Notes under the pieces: generated by a model
Told to the model about the DNA's origin: nothing
What the model saw: only the letters and a program-made list of their open reading frames with translations
The model's database searches: none
Source: Buxus sempervirens
Lineage: Eukaryota; Streptophyta; Magnoliopsida; Buxales; Buxaceae
NCBI GenBank assembly: GCA_947561395.2
Contig: OX387187.1
Coordinates: 18,581,829 to 18,645,828, forward strand
Length of the DNA: 64,000 nt
Direction: 5' to 3'
Position numbers and translations under genes: made by a program
Shown here: positions 1-64,000 of the stretch, in pieces
Numbering within the stretch: position 1 is the stretch's first letter
Layout of the letters: each line of letters starts with the position of its first letter

Positions 1-136
1 CAAACCACAACTATGACATCACATGACCAATAAAGTCGTAAATAGAGTAACTATAGACATGTGCCACTATACCACCTAACTGATTTACAAGTGGGCTGAT
101 TGATACCAGTCAGGCTATTCGATGCAACATGAAAGT

Positions 137-222
137 ACTCAACCGATACTGGAGTGAGTTGGCATGTATGGTCCAACCGATACTGAAGTGGATAACGTAG
201 CAACCGAACAATACTGGAGCTA
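137..222. repeat. Three-hairpin array with constant loop
   Basis: Three consecutive imperfect repeats fold into hairpins. The stems are ACTCA/TGAGT (137-141/155-159), TCCA/TGGA (172-175/189-192) and TAGC/GCTA (198-201/219-222). The first two loops are 13 nt and nearly identical (ACCGATACTGGAG and ACCGATACTGAAG). The third has the same core with four extra bases. Each stem differs from the others but stays complementary. Homologous arrays are at 2370-2487 and 8972-9023. Confidence 0.7.
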
Positions 223-404
223 TATCATGTTCAAGATGATGGAATGCCTATGACACAGAATAAAAATTGCAGAAAACAATTCCATTTACTAGCTCTCTAT
301 GGATCATTAATAGTTAAGCCTGCTAGACACAACTCACAATTAAAAACATTTAATAACTTATTCATAAAGTTGATCAATACTGAATAGAAAGTATACACCA
401 TGAG

Positions 405-550
405 ATAGCCGCATATGTGAGAACAAGAGGCATATGCCATGAAATAACCGTATATGCGAAGTCACATACATGATAGAACAAAACCCACATACGTGGAGAC
501 ATATACATGTCAAGATCAAACCCCCATATGAGGAGACACATATGTATCAA
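405..550. repeat. Palindromic word cluster (CATATG/ATACG core)
   Basis: Loosely spaced words share a CATATG- or ATACG-like core with changing self-complementary flanks. Examples are GGCATATGCC (429-438), CCACATACGTGG (485-496) and ACATATGT (538-545), separated by 'gagac'- or 'gaaata'-like spacers. It lies within the intron of LTR P1 and contains no meaningful ORF. Confidence 0.5.
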
Positions 551-1139
551 ATCATGTAACCGCATTACCAAAATCTCGATTGAAATCCCAATAAATATAA
601 TGGAACCAAAATCAGGTCTTAAACATAGTTCCAAGTCTTAAAACAAAATAAGTATGAAAACATGTCCAATTCATTATTCAAAGGTTCAGAATGTGATTTA
701 TCAATGTAGGCATCCTTAAATCATCTTTCTTTAATTGTTAGACAAGTTAGTAATTTATTCTTATAAGTTTTACTCAAATTCTACACTTTGGTCAAGACTT
801 ATCTTAATAATTCATTCAATAATGTCCAAATTTCCTCATTAATACCCTAAAACTTCAAAACTTGTTGATATTGTTATTGATTCCTTCCAGAGTTTAATTT
901 AGGTCTATTATGATGTATTAGACAAAATTTTATTCATAAATTCCTAGTACAAATAAGTCAAGTACACACATTCCTCTTATCCATACCATTATGGTCCAAA
1001 TTACATTCATCGTTCCAAATAATTATCCTTTTATTTAAAATTAATTCCACCACTTCCTACACCTCAAGTTATCCTTATTACATGTGTTACAATCATAAAA
1101 TTCCTAGAAAATAATTAAAAATTAATTTGGGCACAAAAT

Positions 1140-1400
1140 CCTAAGTGATTAAACATCTGACAGTAGACGCTCGAATGGGCATTCAAGTGTCGTATCGAGC
1201 ATTCAATTCTGGGTTTATTTCCATAGGATGCTTGAATTAGCATTTGCGTGTCCTATCGAGTGCTCGATTATGGTCTAAAATCAACTCTCGCATTTACTAT
1301 TTAATAAAAAAACACAGGCGGAGTGCTTGATTCAACGCTCAAGCGATGTATTGGGCGTTCTAAGCCAAATACATTGAAAATTGGGTGCCCGACACAACGT
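1140..1400. repeat. GC-rich reiterated-word cluster in P1 intron
   Basis: In an AT-rich background this stretch repeats short words such as CGCTCGAA, GCATTCAA, GTGTCCTATCGAG and GCTCAAGCG on both strands. P2 has the corresponding cluster at 31325-31580. Similar clusters built of different words occur at the equivalent place in W, Z, Y2, Y and V. Confidence 0.5.
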
Positions 1401-2068
1401 TTGAGCGTTAGTTCAAATTCGCAGATTTCTGGGCTTTTTTTAGTTTTATGAATTTTAGATATTTTTATGGTTTTTCTTTGATTCCAATCATTGGGTTTTC
1501 ACTCTAAATCATTTCTAAAACATTCATAATCCTCTCCTACTAACTTATTATAAATCTAAGGATATCTACAAAGATTTAATCCATTCAACCATCATTTTTA
1601 TAAAAACTCATTTAAACATAGGATATCAATGCGAAAAACCTCAAACACGCTATATTATGATCATGTCTCAATACAAATCTCTTAGATTACTCAATCACAT
1701 AATGAAAATAGGCAAATCCTCTAGTTTTCAAGTGTTTGCTACTTGTCTTAATATGAGAATCCACTTGCACGAGATTCTTCAAACTTTCTTTCTTCTTTTC
1801 CCCATCCTTCTCACTCTACCTCTAACGCCCCGGATTCGTGTTCTTCATTAAAGATATAACACGTCTCCTAGGGGTTAGTTAAGGATCTCAATAATGGTGA
1901 TCGCTGGATAATCACCCACATTTTATATCACATCAGAGTGCACAATTAAAAATTCCTATCCAGGCAAGTTAAGACATCATCCAATACGTCAAATGGGTCC
2001 AAGTTACTACCTTATTACAATTCTCACAAATTCAACTTAACAAGCTTAAGGCCAAATAACCTGCTAGA

Positions 2069-2145
2069 CTAAGGACGGTAGTAATAGTCCTCCTCCCTAT
2101 ATGTATCAGCCGGATCTACCCCCGTAGGCACCTCACCACGAATAT
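2069..2145 (-). CDS. W terminal exon: short acidic Tyr-rich peptide, EEDYYYRP-stop
   Basis: Downstream of a polypyrimidine acceptor (AG now AA) the minus strand is open for 74 nt to TAG at 2071-2069. The peptide is acidic and ends Arg-Glu-Glu-Asp-Tyr-Tyr-Tyr-Arg-Pro. If the acceptor is at its conserved position, the exon begins at codon position 2, as in the seven other copies in this window. No start codon lies in this exon, so it would be a C-terminal exon. The encoded protein is unknown. It could instead be a conserved nucleic-acid motif, but synonymous third-base variation between copies argues for coding. Confidence 0.5.
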
Positions 2146-2369
2146 TTGAAAAATAAAACAACAACGAGGGAATGAGATACGAATATCTCAGCGAGTGACA
2201 CATGCATGCAGAAATAGTTATCACAGTTATAAGACATGCGTCGATAAATAATCAACAATTTAAACCAACGTAATTCCGATAACAATACAAACAAGGTCAA
2301 TGTCATGCCTATGGTTACATTGATTAATCTACATGCCAAGTAGACACTCCACACCTCCATGTACACAGT

Positions 2370-2487
2370 TCCGACCTACTCAGGGTATCGGACACTCTGA
2401 AATGACGGCCTACTCAGGGTATCGTCATCCAATGCCGGCCTACTCTGGGTATCGGCACTGACAACCAGGCCTACTCAGGATATCTGG
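2370..2487. repeat. Four-hairpin array with constant 13-nt loop and covarying stems
   Basis: Four units share the loop CCTACTCAGGGTA, with one or two changes in some units. Their stems are TCCGA/TCGGA (2370-2374/2388-2392), ATGACG/CGTCAT (2402-2407/2423-2428), TGCCG/CGGCA (2433-2437/2453-2457) and CCAG/CTGG (2465-2468/2484-2487). The last three also have a G-T pair closing the loop. All four stems differ in sequence but all pair. It sits about 225-340 nt upstream of the acceptor in the W intron. Confidence 0.8.
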
Positions 2488-4150
2488 CTGCCCTACACTG
2501 GTCGTGGCAACACACAAGGCCATGCAATTACACCAATAAACACATATCATCACATTACTAAGCTTAACAAGGATCCATGGGAAAGCTAAACCCAAAGCCG
2601 ATAAATAACCGATAAAACTCCGCATTTAGTACACACATCACAAGTTGTTCCAACCAGAACTTCAACTCACACAAGTGTTCCAACCAGAACAATAATTACT
2701 CACAAGAAAGCCAGTAAATAATCTTTGTAAAATAATTTAAAACTTTCCATCACGAAAACAGGGTTTAATAACTCTTAATCAATTACAGTGTAATCCAAAG
2801 AACTGATATAAAAGCCCCAATGTTGGGTATCCCAAACATCACCTAACATGTTGCCCTACGCCTACCTTGGAGGCTCTTAGGAAAATTCCCGAATCTATCT
2901 TCAATGTTCTCATAAGTAATTTTGTCTCTAATGTCCTAAACAAGTACTTCGCTAAGTGATCAGAGACTTTCTAGCATCCAAATCCCCATTGGCTTACTCA
3001 ATTTTGAACTTCAGCAAGAAAAATGGACTATGCGCTCACTTCCTGAAGTGAGCACCAGTAAGCGCCGAGTGAGCGGATCGTTTTAAGTAAAAACCAGGGT
3101 ATGCGCTCACTCGATGGTAAGTGTGCGCACCCGATTTCGGTCGCATGACGAGGCGCACGCAAAACGATGCGTGCCTCGGGATTTGTTTGGAGTCGCCACT
3201 GCCTGATGGGGTGCAGGCAGACACCTGGGTGCCTAAGTTCTTCTACTAAGGCTTTTGGTCTGCGGCTTTTGAGATTCTAAGTAGGGGCTCGGTTGCGGTC
3301 TGGGGAAGTCCGTAGACACCCCAGTCCACCCCGTCAAGTGACGGATCCCATAGGTTTCCCTGGTTTGAGTCAACTCAGTTGGTTTCTCACTCACCCGATT
3401 CCTGTTCCAGCATGTAATTTGATTAAGTCTGGCGGGACCGCCAAAGTGGTGTGGGTCCCTTTACTTGATTTTATCTTTTTAATTAAAGTGATGTGGGTCT
3501 GATTGGGCGGGCCCCGTTGGAAGGCCCGCGGTATCCCTTGGTGGGCCAGATGTGGCCCTTTGGACTTTGGGTCAATTTGAATTGATTTTATTTTGGAGTT
3601 CAAGTGGGATTAGTTAAGTGGATTTCATGCCAAAAGTGGGCCGGGGTTGCTTTGTGGGCCCTTGAGTGGGCCCCACAGTTGTTTGCCAAGTGATTTTGGT
3701 TATCTTGATTAATTATACCAAAATGGGCCAGGTATTGGGCTTGGGGCCCTTTACCTGGGCTTGGGCTTGAAAGCCCAAGGCTTCTTGAGTTAGGGTTTTG
3801 AAACCCTAACCTTGGTTGGTTAATGGGTTTGGTGGGCCCTATAGGCCCTACCCTTTGCCTCGGCCAAACCATAACTTAACTACACATGCATGCCCCAAAT
3901 TGGGCTTTGGTGGGCCTCAAAGGGTCTGGCCCACTCAACTCTTTTAATTGTCTTATTTAAGCACAAATAGGTTGGTCGGGCTTGGTGGGCCCCGTTGGAA
4001 GGCCTACCGGAAATCAATTTGGACCGGGTCGGTCCATGGCCCATCTTGGGTTTCCGGGTGACCCGGAAACCCTACTGGTTCGCCCGGAGTTGATCAAACA
4101 AACCAAAAAATCACACAAGATCAGCAAAATGGCAAAAAATGAATTCTGGC

Positions 4151-4259
4151 TGTGTATCCGGCATCTTTTGCCGGCTACACACAGTGTTCTGTGTATCCGG
4201 AATATTTAGCCGGCTGCACAGAGGCTTCTGTTGATCCGGCCTGAGTTGCCGGATCAACA
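4151..4259. repeat. Triple long-stem hairpin cluster (X1)
   Basis: Three back-to-back hairpins. The first pairs TGTGTA-CCGGC with GCCGG-TACACA (4151-4162/4170-4181). The second pairs CTGTG..CCGG with CCGG..CACAG (4189-4200/4210-4221). The third is a perfect 12-bp stem TGTTGATCCGGC/GCCGGATCAACA with a 7-nt loop (4229-4240/4248-4259). Corresponding triplets occur in X3 (26440-26545) and the 3' LTR X4 (29868-29970), with changed but still complementary stems. Confidence 0.8.
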
Positions 4260-5272
4260 CACATAAGCCTTTTTTTTGGATTTTGGGCAGTGGGGTTGGG
4301 TTTTTGGATCTTCTAGGGATGTTCTGGCACTGTGACAGGGACCCAAGTGTCCCTGTCTTAGTTCCTCGTGCTCCACATGTCAATGATCACGCGAGGACAA
4401 CACAAATACATCAACACAAGCCTAGCATGCATGCTCTTTAATCATGGGAAATACATACATTTTTACAGATTTTCTTTATGCATGGAACAAAAGTGTGTGT
4501 GCAAGTGAGCATGCTTCACGTGTGAACATATGTTATGAAGGAGAGCATGCATACTTCTCACAAGTAGCAAAAAGGGCTTATCATGAAGGCACTTAAGGAG
4601 CACCCAACCACAATACATACTCCTATGATCTAACACAAGCCAACCTACCCTATCACCATTTACATGCTCAAAACAAAAGCACAATCATCCAAGCAAGATC
4701 ATTAGAAGAAGGGAAAGAGGGGGTAGTTAATATGGGGTACAATAGATGATCATGCTAAGGGGAACAAGCTCCCCCACAAATAATTAAAACCAAACTCAAA
4801 ATAGCAACTTAATGGGGGCTAAAAATGAGATGGACTCTCTCTTATCCTTATAGACCTTCACATTACCAAAAAAAGGAGAAGAAAAGGCATTCAAATAGAC
4901 ATCCATACCAAATTTATGCTAGGGAAAAGACAACATTAGAAAACTTTTCAGAAAAATCTCATTATAATATATATGCAACACAACATGATGGGGAGCCTCA
5001 CCTTGAGGTTGGAATCCTCTTTGAGGATGTGCTTGAGGTACCTTGTGGTGCCACCGTCCTTGGGCAGCACCTCGTCCTCTCCGAATGATCTCCAAGACCT
5101 CCTTCTTCTCACTTGAATGTGGTGGAGAATGGCGGTCGAAAATGGTGGTGGAAAATGGTGGTGGAGGGTTTAGGGAACCATGAAGAGAACTTGGGAGAGA
5201 TGGGAGAGATGGGAGAGAAGGAGCATGGAGAAGAAGATGGTGGGAGAAAAAGTGTTCCACCAAGAATGTGCT

Positions 5273-5309
5273 CAACCCCCCATACGTATGGGGGGTTGGT
5301 CTTTTTATA
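5273..5309 (-). promoter_or_regulatory. X1 core promoter: TATA box plus 26-bp perfect palindrome
   Basis: On the minus strand TATAAAAA (rc of 5302-5309) is followed within a few bases by a perfect 26-bp palindrome, 5273-5298. It is six C, ATACGTAT, six G, extended three more complementary bases on each side. The expected start site about 25-30 nt below TATA falls at the far edge of the palindrome. The 3' LTR X4 keeps the 14-bp core CCCATACGTATGGG (24894-24907) at the same place after its own TATA-like box. Confidence 0.6.
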
Positions 5310-5589
5310 GTGGGGGGTATGGGTATGCATGCATGTGATGTGCATGCATGCATAGGGGACATAATTATGGGGGAGAGAGAGAGATAGAAGGTTATGGATG
5401 GATGGCATGCATGTATGATGCACATGCATGCTCATCAATCATGAGAGAGAGGGGATGCATGCATGGGTGATGATGTATGATCATGGGGGGAAAGAGAGAG
5501 AGAGAGAGGGGTGCATGCATGGGTGATGCCCATGCATGCCCATAGGGGACATCAATCATGAGCAAATCTTGGTATTTGTGGATTGGTCC

Positions 5590-5745
5590 CTGGAACTTTG
5601 GATTTTTACAGATTTAGTCCCTGATACTTTTGGATATTTACAGATTTAGTCCTTGATACTTTTGATATTTACAGATTTAGTCCCTGATACTTTTGGATAT
5701 TTACAGATTGTTCCCTGGGATATATTCTCAAGTTTTGATGCTTAT
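5590..5745 (-). repeat. 33-34-bp tandem repeats in X1
   Basis: About four units built on ATTTACAGATTTAGTCCCTGATAC, with T-rich spacers. Related single or multiple units occur at 24300-24450, 28380-28470 and 46340-46480 in the other X LTRs. It lies upstream of the X TATA box on the minus strand, so in U3. Confidence 0.65.
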
Positions 5746-7015
5746 GGATCTAGTCCCTGATACCCTTGGATATCTGCAGCTTTACCATTGAGATATTTTT
5801 CATTGATTTGGGTAATTACAGATTTAACCCCTGAGACCTTTTTGCTCTGTTGCTTGCCACGTGTGCAAACTTTTGCCACGTGTGCAGTTTTCCAGCACGC
5901 TGCCCTAGAACTTCAACTGCTTACATCTTCTTCATCCGGACTCCGATTTGGGCAAACTTAATTGCGTTAGAATCATATCTGAGCCCTCTATCCAATGGCA
6001 TGGGGGTAAGCACCTGGATCGGATTTTAGCAGAAAGTCAACTTTCGGCTCCTCTTTAAGTTTGACCGGCCCATAGATCCTTCATCCGGACTCCGATTCCA
6101 GCAAACTCAGTTGCGTTAGAACCACGTCGAGATTCTCCATCCATTGAGATAGGGCAAGGTGACCAATTTTCTCTTGATCAAAAAGTCAATTTTTGATCCC
6201 TCAGGGTTTGACTTTTCTGCTGTCTTTTAGCACATTTTTTCTATTTTATTTGGTTTGTTCAAAATTTGGGTGCTTACAGTAAGTGGGCGCGAGCTCGGCG
6301 CGAGATAGGCGCGAGAAGGGCGCGAGATAGGCGCATCTAAATTAAGTGGGCACGAGCTGAGCGCCAAGTGGGCACGATTTCGGCGCCGGGTTAGATTTCT
6401 TAGGCGCCTACTTCCCGAAGTGGGCGCAAGTGGGCGCCAAGTGGGCGGATACCCACTGCAATTTTTAAGTCTCTGTTATTTCGAGATCTCTATGTCTAGC
6501 TGATTTGTTTCGGTCTGTAACTACTTCTCTAGTCTCCCAATACCCCCAGAACACTTCCAAACCTAATTTGGATTTAATCTAACATGATTCCCATTTATCC
6601 CCAATTCCGCTGTGTGAAACCTTTCGGAACTGTCTTTGCCCAGAAAACCGAGAATACTTCATTCAATAAACATGCATTCATTCAAACCAAATACACGAAT
6701 AAACCAAAGACTCGGTTGTAAAGCAGTGCCACTCACCTTTCTATGCTCCCAAGTCTTGGAAACGAGCAACCCAGAAAACCCCAAACTCCTTCGGCCGTCG
6801 GCTTGCTCTAATCGAACAGAGGTTCTGCTCGCGAGGGAAAGACTCTTCCGAACTTCTGATCCGCGAAACTCATTGGCAGTAAATCTTCTCCATCTCGACT
6901 CTCCCACAGCACTTCTCCTACTCCTCCTCTCGAAGAGCCCTAGACGAAAACGCAGCCGAACCTTTCAATATGAAATACGCGTATTCAGGGCAAAACAAAA
7001 ACCTAATTTTCCTAA

Positions 7016-7026
7016 ACTATTTATAC
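7016..7026 (-). promoter_or_regulatory. TATA box of LTR W
   Basis: The minus strand reads GGTATAAATAG, a good plant TATA box, about 190 bp inside the W right end. Downstream on the minus strand there is an open stretch from an ATG at 6907 to a GTGAGT donor (exon ends 6737, exactly 57 codons). That frame does not match the phase of the W terminal exon. Confidence 0.55.
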
Positions 7027-7218
7027 CTTCCGCAATACGCTTGGTTGCTCGACAAATCCTTTTATTCTGATGTAGTGCATGCACAACCACCAAAAACTCC
7101 TACATCCACACCCTATTTAGTAGATAGTTATTATTGAAATAACATTTTTAATTTTTTTTATCTATTATATTTTTTTTTTGTCCATAAAACCTGAAGATAA
7201 ACGGGGTTTTACACTACC

Positions 7219-7401
7219 AAGCATTATTTTTCTTTTCTCTCTCTAGCTTCTTCTTTTGTCCCAGCCATATGGTCATCCATAAAAACCTTTTCTTCTCCTA
7301 ACTATTCCCTCTTATACTCCATATGTTTGAGGCTTCTTCCTAAACTAGGATTCTATTTCAATTAGGAAACTTATTATCTTTCCCACTTAATGCATCACTA
7401 C
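7219..7401 (-). mobile_element. P1 continued: promoter-proximal LTR fragment
   Basis: Right of W the P1 copy resumes. On the minus strand a TATA-like GTATAAGAG (near 7310) precedes a purine-rich exon-like run (GAAGAAGCTAGAGAGAG), matching the order seen in P2 at 32100-32320. Upstream U3 sequence present in P2 is missing. Ignoring Z, this fragment abuts the terminal exon of Q, which suggests a deletion or recombination between two LTRs. Confidence 0.45.
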
Positions 7402-8164
7402 TGTAACACCTCATATCCGGGTTACGTAAATGAAACCTTAACTTGAGTCCAGAGTGTTAATTAATCCACATGATCTATATCAAAGTAAAGGAAAACATGA
7501 ATGATACAAGAATATGCCATAGAATATCAATATCAAAATCAACTAAATCCCAATCACCATCCTTATGAATAAATATCAAGTATCAAATGATTACTCATAT
7601 TATCAAAATACAATCCAAAACAAGTCTATACAACCAAAAGAATAGCCATACGTCCCTTTTCTTCTTCCTCTATTCTTCTTTCTTCTTCCTTGAGATCAAA
7701 CCCTAATATACAAGCTTTGGTTGGAGCAGTTTTAGAGAGGGAAGGAGGAGATTTTTGTTCAGAAAAACCAGGTAAGAACAAACAACAGAAAAGTTATTGT
7801 TTTGGAGGTTAGGTGTGTTTTTGAGATCTTAAAGACATGATTTTCTATCCAGAAAAGGATAGAGGCTTGCTGTGATCGTGTGGATCATCTTTGGGGTGAT
7901 ATTTAAGTGCCTTTAGAGGAGATTTTAGCCCCAAAAACAAGTAAGTAGTCGCTTTAAAATTTGCATAAAATATATTTCGTGTTTATTCAATATTCAGGTT
8001 CATTTGGTGATTTGATGACTTGTTTACATGTTATATGGAGCTTTAATTGTTCGAAATTGTTCTAGCATGTTTATAAAGTATTTTAGAAAGATTTAGAATG
8101 GATTTGATGCATTGGTTTATGTGTTTTCGATTTTTTATGGATTTACGCAACTTTTTGGAAGTTG

Positions 8165-8390
8165 CAGTAGCGATAGGCCGCCCGAACAGTTGCTCAAGCA
8201 CCCCTGTCTGTCTGTTTTAAATTTTGAAAAACCCAATAGCAAATAAAACTCAGAAGAACTGTCGCCCGAACCGTCACTCAAGTGATTTCTCGAGCGACCA
8301 ACCTCTGAAACAACCTGTTAGCTTAGCCCGTTTAAGCGCCCAAATGCCGCTCGAGCGCCCTTCTGTCAAATTTCGAGAAATTGCCAAATG
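8165..8390. repeat. GC-rich reiterated-word cluster in Z intron
   Basis: Words of the type GCCCGAAC, GCTCAAGC, CTCGAGCG and GCGCCC recur about ten times with spacers, several self-complementary (CTCGAG). It starts about 225 bp after the donor, equivalent to the clusters in P1, W, Y and V. Confidence 0.5.
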
Positions 8391-8971
8391 GCCTAGTTTT
8401 TCGCCACAAAAATGTTTTTATGCAAATTAAACCTTTGAATTATTAAGTTTAGGGTATTTAGAGATAGTTTGCATTGGCGGATGTTTAAAATTCATTTTAA
8501 TAAAGATTTTGGGTAGATTTTACCAAAGAGGCACTTTTACTTAATACCATTGTTCCAAATAGTTGTCTTTTTAACCAAAGTTGATTTTATGAATTCCTAC
8601 ACTTGTATTTGGGTTACATGAAGGTATTTTGTGCATCGATGGAGTCGATAAAAATTCGGGACATGGTTGCCCGTTGAAACCTAGAGTTTGGACATATGAC
8701 TTGGTACATCTTGTGTTGGTTTTTGGGTCACAGGTGTGACAAGGCAGGTGTCTAGTTTATTATTTCCACAAGGTGGATTTGGTTATTGTTAGTACAGATG
8801 AGGTTCTGTATTTGTGGGTGTTATTGGGAAGTATGTCCATTCCCTGGATTGGGTTTCCATTGTTGATTGGGCTTAGCAATTACTTGGATCCATAGAATAG
8901 CTAGTAAGTGAAATGTCTTCTAAAGTGGTTTGAATTCTGTGTCATAGGCATTCCATCATCTCAAGGATGGT

Positions 8972-9023
8972 ACCATTCCTGGATAGGTCGGTCGCTACGT
9001 TACCCACTCCTGGATAGGTTGGG
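8972..9023. repeat. Hairpin pair homologous to W and P1 arrays
   Basis: CCCA (9003-9006) pairs with TGGG (9020-9023) around a 13-nt loop CTCCTGGATAGGT. The preceding unit pairs ACC with GGT (8972-8974/8990-8992) around the same 13-nt loop plus one closing mismatch. Read on the minus strand the loop is ACCTATCCAGGAG, alignable with the P1 loop ACCGATACTGGAG. It lies about 325-375 nt upstream of the Z acceptor. Confidence 0.6.
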
Positions 9024-9348
9024 CCATACATGCTAACTCATTCCGGTCGTCGGTTGGGTTCTTCCGTTGGTGTTGAATTGCTAGTCAACAGGTGCGGCTG
9101 GTCCACTTGTAATTCGATTAGGTAACATATTGGTACATGTCTACTCTCTTTCTCTGGTTATCGTTTTCATGAGTCCCATGACGTGAAATAATTGTGTTTG
9201 ATTTATTTTCATTTAATCATTGTTGAACCGTATTTTATTGTGGCTATCCTGATTAGTCGTTGCATATTTGTACTGTTACCAACTATTTGCATGACTACTT
9301 ATTGAGATGTTGTTTCTCACATTATTGTTTTATCGGTCTTGTTTTCAG

Positions 9349-9434
9349 ATATTCCTAGTAAGAACATTGTTGGGATAGACACTTCGAAGGATTATACTGA
9401 CTACCAGGAAGAGGATTACTTTATTCCTGTCTAG
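9349..9434 (+). CDS. Z terminal exon: acidic peptide ending EEDYFIPV-stop
   Basis: Follows a strong acceptor (TCTTGTTTTCAG). Open for 83 nt from codon position 2 to TAG at 9432-9434. It encodes about 28 residues rich in Asp, Glu and Tyr, with the terminal motif Gln-Glu-Glu-Asp-Tyr-Phe-Ile-Pro-Val. The donor at 7940/7941 would make a 1.4-kb intron. There is no ATG in the exon, so it would need an upstream exon, possibly from an internal region when the LTR is the 3' LTR of an intact element (inference). Confidence 0.5.
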
Positions 9435-9749
9435 GATTAGGAACCTTTAATAACAAATTTGACTTGGTGTTTTGAGGGATTGTTGGATTCTTTAATTAGA
9501 TGACTTTGGTGGATGATGATATATTTTATTTTAGTTGACCAAAAACCAGAATTTGAATGATGGTTTAATATTGAATGACTTATTTTTATTATTCTACGCT
9601 TCTTGGTGAATTAATCTTTTATTTCTGCTCTCTGATTATAAATATTGATATTGTTTAAGTATGGTATTAGTTGTTTTGGGCCATTATTCTAACGAACTGG
9701 ATTTAGGTTTGTGTTGTTAAATAAACCTGGATCTGGGGTGTTACAACTA

Positions 9750-9832
9750 CTACTCCACGTAATAGTCCTCCACTCTATACTCCGGGTAATCACCAACAAT
9801 ATCTACCCTCTGAGTATCATCCTCTCCAAGAG
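9750..9832 (-). CDS. Q terminal exon: peptide ending VEDYYVE-stop
   Basis: 80 nt from the presumptive acceptor (AG now AA, 9834-9833) to TAG (9752-9750), open from codon position 2. Acidic, with Glu-Tyr-Arg-Val-Glu-Asp-Tyr-Tyr-Val-Glu at the end. The stop codon shares a base with the TSD of Z. Confidence 0.45.
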
Positions 9833-10158
9833 TTGAAAACAAAACAAAACCAAATGAGATACAAATATCCCAGCAAGTAGCACATGCATGCCCAAATACA
9901 GTTTATACAGCTCTAAAACATGAATCAGTTATAAAACATATAAATTGTGACGATAACACAATTAATCTGAGTAATCCATCCATAAACCAAATCAAAAGAA
10001 TCTCAAATAATCCAGTATGTAAATCATATCAGTAATATAGATACCAAATCAATTTGTCATAGTTAGGACTCCTGAAATTTGACTACTTTGAAAGGTTAAG
10101 ACCCAGCTCCAAAAAATCCAGTCTAAGAACAACTGCAACATATCCGGTACCAATGTCA

Positions 10159-10436
10159 TTACCCTCATGGTGAAAATATACAAGACCTCACCTTCATGGT
10201 GGAAACGAAGTTGTTGTAGCACATTCTCTCATGGAAGGCCTCTCCATCATGGAGGAAACGTATTATGGAGACTAGACTTAATCCAAACAAAAATAGACAG
10301 ACTTCACTTACTAGCTAAAGTATAGATCCATAACAAGCTAAGCCCAAAATAGCTTAAAAGAAAACCAACATATAAATCAATTGTACTCAACATATAATCA
10401 TGGGTCAATTATGATCAAATCCACTCCATCATGGAG
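10159..10436. repeat. Array of short hairpins with YTCAT/ATCAT loops in Q
   Basis: At least five small hairpins keep a 5-nt loop ending TCAT while their stems change. They are TTACC/GGTGA (10159-10173), TCACC/GGTGG (10188-10202), TTCT/GGAA (10224-10236), TCTCC/GGAGG (10241-10255) and CTCC/GGAG (10424-10436), allowing G-T pairs. They lie about 320-600 nt upstream of the acceptor, in the intron, like the 13-nt-loop arrays of W, P1 and Z. Confidence 0.6.
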
Positions 10437-10645
10437 AATCTCAAATACATTCCCTTAAGGCGAATTTTAATAACCAAAATAGTATTAATATCAACTCCAT
10501 CGTGAGATAAAACAAATAATCCAAATCTATAAGAATAATTCACAATCCACCAAAACCAATGCAAATTTTTCAATCAAACCAAAGTAATACAAAATAGAGC
10601 TCAAATCACCATTATCTCAAATCTGATCAGAATTGTTTTCTCAAA

Positions 10646-12745
10646 GGTTTAACCTAAACATACACGTTTGTATTCTCGCTTGTATTCGACAACAGCCGCA
10701 AGCGACAAACCAAGCCGAGCGACTGAGGAAGAAGAAGAAGGAGGAAGAAAGGACTGGGTTTTGTGTTCTTCATCGTCCAGGGTATTGCTGGGTGATAGAG
10801 AATCATTGTTTAAAGAAGAGAAGGAGAAACTACGCACGAAAGATGTAGGTGACATTGTTTTCATTCGTTTTTGGTATTTACGTTCGTTTAATTGCAAAAG
10901 CATGTTTTTATGAGATATATTGATGTATTTAGTTTGATAACAATGTTATAAGTATGTTAGAATGATATTGGACAAGAAAAATCACGTTTTGAAACTGTTT
11001 CTGTTCGTTTTTGGGAGGCCGTAAACCTCGACTGTGCTCGGCGATCCTCGGCACTAGTTATAAATCTTAGACCGCCGAAGACCGCTGGAAGACTTATCGT
11101 CGGCGACCTGTTTTGCACTACCGCTAACCACAGACCGCTGAGGCAATCCTGAGCGATCCTAGGCGCTCTGTGCAGAATTTGCAGATTTGCATAATTTCGA
11201 ACCTGATTTAATTCCAAACTATTTTTAGACAATTTTAATGATTAATTAGGATGTTTTAAGACCAAAATAAATTATCTAATTCCCTGTTTTACAAAAAAAT
11301 AAACTAGGAAGATATTTAGGACATTAGTTGCCAAACTTTGAAAGTAATTGAGAAATCTAGTTTTTGGAAAACCTAACTATTATTTAATTACTAGAACATC
11401 TTTTAAACTACACTATAAACCAGAAAACTTCATAAAGAGAATTCAGAACTCAAATGACCCGAATATTGAAGTAATTGACAGATTTAACCTTTATATGCCG
11501 CTAGGCACCAACCCTTATAGAAATATTATATTTTAGGGAATTTTGGAGTCTAGTGGGCATATCTGGTTATGGATCCATAGTTGTTGCTAGATAGCTGAGG
11601 GATATGTCATTTGGGTTAAGTTTCTCCCTTGTGTGACGCGCTTCCTTTGCAAGTTAGTTTGTCTGGGAAGGTCCTATGTCTGGAGGGACACCCCGGTGAG
11701 CTGCTGGTGATTCCCTGTACATGTGGATACGCGACCATCTCCATGTACTGATTCTGGTGCTGCATACTGGTGGTACATGCCAACTCTGATGGGTACGTGT
11801 GCAATAAGTCAGTGACTACAGCTCTTGTCTAAGTTGCGCTGCATGGGACTTGAGTATCATTAGTAGCATTGCTTCTAAGCCACACAGTAGTATAGCGATT
11901 GGTTGAGAATCATCTCAAAAGGTTTATCTATCTTTATGAGTCCTACAATGACACTGAAATCACAAACACTTATTATTATTGTATACATGCTGGAGGCATG
12001 TGATTGAGATATTGATCGGATGTGACTGTTTAGTGCATCCTAGCAAAGCATGAATTATGTTATTGATTTTGATATTGGATTCTTATAATAGAACTTGCTG
12101 AAATTCATCTCTAGAACTGTTTATCATACTGTTTTGTATTCATGAATGATACGAATGATTATAGGAGCCTGATTAGTCGATATTGCTTAATCGTGCATGA
12201 ACTGTTATTTTATTTATAATAACTGTTTAATCATGCATGTATTACCTACTAGGATATTCGAATCTCACCCTACTTTTATTTCATTTTTCAGCTGATACGT
12301 GAGAGGGGGATCATAGTAATTTCCAGGGAGAGGTAGCTGGGTATTTACCGGAGGATTACTTTTATCTGGATATTGTCTGAGGTGGAGGATTGTTATAGAC
12401 TTAGTTATATTTGATAGACTATTATTCATTTGGATTGATGTACTAGATAGATGAGAGAGATAGTAACCATTTTATTTTACCAGACTTTGATATTAATGTT
12501 GATGATTAACTTTAATGTTTATTTGAGGATTTTAGACTACACTTCCACACATACTTGTTTCCACACTCTGATAGTATAATAAAGTGAATGGATTATTTAA
12601 TTCTATTGTTTGGTATATTATTGATGATGTATATGATATGGGCCAGTAACACCTCGGATTTGGTTGTTGAACTAAATTCAGGTTGTTACAGTAGCGAACC
12701 GGGTTCGGGTCGGGTGCCGGTTTGCACTGACCCGGGTTCGGAACA
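10646..12745 (+). mobile_element. Y2: truncated LTR, same family as Y (35299-37671)
   Basis: The reverse complement of Y aligns over nearly the whole length: donor region GAT|GTAGGTGAC at 10844, GC word cluster at 11010-11175, the 11616-11804 block and acceptor at 12291. The right end is ...GGGTTCGGAACA, a variant of the Y terminus. The left terminus (U3 with TATA, about 230 bp in Y) is missing. Y2 abuts a 5' LTR stub of the large X element, about 3.3 kb of which is also missing, so one deletion may have removed both. Confidence 0.75.
12292..12380 (+). pseudogene. Y2 terminal exon, broken by in-frame TGA
   Basis: After the acceptor TCATTTTTCAG the frame starting at codon position 2 runs 86 nt to TGA (12378-12380), the same length as in Y. 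Its fourth codon position has TGA where Y has CGC, so the peptide is interrupted early. The end reads Pro-Glu-Asp-Tyr-Phe-Tyr-Leu before three more residues. Confidence 0.5.
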
Positions 12746-13076
12746 CACCACTTTGGCGGTCCCACCAGACTTAACCTAGTTGAATGCTGGATTAGGAATC
12801 GGGTGAGTGGGATACCGAGTTGACTCAGAACCAGGAAAACCTATGGGACCCGTCATTTGACGGGGCGGACCAGGGTGTCTACGGACTTCTCCAGACCGTA
12901 ACCGAAAGCTTGCTTAGAATCTCTAGCCGCAGACCAAGCCTTAATAGACAAACTTAGGCACCCAAGTGTCTGCCTGCAACCCATCAGGCAGTGGCGACTC
13001 CATCCTTCCCATTTTACCCATCCGGAGGCACGCAAATCCGTGCTCCCCGCCGTGCCGCGATTTCACCCCGCGCATA
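12746..13076 (+). mobile_element. 5' LTR stub of the X retrotransposon
   Basis: Matches the last 330 bp of the 3' LTR (30720-31050). It ends GCGCATA, one base changed from the family end GCGCACA, three bases before the primer binding site. The upstream 3.3 kb expected for this LTR is absent and Y2 takes its place. Confidence 0.8.
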
Positions 13077-13079
13077 GCT

Positions 13080-13097
13080 TGGCAACTCTACTGGGGA
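13080..13097 (+). promoter_or_regulatory. Primer binding site, tRNA-Arg type
   Basis: TGGCAACTCTACTGGGGA resembles the complement of the 3' end of plant tRNA-Arg (TGGCGACTCCGCTGGGGA from general knowledge), with three mismatches. It lies three bases after the LTR. It fixes the element's orientation as +. Confidence 0.7.
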
Positions 13098-15394
13098 CTT
13101 TCAACCCAATAGAACCCCTGGTTAAAATGAGTCAATATAAGGAGGGATCTAGTTGGTTATAGGATTGTTTACTGTCTTGACTTAAGTAAGGCGTAGAATA
13201 TGCGTAACTACGTGTTTTGGAGAGTCCTATCGAAAGGACGAGATAATTGCCTAAGGAAAGTGGAATTTAAATGGTCCCCTGCGACCCTCCACTTACTTGG
13301 GGACTCTCCCAGAACCTCGTATTGCGTGCCAATTCTGCACCTTACTATACGAGACGGTGAAAACTCCCTTATAAATGAAATCCAGACGAAACTCACCCGA
13401 TTAGACACAGCAAGCAGCCCAACTGCACACACGGGCACGCCACCACACCGTGGATGGATTTTCGTCTCCAGTTGCTTGTAATAAACTGCGTAGGGTGACA
13501 CGTACGAAGGAGGCTGCGTGAATGATCTGACCCTGAATGAATGAGTGAAATGCGGATAGTGCTCTTCTCATCCAAAACTTAGACCTCTCTAGCAGCCACC
13601 CTTCTGATTCCTATGAACTGACTTTTCGGATCGTATTAGCACCTACGCTCACGTGGCTTGCCGGGGAAAGCAAGGTAAACCCATCTCCCCAGTTTTCTGG
13701 AGTCCATTAGTGCCACAGGTTTCTTGCCGTGGTACGCGAGGATCCAATACTGGTCCAAACCCTTGTAGGCGTATGTCTCGAGCTGGGTATCCTTCCCCAC
13801 CTAACGCTTCTGAATAAACCACGCTTGTGATTGTGATTGTGATGTGAATGATGAATACAAGAGGAGTAAAATCAATGTAAAACCCAAGAGTCCATCAGGG
13901 GCAACAACCCCAGCTTTTTGCATCAAATGGAGTAAACCCTAGATCATGGGCTGCCTTAATTCAGAAAGCTAACCCAACTTTGATCAGGGGAACCACCCCC
14001 GATCCATACATCGAGTCCTGTAAGCCGTGGGCCTTGACCCATTGAGTCCACTGGAAGCACCTTGAGTCCCGATCAACCTTTTTGAACAAATGAAAGCCGG
14101 CCAGATCAGACAATCAAATGAAAGCAAGCCAGATCAAAGCAAGGGCAGGAAACCCTAGATCTAGGAATTTTAGCTTACCCGACTTGGAAGCAACTTGTAC
14201 CCTTCTTTTGGGCTCTCGACAGCTCTAAAGATGAATTCTTTGCAGCTTTTGTGAATATCATGTAAATTTTGCCCTCGCTGGCAAGTTGTAAGTTTCACTG
14301 TGGTCCGACACCAACAAGCAGATGAAAGACAAGAGGCTGGTTAGGACTTGGACGTGCTTCCTTACACAAGTATGTCTAGGAGTCGTGCCTTGATAGGCAC
14401 CAACCTTCTTTAGGGCTGTGCACACACTTTTGGGTGTTTTTGATACTTGTTTGTTAACATAGACTTTCAGGATGGTAATAGTACTTAACTTTACTTGTGT
14501 ATATGCTTATTTACAAATTAAGTGCACGCATTTCGAGGTCACTTGCACAAATGTTTTTGGCCAAACAGCTTTCAAAGATGCACAAAAAGAATTTCCAAAA
14601 CCTAAATCGCCTTCGGGTGTACATCAAATCGCCTTCAGGCATACATCAAATCGCCTCCGGGCGTACATTAAATCGCCTCCAGGCATACATCAAATCGCCT
14701 TCGGGCACACATCAAATCGCCTCCAAGCGTACATCAAAGTTGCTTTTTCAAAGCACACAATAAAGTGGCCTCCGGGCCTACATTGAATTGTTTTCCACCA
14801 CATAAACACCGTCTCTTGTGATGCGCAATAAATCGTCATCTGTGGTATATTGAGCTAGCCATAATAGATGAAATCAAATCGCCTATCTTGTGGCATACAT
14901 TCTCCATGCCATTCGGGGCACGATGCGAGCTGTCCAGAATGCCTTTCCTGATTTTTATAATTCACTTGCCACTACATGATTCAAAGGATTTTACAATCGA
15001 TGTTGATCAAGGCACGGATTTTGAGGTTTAGTCCTCGCAACAGGTTTTTCAAGGATTTCTACTCATAAAGCACATGTTGCACAATTTTCGAAAACCGTCA
15101 GATACAACATGGTCTCCAGAGTTTCAGATCTCTGAAAGACCATGTTACAAGGTTTTAAACTTCACAAATCTTAGGAGTTTTTTGGTCAGCCGGGGCACTG
15201 TCACACTCTCTTTGTAGTGTTGTTTTGTCAGGTCGTGATTTTCATGCATGAACCACCTTGTATTTGTTTTGCCAATCATGGCACAAGAGCACCACTCATG
15301 GTGTAATGATCTCGTCACACACGACACCCCGTTCATAATTAGAGTAGGGACTGATCAAGATTTTTGATAACAAGGAACTCCATCAACAATCAGC
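13098..15394 (+). other. Leader region of the X retrotransposon, no gene seen
   Basis: About 2.3 kb between PBS and gag with no ORF of convincing quality. The only structure I see is the 24-bp tandem array at 14600-14790 and short direct repeats. Long leaders are usual in Tat/Ogre elements. Confidence 0.5.
14600..14790 (+). repeat. 24-bp tandem array (AAATCGCCTYCGGGC)
   Basis: Seven or so units of about 24 bp: AAATCGCCTTCGGGTGTACATC and variants with TCAGGCATA, CCGGGCGTA and CCAAGCGTA. It translates as a repeating peptide in two frames, which is a by-product of the repeat. It shares the GCCTCC/GGCGACTCC flavour of the larger 3' array. Confidence 0.75.
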
Positions 15395-16183
15395 ATGGAC
15401 CGTACCTCAGGGACAAATCATGATATAGCCCAGCAAATAACCAGCATAGTGGCCTCTCTACAGAGCCTACTACGGACAATAACAATCAAGGAAGAAACGA
15501 TGAACAAATGCTGGGAAGCGTTAAGGGAAGAAAATTTTGAGCTGCGATCCCGAGTAAGGATTCTTGAAGAAGAAATTGAAAGCATGAACGGAAAGAGACC
15601 CTTGAACAGAAAAGAAGTGAGCCTCCCACCCACATTAGCAAATTGTCGGATGCGAAAGGAGAAAGGGAAAGCCGTCGCGGTAGATGTTCTCCACCTCACG
15701 AAGAAGTTAAATATCTACCGTGGCAAAAGGCAACATGGCAGAATGATGGATCATTCGGAGGGTCCCCCAAGGAGAACAAAAGAAGAAATGGAGGCTAGAA
15801 TGATGAGGGTTTTTACCCCACTACCATATACACCGGTGGAGTTACTACCGACGCTGTTGAAGGAGGGGTATGTACAGATTAAGCCCCCGAACCCTTGGTT
15901 GGTTAATGCCAGAAGCTACAACGCCGCAGAACGATGCGAGTACCATTCTGGTGCTCCAAGGCACCACACAAGCCGATGTTGGGATCTACGGCATGACATT
16001 CAAGATCTGATAGATCAAGGATTCTTGAAGGAACTGCTCGAGAAGCCAAGGTCCATCGAAGGACGAAACATCTCTGACATGTTAGCACAGATTCGGACAT
16101 CCGAACCAGCCATCTCCCCGCAAAAAGGAGAAGATGATGATGAGGAGAGCACTCAAAAGCTACCTCCCATGGCATGCAACTAA
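15395..16183 (+). CDS. gag-like protein, Tat/Ogre lineage
   Basis: 262 codons from an ATG 2.3 kb after the PBS. Residues about 31-65 form a charged heptad-type coiled coil (LREENFELRSRVRILEEEIE). Residues 140-157 (FTPLPYTPVELLPTLLKEG) and 181-207 (CEYH-SGAPRHHTSRC then a Leu/Ile-rich helix ending LIDQG) match the C-terminal part of gag in Tat/Ogre elements, where a CX2HX10C-like cluster (Cys181, His184, Cys195) resembles a degenerate zinc finger. The tail is acidic (GEDDDEES). The usual larger gag N-terminal region and any fused protease are absent. The frame is intact, which is striking given the age of the element. Likely role: particle or RNA binding, perhaps as partner of an autonomous relative (inference). 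Confidence 0.75.
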   Translation: MDRTSGTNHDIAQQITSIVASLQSLLRTITIKEETMNKCWEALREENFELRSRVRILEEEIESMNGKRPLNRKEVSLPPTLANCRMRKEKGKAVAVDVLHLTKKLNIYRGKRQHGRMMDHSEGPPRRTKEEMEARMMRVFTPLPYTPVELLPTLLKEGYVQIKPPNPWLVNARSYNAAERCEYHSGAPRHHTSRCWDLRHDIQDLIDQGFLKELLEKPRSIEGRNISDMLAQIRTSEPAISPQKGEDDDEESTQKLPPMACN

Positions 16184-18289
16184 ATTCCAAGAACGCCGAT
16201 CTGTGTCGGCCACTCCTTGCATAGTTTGCTGCTCTTTTTGTTTATTTGTTCTTTTTCATTTCAATTCTGAACTTGACAGCATATTTCTTTTTGCAAGCTT
16301 ATAAAATCTTTTTGGAAATCACTAGAGTGTTGGACCTCCCCTAAGGCATGACTGGGATCTCAGGACAAACCTGAACAATCAAATTTGACAAATAGAATGT
16401 GCCAAACAGCACAAACTGTATGGGTCTCGACATGGCCAAAAGATCACCCCGCCAGTACCGCATTTGAACCCTACCATGCCAAACACAATGGGCAAGTTGT
16501 GATATGAGAGAAAAAAGAAAGGGCAAGGTGCCTCATACCAGTCGAAGGTCACTGACATGACCCAGGATCAATGATCTCAATGAAATGATAAGAGGCCATT
16601 TTTTGGCTAAGATACTTTAAATAAATTCCGCTAGTTAAACGTGTTGAGTTTGATCATCTCATTTCTAACCCACGTTATGTCTAGCCACCCCAAACTGGGG
16701 TAAAGTAAAAAAGCAAAAGAGAAAAATCAAAATGAACAAAGAAGAAAATGGTTCTTAAGCCAGTTAATCGTGCAAAAATAATTAAGTGTTACATTCTCTG
16801 TGAAAGGATGGAAGGCCATCCTTGATCTTCTCCAAAAATCATCTGACACAAGATGAAACCCTTGCAAAACACTTTAAGCCTAAAAATTCCTTCATTAACC
16901 CTACCATGTCTTGTCTTCAAAACTGGGGCACGAAGCTTCGTGCAATTGGAGACACAAAAAGGATGAAAGTGAAGATAGGGCAAAGCGAAAAGCACCCTAA
17001 GAACAAAGGGGGCAGAAAGGAGGAATGGGGAGAACCCCAGAAAGCAAGAATTTGAAGAAAGGACTGGGGCAATCCCTCGAAAGAAAACAAAAGCCAAGGC
17101 AAACCCCGAGAGCAAGAATCAAGAATTGGGGCAAAAGACCCAAGAAAGAAGGGAAAGAAAGAAAAGAACAAAGATGGAAAAAGGAGAGGAAGTTAATCAA
17201 AGTTGAATGTAAAGTTGCAGGAACAAAGGTGAAGCAAGCCCTAACAAAAAAGGTGGACAGGACATGGCTCTTACCCCATTCATCAATTTTGAGCCTTCAT
17301 ATCATTTCTTCTGGACCCTTGAACCCAGCCTACAGTTCGTCCTACTGTGAAGCCCTTTCTGATTACAGAGAATGTAACACTGAATCTTGGACAAACTGGC
17401 AATGACAGAACCAAAAAAAATATATATAGAGAAGAACTTTGGCTAGACATAATGGTTACCCATAGAGTGAAGCTATATAGGGTTTGAGCCTGTTTATCCT
17501 TCATTTCTAAACACTGGAACCAAAGCCTACATTTCGTCCTATTGATATGTCCTCTCTGATCATTGGATCATGATTCGTGGAAACTGACAGGGCCCTCGGA
17601 TTGGGGCAAGGCACCTAACCCGAATGAGGGAGCCAATGAGAAAAACCATTTCACAACCCCTAACCAAGGGTGGGAAAAAGAAAAAAGAGAGAAAATCAAA
17701 GAAAAGCCGAGGTGGGGAAGTGCCAAAGAAACCCCCCCTGAACCAAAACAATCCCCCTTACTTCTACCTGGGGCATGCTATTGAAGGCAAAAAAAAAGTG
17801 TTGAGACCCTTACAGGGAGTGCTGGGAGGCATAACTTCCTAAGTCTAAATGAGAGTGTCAGGTAACTAACCCAAAGATCACTGGTCCTGCCAATGGACCC
17901 ACCTGAGAGGGAAAAATCCAAACACTTGAGGAATTCCCAAGAGATTTTAATCAAAGAAAAATTGCTTGAACTTGCATATAATTTTGATAAATAAATTCCA
18001 ATTGACTGAATTCTACATGAATTTTTCCAAGTACCAACCAAAACTTGAAATAGACAGATGAAGGCATCACAGCGTATCTCACACGTTGGATGGAGAAAAG
18101 AATCGTCACCATGTATTCTCACATAGGGGACGCAGAAAGAGTCATCACAGTGTATTCACACATTGGTTGACCAAGTTTGTGAAGCCAAAACCACCGGCAA
18201 AGGAGTCAGAGATTGGTGGAGGCAATTTTGAATGCAATCAAGAAAGAAAAAGAAATAACCAAGTCAGAATAAGTAATGGGCAAAGACAG
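16184..18289 (+). other. Internal region of the X element without recognisable coding
   Basis: About 2.1 kb where pol would be expected. Reading all frames I see only purine- and AAAG-rich low-complexity frames and no protease DTG/DSG, RT YxDD, RNase H or integrase zinc-finger motifs. Recurrent ACTGGGG words occur. Confidence 0.55.
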
Positions 18290-18400
18290 AATGGAGTAAG
18301 AAGCCTCCAAAATTTAAAGATAGAACGGAACAAGAAGCCTCCAAAATTTGAAAATAATGGAGCAAAGAGCCTCCAAGAATTGAAGACAGAAGGAGCAAGG
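18290..18400 (+). repeat. Start of the 34-bp tandem array, left of U2
   Basis: About three units of AAGCCTCCAAAATTTGAAGACAG type, cut by U2 inside the word GCAAGG. The array resumes at 21623. Confidence 0.8.
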
Positions 18401-18791
18401 TGTAGAACCCCGGAACCAGGTCCACCCTTATCGGGTTTACATTGGCTCCTGAGCACTAGCTTAGGGCCCAAAGTAATGAAAACTAACTTCAGAACTAACC
18501 AGATACAAAAATAACATCCTAAAATTTTTCAAAAAAACGGCTATATAACGCTTGTACATACGAGAATGGGCTAAGCCCCCAATCACAGATAATTACCTGA
18601 TAATCACAAAATAAGTAATACATCCATTCAAAAAAAACTAAACCATCTAGATATACAACAAAAATAAGCTCACTAAGTTCACACCCTCTCTCCCTCTTCC
18701 CAATTACAACATATACAATATGTACAATTTCCAAAAACATTAACATATACAACTATCCAAAAATTGACAACCACAAAAGTGCAATCCAGCC

Positions 18792-18883
18792 CTATCTAGG
18801 ATAGTAGTAATCCTCAGGGCGATAATCATCATCAGTATCACTATTTCTTCCTACTCCAGTTCGTGCTTACCCTGCAAATCTGT
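18792..18883 (-). pseudogene. U2 terminal exon, one premature stop, ends EDYYYPR-stop
   Basis: 89 nt from acceptor to TAG, open at codon position 2 except for one TAA where U has CAA. It aligns codon for codon with U, with no indel. In the last 13 codons six differ only at synonymous third positions and two change the amino acid. The terminal motif is Arg-Pro-Glu-Asp-Tyr-Tyr-Tyr-Pro-Arg. Confidence 0.55.
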
Positions 18884-20956
18884 CTGAAAACAAAACCGGT
18901 AAAAACAAAAACGCGTGAGACTAATGTCTCAGTAAGCAGCATAATGCAAGATATAAATAGTTGATGCAATTTTACATAATAAAATAACATGCTGCATATC
19001 ATACGATCAATTCCATTAAATCATGTTATGAACAATTCACATATAACGATACCATATCAAAAATAAAGTGTATAAGATTCATGAATTAGCGTGTCTGTAA
19101 ATCGGGTTAACCACCCTTAGCTGGTTTGCCACCTCACTACTCGCCTTCGAAGCCGCGCACGGTCATCATACGAGTGGAGCACCCACGTATGGGCTGGCAC
19201 GCTGCAGCTCATCGATCACACACGAAGGCCTCACCGATCCCACACGGTGGTACGCAATTAGCCAGGGGTATTAACTCGACAAGCCAACACTAATGCACTA
19301 TCTATACTGACTGTAGATCCACAACCCTTAATACTGCCTAGACGCGTATAAAAATTAATCAATCAAATAGTTTACTAAACAAACTCATAAGAATTCAACT
19401 GCCAAAAGCACAACCAAGTTCAAGTGAATCTCGCCGTTCACTTACCATTCAATCCTTAGGCTCCTTGCCTTTTGCAACTAACACGAAGCCTCAGCTTCGA
19501 TCCCAAATTACAAATCACAAATCGTTTTCCAAATCAAATCATTCACGAATAAATCGACAGTTAGTTTGAAATCATTAATTACTCTGCAAATCTAATTCTA
19601 ACTAGTTAATTGAAAACTAAACCTGATCAAATCAATAAAGAACTTGTGTATATGCTATATATCGTTAGAAATCTCTACAAGTCTAGTTTCCAACACAACA
19701 AACGGTTCATAATTCAGAGTTTCCTACAAGGAGTTATGGCTACTTTAGTACAGGTGGTTTTAAACAGCCGCGAAACTACCGGACGGAAGTCATCGAATTT
19801 TCAGAAATTTTCTTGAAATACCTCGAATTCTGATCGGTTCCAAACCACTTCCAATCAACTACAAATGTCCTAAACTAAATTTTAAACTATTGATATGAAT
19901 TTTTACGCGAAGATTACTAGCCTTCGCAAACCGCAGAAACTTTACACAGATTTAAACCAAATAAAAGAATGAGTTTACTTTTAAACTTCAAATTGTCAAT
20001 TGATCTTCTTCCTGCAATTCCATGTCATTCTTGCCACCAATAACCTCTTTGTAAACCCTCTTATCAAGCTAACAATTTCACGAAAGTGTTACGACGAATT
20101 GCTCCTGACATCCATTCAAACCTTCAACCCCCAAATCAAGATAGAAATGCTATAAAATGTCAAATTTCATAACTGAAATTTTTTTTGATTTAGATAACCA
20201 CCAGGACACTTCATGACAGTAGCATATGAACATTAAGATAAGACTCCCTAACCATCCTAACCATGCTTTAATCACCCCAAATCTCAAATAAGAATAAGAC
20301 TATTCTTTACTTCTGAAACACCTGAATACTTCCCAGCAATAAAAACCATAATCTAACAAACAACCATCTAAACCTAAATTACGATCTGAACCTAAATTAC
20401 AACCCTCATCACAACTGACAAACCATACAAACACCTGAACCTAAATTATAATTCTAAAAATAACAATCTGATCCCTAGTATACTTCAATGTCAATCAACT
20501 CAATTAAATTTTAATTCAAAGGCACAATACGATCAAAAGCACTCCAATCCAACCCAGTCATTGCATATTCTTAATAAGATTACCCCAACATGAGCACTAA
20601 CAGATTCTACATTGATTGCCTAGAACAAGCATGTTTCATTATCAACAATGTTCAACAAGGTTGGTCATCAGATTCTTTTGCAAATTAGCTTTTTAAAACA
20701 ATATACTAATCAAACAGTAAGTTACAGCAACAAAAACAACAGTAGCCCAATAAGAATCGATCAAACAGAATAGAAACAGGAATCCACAGAAACCCAACAG
20801 AATCAATCAAAACAGAAACCCAACAATAATCGAAACCCAATTGTAATCAACAGGGATCGGGCAAAATAGTCCCAACAGCAATCAATCGATCGAACAGAAA
20901 TGATAAAAAAAAACCAAACAGTAACCAATCGAACAAAAAAAAACATGCTACTTACT

Positions 20957-21300
20957 GATTTCGCAAATCCACGCCCAAACCCTCTTCTCTTCTTCCCTCT
21001 TTCTTTTCTTCTCTTCCTCCTCTGCTTCTTCTTCCTTTCTTCTCTCCCTTTCTTTTCTTCTTCTCTTTTCTCTTCTCCTTCTCTTCTGCGGCTAAACAAC
21101 TAAACGAACACCCCTTCTCTTCTTCCTCTTCTCTTCCTCTCTTTTCTCCTCCTCTTCCACTCGTTTTCCCGCTTTTTCTTTTTTTTTTTGTGTTAACCCC
21201 CAACAACGACCAAGATAGACGCCCCCTTCCGTCTTCTTCCTCCGTTCCCCTTCTCTCTGCAATTTCCTTCCTTCTTCTGCGTTTTCCTTTTTTTTTTGTC
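20957..21300 (-). promoter_or_regulatory. Purine-rich first exon of U2
   Basis: On the minus strand almost pure A/G, with many GAAGAAG and GGAAGAG words, ending at a GTAAGTAG donor. GAA-rich tracts are known exonic splicing enhancers. The same composition precedes the donors in U, V, Y and P2. Confidence 0.5.
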
Positions 21301-21622
21301 CTCCAAACCCTTGACGAGCAAACCTCGACAAGCAACCCCCAAATGAAAGAACCTCCGGTTCTTTCACTTTGTGTAAGCCACTTAATTTGGCTTGGTTCAT
21401 TGAGATGGAACCGACCCAACCCATTCAACCGAAATAATTTTAACCCTTTAACCCATTAAACGACTAAACCCCCTAAATCTCTAAATTAAATACTCAATTA
21501 AACCATCCAACCCCTAAATCGCTTTAATAAGCTAAACCCAATTGGATTTTTTTTCCAATTAATCTAAATCTTTATTTGCTCTTATTTACAATTCTTAAAA
21601 TTCCAAATTCCAGGGTTTTACA

Positions 21623-23170
21623 CAAGGCGTCTCCCAACCCTAATGGAGCAAGAAGCCTCCAAACTTTGAAGACAGAAAGGAGCAAAAAGCCTCCAAGAAT
21701 TGAAGACAGAAGGAGCAAGGCGTCTCCCAACCCTAATGGAGCAAGAAGCCTCCAAAATTTGAAGACAGAATGGAGCAATAAGCCTCCAAGAACTGAAGAC
21801 AACAGGAGCAAGGCGTCTCCCAACCACCGAGAGCAAGGCGTCTCTCAAGACTGAAAGGGCAAGGCGTCCCTGGAGCAAGGCGACTCCAAAACTAATGGAG
21901 CAAGACGTCTCCCAACCACTGTGAGCAAGGCGTCCTTGGAGCAAGGTGACTCCGAAACTAATGGAACAAGGCATCTCCCAACCACCGTGAGCAAGGCGAC
22001 TTCGAAACTAATGGAGCAAGGCATCTCCCAACCACCGAGAGCAAGGCGTCTTTCAAGACTGAAAGGGCAAGGCGTCCCTAGAGCAAGGTGACTCCGAAAC
22101 TAATGGAGCAAGGTGTCTCTCAACCACCAAGAGCAAGGTGTCTCTCAAAACTAAAAGAGCAAGGCGTCCCTGGAGCAAGGCGACTCCGAAACTAATGGAG
22201 CAAGGCGTCTCCCGACCACAAGGAGCAAGGTGACTCCCACAGCTAAAATCCCTAAGAACAAGGCGAATCCCACATCTGACATCACTAAGGAGCAAGGCGA
22301 CTCCCACATTTGAAATCCCCAAGGAGCAAGGCGACTCCCACATCTAAAATCCCTAAGGAGCAAGGCGACTCTCACATCTGACATCCCTAATGAGCAAGGC
22401 GACTCCCACATTTGAAATCCCCAAGGAGCAAGGCGACTCCCATAGCTAAAATCCCTGGAGTAAGGTGACTCCAACCATTTGAATGACACGGAAATGTGTC
22501 CTTGAGGAGCAAGGCGACTCCTGCATCTGAAATCCCTAAAGAGCAAGGCGACTCCCACAGCTGACATCACTAAGGAGCAAGGCGACTCCCACAGCTAAAA
22601 TCCCTAAGAAGCAAGGCGACTTCCACATCTAACATCCTTAAGGAGCAAGGCGACTCCCACATTTGAAATCCCCAAGGAGCAAGGAAACTCCCACAGCAAA
22701 AATCCCTAAGGAGCAAGGCGACTCCCACATCTAACATCCCTAAGGAGCAAGGCGACTCCCACATTTGAAATACCTAAGGAGCAAGGCGACTCCCACATTT
22801 GAAATACCCAAGGAGCAAGGCAACTCCCATAGCTAAAATCCCTGGAGCAAGGTGACTCCGACCATTTGAATGACATGAAAATGTGTCCTTGAGGAGCAAG
22901 GCGACTCCTCCATTTGAGATCCCTAAGGAGCAGGGCGTCTCCCGCATCTAAATAACACGGAAATGTGTCCTTAAGGAGCAAGGTGACTCCTGCATCTGAA
23001 ATCCCTAAGGAGCAAGGCGTCTCCCACCATTTGAATGACACAGAAATGTGTCCCTAAGGAGCAAGGCAACTCCCACATTTGAGATCTCTGAGGAGCAGGG
23101 CGTCTCCCGCATCTAAATAACACAGAAATGTGTCCTTAAGGAGCAGAGCGTCTCCCAATACTGAAGGACA
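21623..23170 (+). repeat. 34-bp tandem array in the 3' region of the X element
   Basis: Roughly 40 units built on GAGCAAGGCGACTCCCACAT plus a variable tail (TTGAAATCCC, CTAAAATCCC). The left third has GCAAGAAGCCTCCAAA variants. Occasional longer units contain ACACGGAAATGTGTCC. Position before the PPT matches the hypervariable 3' UTR arrays known in Tat/Ogre elements. Long frames on the minus strand here are by-products of the repeat. Confidence 0.85.
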
Positions 23171-23857
23171 AGGCATCCCCAGAGCAAAGTGTCTCCACAA
23201 GGTGGAACAAGTTGTTTCCATTTCTGGAAACGACAGAGAATCAAGACATGAAGAAGACCGAGCAAAGATGAAGATCTCATCGGGCAAGATAGCCCTTTTG
23301 TAATTTTTGGTTCCACACTTTTGTAAATAGAATAGAGCAGGTGTGTAAGCTCCCTTGAGGCACCGAACAGTGCTGGAAGCACCTCCTCACCAACAGCAAT
23401 TCCTCCTCTGCTCTTCCCTCATACTTTCTCCATTCATCCCACCTTCTAAACCAACTCCTGGCCAAGTAAAAAAAAAACTAAGCAAGCCTCAAGAAAAAGA
23501 CACAAGAAGAAGCAGAAGTTTGAAGTCACCTAAAAAGCTTTAATGGAACAAACAAGAAGAAAAGAATGTTGTCAAGCGACTGGCATCAATGCCGAAACAG
23601 GTTGGCAAGCTCAAGTCCAATCTAATCTCTTGCAACCTTAAATTAAATGCCGAAGAGTTGCCCTACAAAAACCCTAAAAGCAAAGGGTAAGGGAACTCTG
23701 AGGCTAGGAAGGGACTCTACATCATTTGGACGCTCCCCTTTTAAATGAAAATTTCAAAAAATTCAAAGGACTAAGTTCATCGACCATGTCGACAGAATTG
23801 CCAAGCGCAAAAACAAGATTCTTTTTTCTCTTTGCCGTTCATCCGCAAGTTGACTCC

Positions 23858-23873
23858 GGCAAAGAGGGGCAGC
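23858..23873 (+). promoter_or_regulatory. Polypurine tract
   Basis: GCAAAGAGGGGCAGC directly abuts the 3' LTR start TGTAAGCACC at 23874. Position and composition are those of a plus-strand primer. Confidence 0.8.
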
Positions 23874-24499
23874 TGTAAGCACCTCATTTTTGCACCCCCA
23901 GAAGTGCTGGAAATGCAAACCCTAGACAGAAAGTCAAACCCTAGGGGTGAAAAGTTGACTTTTTGATCAAGTGATAATTGGCCACCTTGATTTATCTCAA
24001 TGGATAGAAAATCTTGACACGGTTCCAACGCAATTGAGTTTGCTGGAATTGGAGTCCGGATGAAGGATCTATGAAAAGGTCAAACTTGAGGGGAGCCGAA
24101 AGTTGACTTTCTGCTAAACCCCGAATCAACTGCTTAACCTTATCCCAATGGATAGAGGGCTCTGACACAGTTCTAACGCAACTGAGTTTGCCTTAATTAG
24201 AGTCCGGATGAAGAAGATATGAGCAATTGAAGTTCTAGGGCAATAGTGCCGGAAAATTGCACACGTGGCAAGCAGCAGAGCAAAAAGGTCTTAGGGATTA
24301 AATCTGTAATTATCCAAATCAATGAAAAATATCTTAAGGGTGAATCTGCAGATATCCAAAAGTATCAGGGACCAAATATGTAAATATCCAAAAGTATCAG
24401 GGACTAATTTGTAAATATCCAAAAGTATCAGGGGCTAATCCACAAATATTAAGATTTGCTACCTCTCTCTCATGATTGATGTTTCCTATGGGCATGCAT

Positions 24500-24781
24500 G
24501 TGCATCATCCATGCATGCAACACCTCATACATCTCTCTCTCTCTCCTCCATGAGAACCTATGCATACATTCCCCCATGCCACATGCATACATCTCTCTCT
24601 CTCTCTCTCTCCCACTCATGATTAATGTTCCCTATGCATGCATCCCCTCATGCCTCATGCATGCATGTGTGTGTGTGTCTCTCTCTCTCCCACATGGGCA
24701 TGCATCATCATCTCACCATGCATGCATCTCTCTATCTCTCTCTCTCCCACATGGGCATGGATCATCATCTCACCATGCATA

Positions 24782-24820
<39 letters not shown>
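24500..24820 (+). repeat. CATGCATG / (CT)n microsatellite block
   Basis: Alternating CATGCATGCAT words and CTCTCT runs, the longest about 36 nt at 24783-24818. Mirrored in X1 at 5320-5560 on the other strand. Frames through it are spurious. Confidence 0.8.
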
Positions 24821-24822
<2 letters not shown>

Positions 24823-24893
24823 ATGGGTATCCTTTATGTCTCACCACAACTCCCATGCCGCCATGCATTACCCCATGATAAAAACCCCAAGCC

Positions 24894-24907
24894 CCCATAC
24901 GTATGGG
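24894..24907 (+). promoter_or_regulatory. Core-promoter palindrome CCCATACGTATGGG
   Basis: 14-bp perfect palindrome just after an ATAAAAA box. It is the counterpart of the 26-bp version in X1 (5273-5298). Confidence 0.5.
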
Positions 24908-26439
24908 AGGGTTAGCTCATTTTTTGTCTCTCCATTTTTTCTTCTCTAACCTCTCTCCCACTCTCTTGAACCTCTTCTCCCAAGCTTACTTGTTGCTGCC
25001 CCCCTTTAGTGCTCCACCTTCCCATCTCCTTCCGACCCCCTTTCCTATTCCATTTTCTCCTTTTCTAAACACCAACCCCTACACTAACCTCACCCCCATC
25101 ATCTCCTCACTCTTCTCTCCTTCATTGCAAACCCCAAAGGTGTCCTTGAAGTTTCCATTAAAGCAAGGGAGGTGCTGCTCAAGTGTAGTTTCGATCCAAA
25201 AGGAGGTGAAGCACATCTTAAACACATCCATAATCCCAAGGTGAGTTCTTTGTATTATGTTATTTCACATATATGAGTATGAGGTGATTTGGAGCCATAA
25301 AATTTTATGTTCATTACGTGCTTGCCGTTGGGGATGGTTGCTACCATTTCTTCTCCGTTTTCTTCACTTTTTCCACACCACCTGTGCGCACCTAATTTCA
25401 GTCGCACGACGAGGCGCATGCAAAAATAATGCGTGCCTCGGGATTATTTGGAGTCGCTACTGCTTGATGGGGTGCAAGCAGACACCTGGGTGCCTAAGTT
25501 TGTCTATTTAAGGCTTGGTCTGTGGCTTGAGGTTCTAAGCAAGTTCTCGGTTACGGTCCAGGGAAGTCCGTAGACACCCCGATCCACCCCATCAAGTAAC
25601 AGGTCCCATGGTTTCCTGGTTTTGAGTCAACTCGGTTTCACCCGATTCCTATTACAACATGGACAGTTTTGGTTAAGTCTAGCGGAACCGCCGAAGTGGT
25701 GTGGGTCCCTTTACTTGATTTTATCTTCTTAGCTTAGAGTGATCTGAGTCTAATCATGCAAGCCCCATTGGAAGGCCTGCGGATCCCTTGGTGGGCTTGG
25801 TTAAGCCCACGTGTCCCCTGGTGGGCCTCAGTCTAGCCTAAAGGGCCCTTTGGGCTTTGGTTCAAGTGAATTTGATTTTATTTGATGTTCAAGTTGGAAA
25901 TTAAGTGATTTCCATGCAAAGCGAGTCGGGATTGGTTTGCGGGCCCCTGGGTGGGCCACACCATTGGTTGTCAAGTGATTTTTGGATTATCTTGATTAAT
26001 TGTGCAAAAGTGGGCCAGGCTTTGGGCTTGGGGCCCTTTACCTGGGCTTGGGCTTGAAAGCCCAAGACTTCCTGAGTTAGGGTTTGGAAAGCCTAACCTT
26101 TGTTTGGTTCAATGGGCTTTGTGGGCCCGACAGGCCTCGCCCTTGGTCGCAGCCAATCCACAACATTATCTAAGCAGGCATGCCCCGAATTGGGCTTTAA
26201 TGGGCCTCAATGGGTTTGCCCCACTTGATCGGTTTGATTATCTTTATTTAGCAAAAGTAAGCTTATCGGGCTTGGTGGGCCCTGTTGGAAGGCCCACAAA
26301 GGTTCCTAGTTGGACCAGTGGTCCATGTCCCATGTTGGGTTTTCGGGCGACCCGGAAACCCTTCTGGTTCATCCAGATTGATCAAACAAATCAAGAAAAT
26401 AACACAAGATCATAAAAGAGCAAAAAGGGATTCTGGCAG

Positions 26440-26545
26440 TGTAGCCGACCTTAGTTTTCGGCTACAAACACAGGTATATGTATCCGACCATGACTGCCGG
26501 ACACAAAGAGAACCATGTTGATCCGACCTAAGTTGTCGGATCAAC
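26440..26545. repeat. Triple hairpin cluster (X3, downstream copy)
   Basis: Stems TGTAGCCG/CGGCTACA (26440-26447/26459-26466), TGT-TCCG/CGGA-ACA (26479-26486/26498-26505) and GTTGATCCGAC/GTCGGATCAAC (about 26518-26545). Compared with X1 the third stem changed GGC/GCC to GAC/GTC on both sides. Confidence 0.75.
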
Positions 26546-28068
26546 TCTAAAACATGGTTTTTCGGATTTTGCTATGGGCTTGGGTTTCTGGGTCTTCTAG
26601 GATGTTATAGTGGTTGTGTGGGCCCCTGTGTGGGCCCACATTGGTTCAAAGAATGAGGGAGCATGCTTTTTTGGTTTCTTTTTGGAGGTTTCTACAGCAA
26701 GGAAGGGAGGGGGAAAGCATGGGGTGTTCTCCCCACTTCTTGGATCATGCAAGCCACTAAAACAGGGACCAAGGTGTCCCTGCTTGGTCTCTCAGATTCC
26801 ACACTCACAATAAGCATAAAGAAAATTAGATACAAACTAAACCAAAGGGCTACCCCAGACACAAGCTGCGCAATGATTCGAGGGTGTGTGTAGTAGCTAG
26901 GCATGGGGGCTAACACGCTTTTCATGCTTGGAAGTGGCATGTAAAGGAGATGGGGGTGCTGTTGCTGCCGCTAGCAGCAGCTCGTGTAGGCCACAAAAGT
27001 GGGCTACGAGTGAAGGGGACTTGTCCGTTAACCTCAAAACAACAACGCAACAAAGGGGGCAAGGGTTCATGTTTACACACAAAAAACAGCAAGTTATAGG
27101 GGGAAAGGGAGCATGCTGATGTACACAACCATGGCCTATTATAGGGGTTTAACCAGCTAGGAAGAGGTAGGAGTGATGGAGGGAGTTGGTGGTCAAAATT
27201 ACAGCAACATGCTAAGGGGCTGTAGAGGGTAAAGGGGCATGCTTATACGTGTGAAAACAGTACGTAAACGGGCAAAGGATCATGCTCACATGCACATAGA
27301 AGCAGTAAAGAACAAGAAGTTAAAGGAACACAACGATACTTAAAAATAATAAGACAACCTCAGGGGTACGGCCAGCAAGAGCACACCCATGGAAAGTTGT
27401 GAGAAAGCAAGCGAAAAGCAGAAAAAAAAAACAGAATCAAATTTAGAAGGGAGAAATGGGGTTACTTTGTGGTACAAAAGATGAGCACTCATGGGGGAAC
27501 ATTCTCCTCCTTCCAAATGAAGCAAGTCAACAGCATAATAGCATGCTAAAACATGATTAAACCTTGTGTAGGGAGAACTCCCCCTCAAATGGACTCATGC
27601 GTGCACTCCCCCTATCATGGGAGGCATTTTACATGATGGAGATGAGAAGTAGGCACATAAAGACATGCTAAAGGACAACTTTCAAACAATACACACAAGA
27701 CCTTTAAAACCTTCTTGAAATCAACTCATTTCCACATATGTAAAACAAATGATGATAGGAAACATTACCTTGGGGTTTTTGAACCCGAAAATGTGGTGTA
27801 GTGAGCCTCCTTGAAGCACAAATGGTTGCTGGAGCACCTTCCTTCTTGCACCTACAGCTCCTCTCTTCTTGCTTGGGTGAAAAATGGAGAAGAAGAAAGG
27901 AAAGTGGGGGCAGAATAGGCAAAAGAAAAGAGTTTAGGGTTTGGGGAGCAAGGTGGGGGAAAAGGAAGGGCTTTCGTGCCTGGAACAATGGGGGGGAAGA
28001 GGTGGAAGCAAGCCAAGAAGAGCCAACCCACGAAATGGGGCTGCTGTTGCTTTTTTATAGAAACATTT

Positions 28069-28318
28069 TTGTATCCGGCATTTAATGTCGTATACACTAC
28101 ACTTCCTTTGTATCCGGCATATTATATCGGATACACTGCACTTCCTTTGTATCCGACATAAAATATCGAATACAAACATAATTATTTCAAAATTTTAATT
28201 TTCTGCGCGTATCTGTCAGCGAATCCGCACGAATGTCGTGGGCAAATCTCTTGTATCCGGCAATATATGTCGGATATGAATAAAAGCATGTGTATCTGAC
28301 ATATTTGATAGGATACAA
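28069..28318. repeat. Second hairpin array of X3, upstream of its TATA
   Basis: Five words of GTATCCGGCAT...ATGTCGGATAC type, each self-complementary (for example GTATCCG/CGGATAC and TTGTAT.CGA/TCG.ATACAA), with AT-rich loops, on a 40-70-bp spacing. The same lexicon as the downstream cluster of the same LTR, although the two are about 1.5 kb apart. Confidence 0.65.
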
Positions 28319-29867
28319 ATCGAAAAAATTACGGATTTGCCCCTCGACTTGACCAATTTGACTAATTCGACCGATTTGACACTTTTGGATATCTGCAGAT
28401 TGCCCCCTGCGAATTTTGGTTTATTCCCTGAGATATTTAGCAAGTTTTTGATTTTTAAAGATTGCCCCCGGAGATATTTTGCTGCGTTTGCTGCCACATG
28501 TGCAGTTCTTTTGCCACGTATGCAGTTTCCGGCTTTGCTGCTTGGGAACTTTAACTGCTCATATCTTCTTCATCCGGACTCCGATTTGGGCAAACTCAAT
28601 TGCGTTAGAACCGTATTGGAGTCCTCTATCCAATGGGACAAGGCTAACCACCTGATTTGGGGTTTCACGAAAAGTCAACTTTCGACTCCCCTCAAGTTTG
28701 ACCGGCTCATAGATCCTTCATCCGGACTCCGATTCCAGCAAACTCAGTTGCGATGGAACCATGTCGGGATTCTATATCCACTGAGATAAAGCAAGGTGGT
28801 CAATTATTACTTGATCAAAAAGTCAACTTTTTGACTTTTTGTCTAGGGTCTGCATTTTCGACACTTCTGGGGGTGCAAAAATGAGGTGCTTACACCACCA
28901 CCAGGGTGTAATTCTTCCAAGGTAAAGTAGGTGTTTCGGTTGAACCATAGGGAGGAGATGAGTGACTTTTTAGTTGGCTTTTAACAACTCTAAAATCACT
29001 GATTTCGTCCAGCATAGCTATTATGGTTCATTTTATTTGATAGGGGAGGATGTTCTCCTTTAATCTTGTCCCATGTATCCCATATGTAAGCCCCCCTTTT
29101 CGCTTCTTTAGACATTTTTTAGCTAGGTATGTGACTTGGTTTTGCATGGTTATGGTATGAGTAGTGTGTGATGCATTTGTTTTACTTATTTGCACATGAT
29201 TATAGTTGTAGGCGTGCATGTGATTTTACCTTCACGACTATGTATTCGAAACATGTATGTGGGCAAAGCTTGGTGGGTGTGTACGGCAAGTGACAAGCAT
29301 GTTTTTTTTACTATTTTAAGTATCTTAGTTAGGATCCCAACTCATATTGGGTTATTGTTTTGACCATCATAAGAAGTCAGCCCCACTTCTCTTGTCTTGT
29401 ATTTCATGAGCATGATCATATTCTTGAAGATGTGAAGGGTAGGTTGGTTCACTTTCTTCAACTCAAGAGTTGACCTTTGCATGCATAGAAATGTTTTTCA
29501 GCTCCTAAGCATAGAAAGCACACACCACACTTTTTTTTTTACAATAAATGTGCTCTTTGAGTCCATGAGATCATCTTTATGTTGACTTATTCATGTTTAG
29601 TGATTGCTGAAGTTTTTTTTTAGTGAGAAGAAACCAAAGTAGGGGCACTTAAGTCCCTGCCTATTTGTTAGCTCTAGACCAAATGAGAGAAAGGATGGAC
29701 CATCATCCATTTCCCTTGATCTTGATCTCAAAACCCTCAAAGGGAGGCCTTTTTGTTTCTGTCTGACCCACTGGGGGTCCACACAGGGACCCGCATAACT
29801 GTTGAAGCTTCCCAAGAAGTCCAAAAACCCAAGCCCATTGCAGAAACCCAAAAAATGGCATTTTTTA

Positions 29868-29970
29868 GCTGATCCGACAACTCAGGTCGGATCAACAGAG
29901 TTTCTTTTGTATCCGGCCATCATGGTCAGATACAAAGGATTGTGTTTGTAGCCGACACTTCAGGTCAGCT
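29868..29970. repeat. Triple hairpin cluster (X4)
   Basis: GATCCGAC/GTCGGATC, then GTATCCGGCC/GGTCAGATAC, then GTAGCCGAC/GTCAGCTAC, loops 6-7 nt. Order is reversed relative to X1 and X3, as expected for opposite orientation. Confidence 0.7.
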
Positions 29971-31050
29971 ACATTACAGAACTTCATTTTGTTGGTTTCC
30001 AGCCCCTTTGCCATTTTTGTGCCTTATTTGATCAAACCAATTGAACCAGTAGGGTTTCTGGGTCACCCAGAAACCCAAGATGGGCCTTGGACACCCGGTC
30101 CAATTTGATTTCCAATGGGCCTTCCAACAGGGCCCACCAAGTCCGACAAAATTGCTTTTTTGCTGAAATAAGGTTAATCAGATTAAATTGAGTGGGCCAG
30201 ACCATGGGAGACCCACCCAAGCCCACTTTGGAAGCATGCTAGCTTAGATTTAGGCATGGTTCGGCCGAGCCCATGGGCAAGGCCTGTCGGGCCCGCTAAG
30301 CCGGCTAAAACAAACAAGGTTAGGGTTTCCAAACCCTAACTCAGGAAGCCTTGGGGCTTTCAAGCCCAAGCCCAGGTAAAGGGCCCCAAGCCTAAGGCTT
30401 GGCCCATTTTGGCAAAGATTAATCAAAGATAACTCAAACAACTTGGCAACTAATTATGTGGCCCACCCAGGGGCCCACAAAGCAATCCCGGCCCACATTG
30501 GCATGAAAGTCAACTTAATAATCAAACTTGAAATTCAAATAAAATCAATTCATTGAACCAACGCCCAAAGGGCCTCTCAGGTTTAGACTGACACCCACCA
30601 AGGGAACATGTGGACCACACTTGGCCCACCAAGGGATCCCTGGGCCTTCCAATGGGGCCCACCCAATCAGACCCATCTCATTAAAATAATAAAAGATAAA
30701 ATCAAGCAAAGGGGCCCACACCACTTTGGCGGTCCCACCAGACTTAACCCAATTGAATGCTGGATTAGGAATCGGGTGAGTGAGATACCGAGTTGACTCA
30801 GAACCAGGAAAACCTATAGGACTCGTCATTTGACGAGGCGGACCAGGGTGTCTACGGACTTCCCCGGACCGTAACCGAGAACTTACTTAGAATCTTTAGC
30901 CGGAGACCAAGCCTTAATAGACAAACTTAGGCACCCCAGGTGTCTGCCTGTACCCCATCAGGTAGTGGCGACTACAACCTTCCCATTTTACCCATCCGGA
31001 GGCACGCAAATCCATGCACCCCACCGTGCCGCAATTTCACCCTGCACACA

Positions 31051-32144
31051 AGGTTAATTTAGGTCTATTAAGATGTATTGGTAAAGAATTTATTCCTAGT
31101 ACAAATAGGTCAAGTCCATTCATTCCTTCTATCCATACCATTATGGTCTCAAATTACATTCATCATTCGAAATAATTATCCTTTTATCTAAAATTAATTC
31201 CATCACTTCCTACACCTCAAGTTATCCTAATTATATGTACTACAATCATAAAATTCCTAGAAAAATCATTAAAATTGGATTTGGGCACAAAAACCTAAGT
31301 TTCACAAAATCTGATTATGGACACCTGAATGGACGTTCGAACTTCTTATCAAGCGTTCAATTCTAGGTTTAATCCTATAGGATGCTTGAATCAGTGTTTG
31401 GGCATCCTATCGGGTGCTTGGTTATGGTATCAAATCAACTCTCGAGTTTTCTTTTTAATAAAAAGCACAAGCGGAGCGCCTGCTTCAACACTCAAACAAC
31501 GTATTGAGCATCCTAAACCAAAATAAACTAAACAATGGGTGCTCGATACAATGTTTGAACGATGCTTTGGGCGTTAGTATAAATTCGTAGATTTCTGAGT
31601 TTTTCTTGATTGTTATGAATTTTTAATATTTTGTGGTTTTTCTTTGATTCAAATCATTGGGTTTTCTTCCTAAATCATCTCTAAAATATTCTAAATCATC
31701 TCCAATTAATTTCTCATAGATCTAAGGATGTCTACAAAGATTTAATCCATTCAACCATCACTTTTTATAAAACTTCTTCAAAAATAAGAAAGCAATCCGG
31801 ATAACCTCAAGTACACCATATCATAATCATATTTCAATGCAAATCATCGAGAATCATCTAATCACATAATACAATCATACAATTCCTCCAGCATTCAAGT
31901 GTTTGCTACTTGCTTCATGAACGCAAAATCCATCTTCTCATTGAACCCGAAAATATAGCTATGTTTCTACTACTATCGCACCACACTAGGGATCTCCAAA
32001 CATCATGTCCACCGTTCAGATTGAAGAACCACCAGTCAAGAACAAAATCTCCAAATTTGAGACCAATCCAACAGTTGATCGTCTCTCGATCGTAATTTGA
32101 TGGTGGCTGGTCAGAAATTTCTGCAACATCCCTTTCTTCTAATA

Positions 32145-32182
<38 letters not shown>

Positions 32183-32991
32183 TACATTTTCTTTACCCAT
32201 GAGAGCCCTATTTTCTCTCTCTTCCTTGAGAGCCCTATTTCTCTCTCTCTCTTCCCCATTCGTTTGAGTCAATAAAGAAACCCCCAAGTCTTCCCTAAGT
32301 CCTTTTATAGACTCACTCAAATAAAAGTCCTAATTAGATTAGGAACTTCCTAACTAATCCCACTTGACTTTCTTCTCTTAACTCTCTTTTTTAATTCCTC
32401 TTTTATGAATCCCAAACAAAAGAAACTCCTAATTAAGTGAATTTTCGTGCATATTTTAATGCCCATTTTTAAATATTACGAAACACCTCATTATCTCTCA
32501 TATTTCCCAAATTAAGGCCCCTAATTAATCATAATTATCAATATGCCCTTTTTTCCTTCTTTTAAGCCATAAATTTGTTATTTAAATTCAAACCTAACCC
32601 AAATTAAGTCTAATTAGATATTTCCAATTCTATTAATTACTTAGTTATTTAATTTATTAATTGGCCTATTAGGAAAAGAATAAAATACCATTTTCTTTAC
32701 CTAACTCATATTTAACCATTAGATCTCTTCCAAAAATACCCATATTTATTTCTCATATTATTTTTGGCTTTAACATGCACTTAGATTAATATCTATCTTC
32801 CCCAAACATCCATATTTAATTTGTTTTCCTAATTTATATAAATCAATTCTGCATTTTTCTATTTATTATTAATTACTATTTGACTCTCCACGAAGTCAAA
32901 TCTATAATTAATCTTCCAATTAATTTAATTTACTAATTATATTTCCCAATTACTTAAAATTAATATTATTTATTTAATTATTAATATATCT
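31051..32991 (-). mobile_element. P2: LTR fragment, second copy of P1
   Basis: Begins within the P intron (AATTTAGGTCTATTA, as at 898). Reading leftward from the right: AT-rich U3 (32330-32990), TATA box TATAAAAG on the minus strand near 32300, purine-rich exon with (GA)n, donor region GAAG|CAAGTAGCAAACAC near 31912 (GT changed to GC), word cluster 31325-31580. Cut at the left by the X element and at the right by the LINE. No gene. Confidence 0.7.
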
Positions 32992-34568
32992 ATGGATTAT
33001 AATGTTAATCCTCCAAGCAAAGATCCTTTGCTGCAGTTGTTTCTAGATCTTGTTTGGCCGTGGAAGACATCAATGTTCCAAGGAAAAGTGTGTCTAACTT
33101 CCATGGTTATCCGGCTGTGGAGTTTACTGATGTTGAAATAAATAAATCTATCTCCCCGTTTTGTTTCTCTCTGGTTGCAAAGTTTGTCAATGGAAGGCCA
33201 TCAGTGGATATTGTTCGAGAAACTCTTCAAAAATCTTGGGGAATCCATGGAAACTTTCATGTGGGAGTTCTGGATAATAGGCATCTTCTGCTTCGTTTCA
33301 AGGATGAGAATGATTTTATTAAAATATGGACGAGAGAGAGTTTTTCAATTAAAGGGTTTGCATTCAGATTATTTCAATGGAACATGAGATTCGATCCCTC
33401 AAAAGAATCATCTCTTGTGTCGGTTTGGATTTCTCTTCCCCATCTTCCAATAAATTTATTTCCAGAATCACTTTTATTTTCTATTGCAGGAACAGTTGGT
33501 AAACCTCTCACCCTTGATGCACCCACGAAAAATCTGACAAGACCAAGCTTGGCAAGGGTTTGTGTTTTTCTGGATCTGCTCAAGGTTCATCCTGAAGAAA
33601 TCTGGATTAGATTGGGTTCAGATTATGGAAGATGGCAGAGAATTATCTATGAGAAAATCCCTCCTTACTGCACTTCTTGTTATCATCGTGGACATGAGTC
33701 ATCTGTCTGTCGTGTGGCTTTGAAGAAACAAAATCCAGAAGTTAATAAACAGCAATATATTCGTGTGGGGTTATTTGAGAAGTTGCCATCCCTTCAAGAC
33801 TCAATTGAGATAATAAAACCCGGGGAATATGAAGCTCATGATCATAACAAGAACAAGGACAAGCGCCAATCTCAATCGCTGGAGGCAGATTTACAGTTTA
33901 GAGATCAGACGCAAGAACAGGTTCAGCAAAAGTCGTTATTTTAAGTGGGAGAAGGATCTTCAAAGATTCAGAATCATTCTCAAGATACTCAGCAATGTTT
34001 ACAGCAGTCATTTCAAGAAAAAGAAAATGAAATTATTGAAGGAAGTAATGTTCATTCTTTAGGAACTAACAAAGAAGGGAAAGTTATTTATTTAGAAGAT
34101 GCCGAAGAAGGAAATGTTGAAGCCTTGGCTCTCAAACCAAAGTTTTCTTTAGAAGATACTGAAGAGGGACGAGTCGATGGGAAAGAAGACTTCATTACAA
34201 GTAGAAAGTATCATGAACTTTCTAAACATAATTTTCTCTCTCAACAGAATTTAGAAGCTAATCAGACAGCTTCTTTAAATCAGTCGGCTTCCATAATCCA
34301 GGTTTTGTCTCTTGGTTTGGTTAATGCCGATCAGTTGCAAGATTATCCTTCTTTGAATTTTGCCAAGGATCAGCCTATTAGAGATCAAAGTATTATATCA
34401 AAAAGAGTTGAGTCTACTCTCAAGAATCTAGATAAACAGTCTTTCAATACTCATAGAGATGCTCAACCGATGGCCTCACCATATCAAACTTCTAAGAAGA
34501 AAAATAGGAAAGGTGTTTCAAGTATTACCACAAGGTCTAAGGGTAAGACCCCTTCCAAATCTAATTAA
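32992..34568 (+). pseudogene. LINE ORF1 (DUF4283-type, CCHC knuckle), frameshifted
   Basis: Begins ATG at 32992 (MDYNVNPPSKDPLLQLFLDL), loses frame near 33045, and continues in another frame from about 33057. The long body has a DUF4283-like domain (residues about 35-140 of the second frame, with 'FVNGRP' and 'ESLLFSIAGTVGKPLTLD') and a zinc knuckle CX2CX4HX4C (CTSCYHRGHESSVC). An in-frame TAA at 33942-33944 separates a hydrophilic C-terminal tail to 34568. It would encode the RNA-binding protein of an L1-type plant LINE. ORF2 follows 10 bp downstream. Confidence 0.85.
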
Positions 34569-34578
34569 TTGTTTATTT

Positions 34579-35298
34579 ATGATATCCACAATGATATGGA
34601 ATATTAGAGGGGTGGCAAATTCTGACTCAAGCAATATGTTAAAGTCTCATGTTGTTTCTCAAAAAATTCAACTTCTTGCTGTTCTTGAGCCAATGTGTAA
34701 CATGGATCGAAGTAAAAAAGTTGCAAAAAGAATAAAGATGAAGAACTATTTTTGCAATCAAGATCATGGCAATAAGATATGGATTTTCTGGACAGATTCG
34801 GTGAAATTGGACATCATTGAAGTCTCTTCTCAATATGTTACAGCTCTTATAATTCCTGGGGGTAATGTTTCTTTTACTCCTTATTTGGTTTCCTTCATTT
34901 ATGCTAAGTGTGATGTATTGGAGAGACGTCAGTTATGGCTTGATTTGCTGGGTTTCTCGTCTTCTGTCAATCATCCTTGGATCATAGGCGGGCACTTTAA
35001 TGCAATTCTTGCTGCTGATGAAAAGTTTGGAGGCAGATATCCTGACAATAGATCCATGCAAGATTTTCAAGACTTTACTCAATGTGCAGGCCTTAAAGAT
35101 TTGGGTTTCTCTGGAGACAAGTTCACTTGGTGTAATGAGCAACTTGGGCAGAGAAGAATATGGGCAAGGTTGGATAGAATCCTGATAAATCATGAGGGAT
35201 TGCATTTGGTTGCTTCTCTCAAAGTTCTGCATTTACCTCGGGTGTGTTCTGATCACAGCCCTCTTATTTTAACTTCGGTGCAGCCCTTGGGGTCTCCT
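34579..35298 (+). pseudogene. LINE ORF2, endonuclease part
   Basis: From ATG at 34579. N-terminal WNIRG, 'LLAVLEPM', 'WTDSV', 'WIIGG.FNAIL', a 'WARLDRIL' block and SDHSPL identify an exonuclease-endonuclease-phosphatase fold (LINE APE). The normally invariant Asp of GGDFN is His here (CAC at 34993-34995), which should disable nicking. The frame runs into solo LTR Y at 35299 and resumes in the same frame at 37677. Confidence 0.88.
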
Positions 35299-35676
35299 TG
35301 TAACGCCCCCAACCCGGGTCAGTGCAAACCGGCACCCAACCCGAACCCGGTTCGCTACTGTAACAACCCGAATTTAGTTCAACAACCAAATCCGAGGTGT
35401 TACTGGCCCATATCAATTACAACATCAATAACATACCAGACCAAAGAAATCAAAATCCCATCCATATATTAAACTATCAGAGTTGCGGAAACAAGTATGT
35501 GCGGAAGTGTAGATCAATATCCTCAATTAAACATAAAGCTTGACCATCAGTCAGTAATATCAAAGTCTGGTAAAATGAACTGGTTACTATCTCTCTCTCT
35601 TATCTCTCTCATACATCAATCCAAATAAATGATAATAAACCAATCAAAAATGCTAAATCTATAACATCAATCCACC

Positions 35677-35765
35677 TCAGATGAGATCTGGATAATAATA
35701 ATCCTCCTGCGAATACTCGGCTATCTCTCCCTGGAAGTCTAAGAGACCCCCCTCTCGCGTATCAG
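35677..35765 (-). CDS. Y terminal exon: peptide ending QEDYYYPDLI-stop
   Basis: Acceptor at 35767-35766, then 86 nt open from codon position 2 to TGA (35679-35677). It encodes about 29 residues, acidic, with the motif Ser-Gln-Glu-Asp-Tyr-Tyr-Tyr-Pro. The upstream frame through the acceptor is also open, a chance extension into intron sequence. Confidence 0.5.
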
Positions 35766-36894
35766 CTGAAAAAAATGGAATAGAAGTAGGGTGAGATACG
35801 AATATCTCAGTAGGTAACACATGCATGATTAAACAGTTAATATACGGAAAGTAACAGTTCATGCACGATTAAGCAACATCGACTAACCAGGCTCGCATAA
35901 TCATTTATACCATACATGAACACAAAACAGTTTGGTAAACAGTTCTAGAAATGATTTTCAGTAAGTTTTAATATAAGAACTCAATAGCCAAATCAGTAGC
36001 ATAATCCATACATTGCCAGGATGTACTAAGCAGTCACATCCAACCAATATCCCAATCACATGCATCCCGCACGTGCATAATAATAATAATAATCATATCA
36101 AGTGTTGTGTTTTCAGTGTCATTGTAGGACTCACAAAGATAGATAAACCTTTTGAGATGATTCTCAACCAATCGCTATACCACCGTGCGACTTAAGAGCG
36201 ATACTACTAATGATACTCAAGCCCCATGCAGCGCAGCTTAGACAAGAGCCGTAGTCACCGACTTATTGCACACGTACCCATCAGAGTTGGCATGTACCAC
36301 CAGCATGCAGCACCAGAATCAATACATGGAGATGGTCGCTTATCCACATGTACAGGGAATCACCAGCGGCTCACCGGGGTGTCCCTCCAGACATAGGACC
36401 TTCCCAGACAAACTAACTTGCAAAGGAAGCGCGTCGCATATAGGAGTAACTCAACCCAAATGACATATCCCTCAGCTATCTAGCTACGACTATGGATCCA
36501 TAACCAGCTATGCCCACTAGACTCCAAAATTCCCTAAAGTATCATAATTCTATAAGGGTTGGTGCCTAGCGGCATATAATGGTTATATCTGTACATTTAC
36601 TTCATTATTCAGTTATTCGAATTCTGAATTCTCTTTATAATGTCTTCTGATTTATAATGCCATTTAGAAGTGTTTAGATAATCAAATGGTAGTTAGGCTT
36701 TTCCAAAATCACATTTCTCATTTACCTTCAAAACTTGGCAACTAATGTCCTAAATATCTCCCTAATTTGTTTTTCTGTAAAACAGGGAATTAGATAGTTT
36801 ATTTTGGTCTTAAAAGACCTTAGTTAATCATTAAAATTGTCTAAAAATAGTTTAGAGTTGAATTAGGTTCGAACTTTTGAAAAATTGGAATTCT

Positions 36895-37075
36895 GCTTAG
36901 AGCGCCTGGGATCGCTCAGGATCGCTCCGGGCGGTCTCCAGTCGGCGGTAGTGCAAATTCGAGCGCCCACGGTCCGTCGTCCCGCGGTCCACGGCGTCCT
37001 AAATTTTATAACCAGCGCCTAAGATCGCCGATGAGCGCCGAGTTCAGTCGAGGTCGGCGGTCATACAAAATCGAG
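36895..37075. repeat. GC-rich reiterated-word cluster in Y intron
   Basis: Words GATCGCTC, GCGCC, GGTCGGCGG, GTCCGTCG and GATCGCCGATGAGCGCC recur, alternating strands. The diverged counterpart in Y2 is 11010-11175. Confidence 0.5.
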
Positions 37076-37671
37076 CAGAAACAGTTTTAAATCATGATTT
37101 TTCTCGTCTAAACTCATTCTAATGTATTTCTAACATGCTTAGCTAACTAAATACAACATTACATATCATAGAAACATGCGTTTGCGATTAAACAGAGGTA
37201 AATCCAATTTTAAAACCAAAACGATGTCACCTACCTCTATACGCTGATTTCTCCTTCTCTATTCTGAACAATGGCGAACCTCTAACACTGAGAAACTCTC
37301 TGGACGATGAACGCACGCCCAGCCCTTCCTTCTTCTTCTCCTTCTTCTCTTCTCTTGGTCGTTCAAACAGGTTTCGTTGCTTGCAGCTTCAATACGAGCG
37401 AGAATACAAGTATAAAAATTAGGTTATTTCTTTATACATATATATACCCCCTGATCCTACGCATCCCCCATGCAACTCTTCTATACACCTTGCCCAATTA
37501 GAATACATACCTCGATATCTCACGATCGGACGGTCAGATCTGCGTCTAATTCTGGATCTCCGCTAAGTTGATCACCCCCCTACAATATTAAAATGTTTCT
37601 ATCAATCATAACTCTCGGTAATATTATTTACTAATTTAATTTATTATTTAAGGAAAATTCGGGGTTTTACA

Positions 37672-39590
37672 CTCCTGTTTTCTCCAGATTTAAATTCCAA
37701 AAGATGTGGATAACTCATCAGAATTTTTTTGATGTGGTGAAGAGTTCTTGGAGTACTAATGTGATGGGTTCTCCCATGTTTGTTTTCTCGAGGAAACTTA
37801 AACATCTTAGAGCTGTCCTTAGAAATTGGAATTGGGAAGTCTTCGGCGATGTTCATCGTAGAATTGAGACTCTTTCTTCTAAAATCTCAGATCTGGAAAT
37901 TAGCCTTCAACATCAATGGAATCAGTTATATGTTGATCAACTTCATGCTTCTAAACAAGAGCTTATTAAAAGCATTTCCCAACAAGAAATGTTATACAAG
38001 CAGCAATCAAGAATCAAGTGGCTTCAAGAAGGGGACAGAAATTCTAAGTTTTTTCATGCTACATTGTAGATTAGAAAACAAAAACAAATGATGCAGGGAA
38101 ATGATTGGTTTGCTGGAAATCCTAACATCAATGATGAAGCGGTAACATATTTCTCCAACTGTTTCTCTTCTACTTCGCATTCCACAAATAATTGTGTTGA
38201 TTACATACCAAGAATTCTGAACGATAATAATAATGAGAAACTGGTGTCAATCCCTTCTATGGACGAAATTAAAAAGGCTGTGTTCGATCTTAGTCCAGAT
38301 AGTGCTCCAGGGCCTGATGGTTTTACAGGTTATTTCTTCCAGAGTTGTTGGGATATTATTGAGGAGGACTTAATGGCTGCTGTTATTGAATTCTTTAATG
38401 GAGGTATGCTTCCTACTTCTTTCACTACATCTCACATAGCTCTTATTCCTAAGGTCGAGCAGCCTGGCTCTTTTGTTGATTTTCGGCCTATTAGTCTCTG
38501 CAATTTCTCATACAAGATAATTGCAAAGATTCTTGCCTCGAGGCTCTCGGAAATCCTCCCTCTCATCATAAGCAGAGAGCAGAGTGCGTTCATTAAAGGG
38601 AGATGTATTTCTGATACTATTGCGCTTGCTCATGAGTTGTGTCAAGATATTAATAGGAAATGCTTGGGTAGCAATATTATTGTTAAGCTGGACATGGCTA
38701 AGACTTTTGACAAAATGGAATGGGATTTTCTTTTAGAAGTGTGCAGAAGATTTGGTTTCTCGGAAGCTTGGTGTAATATCATCATGCGTTGCTTAAATAA
38801 CTGCTGGTTCAGTGTTCTATTGAAGGGTACAGCTTGTGGTTTCTTCAAATCTTCGCGGGGTCTTCGACAAGGAGATCCTTTATCTCCTTTGTTATTCATT
38901 ATTGCAGAAGAGGTTTTAAGTAGAGGGCTGCTTTCTTTGGTTCATGAGGGTTCTCTTGGCTACTACCATACAGGAAGAATTTCAGTTAAAGTTTCTCATC
39001 TTCTATTTGCGGATGACATTCTGATTTTCTCTAATGGTAAGAGATCTTCCATGGCTAATCTCTTGAAATTTATTTCAGCTTATGAGGAGGCATCTGGCAA
39101 CAAGTGAATAAGTCTAAAAGCTGTTTAATTGCTTCTTCTAGAATCTCTCCTCCTCGTTTGGATATGCTTCAATCTCTGTCTGGGTTCAGAAATGTTACCT
39201 TGCCAATCAAATATCTCGAAGTTCCTTTATTCCATGATCGTTCTACTTTGCCTATGTTTGCTGAAATCCTTGAGAAAATTCATAAGCGTATTAGTGGTTG
39301 GAAATCTAAGTTCCTTTCCCATGGAGGTAAAGTCACACTCATTCAAAGTGTTCTATCTAGTATCCCTATTCATTCTCTTTCTGCTATTCCATTGCCAAAG
39401 ACGGTTTTGAAAAGAATTGAAACTCTCTTTGCTAATTTTTTCTGGGGGGAGAGTTCTGATCATGGCTCTAAGAAACATTGGCTAAGATGGGACAAAATCT
39501 CTCTTCCCAAATCTGAAGGGGGGCTGGATATTAAGTCGGTTAGAGATGTTATGAAAAAGCCTTCACATCAAGCTTGGTTGGAGAGCATTA
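37672..39590 (+). pseudogene. LINE ORF2, reverse transcriptase part
   Basis: Resumes the endonuclease frame at 37677 with a connecting domain ('IKWLQEGDRNSKFFHA'), then an in-frame TAG (38067-38069) and the reverse transcriptase. RT blocks: 'PGPDGFTGYFFQSCW', 'ALIPKV', 'DFRPISLCNFSYKIIAKILA.RL', 'QSAFIKGR', 'VKLDMAKTFDKMEW', 'GLRQGDPLSPLLF' and catalytic FADD near 39006-39017. A frameshift at about 39104 follows 'SGNK', then the thumb region 'NKSKS', 'YLEVPLF' and 'FFWG'. A second shift lies near 39590. Non-functional through these breaks. Confidence 0.9.
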
Positions 39591-41102
39591 TATGGGGACA
39601 GTTTATGGGCTGATTTCATGCGAGCTAAATACTGTAAGTCTGGGCACTTGCATGAGTTACAAGATAGGAGTGGAAGTTCTAAAATATGGAAAGCTATCCT
39701 GAAAGTCAAAGACATAATTTTAGAAAACACTGGATGGGATATTGAAGAAGGCAAAGCAAGTTTCTGGTTTGACCAATAGTCTCATATTGGTAAGTTGGTG
39801 GATCTCGTCCAAGGAGATAATCTGCAGTTTCTTGACTCGAAAGTAAAAGACTTTACTAATGCAAATGGTTCTTGGAATATTGATCTCCTGAATGAAGTTC
39901 TTCCTCAAGATATTGTTACTCAAATTATTGATATTCAATATCAGCCATCTCACCTTAAGGACAAGCCGTTTTGGACAGCTTCTTCTTCAGGTTTCTTCTC
40001 AACATCTTCAACTTGGAACATGATCAGGCATAGTGGTATTACATATGCATGGAGTAAAAGAATTTGGGTGAATTTCATACCAACCAAAATTGCAGTTTTC
40101 TTCTGGAAATTATTGATGGGGGCTGTTCCCACAGATGATCGGGTTCAATGCTGCGGAATACAACTTTGCTCTCAGTGCAATTGCTGCTCCAATAAAAAGT
40201 TAGAAACTTTTAATCATCTTTTCTCTTTTGGTGATGTTGCTCATTCAGTTTGGTCTCATTTTGCTAGCTGTTTTAAAAGTCAATTTCATCCGTTACATGA
40301 CTTGCATTCGAAAATCTCTTTTTGGTTCAATGTTAACTCGGAAGATCAATATGGCTTATTATTTAAAGCCATCCCTCATTTAATATGCTGGGAGATATGG
40401 TTATCAAGATGTAGCAGCAGATTTGATGAAGTCTCAATGTCAGCAACCCAAATCATCAGCAATGTTCATCGATGGTTGAAGGAACTTGCTTATCTCACTA
40501 AGCCGTCTAGAAGTTGTAAATTTGAAGGAGCTTTGATTCTTGATCAATTGAACCTGCTCTCTCCATATATCCAGACTCCTAAAACTCTTATTGTTCGCTG
40601 GTTAAGACAAAGGAATGCTCAAATTGTATTGAATGTTGATGGAGCTTCAAAAGGGAATCCTGGTATTTCAGGAGGGGGTGGAGTCATTCGATCCTCTTCA
40701 GGTTTGTTTATTACTGCTTTCTCGGCTAATTATGGATTCCAATCTAACATGTTGGCTAAGTTTTTTGCTTTAAGGGATGGTCTTCGTATGGCAGATAATA
40801 TTGGTATTCAGGATCTGGTTATTGAGTCTGACTCTAAGACCCTTGTGGATATCATAAATGGTTTGGCTTGTCTCCCTTGGAAATTTTTGTTTTGGTGGAA
40901 AGAACTCAAACAAAGGCTTAGCACGAACACCCGGTTAGTGCAACACGTTTACAGGGAAGCTAATGCTGTAGCTGATGCCTTGGCTAATGCAGGTTGTGAT
41001 CATCCTTCTAAGATTCTTTACGAATCTATCGATTGTATTCCTTCTAAAGTTAAAAATTGTTTGTTTCATGATAGAACTGGATTGTATGCTTTTAGGCATT
41101 AG
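39591..41102 (+). pseudogene. LINE ORF2 C-terminus: zinc-binding RVT domain and RNase H
   Basis: Continues from 'YGDSLWADFMRAKYC', interrupted by TAG at 39777-39779, then open for 435 codons. It includes a zinc-binding RT-associated domain ('W.KRIWVNFIPTKIAVFFWKLLMGAVPTDDRV') and an RNase H-like domain ('LNVDGASKGNPG', 'VIESDSKTLVDIIN', 'REANAVADALA'). The catalytic Glu usually in an AE..AL motif is Lys (AAG at 40758-40760), while the Asp residues remain. RNase H in ORF2 is typical of many plant L1-like LINEs. Confidence 0.88.
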
Positions 41103-41290
41103 CTTTATTTTGCAGGGGTAAGGCTCAACGTCCCCCCCCCCCCCCCCCCCCCCATGCTGGTGTATTTTGATTACTGGAATTAATCTACAGGTCAGGGTCT
41201 GCCTCAACCCTCCTCCCACCGATGGAGTGCCACTAAGGTTTTTCCTGCCTTAGTGGGTTTTCTTCAAAAAAAAACAAAACAAAAAAAAAA
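41103..41290 (+). other. LINE 3' UTR with 22-C run and A-rich tail
   Basis: After the stop come a run of 22 C (41132-41153), a short T/G-rich segment and an A-rich tail (41266-41290). I could not find a clear TSD for this LINE. Its 5' end is taken at or just before 32992. Confidence 0.7.
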
Positions 41291-42389
41291 TCTTTACTTC
41301 GGAATGTGTTTAGGTTTATTTAATTTATTTCCAAATATTTAGATTTGTTTTATTATATTATTATATTCAAAATTCATGATTTTACACCTAATTTACTTGA
41401 TTTTGGTATTTATTTAATCCTTATTTTAAAATATTACCTAAACACCCTATTTCTTCACTTTCTTACCAAATTAAGGACCCTTTTTAATTATATTTAAACA
41501 TAGATCCTTTTTCCTTTCATTAAACACCAATTATTACTATTTAAATCCAAAACTATCCACAGTGAAATTTTAATTTCTCAGACTTATTAATTACTAAATA
41601 AATTTATTTATTCATTATTTCATAATAAAATTACTAAAATACACTTTTTCCTTCCCAAATTGGTTCTCTTCCAAAATATCTATATTTATTTCTTATTTTG
41701 AATTATTATTTATTTCCATTCTCAAAATTCTACTCTTTATTAACATTCCCACTTAATCTACATTTAAGCAGGAATAAAAATGCAACTAAACAATGAACTC
41801 AAAAATTTCATGAATATTTCATTCAAATATTGCATTTATTACAAAAACATCCATGTAATAAAATAAACTTACATATGCAATCCAAAAAAAAAATTATACA
41901 TTAACCAAAAATAAAGGCACAAATACATAAAAATTTCTCAACATCCATCTCCCCCTTAATCTACTATCCCTCTACATCCAATCTCCCCCTAAATTTGAAT
42001 CTTGTCCAAGATGTTATCCTTGCTCTGGCTTTTCTCATGGAGGATCATATCAAGCACAATCATCCTTCTAAAATATGTCATTTCCATCTATTCAAATAAC
42101 AAAACAACAATATTAAACTACGTCTATTTGTAGGTTTTGAAATGACAACTAAAGAGGGTAGAGAGTTCTAGTGTATTTGCATGAATTTTTGGCATAGGTA
42201 TTCTTTCCAATATTCAGAAAACTTCATCACAAACACTCCACAATCACTGCTACAAAAGATGCGATTACAAATTAATGCTTTAAAAATAATAACTTAGTAA
42301 GCACGAAAAACAAACTATTGGTGGAAAACGCATAGGTTATCTTGGATAGCTAGTATTTTAGCCAGTTCTAAAGTATTTTCCACCAGTCT
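41291..42389. other. AT-rich sequence, partly similar to P2 U3
   Basis: No gene. 41440-41730 resembles 32490-32800 (ACCAAATTAAGGACCC versus CCCAAATTAAGGCCCC, then CTTCCAAAATA..ATATTTATTTC), so it is probably related LTR U3 sequence. 41940-42060 has CCCCCT-rich words. Confidence 0.4.
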
Positions 42390-42649
42390 TGTAAAACCCC
42401 ATTCCAGATTATACCTTAATTATTAAACTTAATTATCTAAAGTGAGATTATTAGACTAATTAAGTGATTGTGTTATGAAGATGGGGTAAATATGGATTAT
42501 AGTTAAGGATTTAGGGAAATCAAATTGAACTTTATTGAAGTTATTAAGGGAAGCTAAGTTAGTGCTATGTCTTAATTACAATTGGCTAAGCCATCCTTCA
42601 ATTAGATCTAGTGAATTGGAAATCAAATTCTAAAAAATTTAGAGTTAAG

Positions 42650-43549
42650 TGTACCTAAGGTACCTTCAAAGTATACCCAGGGTACCCCAAAGTATACCCT
42701 AGGTACCCTCCCGAATAACACTAGAAGTACACCTATACATTACCCAAGGTACCCTCCCAAATACCACTAAAGTACCTCTTGTATTACCCAATGTACCCCC
42801 ATTGTATACCCAAAGTACGTCCATGTACTACTCAAGGTACCACCCAAGTATGCCTAGGGTACACCCATGCATTACCTGAAGTACCCTCATGTATAACTCA
42901 AAGTACATCCAAGTGTTACCCAAAGTACCACTCAAGTACACATAAGGTACCCCCTGTGTTTGCCTAAGATACCCCCAATTATACCTAAGGTACCCCATTT
43001 GTATTGCCTAAGGTACCCCACATATATACCTAAGGTACCCCACAATTATACCTAAGGTATCCCATTTGTATTGCCTAAGGTACCCTACATGTATACCTAA
43101 AGTACCCCCCAGTTATACCTAGGGTACCACATTTGTATCCCTAAGGTACCCCTTTGTTTTACATAAAGTACCACATTGACTTATCTAAGGTACCCGCTGT
43201 GTTGCCTAAGGTACCCCTCTGATTTACCTAAGGTACCCCCATGTATTTGCCCAAGGTACCCCCTATGTTTTCCTAAGGTACCCCTCTGATTTACTTAAGG
43301 TACCCCACTGTTTTAGCTAAGGTACCCCATTGTTTTAGTTAAGGTACCCCCCTTGAATAACTAAGGTATACTCCTTCTATAGCTAAGGTACTCCACTGTT
43401 TTAGCTAAGATACCCTCCTTGAATAACTAAGGTACACTCCTTCTATAGCTAAGATACGCCACCATTTTAGTTAAGGTACCCCCCTTGAATAACTAAAGTA
43501 CACTCCTTCTATAGCTAAGGTACCCCACTATTTTAGCTAAGGTACCTCC
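42650..43549 (+). repeat. GGTACC-core minisatellite, left part
   Basis: Irregular units of about 17-26 bp around CTAAGGTACCCC, with T/A-rich spacers (TTGTATTGC, ATTATAC, TTGAATAA). About 38 units by eye, many keeping an intact KpnI-type palindrome GGTACC. Continues at 46923 after X2. Confidence 0.85.
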
Positions 43550-46500
43550 TGTGCGCGCGTCGAAAACGCCGCATGGGAAAATTCGGAGTCGCCACCGCCT
43601 GATGGGGTGCAGGCGGACACCTGGGTGCCTAATTTTGTCTATTAAGGCTTGGTCTGTGACTTGAGATTCTAAGTAGGGTCTCGATTGTGGTCCGGGGAAG
43701 TCCGTAGACACCCCGGTCCACCCCGTCGGGTGACGGGTCCCCTAGGTTTATCCTGGTTTGAGTCAGCTCACTTATTTTCTCACCCAATTCTTAGTCCATC
43801 ATGCAATTTGGTTAAGTCTGACGGGACCACCTGAGGGGTGTGGGTCCCTTTAGTTGCTTTTATCTTGCTTAATTAGGTGGTCTGAGTCTAACTGGGTGAG
43901 CCTTGTTTGAAGGCCCACTGTGTAATTGGTGGGCTTAGTTAAGCCCATATGCCTCTTTTGGGCCTCTGTCTAGTCCTAGGAGGCCCTTTGGGCTTGGTTC
44001 AAGTGAATTAATTTTATTTTAATGGTTCAATTTGAAAGTTTAGGTGACTTACATGCAAAAAGTGGGTCGGCATAGATTTGCGGGCCCCTGGGTGGGCCCC
44101 CATGATGGTTGCAAAAGTGTTTTAGATTTATCTTGTTTTAAGTTTGCCAGAAAATGGATTGGACATTGGGCTTGGGGCCCGTAGTCCTGATTTGGGCTTG
44201 AAAGCCCAAGTTACGTGAAGTTAGGGCTTTGAGCCCTCACCTGGTTGGCTTTGTGGGCTTTGGCGGGCCCGGTAGGCCCTTGCCCTTGGTCTTGGCCAAA
44301 CCACATATTTCGTACATCAATTCACCAACAAGTTCGGGTGGGCCGCATTGGGTTTGGCCCACCCCGATTGATTAGTTAATTTATTTATCTTGATTAAGTC
44401 ACATGAATGCATTGCATTGTGTTTGTTGGGCTTGGTGGGCCCTGTCGGAAGGCCCACATGTGCATCCAATTGGACCAACTGGTCCGAGTCCGATGTTGGG
44501 TTTCTAGGTGACCCGGAAACCCTTTTGGCTTGATTAGCTAAGTTAACCATGGCATTAGAATAAAACACAATCAAGAAACATGGTGCAAGCTCATGACTGG
44601 AAATTAATTAGAACACCTGGATGAGCAAGAGAATACTAAATCATGGCATCTAAATAGCAATATAGCCTTGCCCACAGCCCTTCAGATTTCACCTTGGGAC
44701 ACCTAAATCCCAAAAACAAGACTGACCAAAAGCCCTGAGCACCCTAGCACACTCTCAGCATCCCACACTAGCCCTGGGCCGAGAGGCCGAAGGCTCAGAG
44801 TGCAGAAAAAAAGGACTCAAAAGGGTTAGCCGCACCATGCCTGGGAAATTTTGTGGGTGCGCTGACCTCGAAGGTGCTTGGCGCGAGGTCGGTACGAACG
44901 CGCCAAGCGCGAGGTGGGCGCGAGCAAGGAGGGCGCGAAAAAACGCTCACGCCAACCTGCCGGCTCTGGGCGCTAGACTAGCGCCCACCCCAGCAGATAC
45001 CTTTTCCAAAAATAAAGACTCTGTTTTTCCGAAAACTCCAAGACTAACTGGATTTCTAACCTCTATGAGGTTTCCACAGTGCTTCTAAGATTCCCAGAAG
45101 ACACTTAAACAAACATCGAAATTATTCTAATGGGTGAGTGGGGGAAGGGATCATGCTAGACATGGTACACAAAAGGGGTGGGGGTGCTGCCGCTGTCCCC
45201 AAAAGCAACTCAGGTGGGTTATCACAGTAGACTACGGGTAAGGAGTCCTATTCCTTAGCCTCAAAATAGCAGCACAGTGAGGGGGTTAGGGGATCATGCT
45301 TTAAATACACAAACAAAATGACAACAACCGGTAAAGGGGTTAGGGAGCATACACCAACACGAATGAGAGAACAAAAACATGTAGACAGGGGTTGAGCAAG
45401 CAGGTTCGGGTCTCCTGGGATCAGAAAGAGAACACCAAAATATGCATGCAAAAGGAGGAACAGAAAATCATGTACATGCAAGAAGACCTCAAGTGGAACT
45501 CTAATTAGCATGCATAACCCACAGTCCTATCGGAATCTGAACTTGAGACGCGTGCTTAAACTTCACAAAAATTTAGAGAAAGGGAAGAGGAGGGGGCTTA
45601 CATGGGGGTACAAAAGACTTACTTAATAGGGAACACACTCCTTTGAAAATGAACACAAAATAACCCCCAAAAACAGTAAGGTGAAGGACCCCAAATGATT
45701 GTGAATGTGACTCTCGTTGTCCCATGAAGTTACACACGTGGTCCATCAAACCTTGAGAGACTTTCGTACTCATGGGAATGGAATTTTAGTGCATGCAATC
45801 TACTGAGAAAGCAAATCTGAGCAGGGGAGAAACTTAACTTTCTAAACATGGCAACATGTATCTGTTTTTATATATATGAAAAAGAAAGTGTCGAGGAGTG
45901 ATACCTTGTGGTTTTGAGACTCTCTCGAGGTACGTAGATTTCCCTTGGAGCTCCTACGGCAGTTGGAAGGTCCCTTTGTTCCACCAACAGCAACCCAACT
46001 TCTTCTTGCTTGAGTGCAGACGGAGAAGGAGAAGGAAATGAGAGGTGGAGTAGTCTTGGAATGGTGTGAGGGGTTTGTGGAGGCAAAAGCCACTGAGACG
46101 AATGGGGTTCAGGTGGGGAAGAAGGCTTGAGCACAGCAAATGGAGCCAACGAAAACAAAAAGCCAACAAAAGAGTCAACCAAAGAAAAGCCCCAAAAATC
46201 CCAACCCCCGGCAACGAAGTGGGGTGCAGCTTTTATAGAAAATAAAATGAGTGTCCGCTGGGTTGGCGCCGAGTAGCTGGAGCTCGGCGTGAGCGAGGCA
46301 TCATCATTCAAAAATTTAATGCGGCCGCTAAATGGTCAGGAAATCGGGTATTTTCAGATTTAGTCCCTACATATTTTTTATTTAATTCGATATTCTTGGA
46401 TTTTTGCATATTTGGTCCCTGGATATTTTTGATTTAATCCCTGGGATATTTTGTATGTTCGGATATTTATGGATTTGATCTCCGAGATATTTTCTTGCGT

Positions 46501-46922
46501 CACTTGCCACGTGTGCAGCTCTCTGCCACGTATGCAGTTTGCCGGTTTTGCCGCTTGGAAACTTTGACAGCTCACATCTTCCCCATCTTGACTCCGATCT
46601 GGGCAAACTCAGTTGCGTTAGAACTGTATCGGAGCCCTCTATCCAATGACATAGGGGTAAGCATCTAGATCGGGGTTTAGCAGAAAGTCAACTTTCGGCT
46701 CCCCCTCAAGTTTGATCAGCCCACAGAACCTTCATCCAGACTCCAATTCCTGCAAACTCAGTTGCATTAGAACCGTGTCGGGATTCTCTATCCATTGAGA
46801 TAAAGCAAGGTGGCCAATTATCACTTGATCAAAAAGTCAACTTTTGACCCCTCAGGGTTTAACTTTTTAGCTGGGTTTTGCATTTTCGGAACTTCTAGGA
46901 GCGCAAAAATGAGGTGCTTACA
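43550..46922 (-). mobile_element. X2: solo LTR of family X inside the GGTACC array, TSD CCTCC
   Basis: 3373 bp, exact TSD cctcc (43545-43549, 46923-46927), + strand TGTGCGCGCG...GAGGTGCTTACA. Minus-strand donor ACAAG|GTATCA (exon ends 45905). In place of the TATCCGG hairpins it has GGCGCGAG words at 44850-45000 and GGCGCCGAG/GAGCTCGGCG words at 46255-46310, again one shared lexicon on both sides of the promoter. Confidence 0.9.
44850..45000. repeat. GGCGCGAG word cluster of X2
   Basis: At least six variants of GGCGCGAG/GCGCCAAGCGCGAGG in 150 bp, several palindromic (GGCGCTAGACTAGCGCC near 44978-44994). It occupies the place of the hairpin triplet in X1 and X3. Confidence 0.55.
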
Positions 46923-47310
46923 CCTCCCTTGAATAACTAAGGTACACCCCCTTACATAGCTAGGGTACCCCCTTTGTATAACAAGAGTGCCCTCTTATAT
47001 TACTAAGGTCCACCCCTTACATTACCTAGGGTACACCCCTTGTATTACCTAGAGGTACCCCCCCCCCCCCCCCTCCCCTCCCCATATAAGTAAGGTACCC
47101 CCCTCTATACCTAAGGTACCTCTTGTGTTGACTAAGGAATACCCCAAGTTTACCTAAACTATACCCCCCTTGAATAACTAAGGCAAACCCTCTTGAAACA
47201 CCAAGGTACCCTTCAAATAATACTAAGGTACCACCAGCTTAACACCAAAGTACCCCCTCAAATAACGCTAAGGTACTCCTTGGCAAACCTTAGGTACATC
47301 CTAAGGTTTT
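46923..47310 (+). repeat. GGTACC-core minisatellite, right part, with poly-C
   Basis: About 15 further units, including a run of about 16 C near 47058-47073. Confidence 0.8.
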
Positions 47311-47362
47311 AGATGAATAAAAGCTTTGTTTAGGGGGCAGATTCGAAAGACCAAAACTTAGG

Positions 47363-47522
47363 CATATAAAAGGGATGCCAAAACTAAAATATCTAGTGTT
47401 TTTGAGGACCCATTTCTTTGTCTTGGACATATAGAATAAGGGGAAAAGTGGAAGCTTGCTTGAAGGCTTGGAGGAGAAGAAGAAGAAATCTTGAAGGGAA
47501 GTTGTGTTTCTCCATTAAACAT
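47363..47522 (+). promoter_or_regulatory. V promoter and first exon
   Basis: TATAAA (47365-47370) in GGCATATAAAAGGG. About 150 bp later the purine-rich stretch GGAGAAGAAGAAGAAATC leads to the donor ACAT|GTAAGTAG. No ATG-initiated frame links this exon to the terminal exon in its conserved frame. Confidence 0.6.
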
Positions 47523-47929
47523 GTAAGTAGCAAACCCTTCAAACTAAAATGAATTTATTGGATTTTCGTATTCTCTCTCCTAGGGTTTTGATAAACTGGA
47601 AAATCACTTGCATGTGGGGTTTTGCTTCTAAAATTCGTAAGGTTTGGTTTATCTAACTATCTTGTTTAATTTTCTATTGATTTTCCATGGATTTGCAACC
47701 TTTATTGATTATATTTCTGGTTAGGGTTTGAGTTTGGTATCTTGAATAATGTTTTATATGTTGGATTTATGTTCATAAGGATTTGGGATGGATTCCTGTG
47801 TTGGGAGTTGTTTTTGAGCATGTTGGGATGTTTTGTAATCATCCCATTTGGTATTAGAAAGGTTGGATGTAGTTTGTATGGGTTTGGTGTTGGAAAATAG
47901 CCAAAATTTTGTAAGAACCCGAGCTGGCG

Positions 47930-48170
47930 ATTAATCCTAAAAGTGGGCGATTAATCCTGAGCCCAAAACACCCAAAACAATCACTGTAAAGCTAATCGCG
48001 AATCAAGATTAATCGCGGTGGCTAATTGCGACCTGAACGCACGAACGTTGAACTGGACACGTGCACGTTGGCCCTTATTTCACCTTAACACGCGAACATT
48101 GAGGCTTTAATGCCCGAACGTTGAGACTAATTGCCCTTGGATGATTAATCCTGACCCTAATCGTGGGTGC
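47930..48170. repeat. GC-rich reiterated-word cluster in V intron
   Basis: GGCGATTAATCC (several times), AATCGCGAAT, GATTAATCGCGG, CGAACGTTGA and ACGTGCACGTTG: short palindromes in alternation, unlike the surrounding AT-rich intron. Confidence 0.55.
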
Positions 48171-48863
48171 TGTTTTGACAGTTCTTCACCCTTTTCTCTC
48201 CCAACCCTTTCCTAAACAATCCAAGCCTCTTGCACAATACTCTTATTACATGAAAGACATTTAAGTAAATATCATGTGTATTTATTGCTCCATTTACTTA
48301 AGTCTTTACATGTAAATAAAATTTTACCCCTCATTTGGATCCAATAAAAATACTCCCAAGGCCCAATTCCTAACCAATAAAAAGTCAACTTTTCAGTTCA
48401 TGCCTAAATTTCCAGTTTTCCCGATTTTTATCAAAAATCCCGTTTTGGGTTTGATACCCAGATGAGTGATTCAGAAGCCCATAAAATTTTAGAAGATTTG
48501 TTTACCCTTCAATAGACTACAACCAAAATTTGAGCTTGAAATTCCTTGTAGATTGATCTAGAAAAATTATATACCCAAAAGTCAACATTTTTAACCAGAC
48601 TTGGAATATTTTTGAGGTCCGAAACTTTTTATCTCAAAATTCGTTGATTTTTTGTATGGTGACTTATTTGGGAATTCTAAGACTATCTCACTTCTCATAT
48701 ACGTAATTCGTGGAATTTATGGGGTATGTATTCTACTATGAATTGGCTTTGGAAGTGAAGTACTTACTGGTTATTTCTTACACATTGTGAATATTATTTG
48801 ATATTGGTAAAGATATGATGAATTCTCTTATGTGAGATGACAAGGCACATGGCCTAGGGAATA

Positions 48864-48960
48864 ATAGTGGGCGAGTAATCCCACTTGGCATTTAACAGTG
48901 GACAAGTAGTCCCACTTGGCATTTAATAGTGGACGAGTAGTCCCACTTGACACTTAGTTG
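48864..48960 (+). repeat. Three 33-bp repeats forming AGTGG/CCACT hairpins
   Basis: AGTGGGCGAGTAATCCCACT and two variants with GGACAAGTAG and GGACGAGTAG, each followed by TTGGCATTTAA or TTGACACTTAG. Each can fold into a 5-6-bp stem. Located about 340-430 nt before the V acceptor, where W, Z, P1 and Q have hairpin arrays. Confidence 0.7.
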
Positions 48961-49294
48961 TGCATTGAGTACTATATCTTGGTTTGTGGAATGTGACATT
49001 CGTTCTAGTAACTGCTGAGAAAGGTTTGTTCTACATTGTGAGTTCTACAAGTTTGTTTTACATTATCAGTCCTACCAGGTGTGTTAGCTAATTTTTATGT
49101 GTTACATTATTTAGATGCTTGACCTGAGAATATTAATTGCATAAACTGCTTTATTCATGAAGTTATATGAATTGCCTAAACTGCTTCTATACATGATGTT
49201 ATATGAATTGCATAAACTGTTTCCATTCATGAATGTTTGCTACTTACTGGGACTTTAAGTCTTACGCATTTTGTTTTACTGGATTTGTTTTCAG

Positions 49295-49374
49295 ATCTGC
49301 TTGGTGAGCCACATATTGGGGCAGATATTGAGGGTGAGCTTGAGGGCAGGCCCGAGGACTTTTACTACCCATAG
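49295..49374 (+). CDS. V terminal exon: peptide ending PEDFYYP-stop
   Basis: After the acceptor GGATTTGTTTTCAG, 77 nt open from codon position 2 to TAG (49372-49374). 26 residues, about a quarter Asp or Glu, final Arg-Pro-Glu-Asp-Phe-Tyr-Tyr-Pro. Confidence 0.5.
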
Positions 49375-49750
49375 TAGGGTTCTCTTTATGTTATTGTATT
49401 TAGTTTTTTTTGAAACTATCAATGGAATGTAATTATTCTTTTGGATATATATAGATTTGAGAGTTATCTTTAGATTATCACTTGTATATGAATGCTCATG
49501 TGAGAGATAGAGACTGTGAGGTCTAGTTGCATTTTTGTATACACAAATGTTATCATTTGAGGTTATTATACAAATGATCTTTTATTATATGAAAAATTTT
49601 AAATCCCATGCTTCTTTATCTTATGCACTCTGATGATTACATTGTAATTGCCCGCGTTAATTATGTTCATTAGGTTCTTTTGGGCCTATAAATAGGTCTC
49701 AAGTATGGGTTGGTGCCGTGATAAGGCAGACCCAGATCTGGGGCGCTACA

Positions 49751-51440
49751 GGTTTGCTGGTATTTTAGGCAGATTGTACTAGGTGTGAACTTGCACTTTC
49801 ATCATGCGCTAGGGCCTGTTGATGTTGAGAACATCCCCCAGATGCAACAGGTACTAGATCACTTTGTCCACTCATGTCCTTCTAGCTCCCCAATATTGCT
49901 GATTCCTCCAAAATTTCTTCTACAGTGACTTTACCTCCCCAGCAGAGTTATCAAAAAATATAAGTGCCTTTTTTAAATCCACGTTCGCGTGTTTAGTATC
50001 ATCTCCATGGTGTCAAAATGCCGATGATGTATCTTCAAATCTTGATTCTAAATAAAAGAGATATGTCTAACATTGGTCTAAATCGCTTTGCCCCAGCCGT
50101 TCCCGTGTCGTTACTGAACAGAGGAGGGGTTGGAGTCGATAAGGTGTGATAAGTGAGTAATGGCTAGAGTGAGAGACGAGAGATGCTCAAATAATCTTCA
50201 CGTATACCAAGCCAAAGAGCTCCTTATATAATTGCAGAATGTATAGAAGACAAAGCAATACCAGAATAGACTTAGAGAATTTCTAGTAGCAATTGTAAAA
50301 CTTAGAGAAAGAGAAGAGAAGGGTTGCTCCAAGCAATCAAGGAATTAGGTATAGTCTTGTTCCAATCAGCTAAAGATCCTTTAATTGAAAAAGGGTTCTC
50401 ATATTTATAGAAGGTATAGGGTCTCATATTTATCTAAGGCTTCAAGAATATTTACATGTCTATTACGAATCTGGTCCCACAAATATCTAGGTTCAAGATA
50501 AGAATAAATAAGAGATAATGATGATAAAAGATAAAGCTCTTTGATTGGTACACTGGGTCCCACATGTCAACATGTAATACTGTAGGTCACTGGACGTCTG
50601 TGTCATTCTAGGTTGACATACCAAAACTTGTCATTGGCTATCGACGATTCCAATACCTGTGTCCGCCACACCTTAAGGACTGCCAAATAACCCCTCCCTC
50701 TAAGTGGGCTCTCACCCATGACGGAGATCTCCATTCCAATATACCAAATAAGTTTCAGATTTAATATAAATAAACCATGCCACAATTATTATATCCGTCG
50801 GATGATAGATAACCCAGGACAGACTATCTTTGTCCAATGACAGATGACCCATGTAGGTCATCATATGGTTGACATGTCAAGCATATAAAAATGGTTATCT
50901 ACAACATGCATAGTCTGCAATAACAATCCATAGATGTGGCACATAAGAAGGCGGAAAGGATATTCAGTGGATGCTCATCTATGATATAATTGACAAATAT
51001 TGTAACTATTGTTAAGAAACAACTGCCATAGCAGTCCATGGATGTGCCAAACATGTTTCTCCTACTGTTTTGTGATTCATTTGCTGCCACTATTGTCTTC
51101 TTTCCCAAGAGGTAGACATACATATAAAGTATGTTCCAATCTTATCCAGCAAATTGGCCCAAGTCTGAAAGTTTTGTTGTTGTTTAGAATGGGGAATTTA
51201 TTGTGTATTTATATAAGTGTAATAGTAGGATAGTGTGTATTATGTCATAGTACTGCAAGAAATATTCAAGAAATTAGAAGAAAATATTTAATTTTTGAAC
51301 ATTAGAATTATTTTGAGGATAAAGCATGAATCCCTCTTTATGTCTGGTTACACAAAGGCCTTGCATGCTTGGTTCTATAGATATCATAGAGGCCATGGTT
51401 GCTTGGTTTTCTATACATAATTTATGCACATTCTGTCAAT
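49751..51440. other. Low-repeat sequence with a possible exon fragment
   Basis: At 49772-49852 an acceptor-like TATTTTAG/GCAG precedes 26 open codons (QIVLGVNLHFHHALGPVD...) ending at a donor-like CAG|GTACTA. I do not recognise the protein. The rest, to 51440, shows no convincing ORF. 50905-51060 has an imperfect direct repeat around CCATRGATGTG. Confidence 0.25.
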
Positions 51441-51447
51441 CCCAACT

Positions 51448-51928
51448 AGGGCTGGAAATGGGTCGGATACTTATCTAAATCCGACTCGAATTCAATCCAA
51501 AATGTCGAATTCAAATATGAGATATAGATCTGTAATTCGAATACGGATATGAAACTTTGGATCTGACCAAATTTGGATTCGAATTCGAATATGCCCATAT
51601 CTAATCCGAATAGTATCCAAACCAAAATCAACATACTATACACAAACCCAGACTAGAGATAGGCTAGACTGTTTGTAAACTTTATATACACAATGATTGA
51701 ACCAACCTTAGTAAAACAAAAAATCGAAGGGTTTTAGCATTTGTAAGAAATCGATTTGCTCTAGCCTCTAGGAATTCGGATCCAATTTGGATTTAGGTTT
51801 TTCTGTTTGGTCAAATATTGAATTCGGATGCTATATATGTCTTCGTTTCGAATTCGAACATTTTTTTTTCCGGTTTGAATTCGGATCACAGTAGATCCAT
51901 ACTGTGTTTGACCCATTGCCAACCCTAG
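51448..51928. mobile_element. hAT-type MITE, TSD TCCCAACT
   Basis: 481 bp flanked by perfect 8-bp repeats (51440-51447, 51929-51936). Termini AGGGCTGGAAATGGGTC and GACCCATTGCCAACCCTAG form an imperfect terminal inverted repeat typical of hAT elements. The inside is rich in GAATTCGAAT-type words and has no transposase. Confidence 0.85.
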
Positions 51929-52271
51929 TCCCAACTCCCAAGTTGTTAGCTACCAATGTTGATTAATTATGGCCTCCTCATTTCCATGTTTAACTATCCA
52001 TCTTCCTCATCCTTTCTCCTTTTGAAGCCTCAAAATATGGCATTCATTTTACATGCCATTACCAAGCCAAACTCCACTTTATGTATCAGATTCTTAAATT
52101 GCAGTTTGAGGAGTGCAATTCCATGGTTCTTACTCAAAAAAAAAAGGTAGTGTAATTGCATGGCTATAGCATTGATCGACAGTATAATGCTGTGTGAGAG
52201 TAAGAATGGTTATTATAATAATTCCCAGTTTCAACAGTGATGTTACTATAATAGCCTGATTTAAGCAATCC

Positions 52272-52430
52272 CAAGTAGGGGTAGAACTCGGTTCAATTTC
52301 GTCTGGGTTGACATCAACCCAAAATCAAACCGAGAGTTGTAATTGTCAATCCAAACCGAACCAAACTGAACTGAGAACCGATCAACCCAACCTGAAAACC
52401 GAATCGAACATTTATGCATATAAAGGTTCA
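52272..52430. mobile_element. Fragment of a second hAT-like MITE
   Basis: TAGGGGTAGAACTCGGTTC followed by AACCGAACC/GGTTCGG-like words resembles one end of a hAT MITE. I do not find the partner terminus. Confidence 0.35.
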
Positions 52431-52981
52431 GGTCATTTTAGTCTACGCTAGTATCTCAAGGGAGAGCCGAAGCAACTCTTGGGTCCCTTCCAAGGAAACA
52501 AACGTATCTTCCCTAAACTTTTAATATTTGCCTGCATGAAGAGGGTTTTCACTATAGTGAACAGTATGAGTTTATCACATCATTACTACAACTGGCAGAA
52601 AATCCTGTCTCCCAAAATAATCAGAATGCATTTTCTCTTGACAATCAACATCATAAAGAAGCCACCTGAAAAAAAAAAACTTGAATATCATGTTGTGGTG
52701 CAGTGTTGCTGTGGCAGCATCAGAGATGATCTGTGAGTTCAAAAGAGGAGGTTATTTTCCGAGCTGAAGTGTTAAGGCAACCGGTGACAGTGGGCATGCA
52801 TTACTAGAGAATTATAGGGTGATTTGAAATTAGAAACAATTATTTAACATTAACCACAATATAGCCCAATACCCAAAAAAATAAAAATAGAAAAGAAAAA
52901 CCACATTATAGCCTATGTTTTATAACAAGATTGATGTTCTGAAAGTTTACAACTTGTTCACCGGCCTTTTTCACATATTAT

Positions 52982-53184
52982 ATAAGTTTTCCAGTGTTAC
53001 CTTCAGCATGAATGTTTCAAAGACCTCACAAACAACCCCAATAATTGTTATAAGTTTTCCAGTGTTACCTTCAGCATGAATGTTTCAAAGACCTCACAAA
53101 CAACCCCAATAATTGTTATAAGTTTTCCAGTGTTACCTTCAGCATGAAGTTTCAAAGATCTCGCAAACAACCCCAATACTTGCT
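52982..53184. repeat. 68-bp tandem triplication at the 3' end of the KIX gene
   Basis: Three copies with period exactly 68 (starts 52982, 53050, 53118). The first two are identical over the unit as read. The third differs by a few bases and ends at the stop codon of the KIX-like gene, so the triplication forms its 3' UTR. Confidence 0.9.
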
Positions 53185-55423
53185 AGACTACTGCAAGATT
53201 GTTAGTGCCAGAGGAGTTGGATGGTAAGGAATTCGCCATGCCCTCAGTGTGAACTCTCTGCTTCCCCTCGAAACTGAGCATCTTAAGAGATATCCTCCTC
53301 AGATAATCTGACTGAAATAAGAAAGCAAAAGCATATTTAAAGACATTATGCAATTTTGAAGACAGCCACTGGGAATAACAGAAAGAACTGGTTCAACTGA
53401 AGTTGAGTAAACCATGGGAAGATGAATATGGTTACAATGGATGCAATGGCTCGTGATCACTGGCCTAGACATTGTAACAATACAACATGGATTTTGATAT
53501 ATTTTGCTATGCATATAATTCAGCCGAACACTTGCATGAGCCATGAAACAGTACGGTACATGATAAAAGCAGATCAAAACATAGCTTTCTCAAGCACCAG
53601 GCTAATATAATTTTTTTACTTCACTGTGTTTGAGCCAGATATCTCAAGAAGAAAAATTATGGGTCCAATCGCTAGCATGCATTAACAAAATATAAAGCTT
53701 ACAATTTTTTTACATAAGCTAAAACAATAATTCATGATATGTTCAAGGTTCTGAATTTCGTGAGCTTGAAATATTTTTGCAAAAAATGTTGTTTCTTGGT
53801 ACTGGAGATATTATGTCCTGAGGGGATCATTTTTTTCTTGATTATCTCAACAATTTCAGAGGGAAATTCAAAATGTCAATTTTTATTGACAATAAAATGA
53901 TTGCCTGGATTGAAAAGCTATGATATTTTCATAGCTAAAAAAAAGCAAAAAAAATAAAAAGAAGTATAGAGAAAATAAATTCACTATCTTCTATCCATGA
54001 TTGAAATCTAAATACAGATCCATAATCTCCACAAAACGTCTCCTAAGTTTCCATTCCAGGGATCCCTTCTTTTTCTCGTATTTATGTTTCTATAAGTTCA
54101 TGGCAAGCTCCCTTTCTCTTGGTGATAGTTGATGCAAAGCACTCCATCATCCAAATTGGCTTCAAATCCAGAAGAATACTATTAAACAAACTGAGGAAAA
54201 AAAAAACCAGAATGTTTGTTGAAAAATAATTTGCTTTACATTTTTCTTTGACAGCATAGTAGTAAATGTTTAATAAGAAAATGGCATATCTTGATAATAT
54301 GAATTAGAAACTAAAAAGAGGCAATAAAATCGAAAATCCTTATTCTACCATACCAATCAATAGTTAGATTATTTATCTAATTACAAACTAAAGGTTAAGG
54401 TTATTGATCAAATGATAGACTCTTAAATTACTCTGAGATCATGGAGTGGTATTTTAAATTTTAGGATATCATTTCAATAGTGGAACTCTGTTTTTTGGTT
54501 CCTTAAATTTGTATTCATTACTATAAAGAATTAATTTTCCTTCTACTTTATGTTTTTTTTTTTGGGTGCATTTACTTGTTCTTTATTGCCTTAAAATTTC
54601 CTTGACAGTTTCCAAGTTCTCCTAATTTTTCCCAATTTGTCTCCTTTGATGAAAAATTTCAACAAAATAAACCATGTATCCAAAACACAACCACCCCCAC
54701 CCCATTAGCAAATGAAAATTTTAGAACCCTGCTAACACACTAGCAAGTGTTTAATATGACACCTGCCTGATCTCTAAACTCCCCACCCTCTTGTTTGTCA
54801 CGACTACAGAGTTTACAATTCCCAACTTGCATATTTAAATCTAAGGACATTCACTCATCACAATCAGAAAACCCATCTTGTAAACCATCTAAAAGATCTC
54901 CCTAGAATAAAAGAGTAGCTTCAGAACCTGATAGGTCCTTTATCATTATCTTGAATACAACAACACTGCCAATAGTACAAGAGCACTCTTCATGACTTAA
55001 CTAGCATACCTTCCCAGTAGCAGCTCAGAACAAGAAAAAATTAGGTCCCCTCATATGAATGGCTGGGTTTCTAACACAATTGAAGCATAACTTGACGAGA
55101 AATGATCCGAAGAATAGAGAAAACCATCATAGTTATAAGAGACTAAATAAGAAAAAGTTGCACCAAGATATTTAGAAATATAAAGACATACAGTATGTGC
55201 AAAGTAAATTTCAAGCATATCTCAGCAGCAATGTAGGAGAGAATCAATTAGTAAATAGATTTAAACAAAGCAAAAAGGTAAAATCTAAGTCAACAAAAGA
55301 GAAGAAAGCAATTGGATAATGTACCTGGTTCGTGGCAGCATCATACATCTTTTCTTCAAATCTTACAGCAATTTTCTTAATTTCATGTAAGCCCTCTGGG
55401 CTAAAACTCGGAAGGTGCCTCAT
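53183..55423 (-). CDS. Mini KIX-domain protein related to Mediator subunit 15 (two exons)
   Basis: Exon A 55325-55436 (acceptor TCGCACATAG, donor CCAG|GTACAT) and exon B 53183-53311 (acceptor CTTATTTCAG, stop TAG 53185-53183) join in phase 0. The product matches plant MED15 KIX: 'HLPSFSPEGLHEIKKIAVRF' is helix 2 (family HLPFSGPEGINELRRIAARF) and 'SDYLRRISLKMLSFE' is helix 3 (family TDYLRKISMKMLTME). The only in-frame start is ATG at 55423 within exon A, giving 75 residues and dropping most of helix 1. A Ser/Asn-rich tail ends the protein, where MED15 continues for over 1000 residues. It could be a competitor of MED15, a truncated paralogue or a pseudogene. Both splice sites and the frame are intact. 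Confidence 0.75.
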
Positions 55424-56758
55424 CAAAGTATCAAAGCTATGTGCGAGAAGAAACAGTAAATTTAGAGTCGTCAAAATTAGTGATACATGAAGAGGCTACT
55501 GAGAGCAAATAGATTTAAAAAATGAATCAGATCCTGGTGCATGAGTAGATCAAAAAAAAAATGTTGTGAGAATGTGATATACCAGTTTGGTTCGGATCAA
55601 AATAGTCGCCACCATCTGTAGGTCTAATCAGGTGTGGATAAGCACCTTAAAATTAGTTAATTAGGATTTAAATCCAATCCAACCAGATATTTAGGTTAGG
55701 GGATTCAATTAAGTGGTTGGGAAGGTGTTAAGCACCTGTGAACCAATTACCTTATCAAAATTTCACCTTAAAAAATTATTTAATTTTTCTAAAATTTCCT
55801 ATCAAATCTAAAAATTGATAAATTCCTAATATTTAAAAATTCCAAAAATGGAAGTTTCTAATTTTTTAAAGTTCTCTATCAATCTAATATTCCTAAAATT
55901 TTATATCTAACATGGCAAGTTTCCAAAAACCTAAAATTCCAAATATACAAGATTCCTAAAGCTTCTAATTTCCTAAAATTTATAAAAATTCCAAAAAAAT
56001 AATATTATAGATCATAATATTTACAAATTTTCTAGAAATTAATGTAACAAATAAACTACAAATAATATACAATCCTAAAAAATAATATTGATGAAATCAT
56101 ATAAATGATCAAACCCCTTGAAAATTGCATTCCACATGACAGAATTAGAAACACATGAGTCAAGTAATTAAACTGCAATCCTTTTTATGCAAATAACAGA
56201 ACTGTTACAAATATAGATGGCGAGATTATCAACCACATTTTAACAAATGAAAACAGAAAAGGGGGACTGAAGTATGAAATAGAGAGGTTTTGGTCGCATC
56301 ATGTGCAATAGAACAGTGAAATTGGATTGAAGGGAAGTTCAACTTCAGATGATATGGCCAATCCCTCTCTGCTTCACTTTTTCTGATGAAACATTCCTTA
56401 CGCAAAAATTTGAACTAAAACAGAGCAAGTGCGGTATCGAAGCCTATTTTTGCCATTTGGATTATTGAATTGAAACAGGCTTCACAACTATTTAAATTTC
56501 AACATCTCACTGTCTATCACAATCTAAACAGATTATTTACAAAACCCATTAATATATCGCCTTCGGACTCGAATAATAGCTATTAATGTGGTTGTTCTAT
56601 TTCAACAATCACTCTGAAATTCTTTCTAAACAACCACAACTTTCAATAAGATTTTGATAATAACAGACATGCAAAAATATTACAACTCAACAATCCAGGA
56701 AGAAAGCTGGTAGCCAAAGACATCACAAAGCAAAGAACCAAAATAAGTAGGGGATTAC

Positions 56759-57190
56759 CTGATTCAGATGAATAATAAAAAGCCTACAGAATCACCCTTG
56801 ACAGTATGTTCTGTTTTCGGAGAGCGGATGTGAGCCTGTGACTGACTGGGAGAGACCGAGTGATTGAGAAAGTTAGAGAATGAGCAAGATATTAAATGAT
56901 TCAAGAGACAGAGAGAACCAATGCTCCAAAATTTCTGCAAGAAAAGAGGAATCCAATAGAGAGAGAGAAAACAAACAAAAGAGGGGTGATACTGGCATTC
57001 ACGGAAGAGAGAAAATGAGAGGAAAATCAGCAAATTCGGGTGGGGGGAGAATTTTGTCAGAAAATTCCAGTGAGAAAACGAGAGACCCTCCAAAAAGGTC
57101 TTTCAGAGGATTCAGAGCCTCCCCAAGAGAGGAACTTGCTTTTTCTCCAAATCTCACGATTCAACTTGTTGAAATCTGCGATCTTACTTT
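56759..57190 (-). promoter_or_regulatory. Probable non-coding first exon and upstream region of the KIX gene
   Basis: A minus-strand donor GAATCAG|GTAATC (exon ends 56759) would feed the exon A acceptor across a 1.3-kb intron. In the phase required, TGA closes the frame three codons before the donor, so this exon is 5' UTR. The upstream side is C/T-rich on the minus strand, as many plant 5' UTRs are. Confidence 0.4.
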
Positions 57191-57199
57191 CCAAAAAAA

Positions 57200-57736
57200 T
57201 AAATCCCACTAAAGATCAACAGAATCTGTCTAATTTTCCTCCAATCCATTTTCAAATCTCATGGGATTTGTTTCCATCTGTTTTCTGTTATGTATTTTAC
57301 AGTCAGTCGAATTTTTTTCTTTTTTCTGTTATTTTTTCTTTTGGTAAAGTTCTGTTAGTTATTTAGTTGATATATGGAGTCAGTAAGGTTCAGGTTCATG
57401 CTTATGTGGCTTAATTGTTCCAGAATTGTCGTTCTTGTTGGTCGTGATTTCTGTCTTCTAGTATGTAGATAAGTTATAGAGTCACACGCTAAGTGGTATG
57501 TGATCGTGGTTATGTGAGTCGGGAGTTGAAAGGTCGTGATTGTGTTTATGTGGAAGTTAGGTTCTTAGATTTCTTGCATTTATTTGGGATTAATCTTTAA
57601 AAATGGCAGATGATTATCAGCCAAATCATTATCTTGCCTGGAGGAAGGGTTTCCCTTGAAGCAACCCAACTATTTCCAAGGCAATTTTGGTTGTTTTGGT
57701 CTGATCCATAACATCAGAGCCGAATGGTCCTTGATG
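57200..57736 (+). mobile_element. Decayed LTR end and initiator-tRNA-type PBS (possible)
   Basis: CATAACATCAGAGCC at about 57706-57720 resembles the initiator-Met primer site TGGTATCAGAGCC. The preceding 500 bp may be an LTR remnant, but I cannot set its limits. Confidence 0.3.
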
Positions 57737-58139
57737 GCTTAAGGTACTCGCTACTCTCGGCCAGCAGAAACAATTAACATTGTCAAACAAGCTCTCAAGA
57801 GCCATGAGCAAGCACATCAGTGTGCTTTCACGGAGCTTAGTCAACAAGTATAAGCCCTCATAGTCAATTTGCAGTCCCTGATCTCTCATCACAACAAGCA
57901 AATAGGAGAAACACTTGGAAGCTCTCATTCTCAAAGAAAGAATCCTCTGTATGAACAGTTTCACGGAATTCATACCAAAACTGTCAAATGGAATTTTCCC
58001 AAGATTAATGGGAAAAACCCAGCAGATTGGGAGTACCACGCCAACCAATTTATTACCTACCATCAGACCATCAACTCCACCGGATTCTTATTTCTTCTTT
58101 CTATATGGAGGGACGAGCTAACTCCACTTTTAAGCGCTG
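57737..58139 (+). pseudogene. Ty3/gypsy gag remnant
   Basis: Starts near ATGGCTTAAGG with an immediate stop, then 'TRYSRPAETINIVKQALKSHEQAH', 'LQSLISHHNKQ' and 'VKWNFPKINGKNPADWEYHANQFITYH'. The last block is the gypsy gag signature (family pattern ...LPxFxGxDPxxWxxxxExFFxxH). Several stops and shifts. Broken at about 58139 by the RTE LINE. Confidence 0.6.
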
Positions 58140-58800
58140 CCGGTCCCAAGCATGGTAAAGGAGGAGGGTTGCGTCAGGTTAGCAGCCGGTGTAAAACTCT
58201 TCATAAATCTAAACATGACATGAATCTGGAATTAGAATCCTGTTTACATGCTAGGTCGTCATCCGTTTTAAATTACACGCTACAACGGAGCCTAGTTGCA
58301 ATGAGAAAGGAGCAAGGGTTGGGGGTGTCCTCCACAAAAGATGCGCTGCAACACTGCCTTGTTGCATTAAGAAGTGAGCAAGGGTTCTCGTGTTAAGTTG
58401 GACGAACGTTAGTAAAGAAGATAGTCCACGAGAGTAGGATTCGCTTAAGTACTTAGAATATAAAAACCTTAACAAGGAAGAAACTAGAGTTAATAGATAT
58501 TATGAGAGAAGGACGATAAATATAATGTGTTCACAAGAAACTAAATGGAAAGGGGATAAAACTGAAGAGGTTAATCAATATAAACTTTGATATATGAGAA
58601 GTAATAACAGAAATGGGATAGAAATAATGGTATATAAAAATATGAAACATAATGTTGTTAGAGTAAGGAGAATTAGTGATAGAATAATCTTGCTTAAGTT
58701 AGTAATAAGTCAAGAAGTTGTAAACATTATTAGCGCTTATGCACCTTAAGTAGGTTTAGATGAAAGCATTTAAAGACTTTTTTGGGAAGAAAACAATGGG
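58140..58800 (+). pseudogene. RTE-type LINE, endonuclease part
   Basis: A decayed leader, then 'INIMCSQETKWKGDK', 'NRNGI.IMVYKNMKHNVVRVRRISDRIILLKLVI' and 'VVNIISAYAP', which are endonuclease blocks of plant RTE LINEs. Interrupted by several stops. Ends around 'RLFWEE'. Confidence 0.75.
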
Positions 58801-58854
58801 TTGAGACAGGCACATCTGAAAGTGATAGGCGATTCTATAAATATTTCTTTCTGA

Positions 58855-59275
58855 AGTCTTGTAATGCAATTGACATTTCATTCCACACTCTAGTTGGATC
58901 ACCTATAAGGTCCTAATTGGCCTCTTTCATTAACTTACTCTCAAATATTACTAAATTCTCTCCTTTTAACTTCCACCATTTTGTTTTTGGGTTTGTTTTA
59001 GTGTATTTGTTTTTCTCCCACTTTTTAAGACAAATATCAATCACCATTAACCTATGTTGTGAAACTAAACTCTCACATGGAATAACCTTGAAATCTCTAC
59101 AAGTAGCTAGTTCAATCCTTCTAAAAAGAAAAAGTCAATTTTGACTCCAATTTGATCCGCTCTTAAAAATTACCAAATGTTCAATTCTCTTTTGGAAAAA
59201 GGTATTTACTAAAGAAAGGTCATAAGCCACTATGAACTCAAGGATTGACTTCCTTTCTCATTCCTAGAAAGGTAT
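58855..59275 (-). pseudogene. RTE LINE middle segment, inverted in place
   Basis: On the minus strand it reads 'VAYDLSLVNTFF', 'IEHLVIFKSGSNWSQ', 'DFKVIPCESLVSQHRLMVIDI' and 'TKWWKLKGENLVIFESKLMKEAN', exactly the RTE region that should join the endonuclease (ends 58800) to the RT (from 59285), but on the opposite strand. Confidence 0.75.
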
Positions 59276-59284
59276 AAAAATGTT

Positions 59285-59920
59285 AAAAAGAAACCAAGAA
59301 GGAAATTAGTGAAGCTAAAACCATGCCTATGACATCTTATATGATAAGTACTAAAGAAGGTGAAAACTATATTTATAAATTGGCAAGATTTAGAGAAAAG
59401 AAAAGGAGGGACTTAGATTAGGTTAGATGTATTAAAAGTGAAAATTCAAGAGTTTTGGTAAAAGATAAGGAGGTTAAAGAAAGGTGGAAAGAATATTATA
59501 TGAGATTATTAATGGGAGCAATACACAAGGATTTGGATTTTGTATGGATGAAAACAGTAATGAAACTAGAGAAAAACCCTACAAATATAGGGTTTGTGTT
59601 GTAAAAGTTAAAGATGCTCTAGTCAAAATCAGAATAAGAAAAGCCTTGAGCCCAGATGGCATCCCTACAAAGGTGTGGAGGTAAATAGGAGATATTGGTG
59701 AATTTTGGTGGACCAAATTATTTAATAAAATTTTAAGGAGCAGTAAAATGCCAAATGCTTAAAGGACTAGTACAATAATATCAATATATACGAATAAGGG
59801 AGATGTATAGGAGTGTTCAAATTATCGTAGCATTAAACTTATAAGTCACATTATACAAATGTGAAAAGAGTGATTGACCATAGATGAAGGCTAATAACTA
59901 GATTGACTAAAAAACAATTT
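59285..59920 (+). pseudogene. RTE-type LINE, reverse transcriptase N-terminal part
   Basis: 'TKKEISEAKTMPMTSYM', 'VKDKEVKERWKEYYMRLL', 'VKVKDALVKIRIRKALSPDGIPTKVWR', 'TKLFNKIL..SKMPNA', 'IISIYTNKGDV', 'CSNYRSIKLISHI' and 'LTKKQF' follow the RTE RT in order, with frameshifts and stops. Truncated before the catalytic YADD block. Confidence 0.75.
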
Positions 59921-59929
59921 TATAACCAA

Positions 59930-61007
59930 AAGTTAACTAATTTGATCAAATTATTCATCTAATTAATTGGTCATTAAAAAATTAAATAATTTTTTGAATT
60001 CATTCATTCTATTTTATTATTTAAAATATGATATACTTATATCATTCATAAATAGTCAACTTCTTGGTTAATTGGCCATTAACTTTTAGCAATTTTTTTC
60101 TGGTTTTTGATATTTTTAGAAATTCTTGATAAACTTTAAGATAGTTTTAATATTGTTGTTATTTTAATTTCTAGTATTAATTAATTTAGATGCAATGAAC
60201 ACTATTTTTGCAATAAAACAATAAATTAGTAAAAATATCATAAAATTAAAAAAAAAAAGCAAAATAAAAAATAAAAATTATGAAAGTGTTAATTGGATAT
60301 CTTTTATGTTTAGTAGATTCATTTGAGTTCTATCTTCATTTTATATCTCTTGAAGGGTTATTTTGATATTCTAGCTTAGATGTATGCTATTCATATTCTT
60401 ACTTCATTTTATATCTCTTGCAGGGTTATTTTGATATTCTAGCTTACATGTATGCTATTTATATCCACCTTATCATCTATTATTCAAACCTCTATAAAAT
60501 TCCGCTTTATAAAGATTCAACTAGGCATAATTTTTGTATATTTCCTTTACACAATCATTCTAGGATCAAGAATACTTATCATTTTTCCGATATTGGATGA
60601 TAAGTATTGAGTATCAGATGGATCAGTACACACCAATACGACATGTGTTAAACTTCCATTATATTGTCAATCATCAACCACATCAATCAATAAGGTTGAT
60701 ATATCTATCATCTACAGTATATTGACCATAGTAATTGATATACTATTGAAAATAAAAAACAAACAAACAAACAAAAAAAACTCATTTTTTCAGTGAGCCG
60801 ATTATTCTACTCAAAGAGTTTCCAAAATCCATTTATGCCTATCATTTAACACATATTTTTTTTTTCCTTTAAATTAGGATCTTAGTTGAAAATAACATTC
60901 ATTTGAACATTAAAAGGAAGATTTCTTACAGCTTCCTATGGTTTTTCAAGGTATATATTTTTAGTTTTACTTTCATTATAAATCATGAACTTTTCATGTA
61001 AATAGAT
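59930..61007. other. AT-rich intergenic sequence with a 68-bp duplication
   Basis: No gene. 60334-60401 is duplicated at 60402-60469 (CTTCATTTTATATCTCTTG...). Otherwise A/T runs. Confidence 0.6.
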
Positions 61008-61488
61008 TGTAAGATCCTGGATTTTTTTTGGAATTTTAATTAAGATTAAATGGAGATTAAAGGATTTATAAACGAGATTAAGGGATTTAATGAGGTTAAT
61101 TAAATTAAACTTTAAAAGACTTGATTGCTTGGTCAGGTTCGGGATGGTTCACTTGAAGTGAACAAGCTAAATTGTTTTGAGTTCGGTTCACTTGGATAGA
61201 AAAATTTGTTAGGTGCTTGAGACCGGTTTAGTTGATTTAGGTGTAACTTGAATTTATTTGGTTTAATTGGGTAAATTGGTCCGGTTCAATTGGGTTCGGT
61301 TTAGTGGGTTGGTTAGTTAGTTAATGGAGGTTTAGTTTATTTAAATCTATTATATAAATTGTGGTGGTGTATTGAAGTGGGTTTAAGTGGTTTATTTAAA
61401 TAGGTTTAGTTGGTTTAATGGGTTATTTTAAGAGGTGGGTTCACTTTTAGTAAACCGGTTTAATGGGTCATTGGTTTAACCGGTTTAA

Positions 61489-61654
61489 TATATATAGAAC
61501 CCCAAGGGTTCCATTTTCACCTTCATCCGTAGGAAGAGGAAAGGAGCGGAGGGAGAGAAGGAGAGAAAGAAGAATAGGAAGAAGGGAGGAGAAGAGAAGG
61601 AGAGGAGGAGAAAGGAAGAGGAAGAAGAAGGGAGGACGGCTGATCAAACTAAAC
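61489..61654 (+). promoter_or_regulatory. U promoter and purine-rich first exon
   Basis: TATA box followed by about 130 nt dominated by GGAGAG, GAAGAAG and GGAGGAG, then the GTAAGTAG donor. No ATG between TATA and donor. Confidence 0.6.
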
Positions 61655-62549
61655 GTAAGTAGCTTGTTTCTCTCTCTCTCTCTACGGCGCTGTTTTTGAT
61701 GAATTGGAGTTTGTTGTGAAACTCGAAAATGATGATTCTAAAATGATTAAATTTGTTAGGTTTGATTTAGGTTAGTATGCTTGGACTATAATAAGTAATT
61801 TTAAGTCTTTTCGTAAGCTATATGGAGCATGACAATTGTTCAAAGAAACGAAGTTACTCACTGGTTCGTGTTCGTGTGGAAGAAGATGAGTTTTGAAAAA
61901 TAATTAAATTCTGGTGCAAAAGATCATAAAGAAATTGAAATTGATGTATTATTTTAGGAAGAAATTAAGTTTTAGTGTAAACTTATACTATATTGATAAA
62001 TTAGTATACATAACTTAAAGAGTTAAGTTTTAGTTCAGATTTTAGTTAAATTCAACAAATTAGTTTGAACCCCAAATACATAATTATATTTTAGTCACAT
62101 TTTGAAAGAAAAATAAATAATTAGGGAAAACCCTAAATTATACCATGAAGTATACATTTTCTATATACAATAGATCTTTAGTAAATAATTAGATATAATA
62201 ACACTTACATTAAGATGCTTGGAAGTGATTTCTCATGTGTTTGGATAAGTTAAAGTTTGTTCATTGTTAAATTGTGTAACCTACGGCATACTTAAGTAAA
62301 TTGGTATAAAAAAAAAGGCAATTGGTCTATGGTATTTACATAACAATGATATATTATATCTGTGGATAGTGAACCTGCATCCGCCACAGACATAAGTTCT
62401 AGGGGTAGTGAATTCAAGTTCACCACATGCTTTGAGGCATTGTGGGTAGTAAACTGAAATTCACCCCATAAGCTTAAAATGGTGAGTTTGTTAAACTGTG
62501 GTTTGTTTTATGGTTTGGTGGGCTTGGTTGTAGAGCTGGATCCATATCT

Positions 62550-62715
62550 AAGCTAGGTATTGTGTTGGGATGAGATAACATAGGCCTGTGCGGCTCCCTC
62601 ATCAGGTATTGTGTTGGGATGAGGTAACACAGGCCCAGTGTGGCTCCCTCGTCAAATATTGTGTTGGGATGAGGTAACACAGGCCTAGTGTGGCTCCCTC
62701 ATCAGCTATTGCATG
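62550..62715 (+). repeat. About 60-bp repeats with TGTGTT/AACACA hairpins in U intron
   Basis: Three copies of ATTGTGTTGGGATGAGGTAACACAGGC type plus GTGTGGCTCCCTC. Copies two and three keep a perfect 6-bp stem TGTGTT/AACACA. Copy one is decayed. Confidence 0.75.
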
Positions 62716-62849
62716 CGTAATTTATAATCTTGTCCAGCATGTGATACACGGTTCTGGGGGTTGAGGACGGCAGTTCACCCTAGCTCACTAGGGGCCGAGG
62801 GTTGTGAACTTGCATCCTCCTCGGAATGTGCCATAGCAACCCATAAAGT

Positions 62850-62955
62850 CAACTAGATGGTCTCAGTGAGATCACTAACTCGATGGTCTAATAGAGATCA
62901 CTAACTCGATGGTCTATTAGACATCACTAACTCAATGGTCTGAAGAGATCACTAG
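62850..62955 (+). repeat. Short repeats CTCGATGGTCT..AGAGATCACTAA in U intron
   Basis: Four units of about 28 bp. The stem around each loop varies: GTCTC/GAGAT, GTCT/AGAG, GTCT/AGAC, TCT/AGA. Confidence 0.6.
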
Positions 62956-63414
62956 CTTGCTATGGTTGGACTGGGTTGTACTTGCCAGCTCATGCATGTC
63001 TCATGCTTGAGTACTCCGCTTTGGAAGAGTGATCCTAGCTAGATCTTTCAATTGTAAGTCGTGAGGTGGCGAATTGGACAAGTGAATTTAATCATTGTTA
63101 TTACATGAGATTGTTACTGAGATTTTACTGATATTGCAGTTTGGTTTAATCTGAGTTTATTGGTTTATGAGTTAAGAATCTGTAAAGTTTAAGTATTGTT
63201 TATGGGAGAATGAAATGCCTCTTCGCACGATTTTACCAGAGATTAATCGTATAGTACATAAGCATGCTATTAAATTGTTTTAAAGATTTGCATAAACTGT
63301 TTTTATCATGCTATTTTACTGTTTGAAACTGCATAAAATGTTCTTATTATGCATTATGCTGCTTACTGAGACGTTAGTCTCAAGCGTGTTTTGTTTTACC
63401 GGTTTTGTTTTCAG

Positions 63415-63506
63415 ATAAATCTGCAAAGCAACCACAAACTGAGGTAGGCAGAACTAACGAGCCGGATGACGACTACAACCCGGAGGATTATTATTATCCT
63501 GGATAG
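63415..63506 (+). CDS. U terminal exon: peptide ending PEDYYYPG-stop
   Basis: 89 nt open from codon position 2 to TAG (63504-63506). 30 residues counting the split first codon; basic/Gln-rich first third, then acidic, with Asn-Pro-Glu-Asp-Tyr-Tyr-Tyr-Pro-Gly at the end. The best-preserved copy in the window. Compare U2. Confidence 0.55.
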
Positions 63507-64000
63507 GGTTGGGCAATATTTTTTTTTGTAGTCGTCTATTTTTGGATTGTGTATAAATTGTAAATGAGAAAGAGAGAAAAGAAGTGAAAACCTTAGTAAA
63601 CTTTACTTTAAATCTGTAGATGTTGGATGGCTTAGTTGTTTTTGGAATGGTGTATATTATCTATATATTTTGAGTTTATCAGGTATTGGTTTGAGGGCTT
63701 GGCCCATTCTTATAAATACAGGCGTTATATAGCCGTTTTTCCGAAAAAAAATTTTAGGATGTTATTTTTGGTGTCTGGTTAGTTCTGAAGTTAGTTTTCA
63801 ATTAAATTTGGGCCCTAGGGTAGCGCTCGGGAGCCAGTATAAACCCGACACGTATGGACCTGGTTCCGGGGTGCTACATAGATAACTTGGAGCTACATAG
63901 ACATACGCATTTCATTACAAATCCATAGATTTGATGCGTTTGGAGAAAATATTTGTCTTTTCAGAAATTACAGTAAATTTAACTTTTTAGAAACAAAAAA

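What the first reader, a model, noticed from the sequence alone, without database searches (positions are those of the whole stretch)
1821..63878. A short spliced terminal exon ending in EDYYYP is conserved inside eight LTR copies
Seen: eight LTR copies carry a pyrimidine-rich acceptor followed by a short open stretch to a stop: W 2145-2069 (-), Z 9349-9434, Q 9832-9750 (-), Y2 12292-12380, U2 18883-18792 (-), Y 35765-35677 (-), V 49295-49374, U 63415-63506. Acceptor-to-stop distances are 74, 83, 80, 86, 89, 86, 77 and 89 nt, all 2 mod 3. The final codons vary mostly at silent positions (GAG GAY TAY TAY TAY CCN), and six of eight frames are fully open. The two broken ones each have a premature stop where the closest relative has an Arg or Gln codon. 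Inference: purifying selection acted on a C-terminal peptide encoded in the LTR. Since no start lies in the leader exon in that frame, the coding donor may lie in the internal region, so that the 3' LTR supplies the last exon. I know of no described retrotransposon family with this arrangement.
Basis: partly seen in the sequence, partly recalled or inferred. Interest (0 to 1): 0.93.

Follow-up and report, generated by a model that had tools for sequence, protein, structure and literature searches.

The report
Retrotransposon gene ending inside its LTR
A very common plant jumping gene appears to end its main protein with a short, conserved piece encoded inside its long terminal repeat and attached by RNA splicing, an arrangement that I did not find described and that could separate the RNA used for protein from the RNA used for copying.

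Summary
In detail: all eight LTR copies carry an acceptor-like site and a short frame ending in EDYYYP or a variant, all in one phase. The LTRs are solo or truncated copies of Del/Tekay-type chromoviruses. The own genome (676 Mb) has 2,245 matches to the degenerate EDYYYP pattern against 6 for the reversed control. Full-length relatives supply the missing partner: in 9 of 9 Y-type loci with a readable pol end, a phase-1 donor CAAG|GTAAAT follows the integrase region, about 40 bp before the 3' LTR. Splicing to the LTR acceptor would add a tail such as DTREGDLLDFQGEIAEYSPEDYYYPDLI. In eight of these loci the exon has pN/pS 0.05, other frames 1.7 and 0.7, though this rests on five synonymous and two other changes (P 0.005 to 0.045). 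I infer that unspliced RNA is the copying template and spliced RNA the complete message. Not shown: any RNA. The single W and U 3' flanks have stops before the donor; U, V and W copies give no clear selection signal; no full-length V, Z or Q element was seen. New variant of a known kind.

The parts
2069..2145 (-). W: LTR terminal exon, IRGEVPTGVDPADTYREEDYYYRP*; acceptor reads CAA here (CAG in five other W elements)
7402..9745 (+). [not shown]
9349..9434 (+). [not shown]
7941..7949 (+). [not shown]
9750..9832 (-). Q: LTR terminal exon, LGEDDTQRVDIVGDYPEYRVEDYYVE*; acceptor reads CAA
10845..10853 (+). Y2: LTR's own leader donor-like GTAGGTGAC
12292..12380 (+). Y2: LTR terminal exon, one premature stop
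18401..21622 (-). U2: solo LTR, 3222 bp, TSD CCTTG
18792..18883 (-). U2: LTR terminal exon, one premature stop
35299..37671 (-). Y: solo LTR, 2373 bp, TSD AGGAG, inserted in a LINE coding region
35677..35765 (-). Y: LTR terminal exon, DTREGGLLDFQGEIAEYSQEDYYYPDLI*
35766..35815 (-). Y: branch-site-like CCTACTGAG, hairpin GAGAT..ATCTC, pyrimidine tract and AG
37226..37234 (-). Y: LTR's own leader donor-like GTAGGTGAC
49295..49374 (+). V: LTR terminal exon, LLGEPHIGADIEGELEGRPEDFYYP*; LTR end at 49750
61008..63878 (+). U: solo LTR, 2871 bp, TSD TAGAT
63415..63506 (+). U: LTR terminal exon, KSAKQPQTEVGRTNEPDDDYNPEDYYYPG*
63364..63414 (+). U: branch-site-like TTACTGAG, hairpin GAGAC..GTCTC, pyrimidine tract and AG

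Best explanation
The exon is the last coding exon of the gag-pol gene of Del/Tekay-type chromoviruses. A phase-1 donor lies at the end of pol, about 40 bp upstream of the 3' LTR. Splicing to the acceptor inside the 3' LTR removes the polypurine tract, U3 and the LTR's own leader region, and adds about 25 to 30 residues ending in EDYYYP or similar to the integrase C-terminus. Because LTRs are copied, the exon sits in both LTRs and survives in solo LTRs. Inferred: the unspliced RNA is the template for reverse transcription; the spliced RNA is the message for the complete polyprotein, and its stop codon in the last exon would spare it decay triggered by an intron behind the stop.
For: Nine of 9 Y-type loci with a readable pol end (L009-L016, L034) have CAAG|GTAAAT in phase 1 with pol and an open exon in the 3' LTR, intron 1,924-2,328 nt. 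Eight of them (L014, one codon longer, left out): exon pN/pS 0.05, shifted frames 1.67 and 0.73; last 50 pol codons of all nine 0.10. The exon changes behind this are five synonymous third-position columns, all on one split between two types, and two single-copy first-position changes; P for at least 5 of 7 synonymous is 0.005, or 0.045 if all were transitions. Fourteen Y-type copies give 0.29 in the exon body against 1.17 and 1.29. L009 and L012 differ at 5 of 83 exon and 200 of 1,834 intron sites. Phase is kept in 54 of 55 recovered exon copies, with distances 53, 59, 62, 65 and 68. With G as last donor base the split codon is Asp, Ala or Glu. Behind the donor the unspliced frame differs between types. 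Exon pattern 2,245 against 6 reversed, donor pattern 359 against 0 reversed.
Against: No RNA or protein data. No genomic copy of the Y-type splice junction, though a spliced RNA without polypurine tract and U3 would hardly be copied. The only W 3' flank seen has a stop codon directly before the donor; the only U 3' flank has two stops before its candidate donor, and its site homologous to the Y donor reads GAT|GTGAAT. In the exon body W gives 1.6, V 0.95 (a shifted frame 0.28) and U 0.51 (a shifted frame 0.53), so these families show no clear coding signal. Only 2 of the 7 full-length elements listed (L009, L011) have one unbroken gag-pol ORF. GTAAATTTCGAGGACGAAATTT lies next to the polypurine tract and may be conserved for another reason.
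Confidence: 0.74

Rival explanations
1. The LTR exon is joined mainly to another upstream exon, for example after gag, giving a pol-less Gag message with this tail, as in the copia and BARE strategies.
For: Spliced Gag messages are known for copia, BARE1 and EVD (PMC3735527 and PMC12786077 passages). Other phase-1 donor-like sites are conserved in Y-type elements: CTG|GTAAGG behind RNase H scores higher than the pol-end site (9.8 against 8.4), and a weaker GCG or GTG|GTAGGC lies in the gag zinc knuckle in 4 of 5 elements.
Against: Those sites lie in stretches that encode conserved residues, so their conservation needs no splicing (my reading). The site right behind the last pol domain is CAAG|GTAAAT.
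Confidence: 0.1
2. The acceptor serves only a non-coding leader intron of the LTR (leader donor GTAAGTAGC to this acceptor), and the open frame is a by-product.
For: Six LTRs have a donor-like GTAAGTAGY or GTAGGTGAC 1.4-2.1 kb upstream of the acceptor, mostly behind a purine-rich leader.
Against: Synonymous excess in one frame in Y-type elements, phase kept in 54 of 55 copies, stop close behind EDYYY in 8 of 8 window copies. Both uses can coexist.
Confidence: 0.07
3. GAGGAYTAYTAYTAYCC is a nucleic-acid signal, such as a splicing enhancer, not a coding motif.
For: It lies 50-70 nt behind an acceptor and starts with GAGGA.
Against: 63 of 107 pairwise differences in the window motif fall on third codon positions (P 0.018 to 0.049), and the exon body upstream of the motif shows a synonymous excess in Y-type copies.
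Confidence: 0.04
4. The pattern is relic conservation by common ancestry, with no present function.
For: Y/Y2 and U/U2 exons are less alike than most LTR windows; U, V and W copies show no clear coding signal.
Against: The families are otherwise hardly alignable over most of the LTR; Y-type elements show a synonymous excess.
Confidence: 0.05

Closest known systems
Del/Tekay chromoviruses of plants
   Same: LTR termini, LTR length, PBS, gag-PR-RT-RH-IN order; the described elements match this group
   Different: The texts looked at describe no intron or coding exon in their LTRs: PMC4029996 has 0 occurrences of 'splic' and 'intron'; a passage of PMC12786077 says plant LTR elements generally lack introns, with exceptions including Ogre and EVADE
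CRM group A chromoviruses
   Same: A portion of the integrase lies within the 3' LTR (legend of Figure 3 in PMC3059260)
   Different: No splicing is described there (0 occurrences of 'splic'); here an intron of about 2 kb separates pol from the LTR exon
Drosophila copia, barley BARE1, Arabidopsis EVD
   Same: Splicing of a retrotransposon message so that template RNA and a translated RNA differ (PMC3735527 and PMC12786077 passages)
   Different: Those splices make a Gag-only message; here the splice lengthens Pol and the acceptor lies in the LTR
Pea and Medicago Ogre
   Same: A plant Ty3/gypsy element with an intron in its coding region
   Different: The Ogre intron lies between gag-pro and rt-rh-int (PMC6317226 passage)
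MMTV superantigen gene (recalled, no call)
   Same: A protein encoded in an LTR and expressed from spliced RNA
   Different: A separate accessory protein of an animal retrovirus, not the C-terminus of Pol

Membership tests
Del/Tekay chromovirus | U3 att close to TGTAACACCC and U5 att with GGG at -8 to -10 (PMC4029996) | tested here: met
   GGG at -8 to -10 in 6 of 6 LTR ends seen (W, Z, U2, Y, V, U). Departures: starts are TGTAACACCT (Z), TGTAAAACCC (Y, U2), TGTAAGATCC (U), none the commonest start; W has G at -2 and U2 has T at -6, positions the paper calls conserved
Del/Tekay chromovirus | LTR length between 1143 and 4831 bp (PMC4029996) | tested here: met
   2344-3222 bp for Z, Y, U, U2; about 2350 bp in Y-type full-length elements
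Del/Tekay chromovirus | PBS TGGTATCAGAGC next to the 5' LTR (motif recalled) | tested here: met
   Exact in L009, L012, L013; one-base variants in L011, L015, L016 and L018; not seen in L010
Del/Tekay chromovirus | gag, protease, RT, RNase H, integrase in this order in one ORF | tested here: met
   L009, 1568 residues, Pfam; one Y-type element only
Del/Tekay chromovirus | Type II chromodomain at the integrase C-terminus | tested here: inconclusive
   Pfam gave no chromodomain hit in L009; I take the residues before the donor for a chromodomain from recall of similar sequences
Del/Tekay chromovirus | RT phylogeny | not tested
   No tree was made
Spliced retrotransposon message | A splice junction seen in RNA | not testable with these tools
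   No RNA data at hand; no genomic copy of the Y-type junction
CRM group A | Integrase frame continuous into the 3' LTR | tested here: inconclusive
   Unspliced, the frame runs some codons into the LTR in L009-like copies but stops before it in L010, L012, L013 and L014

The most novel reading that the evidence does not exclude
A whole clade of plant chromoviruses carries a pol gene split between the internal region and the LTR, so that one intron holding the polypurine tract and U3 decides whether an RNA is template (unspliced) or message for the complete polyprotein (spliced). Hairpins at both splice sites could set the ratio. The acidic, tyrosine-rich tail would give the integrase a function, such as targeting, that the unspliced product lacks.
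Probability: 0.34. Interest if true: 0.87.

Novelty: new variant of a known kind. Interest (0 to 1): 0.74.

Why it matters
How plant Ty3/gypsy elements with a single gag-pol ORF divide their RNA between translation and copying is open. A coding exon in the LTR would give one switch for both and add a conserved tail to the integrase that annotation pipelines would miss if they end the gene at the internal region. It also means that many solo LTRs carry an acceptor with a coding exon, a possible source of chimeric host transcripts. It is directly testable in any long-read transcriptome of a plant that transcribes such elements.

Tried and rejected
Public collections: three patterns in viral contigs (acceptor-exon, hairpin-acceptor, LTR end plus PBS) gave 0 loci. 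A protein search with the U tail found no candidate; a control with the LINE ORF1 found none at E 0.001, so this database says little about plants. Rfam at gathering thresholds: 0 matches. Pfam on 10 ORFs and on 68 of the 203 stop-to-stop ORFs of at least 66 residues, some the same, found LINE domains, one KIX_2 match and weak DUF matches, but no chromovirus domain. Reading the exon from an ATG in the unspliced LTR was set aside by hand reading only: the ATG near the branch site is out of frame in U and V and followed by a stop in Z. A YPDL late-domain idea was set aside: in the table only Y-type tails have YPDL. An intron-less genomic junction was sought as proof of splicing: 0 in the genome for the Y type, 0 in 355 kb held for six junction strings; the leader junction search did not complete.

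Against my reading: window pairs; U, V and W copies; stops before the donor in the single W and U flanks; L033, four of five W loci, ten V loci and 20 of 20 further loci showed no donor, so they are solo or 5' LTRs or lack it; the search was for the Y-type donor; 1 of 20 U stretches looked like a 3' LTR; the W pol end matched only the copy already held. L017 has the donor behind a partial pol end only, and its two hits lie in different LTR types. In one search the U/U2 part failed; the Y/Y2 part shows exon body divergence 0.179 against 0.105 in the intron. Dropped rows: one search lost loci that my expressions missed (L025, L028, L029, L031, L033, L036, L041, L052). In one search, 19 of 20 copies are in phase if L041, missed by the expression, is counted by hand (62); L053 is 60. 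The 55 copies include both LTRs of some elements (46 elements). My note says 53 of 55 frames open; the right count is 52 of 55. Copies found by the EDYYYP pattern cannot test that motif itself.
Full report
What was checked. Acceptor-to-stop distances are all 2 mod 3, and the distance from acceptor to the GAG codon takes the values 53, 59, 62 and 68. The motif GARGAYTWYTWY occurs 8 times in the window, in exactly these copies, against 1.22 expected. The frame is open up to the motif in 6 of 8 copies (null 2.4, P 0.010) and closes within 5 codons behind EDYYY in 8 of 8 (null 2.8, P 0.00015). W and Q have CAA instead of CAG at the acceptor.

What carries it. Both LTR ends and a 5-bp target duplication were found for Z (7402-9745), U2 (21622-18401), Y (37671-35299) and U (61008-63878); these are solo LTRs. 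W, Q, Y2 and V are truncated, interrupted or nested. Six of 6 LTR ends seen have GGG at -8 to -10, the type A U5 att of Del elements (section 14 of PMC4029996). Between families the LTRs align mainly just upstream of the acceptor and at the motif, with a few other short matches. The block before the acceptor is a branch-site-like CTTACTGAG or CCTACTGAG with variants, a small hairpin (GRGAT..ATCTC or GRGAC..GTCTC in most copies, so both sides change together) and a pyrimidine tract. Folding is not exceptional against shuffles (z -0.6 to -1.6). Six LTRs also have a donor-like leader site (GTAAGTAGY or GTAGGTGAC) 1.4 to 2.1 kb upstream of the acceptor.

Genome-wide. The window lies in an assembly of 676.5 Mb. 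GARGAYTAYTAYTAYCC has 2,245 matches there and its reversed control 6 (only the first 100 places are listed). Nine pairs of hits 6 to 8 kb apart on one strand were fetched; eight showed LTR repeats, with identity 93.3 to 99.9%. L009 has LTRs of 2,346 bp, the PBS GAGATGGTATCAGAGC and one ORF of 1,568 residues with gag, protease, RT, RNase H and integrase domains. L011 has an equally long ORF; the other five elements listed have the frame broken.

The donor. In L009 to L016 and L034, 9 of 9 loci with a readable Y-type pol end, the residues EMQRKYP.LFPE.Q are followed by G|GTAAATTTC, an intron of phase 1, about 40 bp before the 3' LTR. L017 has the same site behind a partial pol end; L033 showed none. 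The acceptor in the 3' LTR lies 1,924 to 2,328 nt downstream, and the exon continues in frame: A, from the split codon G|CT, then DTREGDLLDFQGEIAEYSPEDYYYPDLI or close relatives. Without splicing the frame runs on to different ends: GKFRGRNFSFRRGGCKTPNFT, GKFRGRNFL or GKFQGRNFL, GKFRG. The pattern AAGGTAARTTTYRARGRYGAAATT has 359 matches in the genome, its reversed control 0. Intron bases from +3 on form an inverted repeat, AAATTTCG-AGGA-CGAAATTT, in most Y copies and in W, and GAATTTCG-AGGA-CGAAATTC in the one U flank.

Selection. Among eight Y-type loci (L014 left out for its different length) the exon has pS 0.161 and pN 0.0078, ratio 0.05; the same letters read in the other frames give 1.67 and 0.73. 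The last 50 pol codons of nine loci give 0.10. The pairs are not independent: the variable exon columns are 2, 0, 5 on codon positions 1, 2, 3, the five third positions all separating L010, L012 and L013 from the rest, the two first positions each changed in one copy. At least 5 synonymous of 7 has P 0.005, or 0.045 if all changes were transitions. L009 and L012 differ at 5 of 83 exon sites and at 200 of 1,834 intron sites. Seven of the eight have measured LTR identities of 97.0 to 99.9%; for L034 none was measured. Phase is kept in 54 of 55 recovered exon copies (46 elements), and 52 of 55 are open up to the motif. Among copies grouped by family, mostly solo LTRs, the coding-frame ratio in the exon body is 0.29 for Y59 (14 elements; shifted frames 1.17, 1.29) and 0.48 for Y62 (5; 0.88, 0.65), but 0.51 for U (8; 0.99, 0.53), 0.95 for V (7; 0.83, 0.28) and 1.6 for W (6; 0.81, 0.53). 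In the window pairs Y/Y2 and U/U2 the exon is less alike than most LTR windows. Solo LTRs evolve freely after they form, which may explain this but does not prove it.

Other families. The one full-length W element (L018) has the same donor, in phase 1 with the pol frame, but a stop codon directly before it; a pattern for this pol end matched only that copy. Of 20 U stretches only L060 looked like a 3' LTR. Its pol end has a donor-like GAG|GTAATA in phase 1 behind two stops, and GAT|GTGAAT at the place homologous to the Y donor. None of ten fetched V loci showed the Y-type donor, nor did 20 further LTR loci of several families; most LTR copies fetched singly are therefore not 3' LTRs with this donor. 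So the donor is shown for Y-type elements, probable for W and open for U, V, Z and Q.

Mechanism. Shown: the sequence signals, the phase match, and a synonymous excess in Y-type exons. Inferred: that splicing takes place; that the unspliced RNA, which alone keeps the polypurine tract and U3, is the template; that the spliced RNA is translated. A transcript that stops at the end of pol would carry the LTR's own intron behind its stop codon, a known trigger of RNA decay (recalled); moving the stop into the last exon would avoid that. What the tail does is unknown; by its place behind the integrase it could act in targeting, for which PMC3059260 discusses the C-terminus of CRM integrases, part of which also lies in the 3' LTR (section 6).

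Novelty. Ten paper searches were made; listings were seen, plus passages of PMC7730604, PMC11728184, PMC6317226, PMC7264820, PMC9289625, PMC11963269, PMC3735527 and PMC12786077, passages and section 6 of PMC3059260, and outline, passages and sections 14 and 15 of PMC4029996. Nothing seen there describes a coding exon inside the LTR reached by splicing. The library lacks most subscription journals, among them the survey of extra ORFs in plant Ty3/gypsy elements. Spliced retrotransposon messages and LTR-encoded integrase ends are each known; their combination is the new point, hence a new variant of a known kind.

Noticed in passing
23874-31048 and 25383-28894: A second LTR family of about 3.5 kb (probably Ogre-like, by recall of its TGGCAACTCTACTGGGG site) occurs as apparent solo LTRs; one seems nested inside another of opposite orientation. 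Further copies at about 3122-6278 and 43575-46922.
   Followed up: partly
33009-41099: A LINE with DUF4283, endonuclease, RT, zf-RVT and RNase H-like domains is cut in two by the solo LTR Y.
   Followed up: partly
21805-23157 and 42647-43553: Two tandem arrays: a 34-bp unit with AAGGAGCAAGGCGACTCC and a 22-bp unit with CTAAGGTACCCC.
   Followed up: no
L009 7267-7290 and relatives: The intron start at the end of pol is an inverted repeat directly behind GT, with A-T closing pair in Y and W types and G-C in the one U flank; it could mask the donor.
   Followed up: partly
G000:C1:25743188-25745520: Three exon-motif hits on one strand spaced by exactly 1158 bases suggest a tandem array of LTR pieces.
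   Followed up: no
window introns of the LTRs, e.g. 61008-63414: LTR introns of different families share GGATCCATA followed by AGCTAG-like letters and carry small family-specific repeats, seen by eye only.
   Followed up: no
one of the 68 window ORFs in alignment A1: A KIX_2 domain match (E 1.3e-10) points to a fragment of a host gene in the window; which ORF was not looked up.
   Followed up: no
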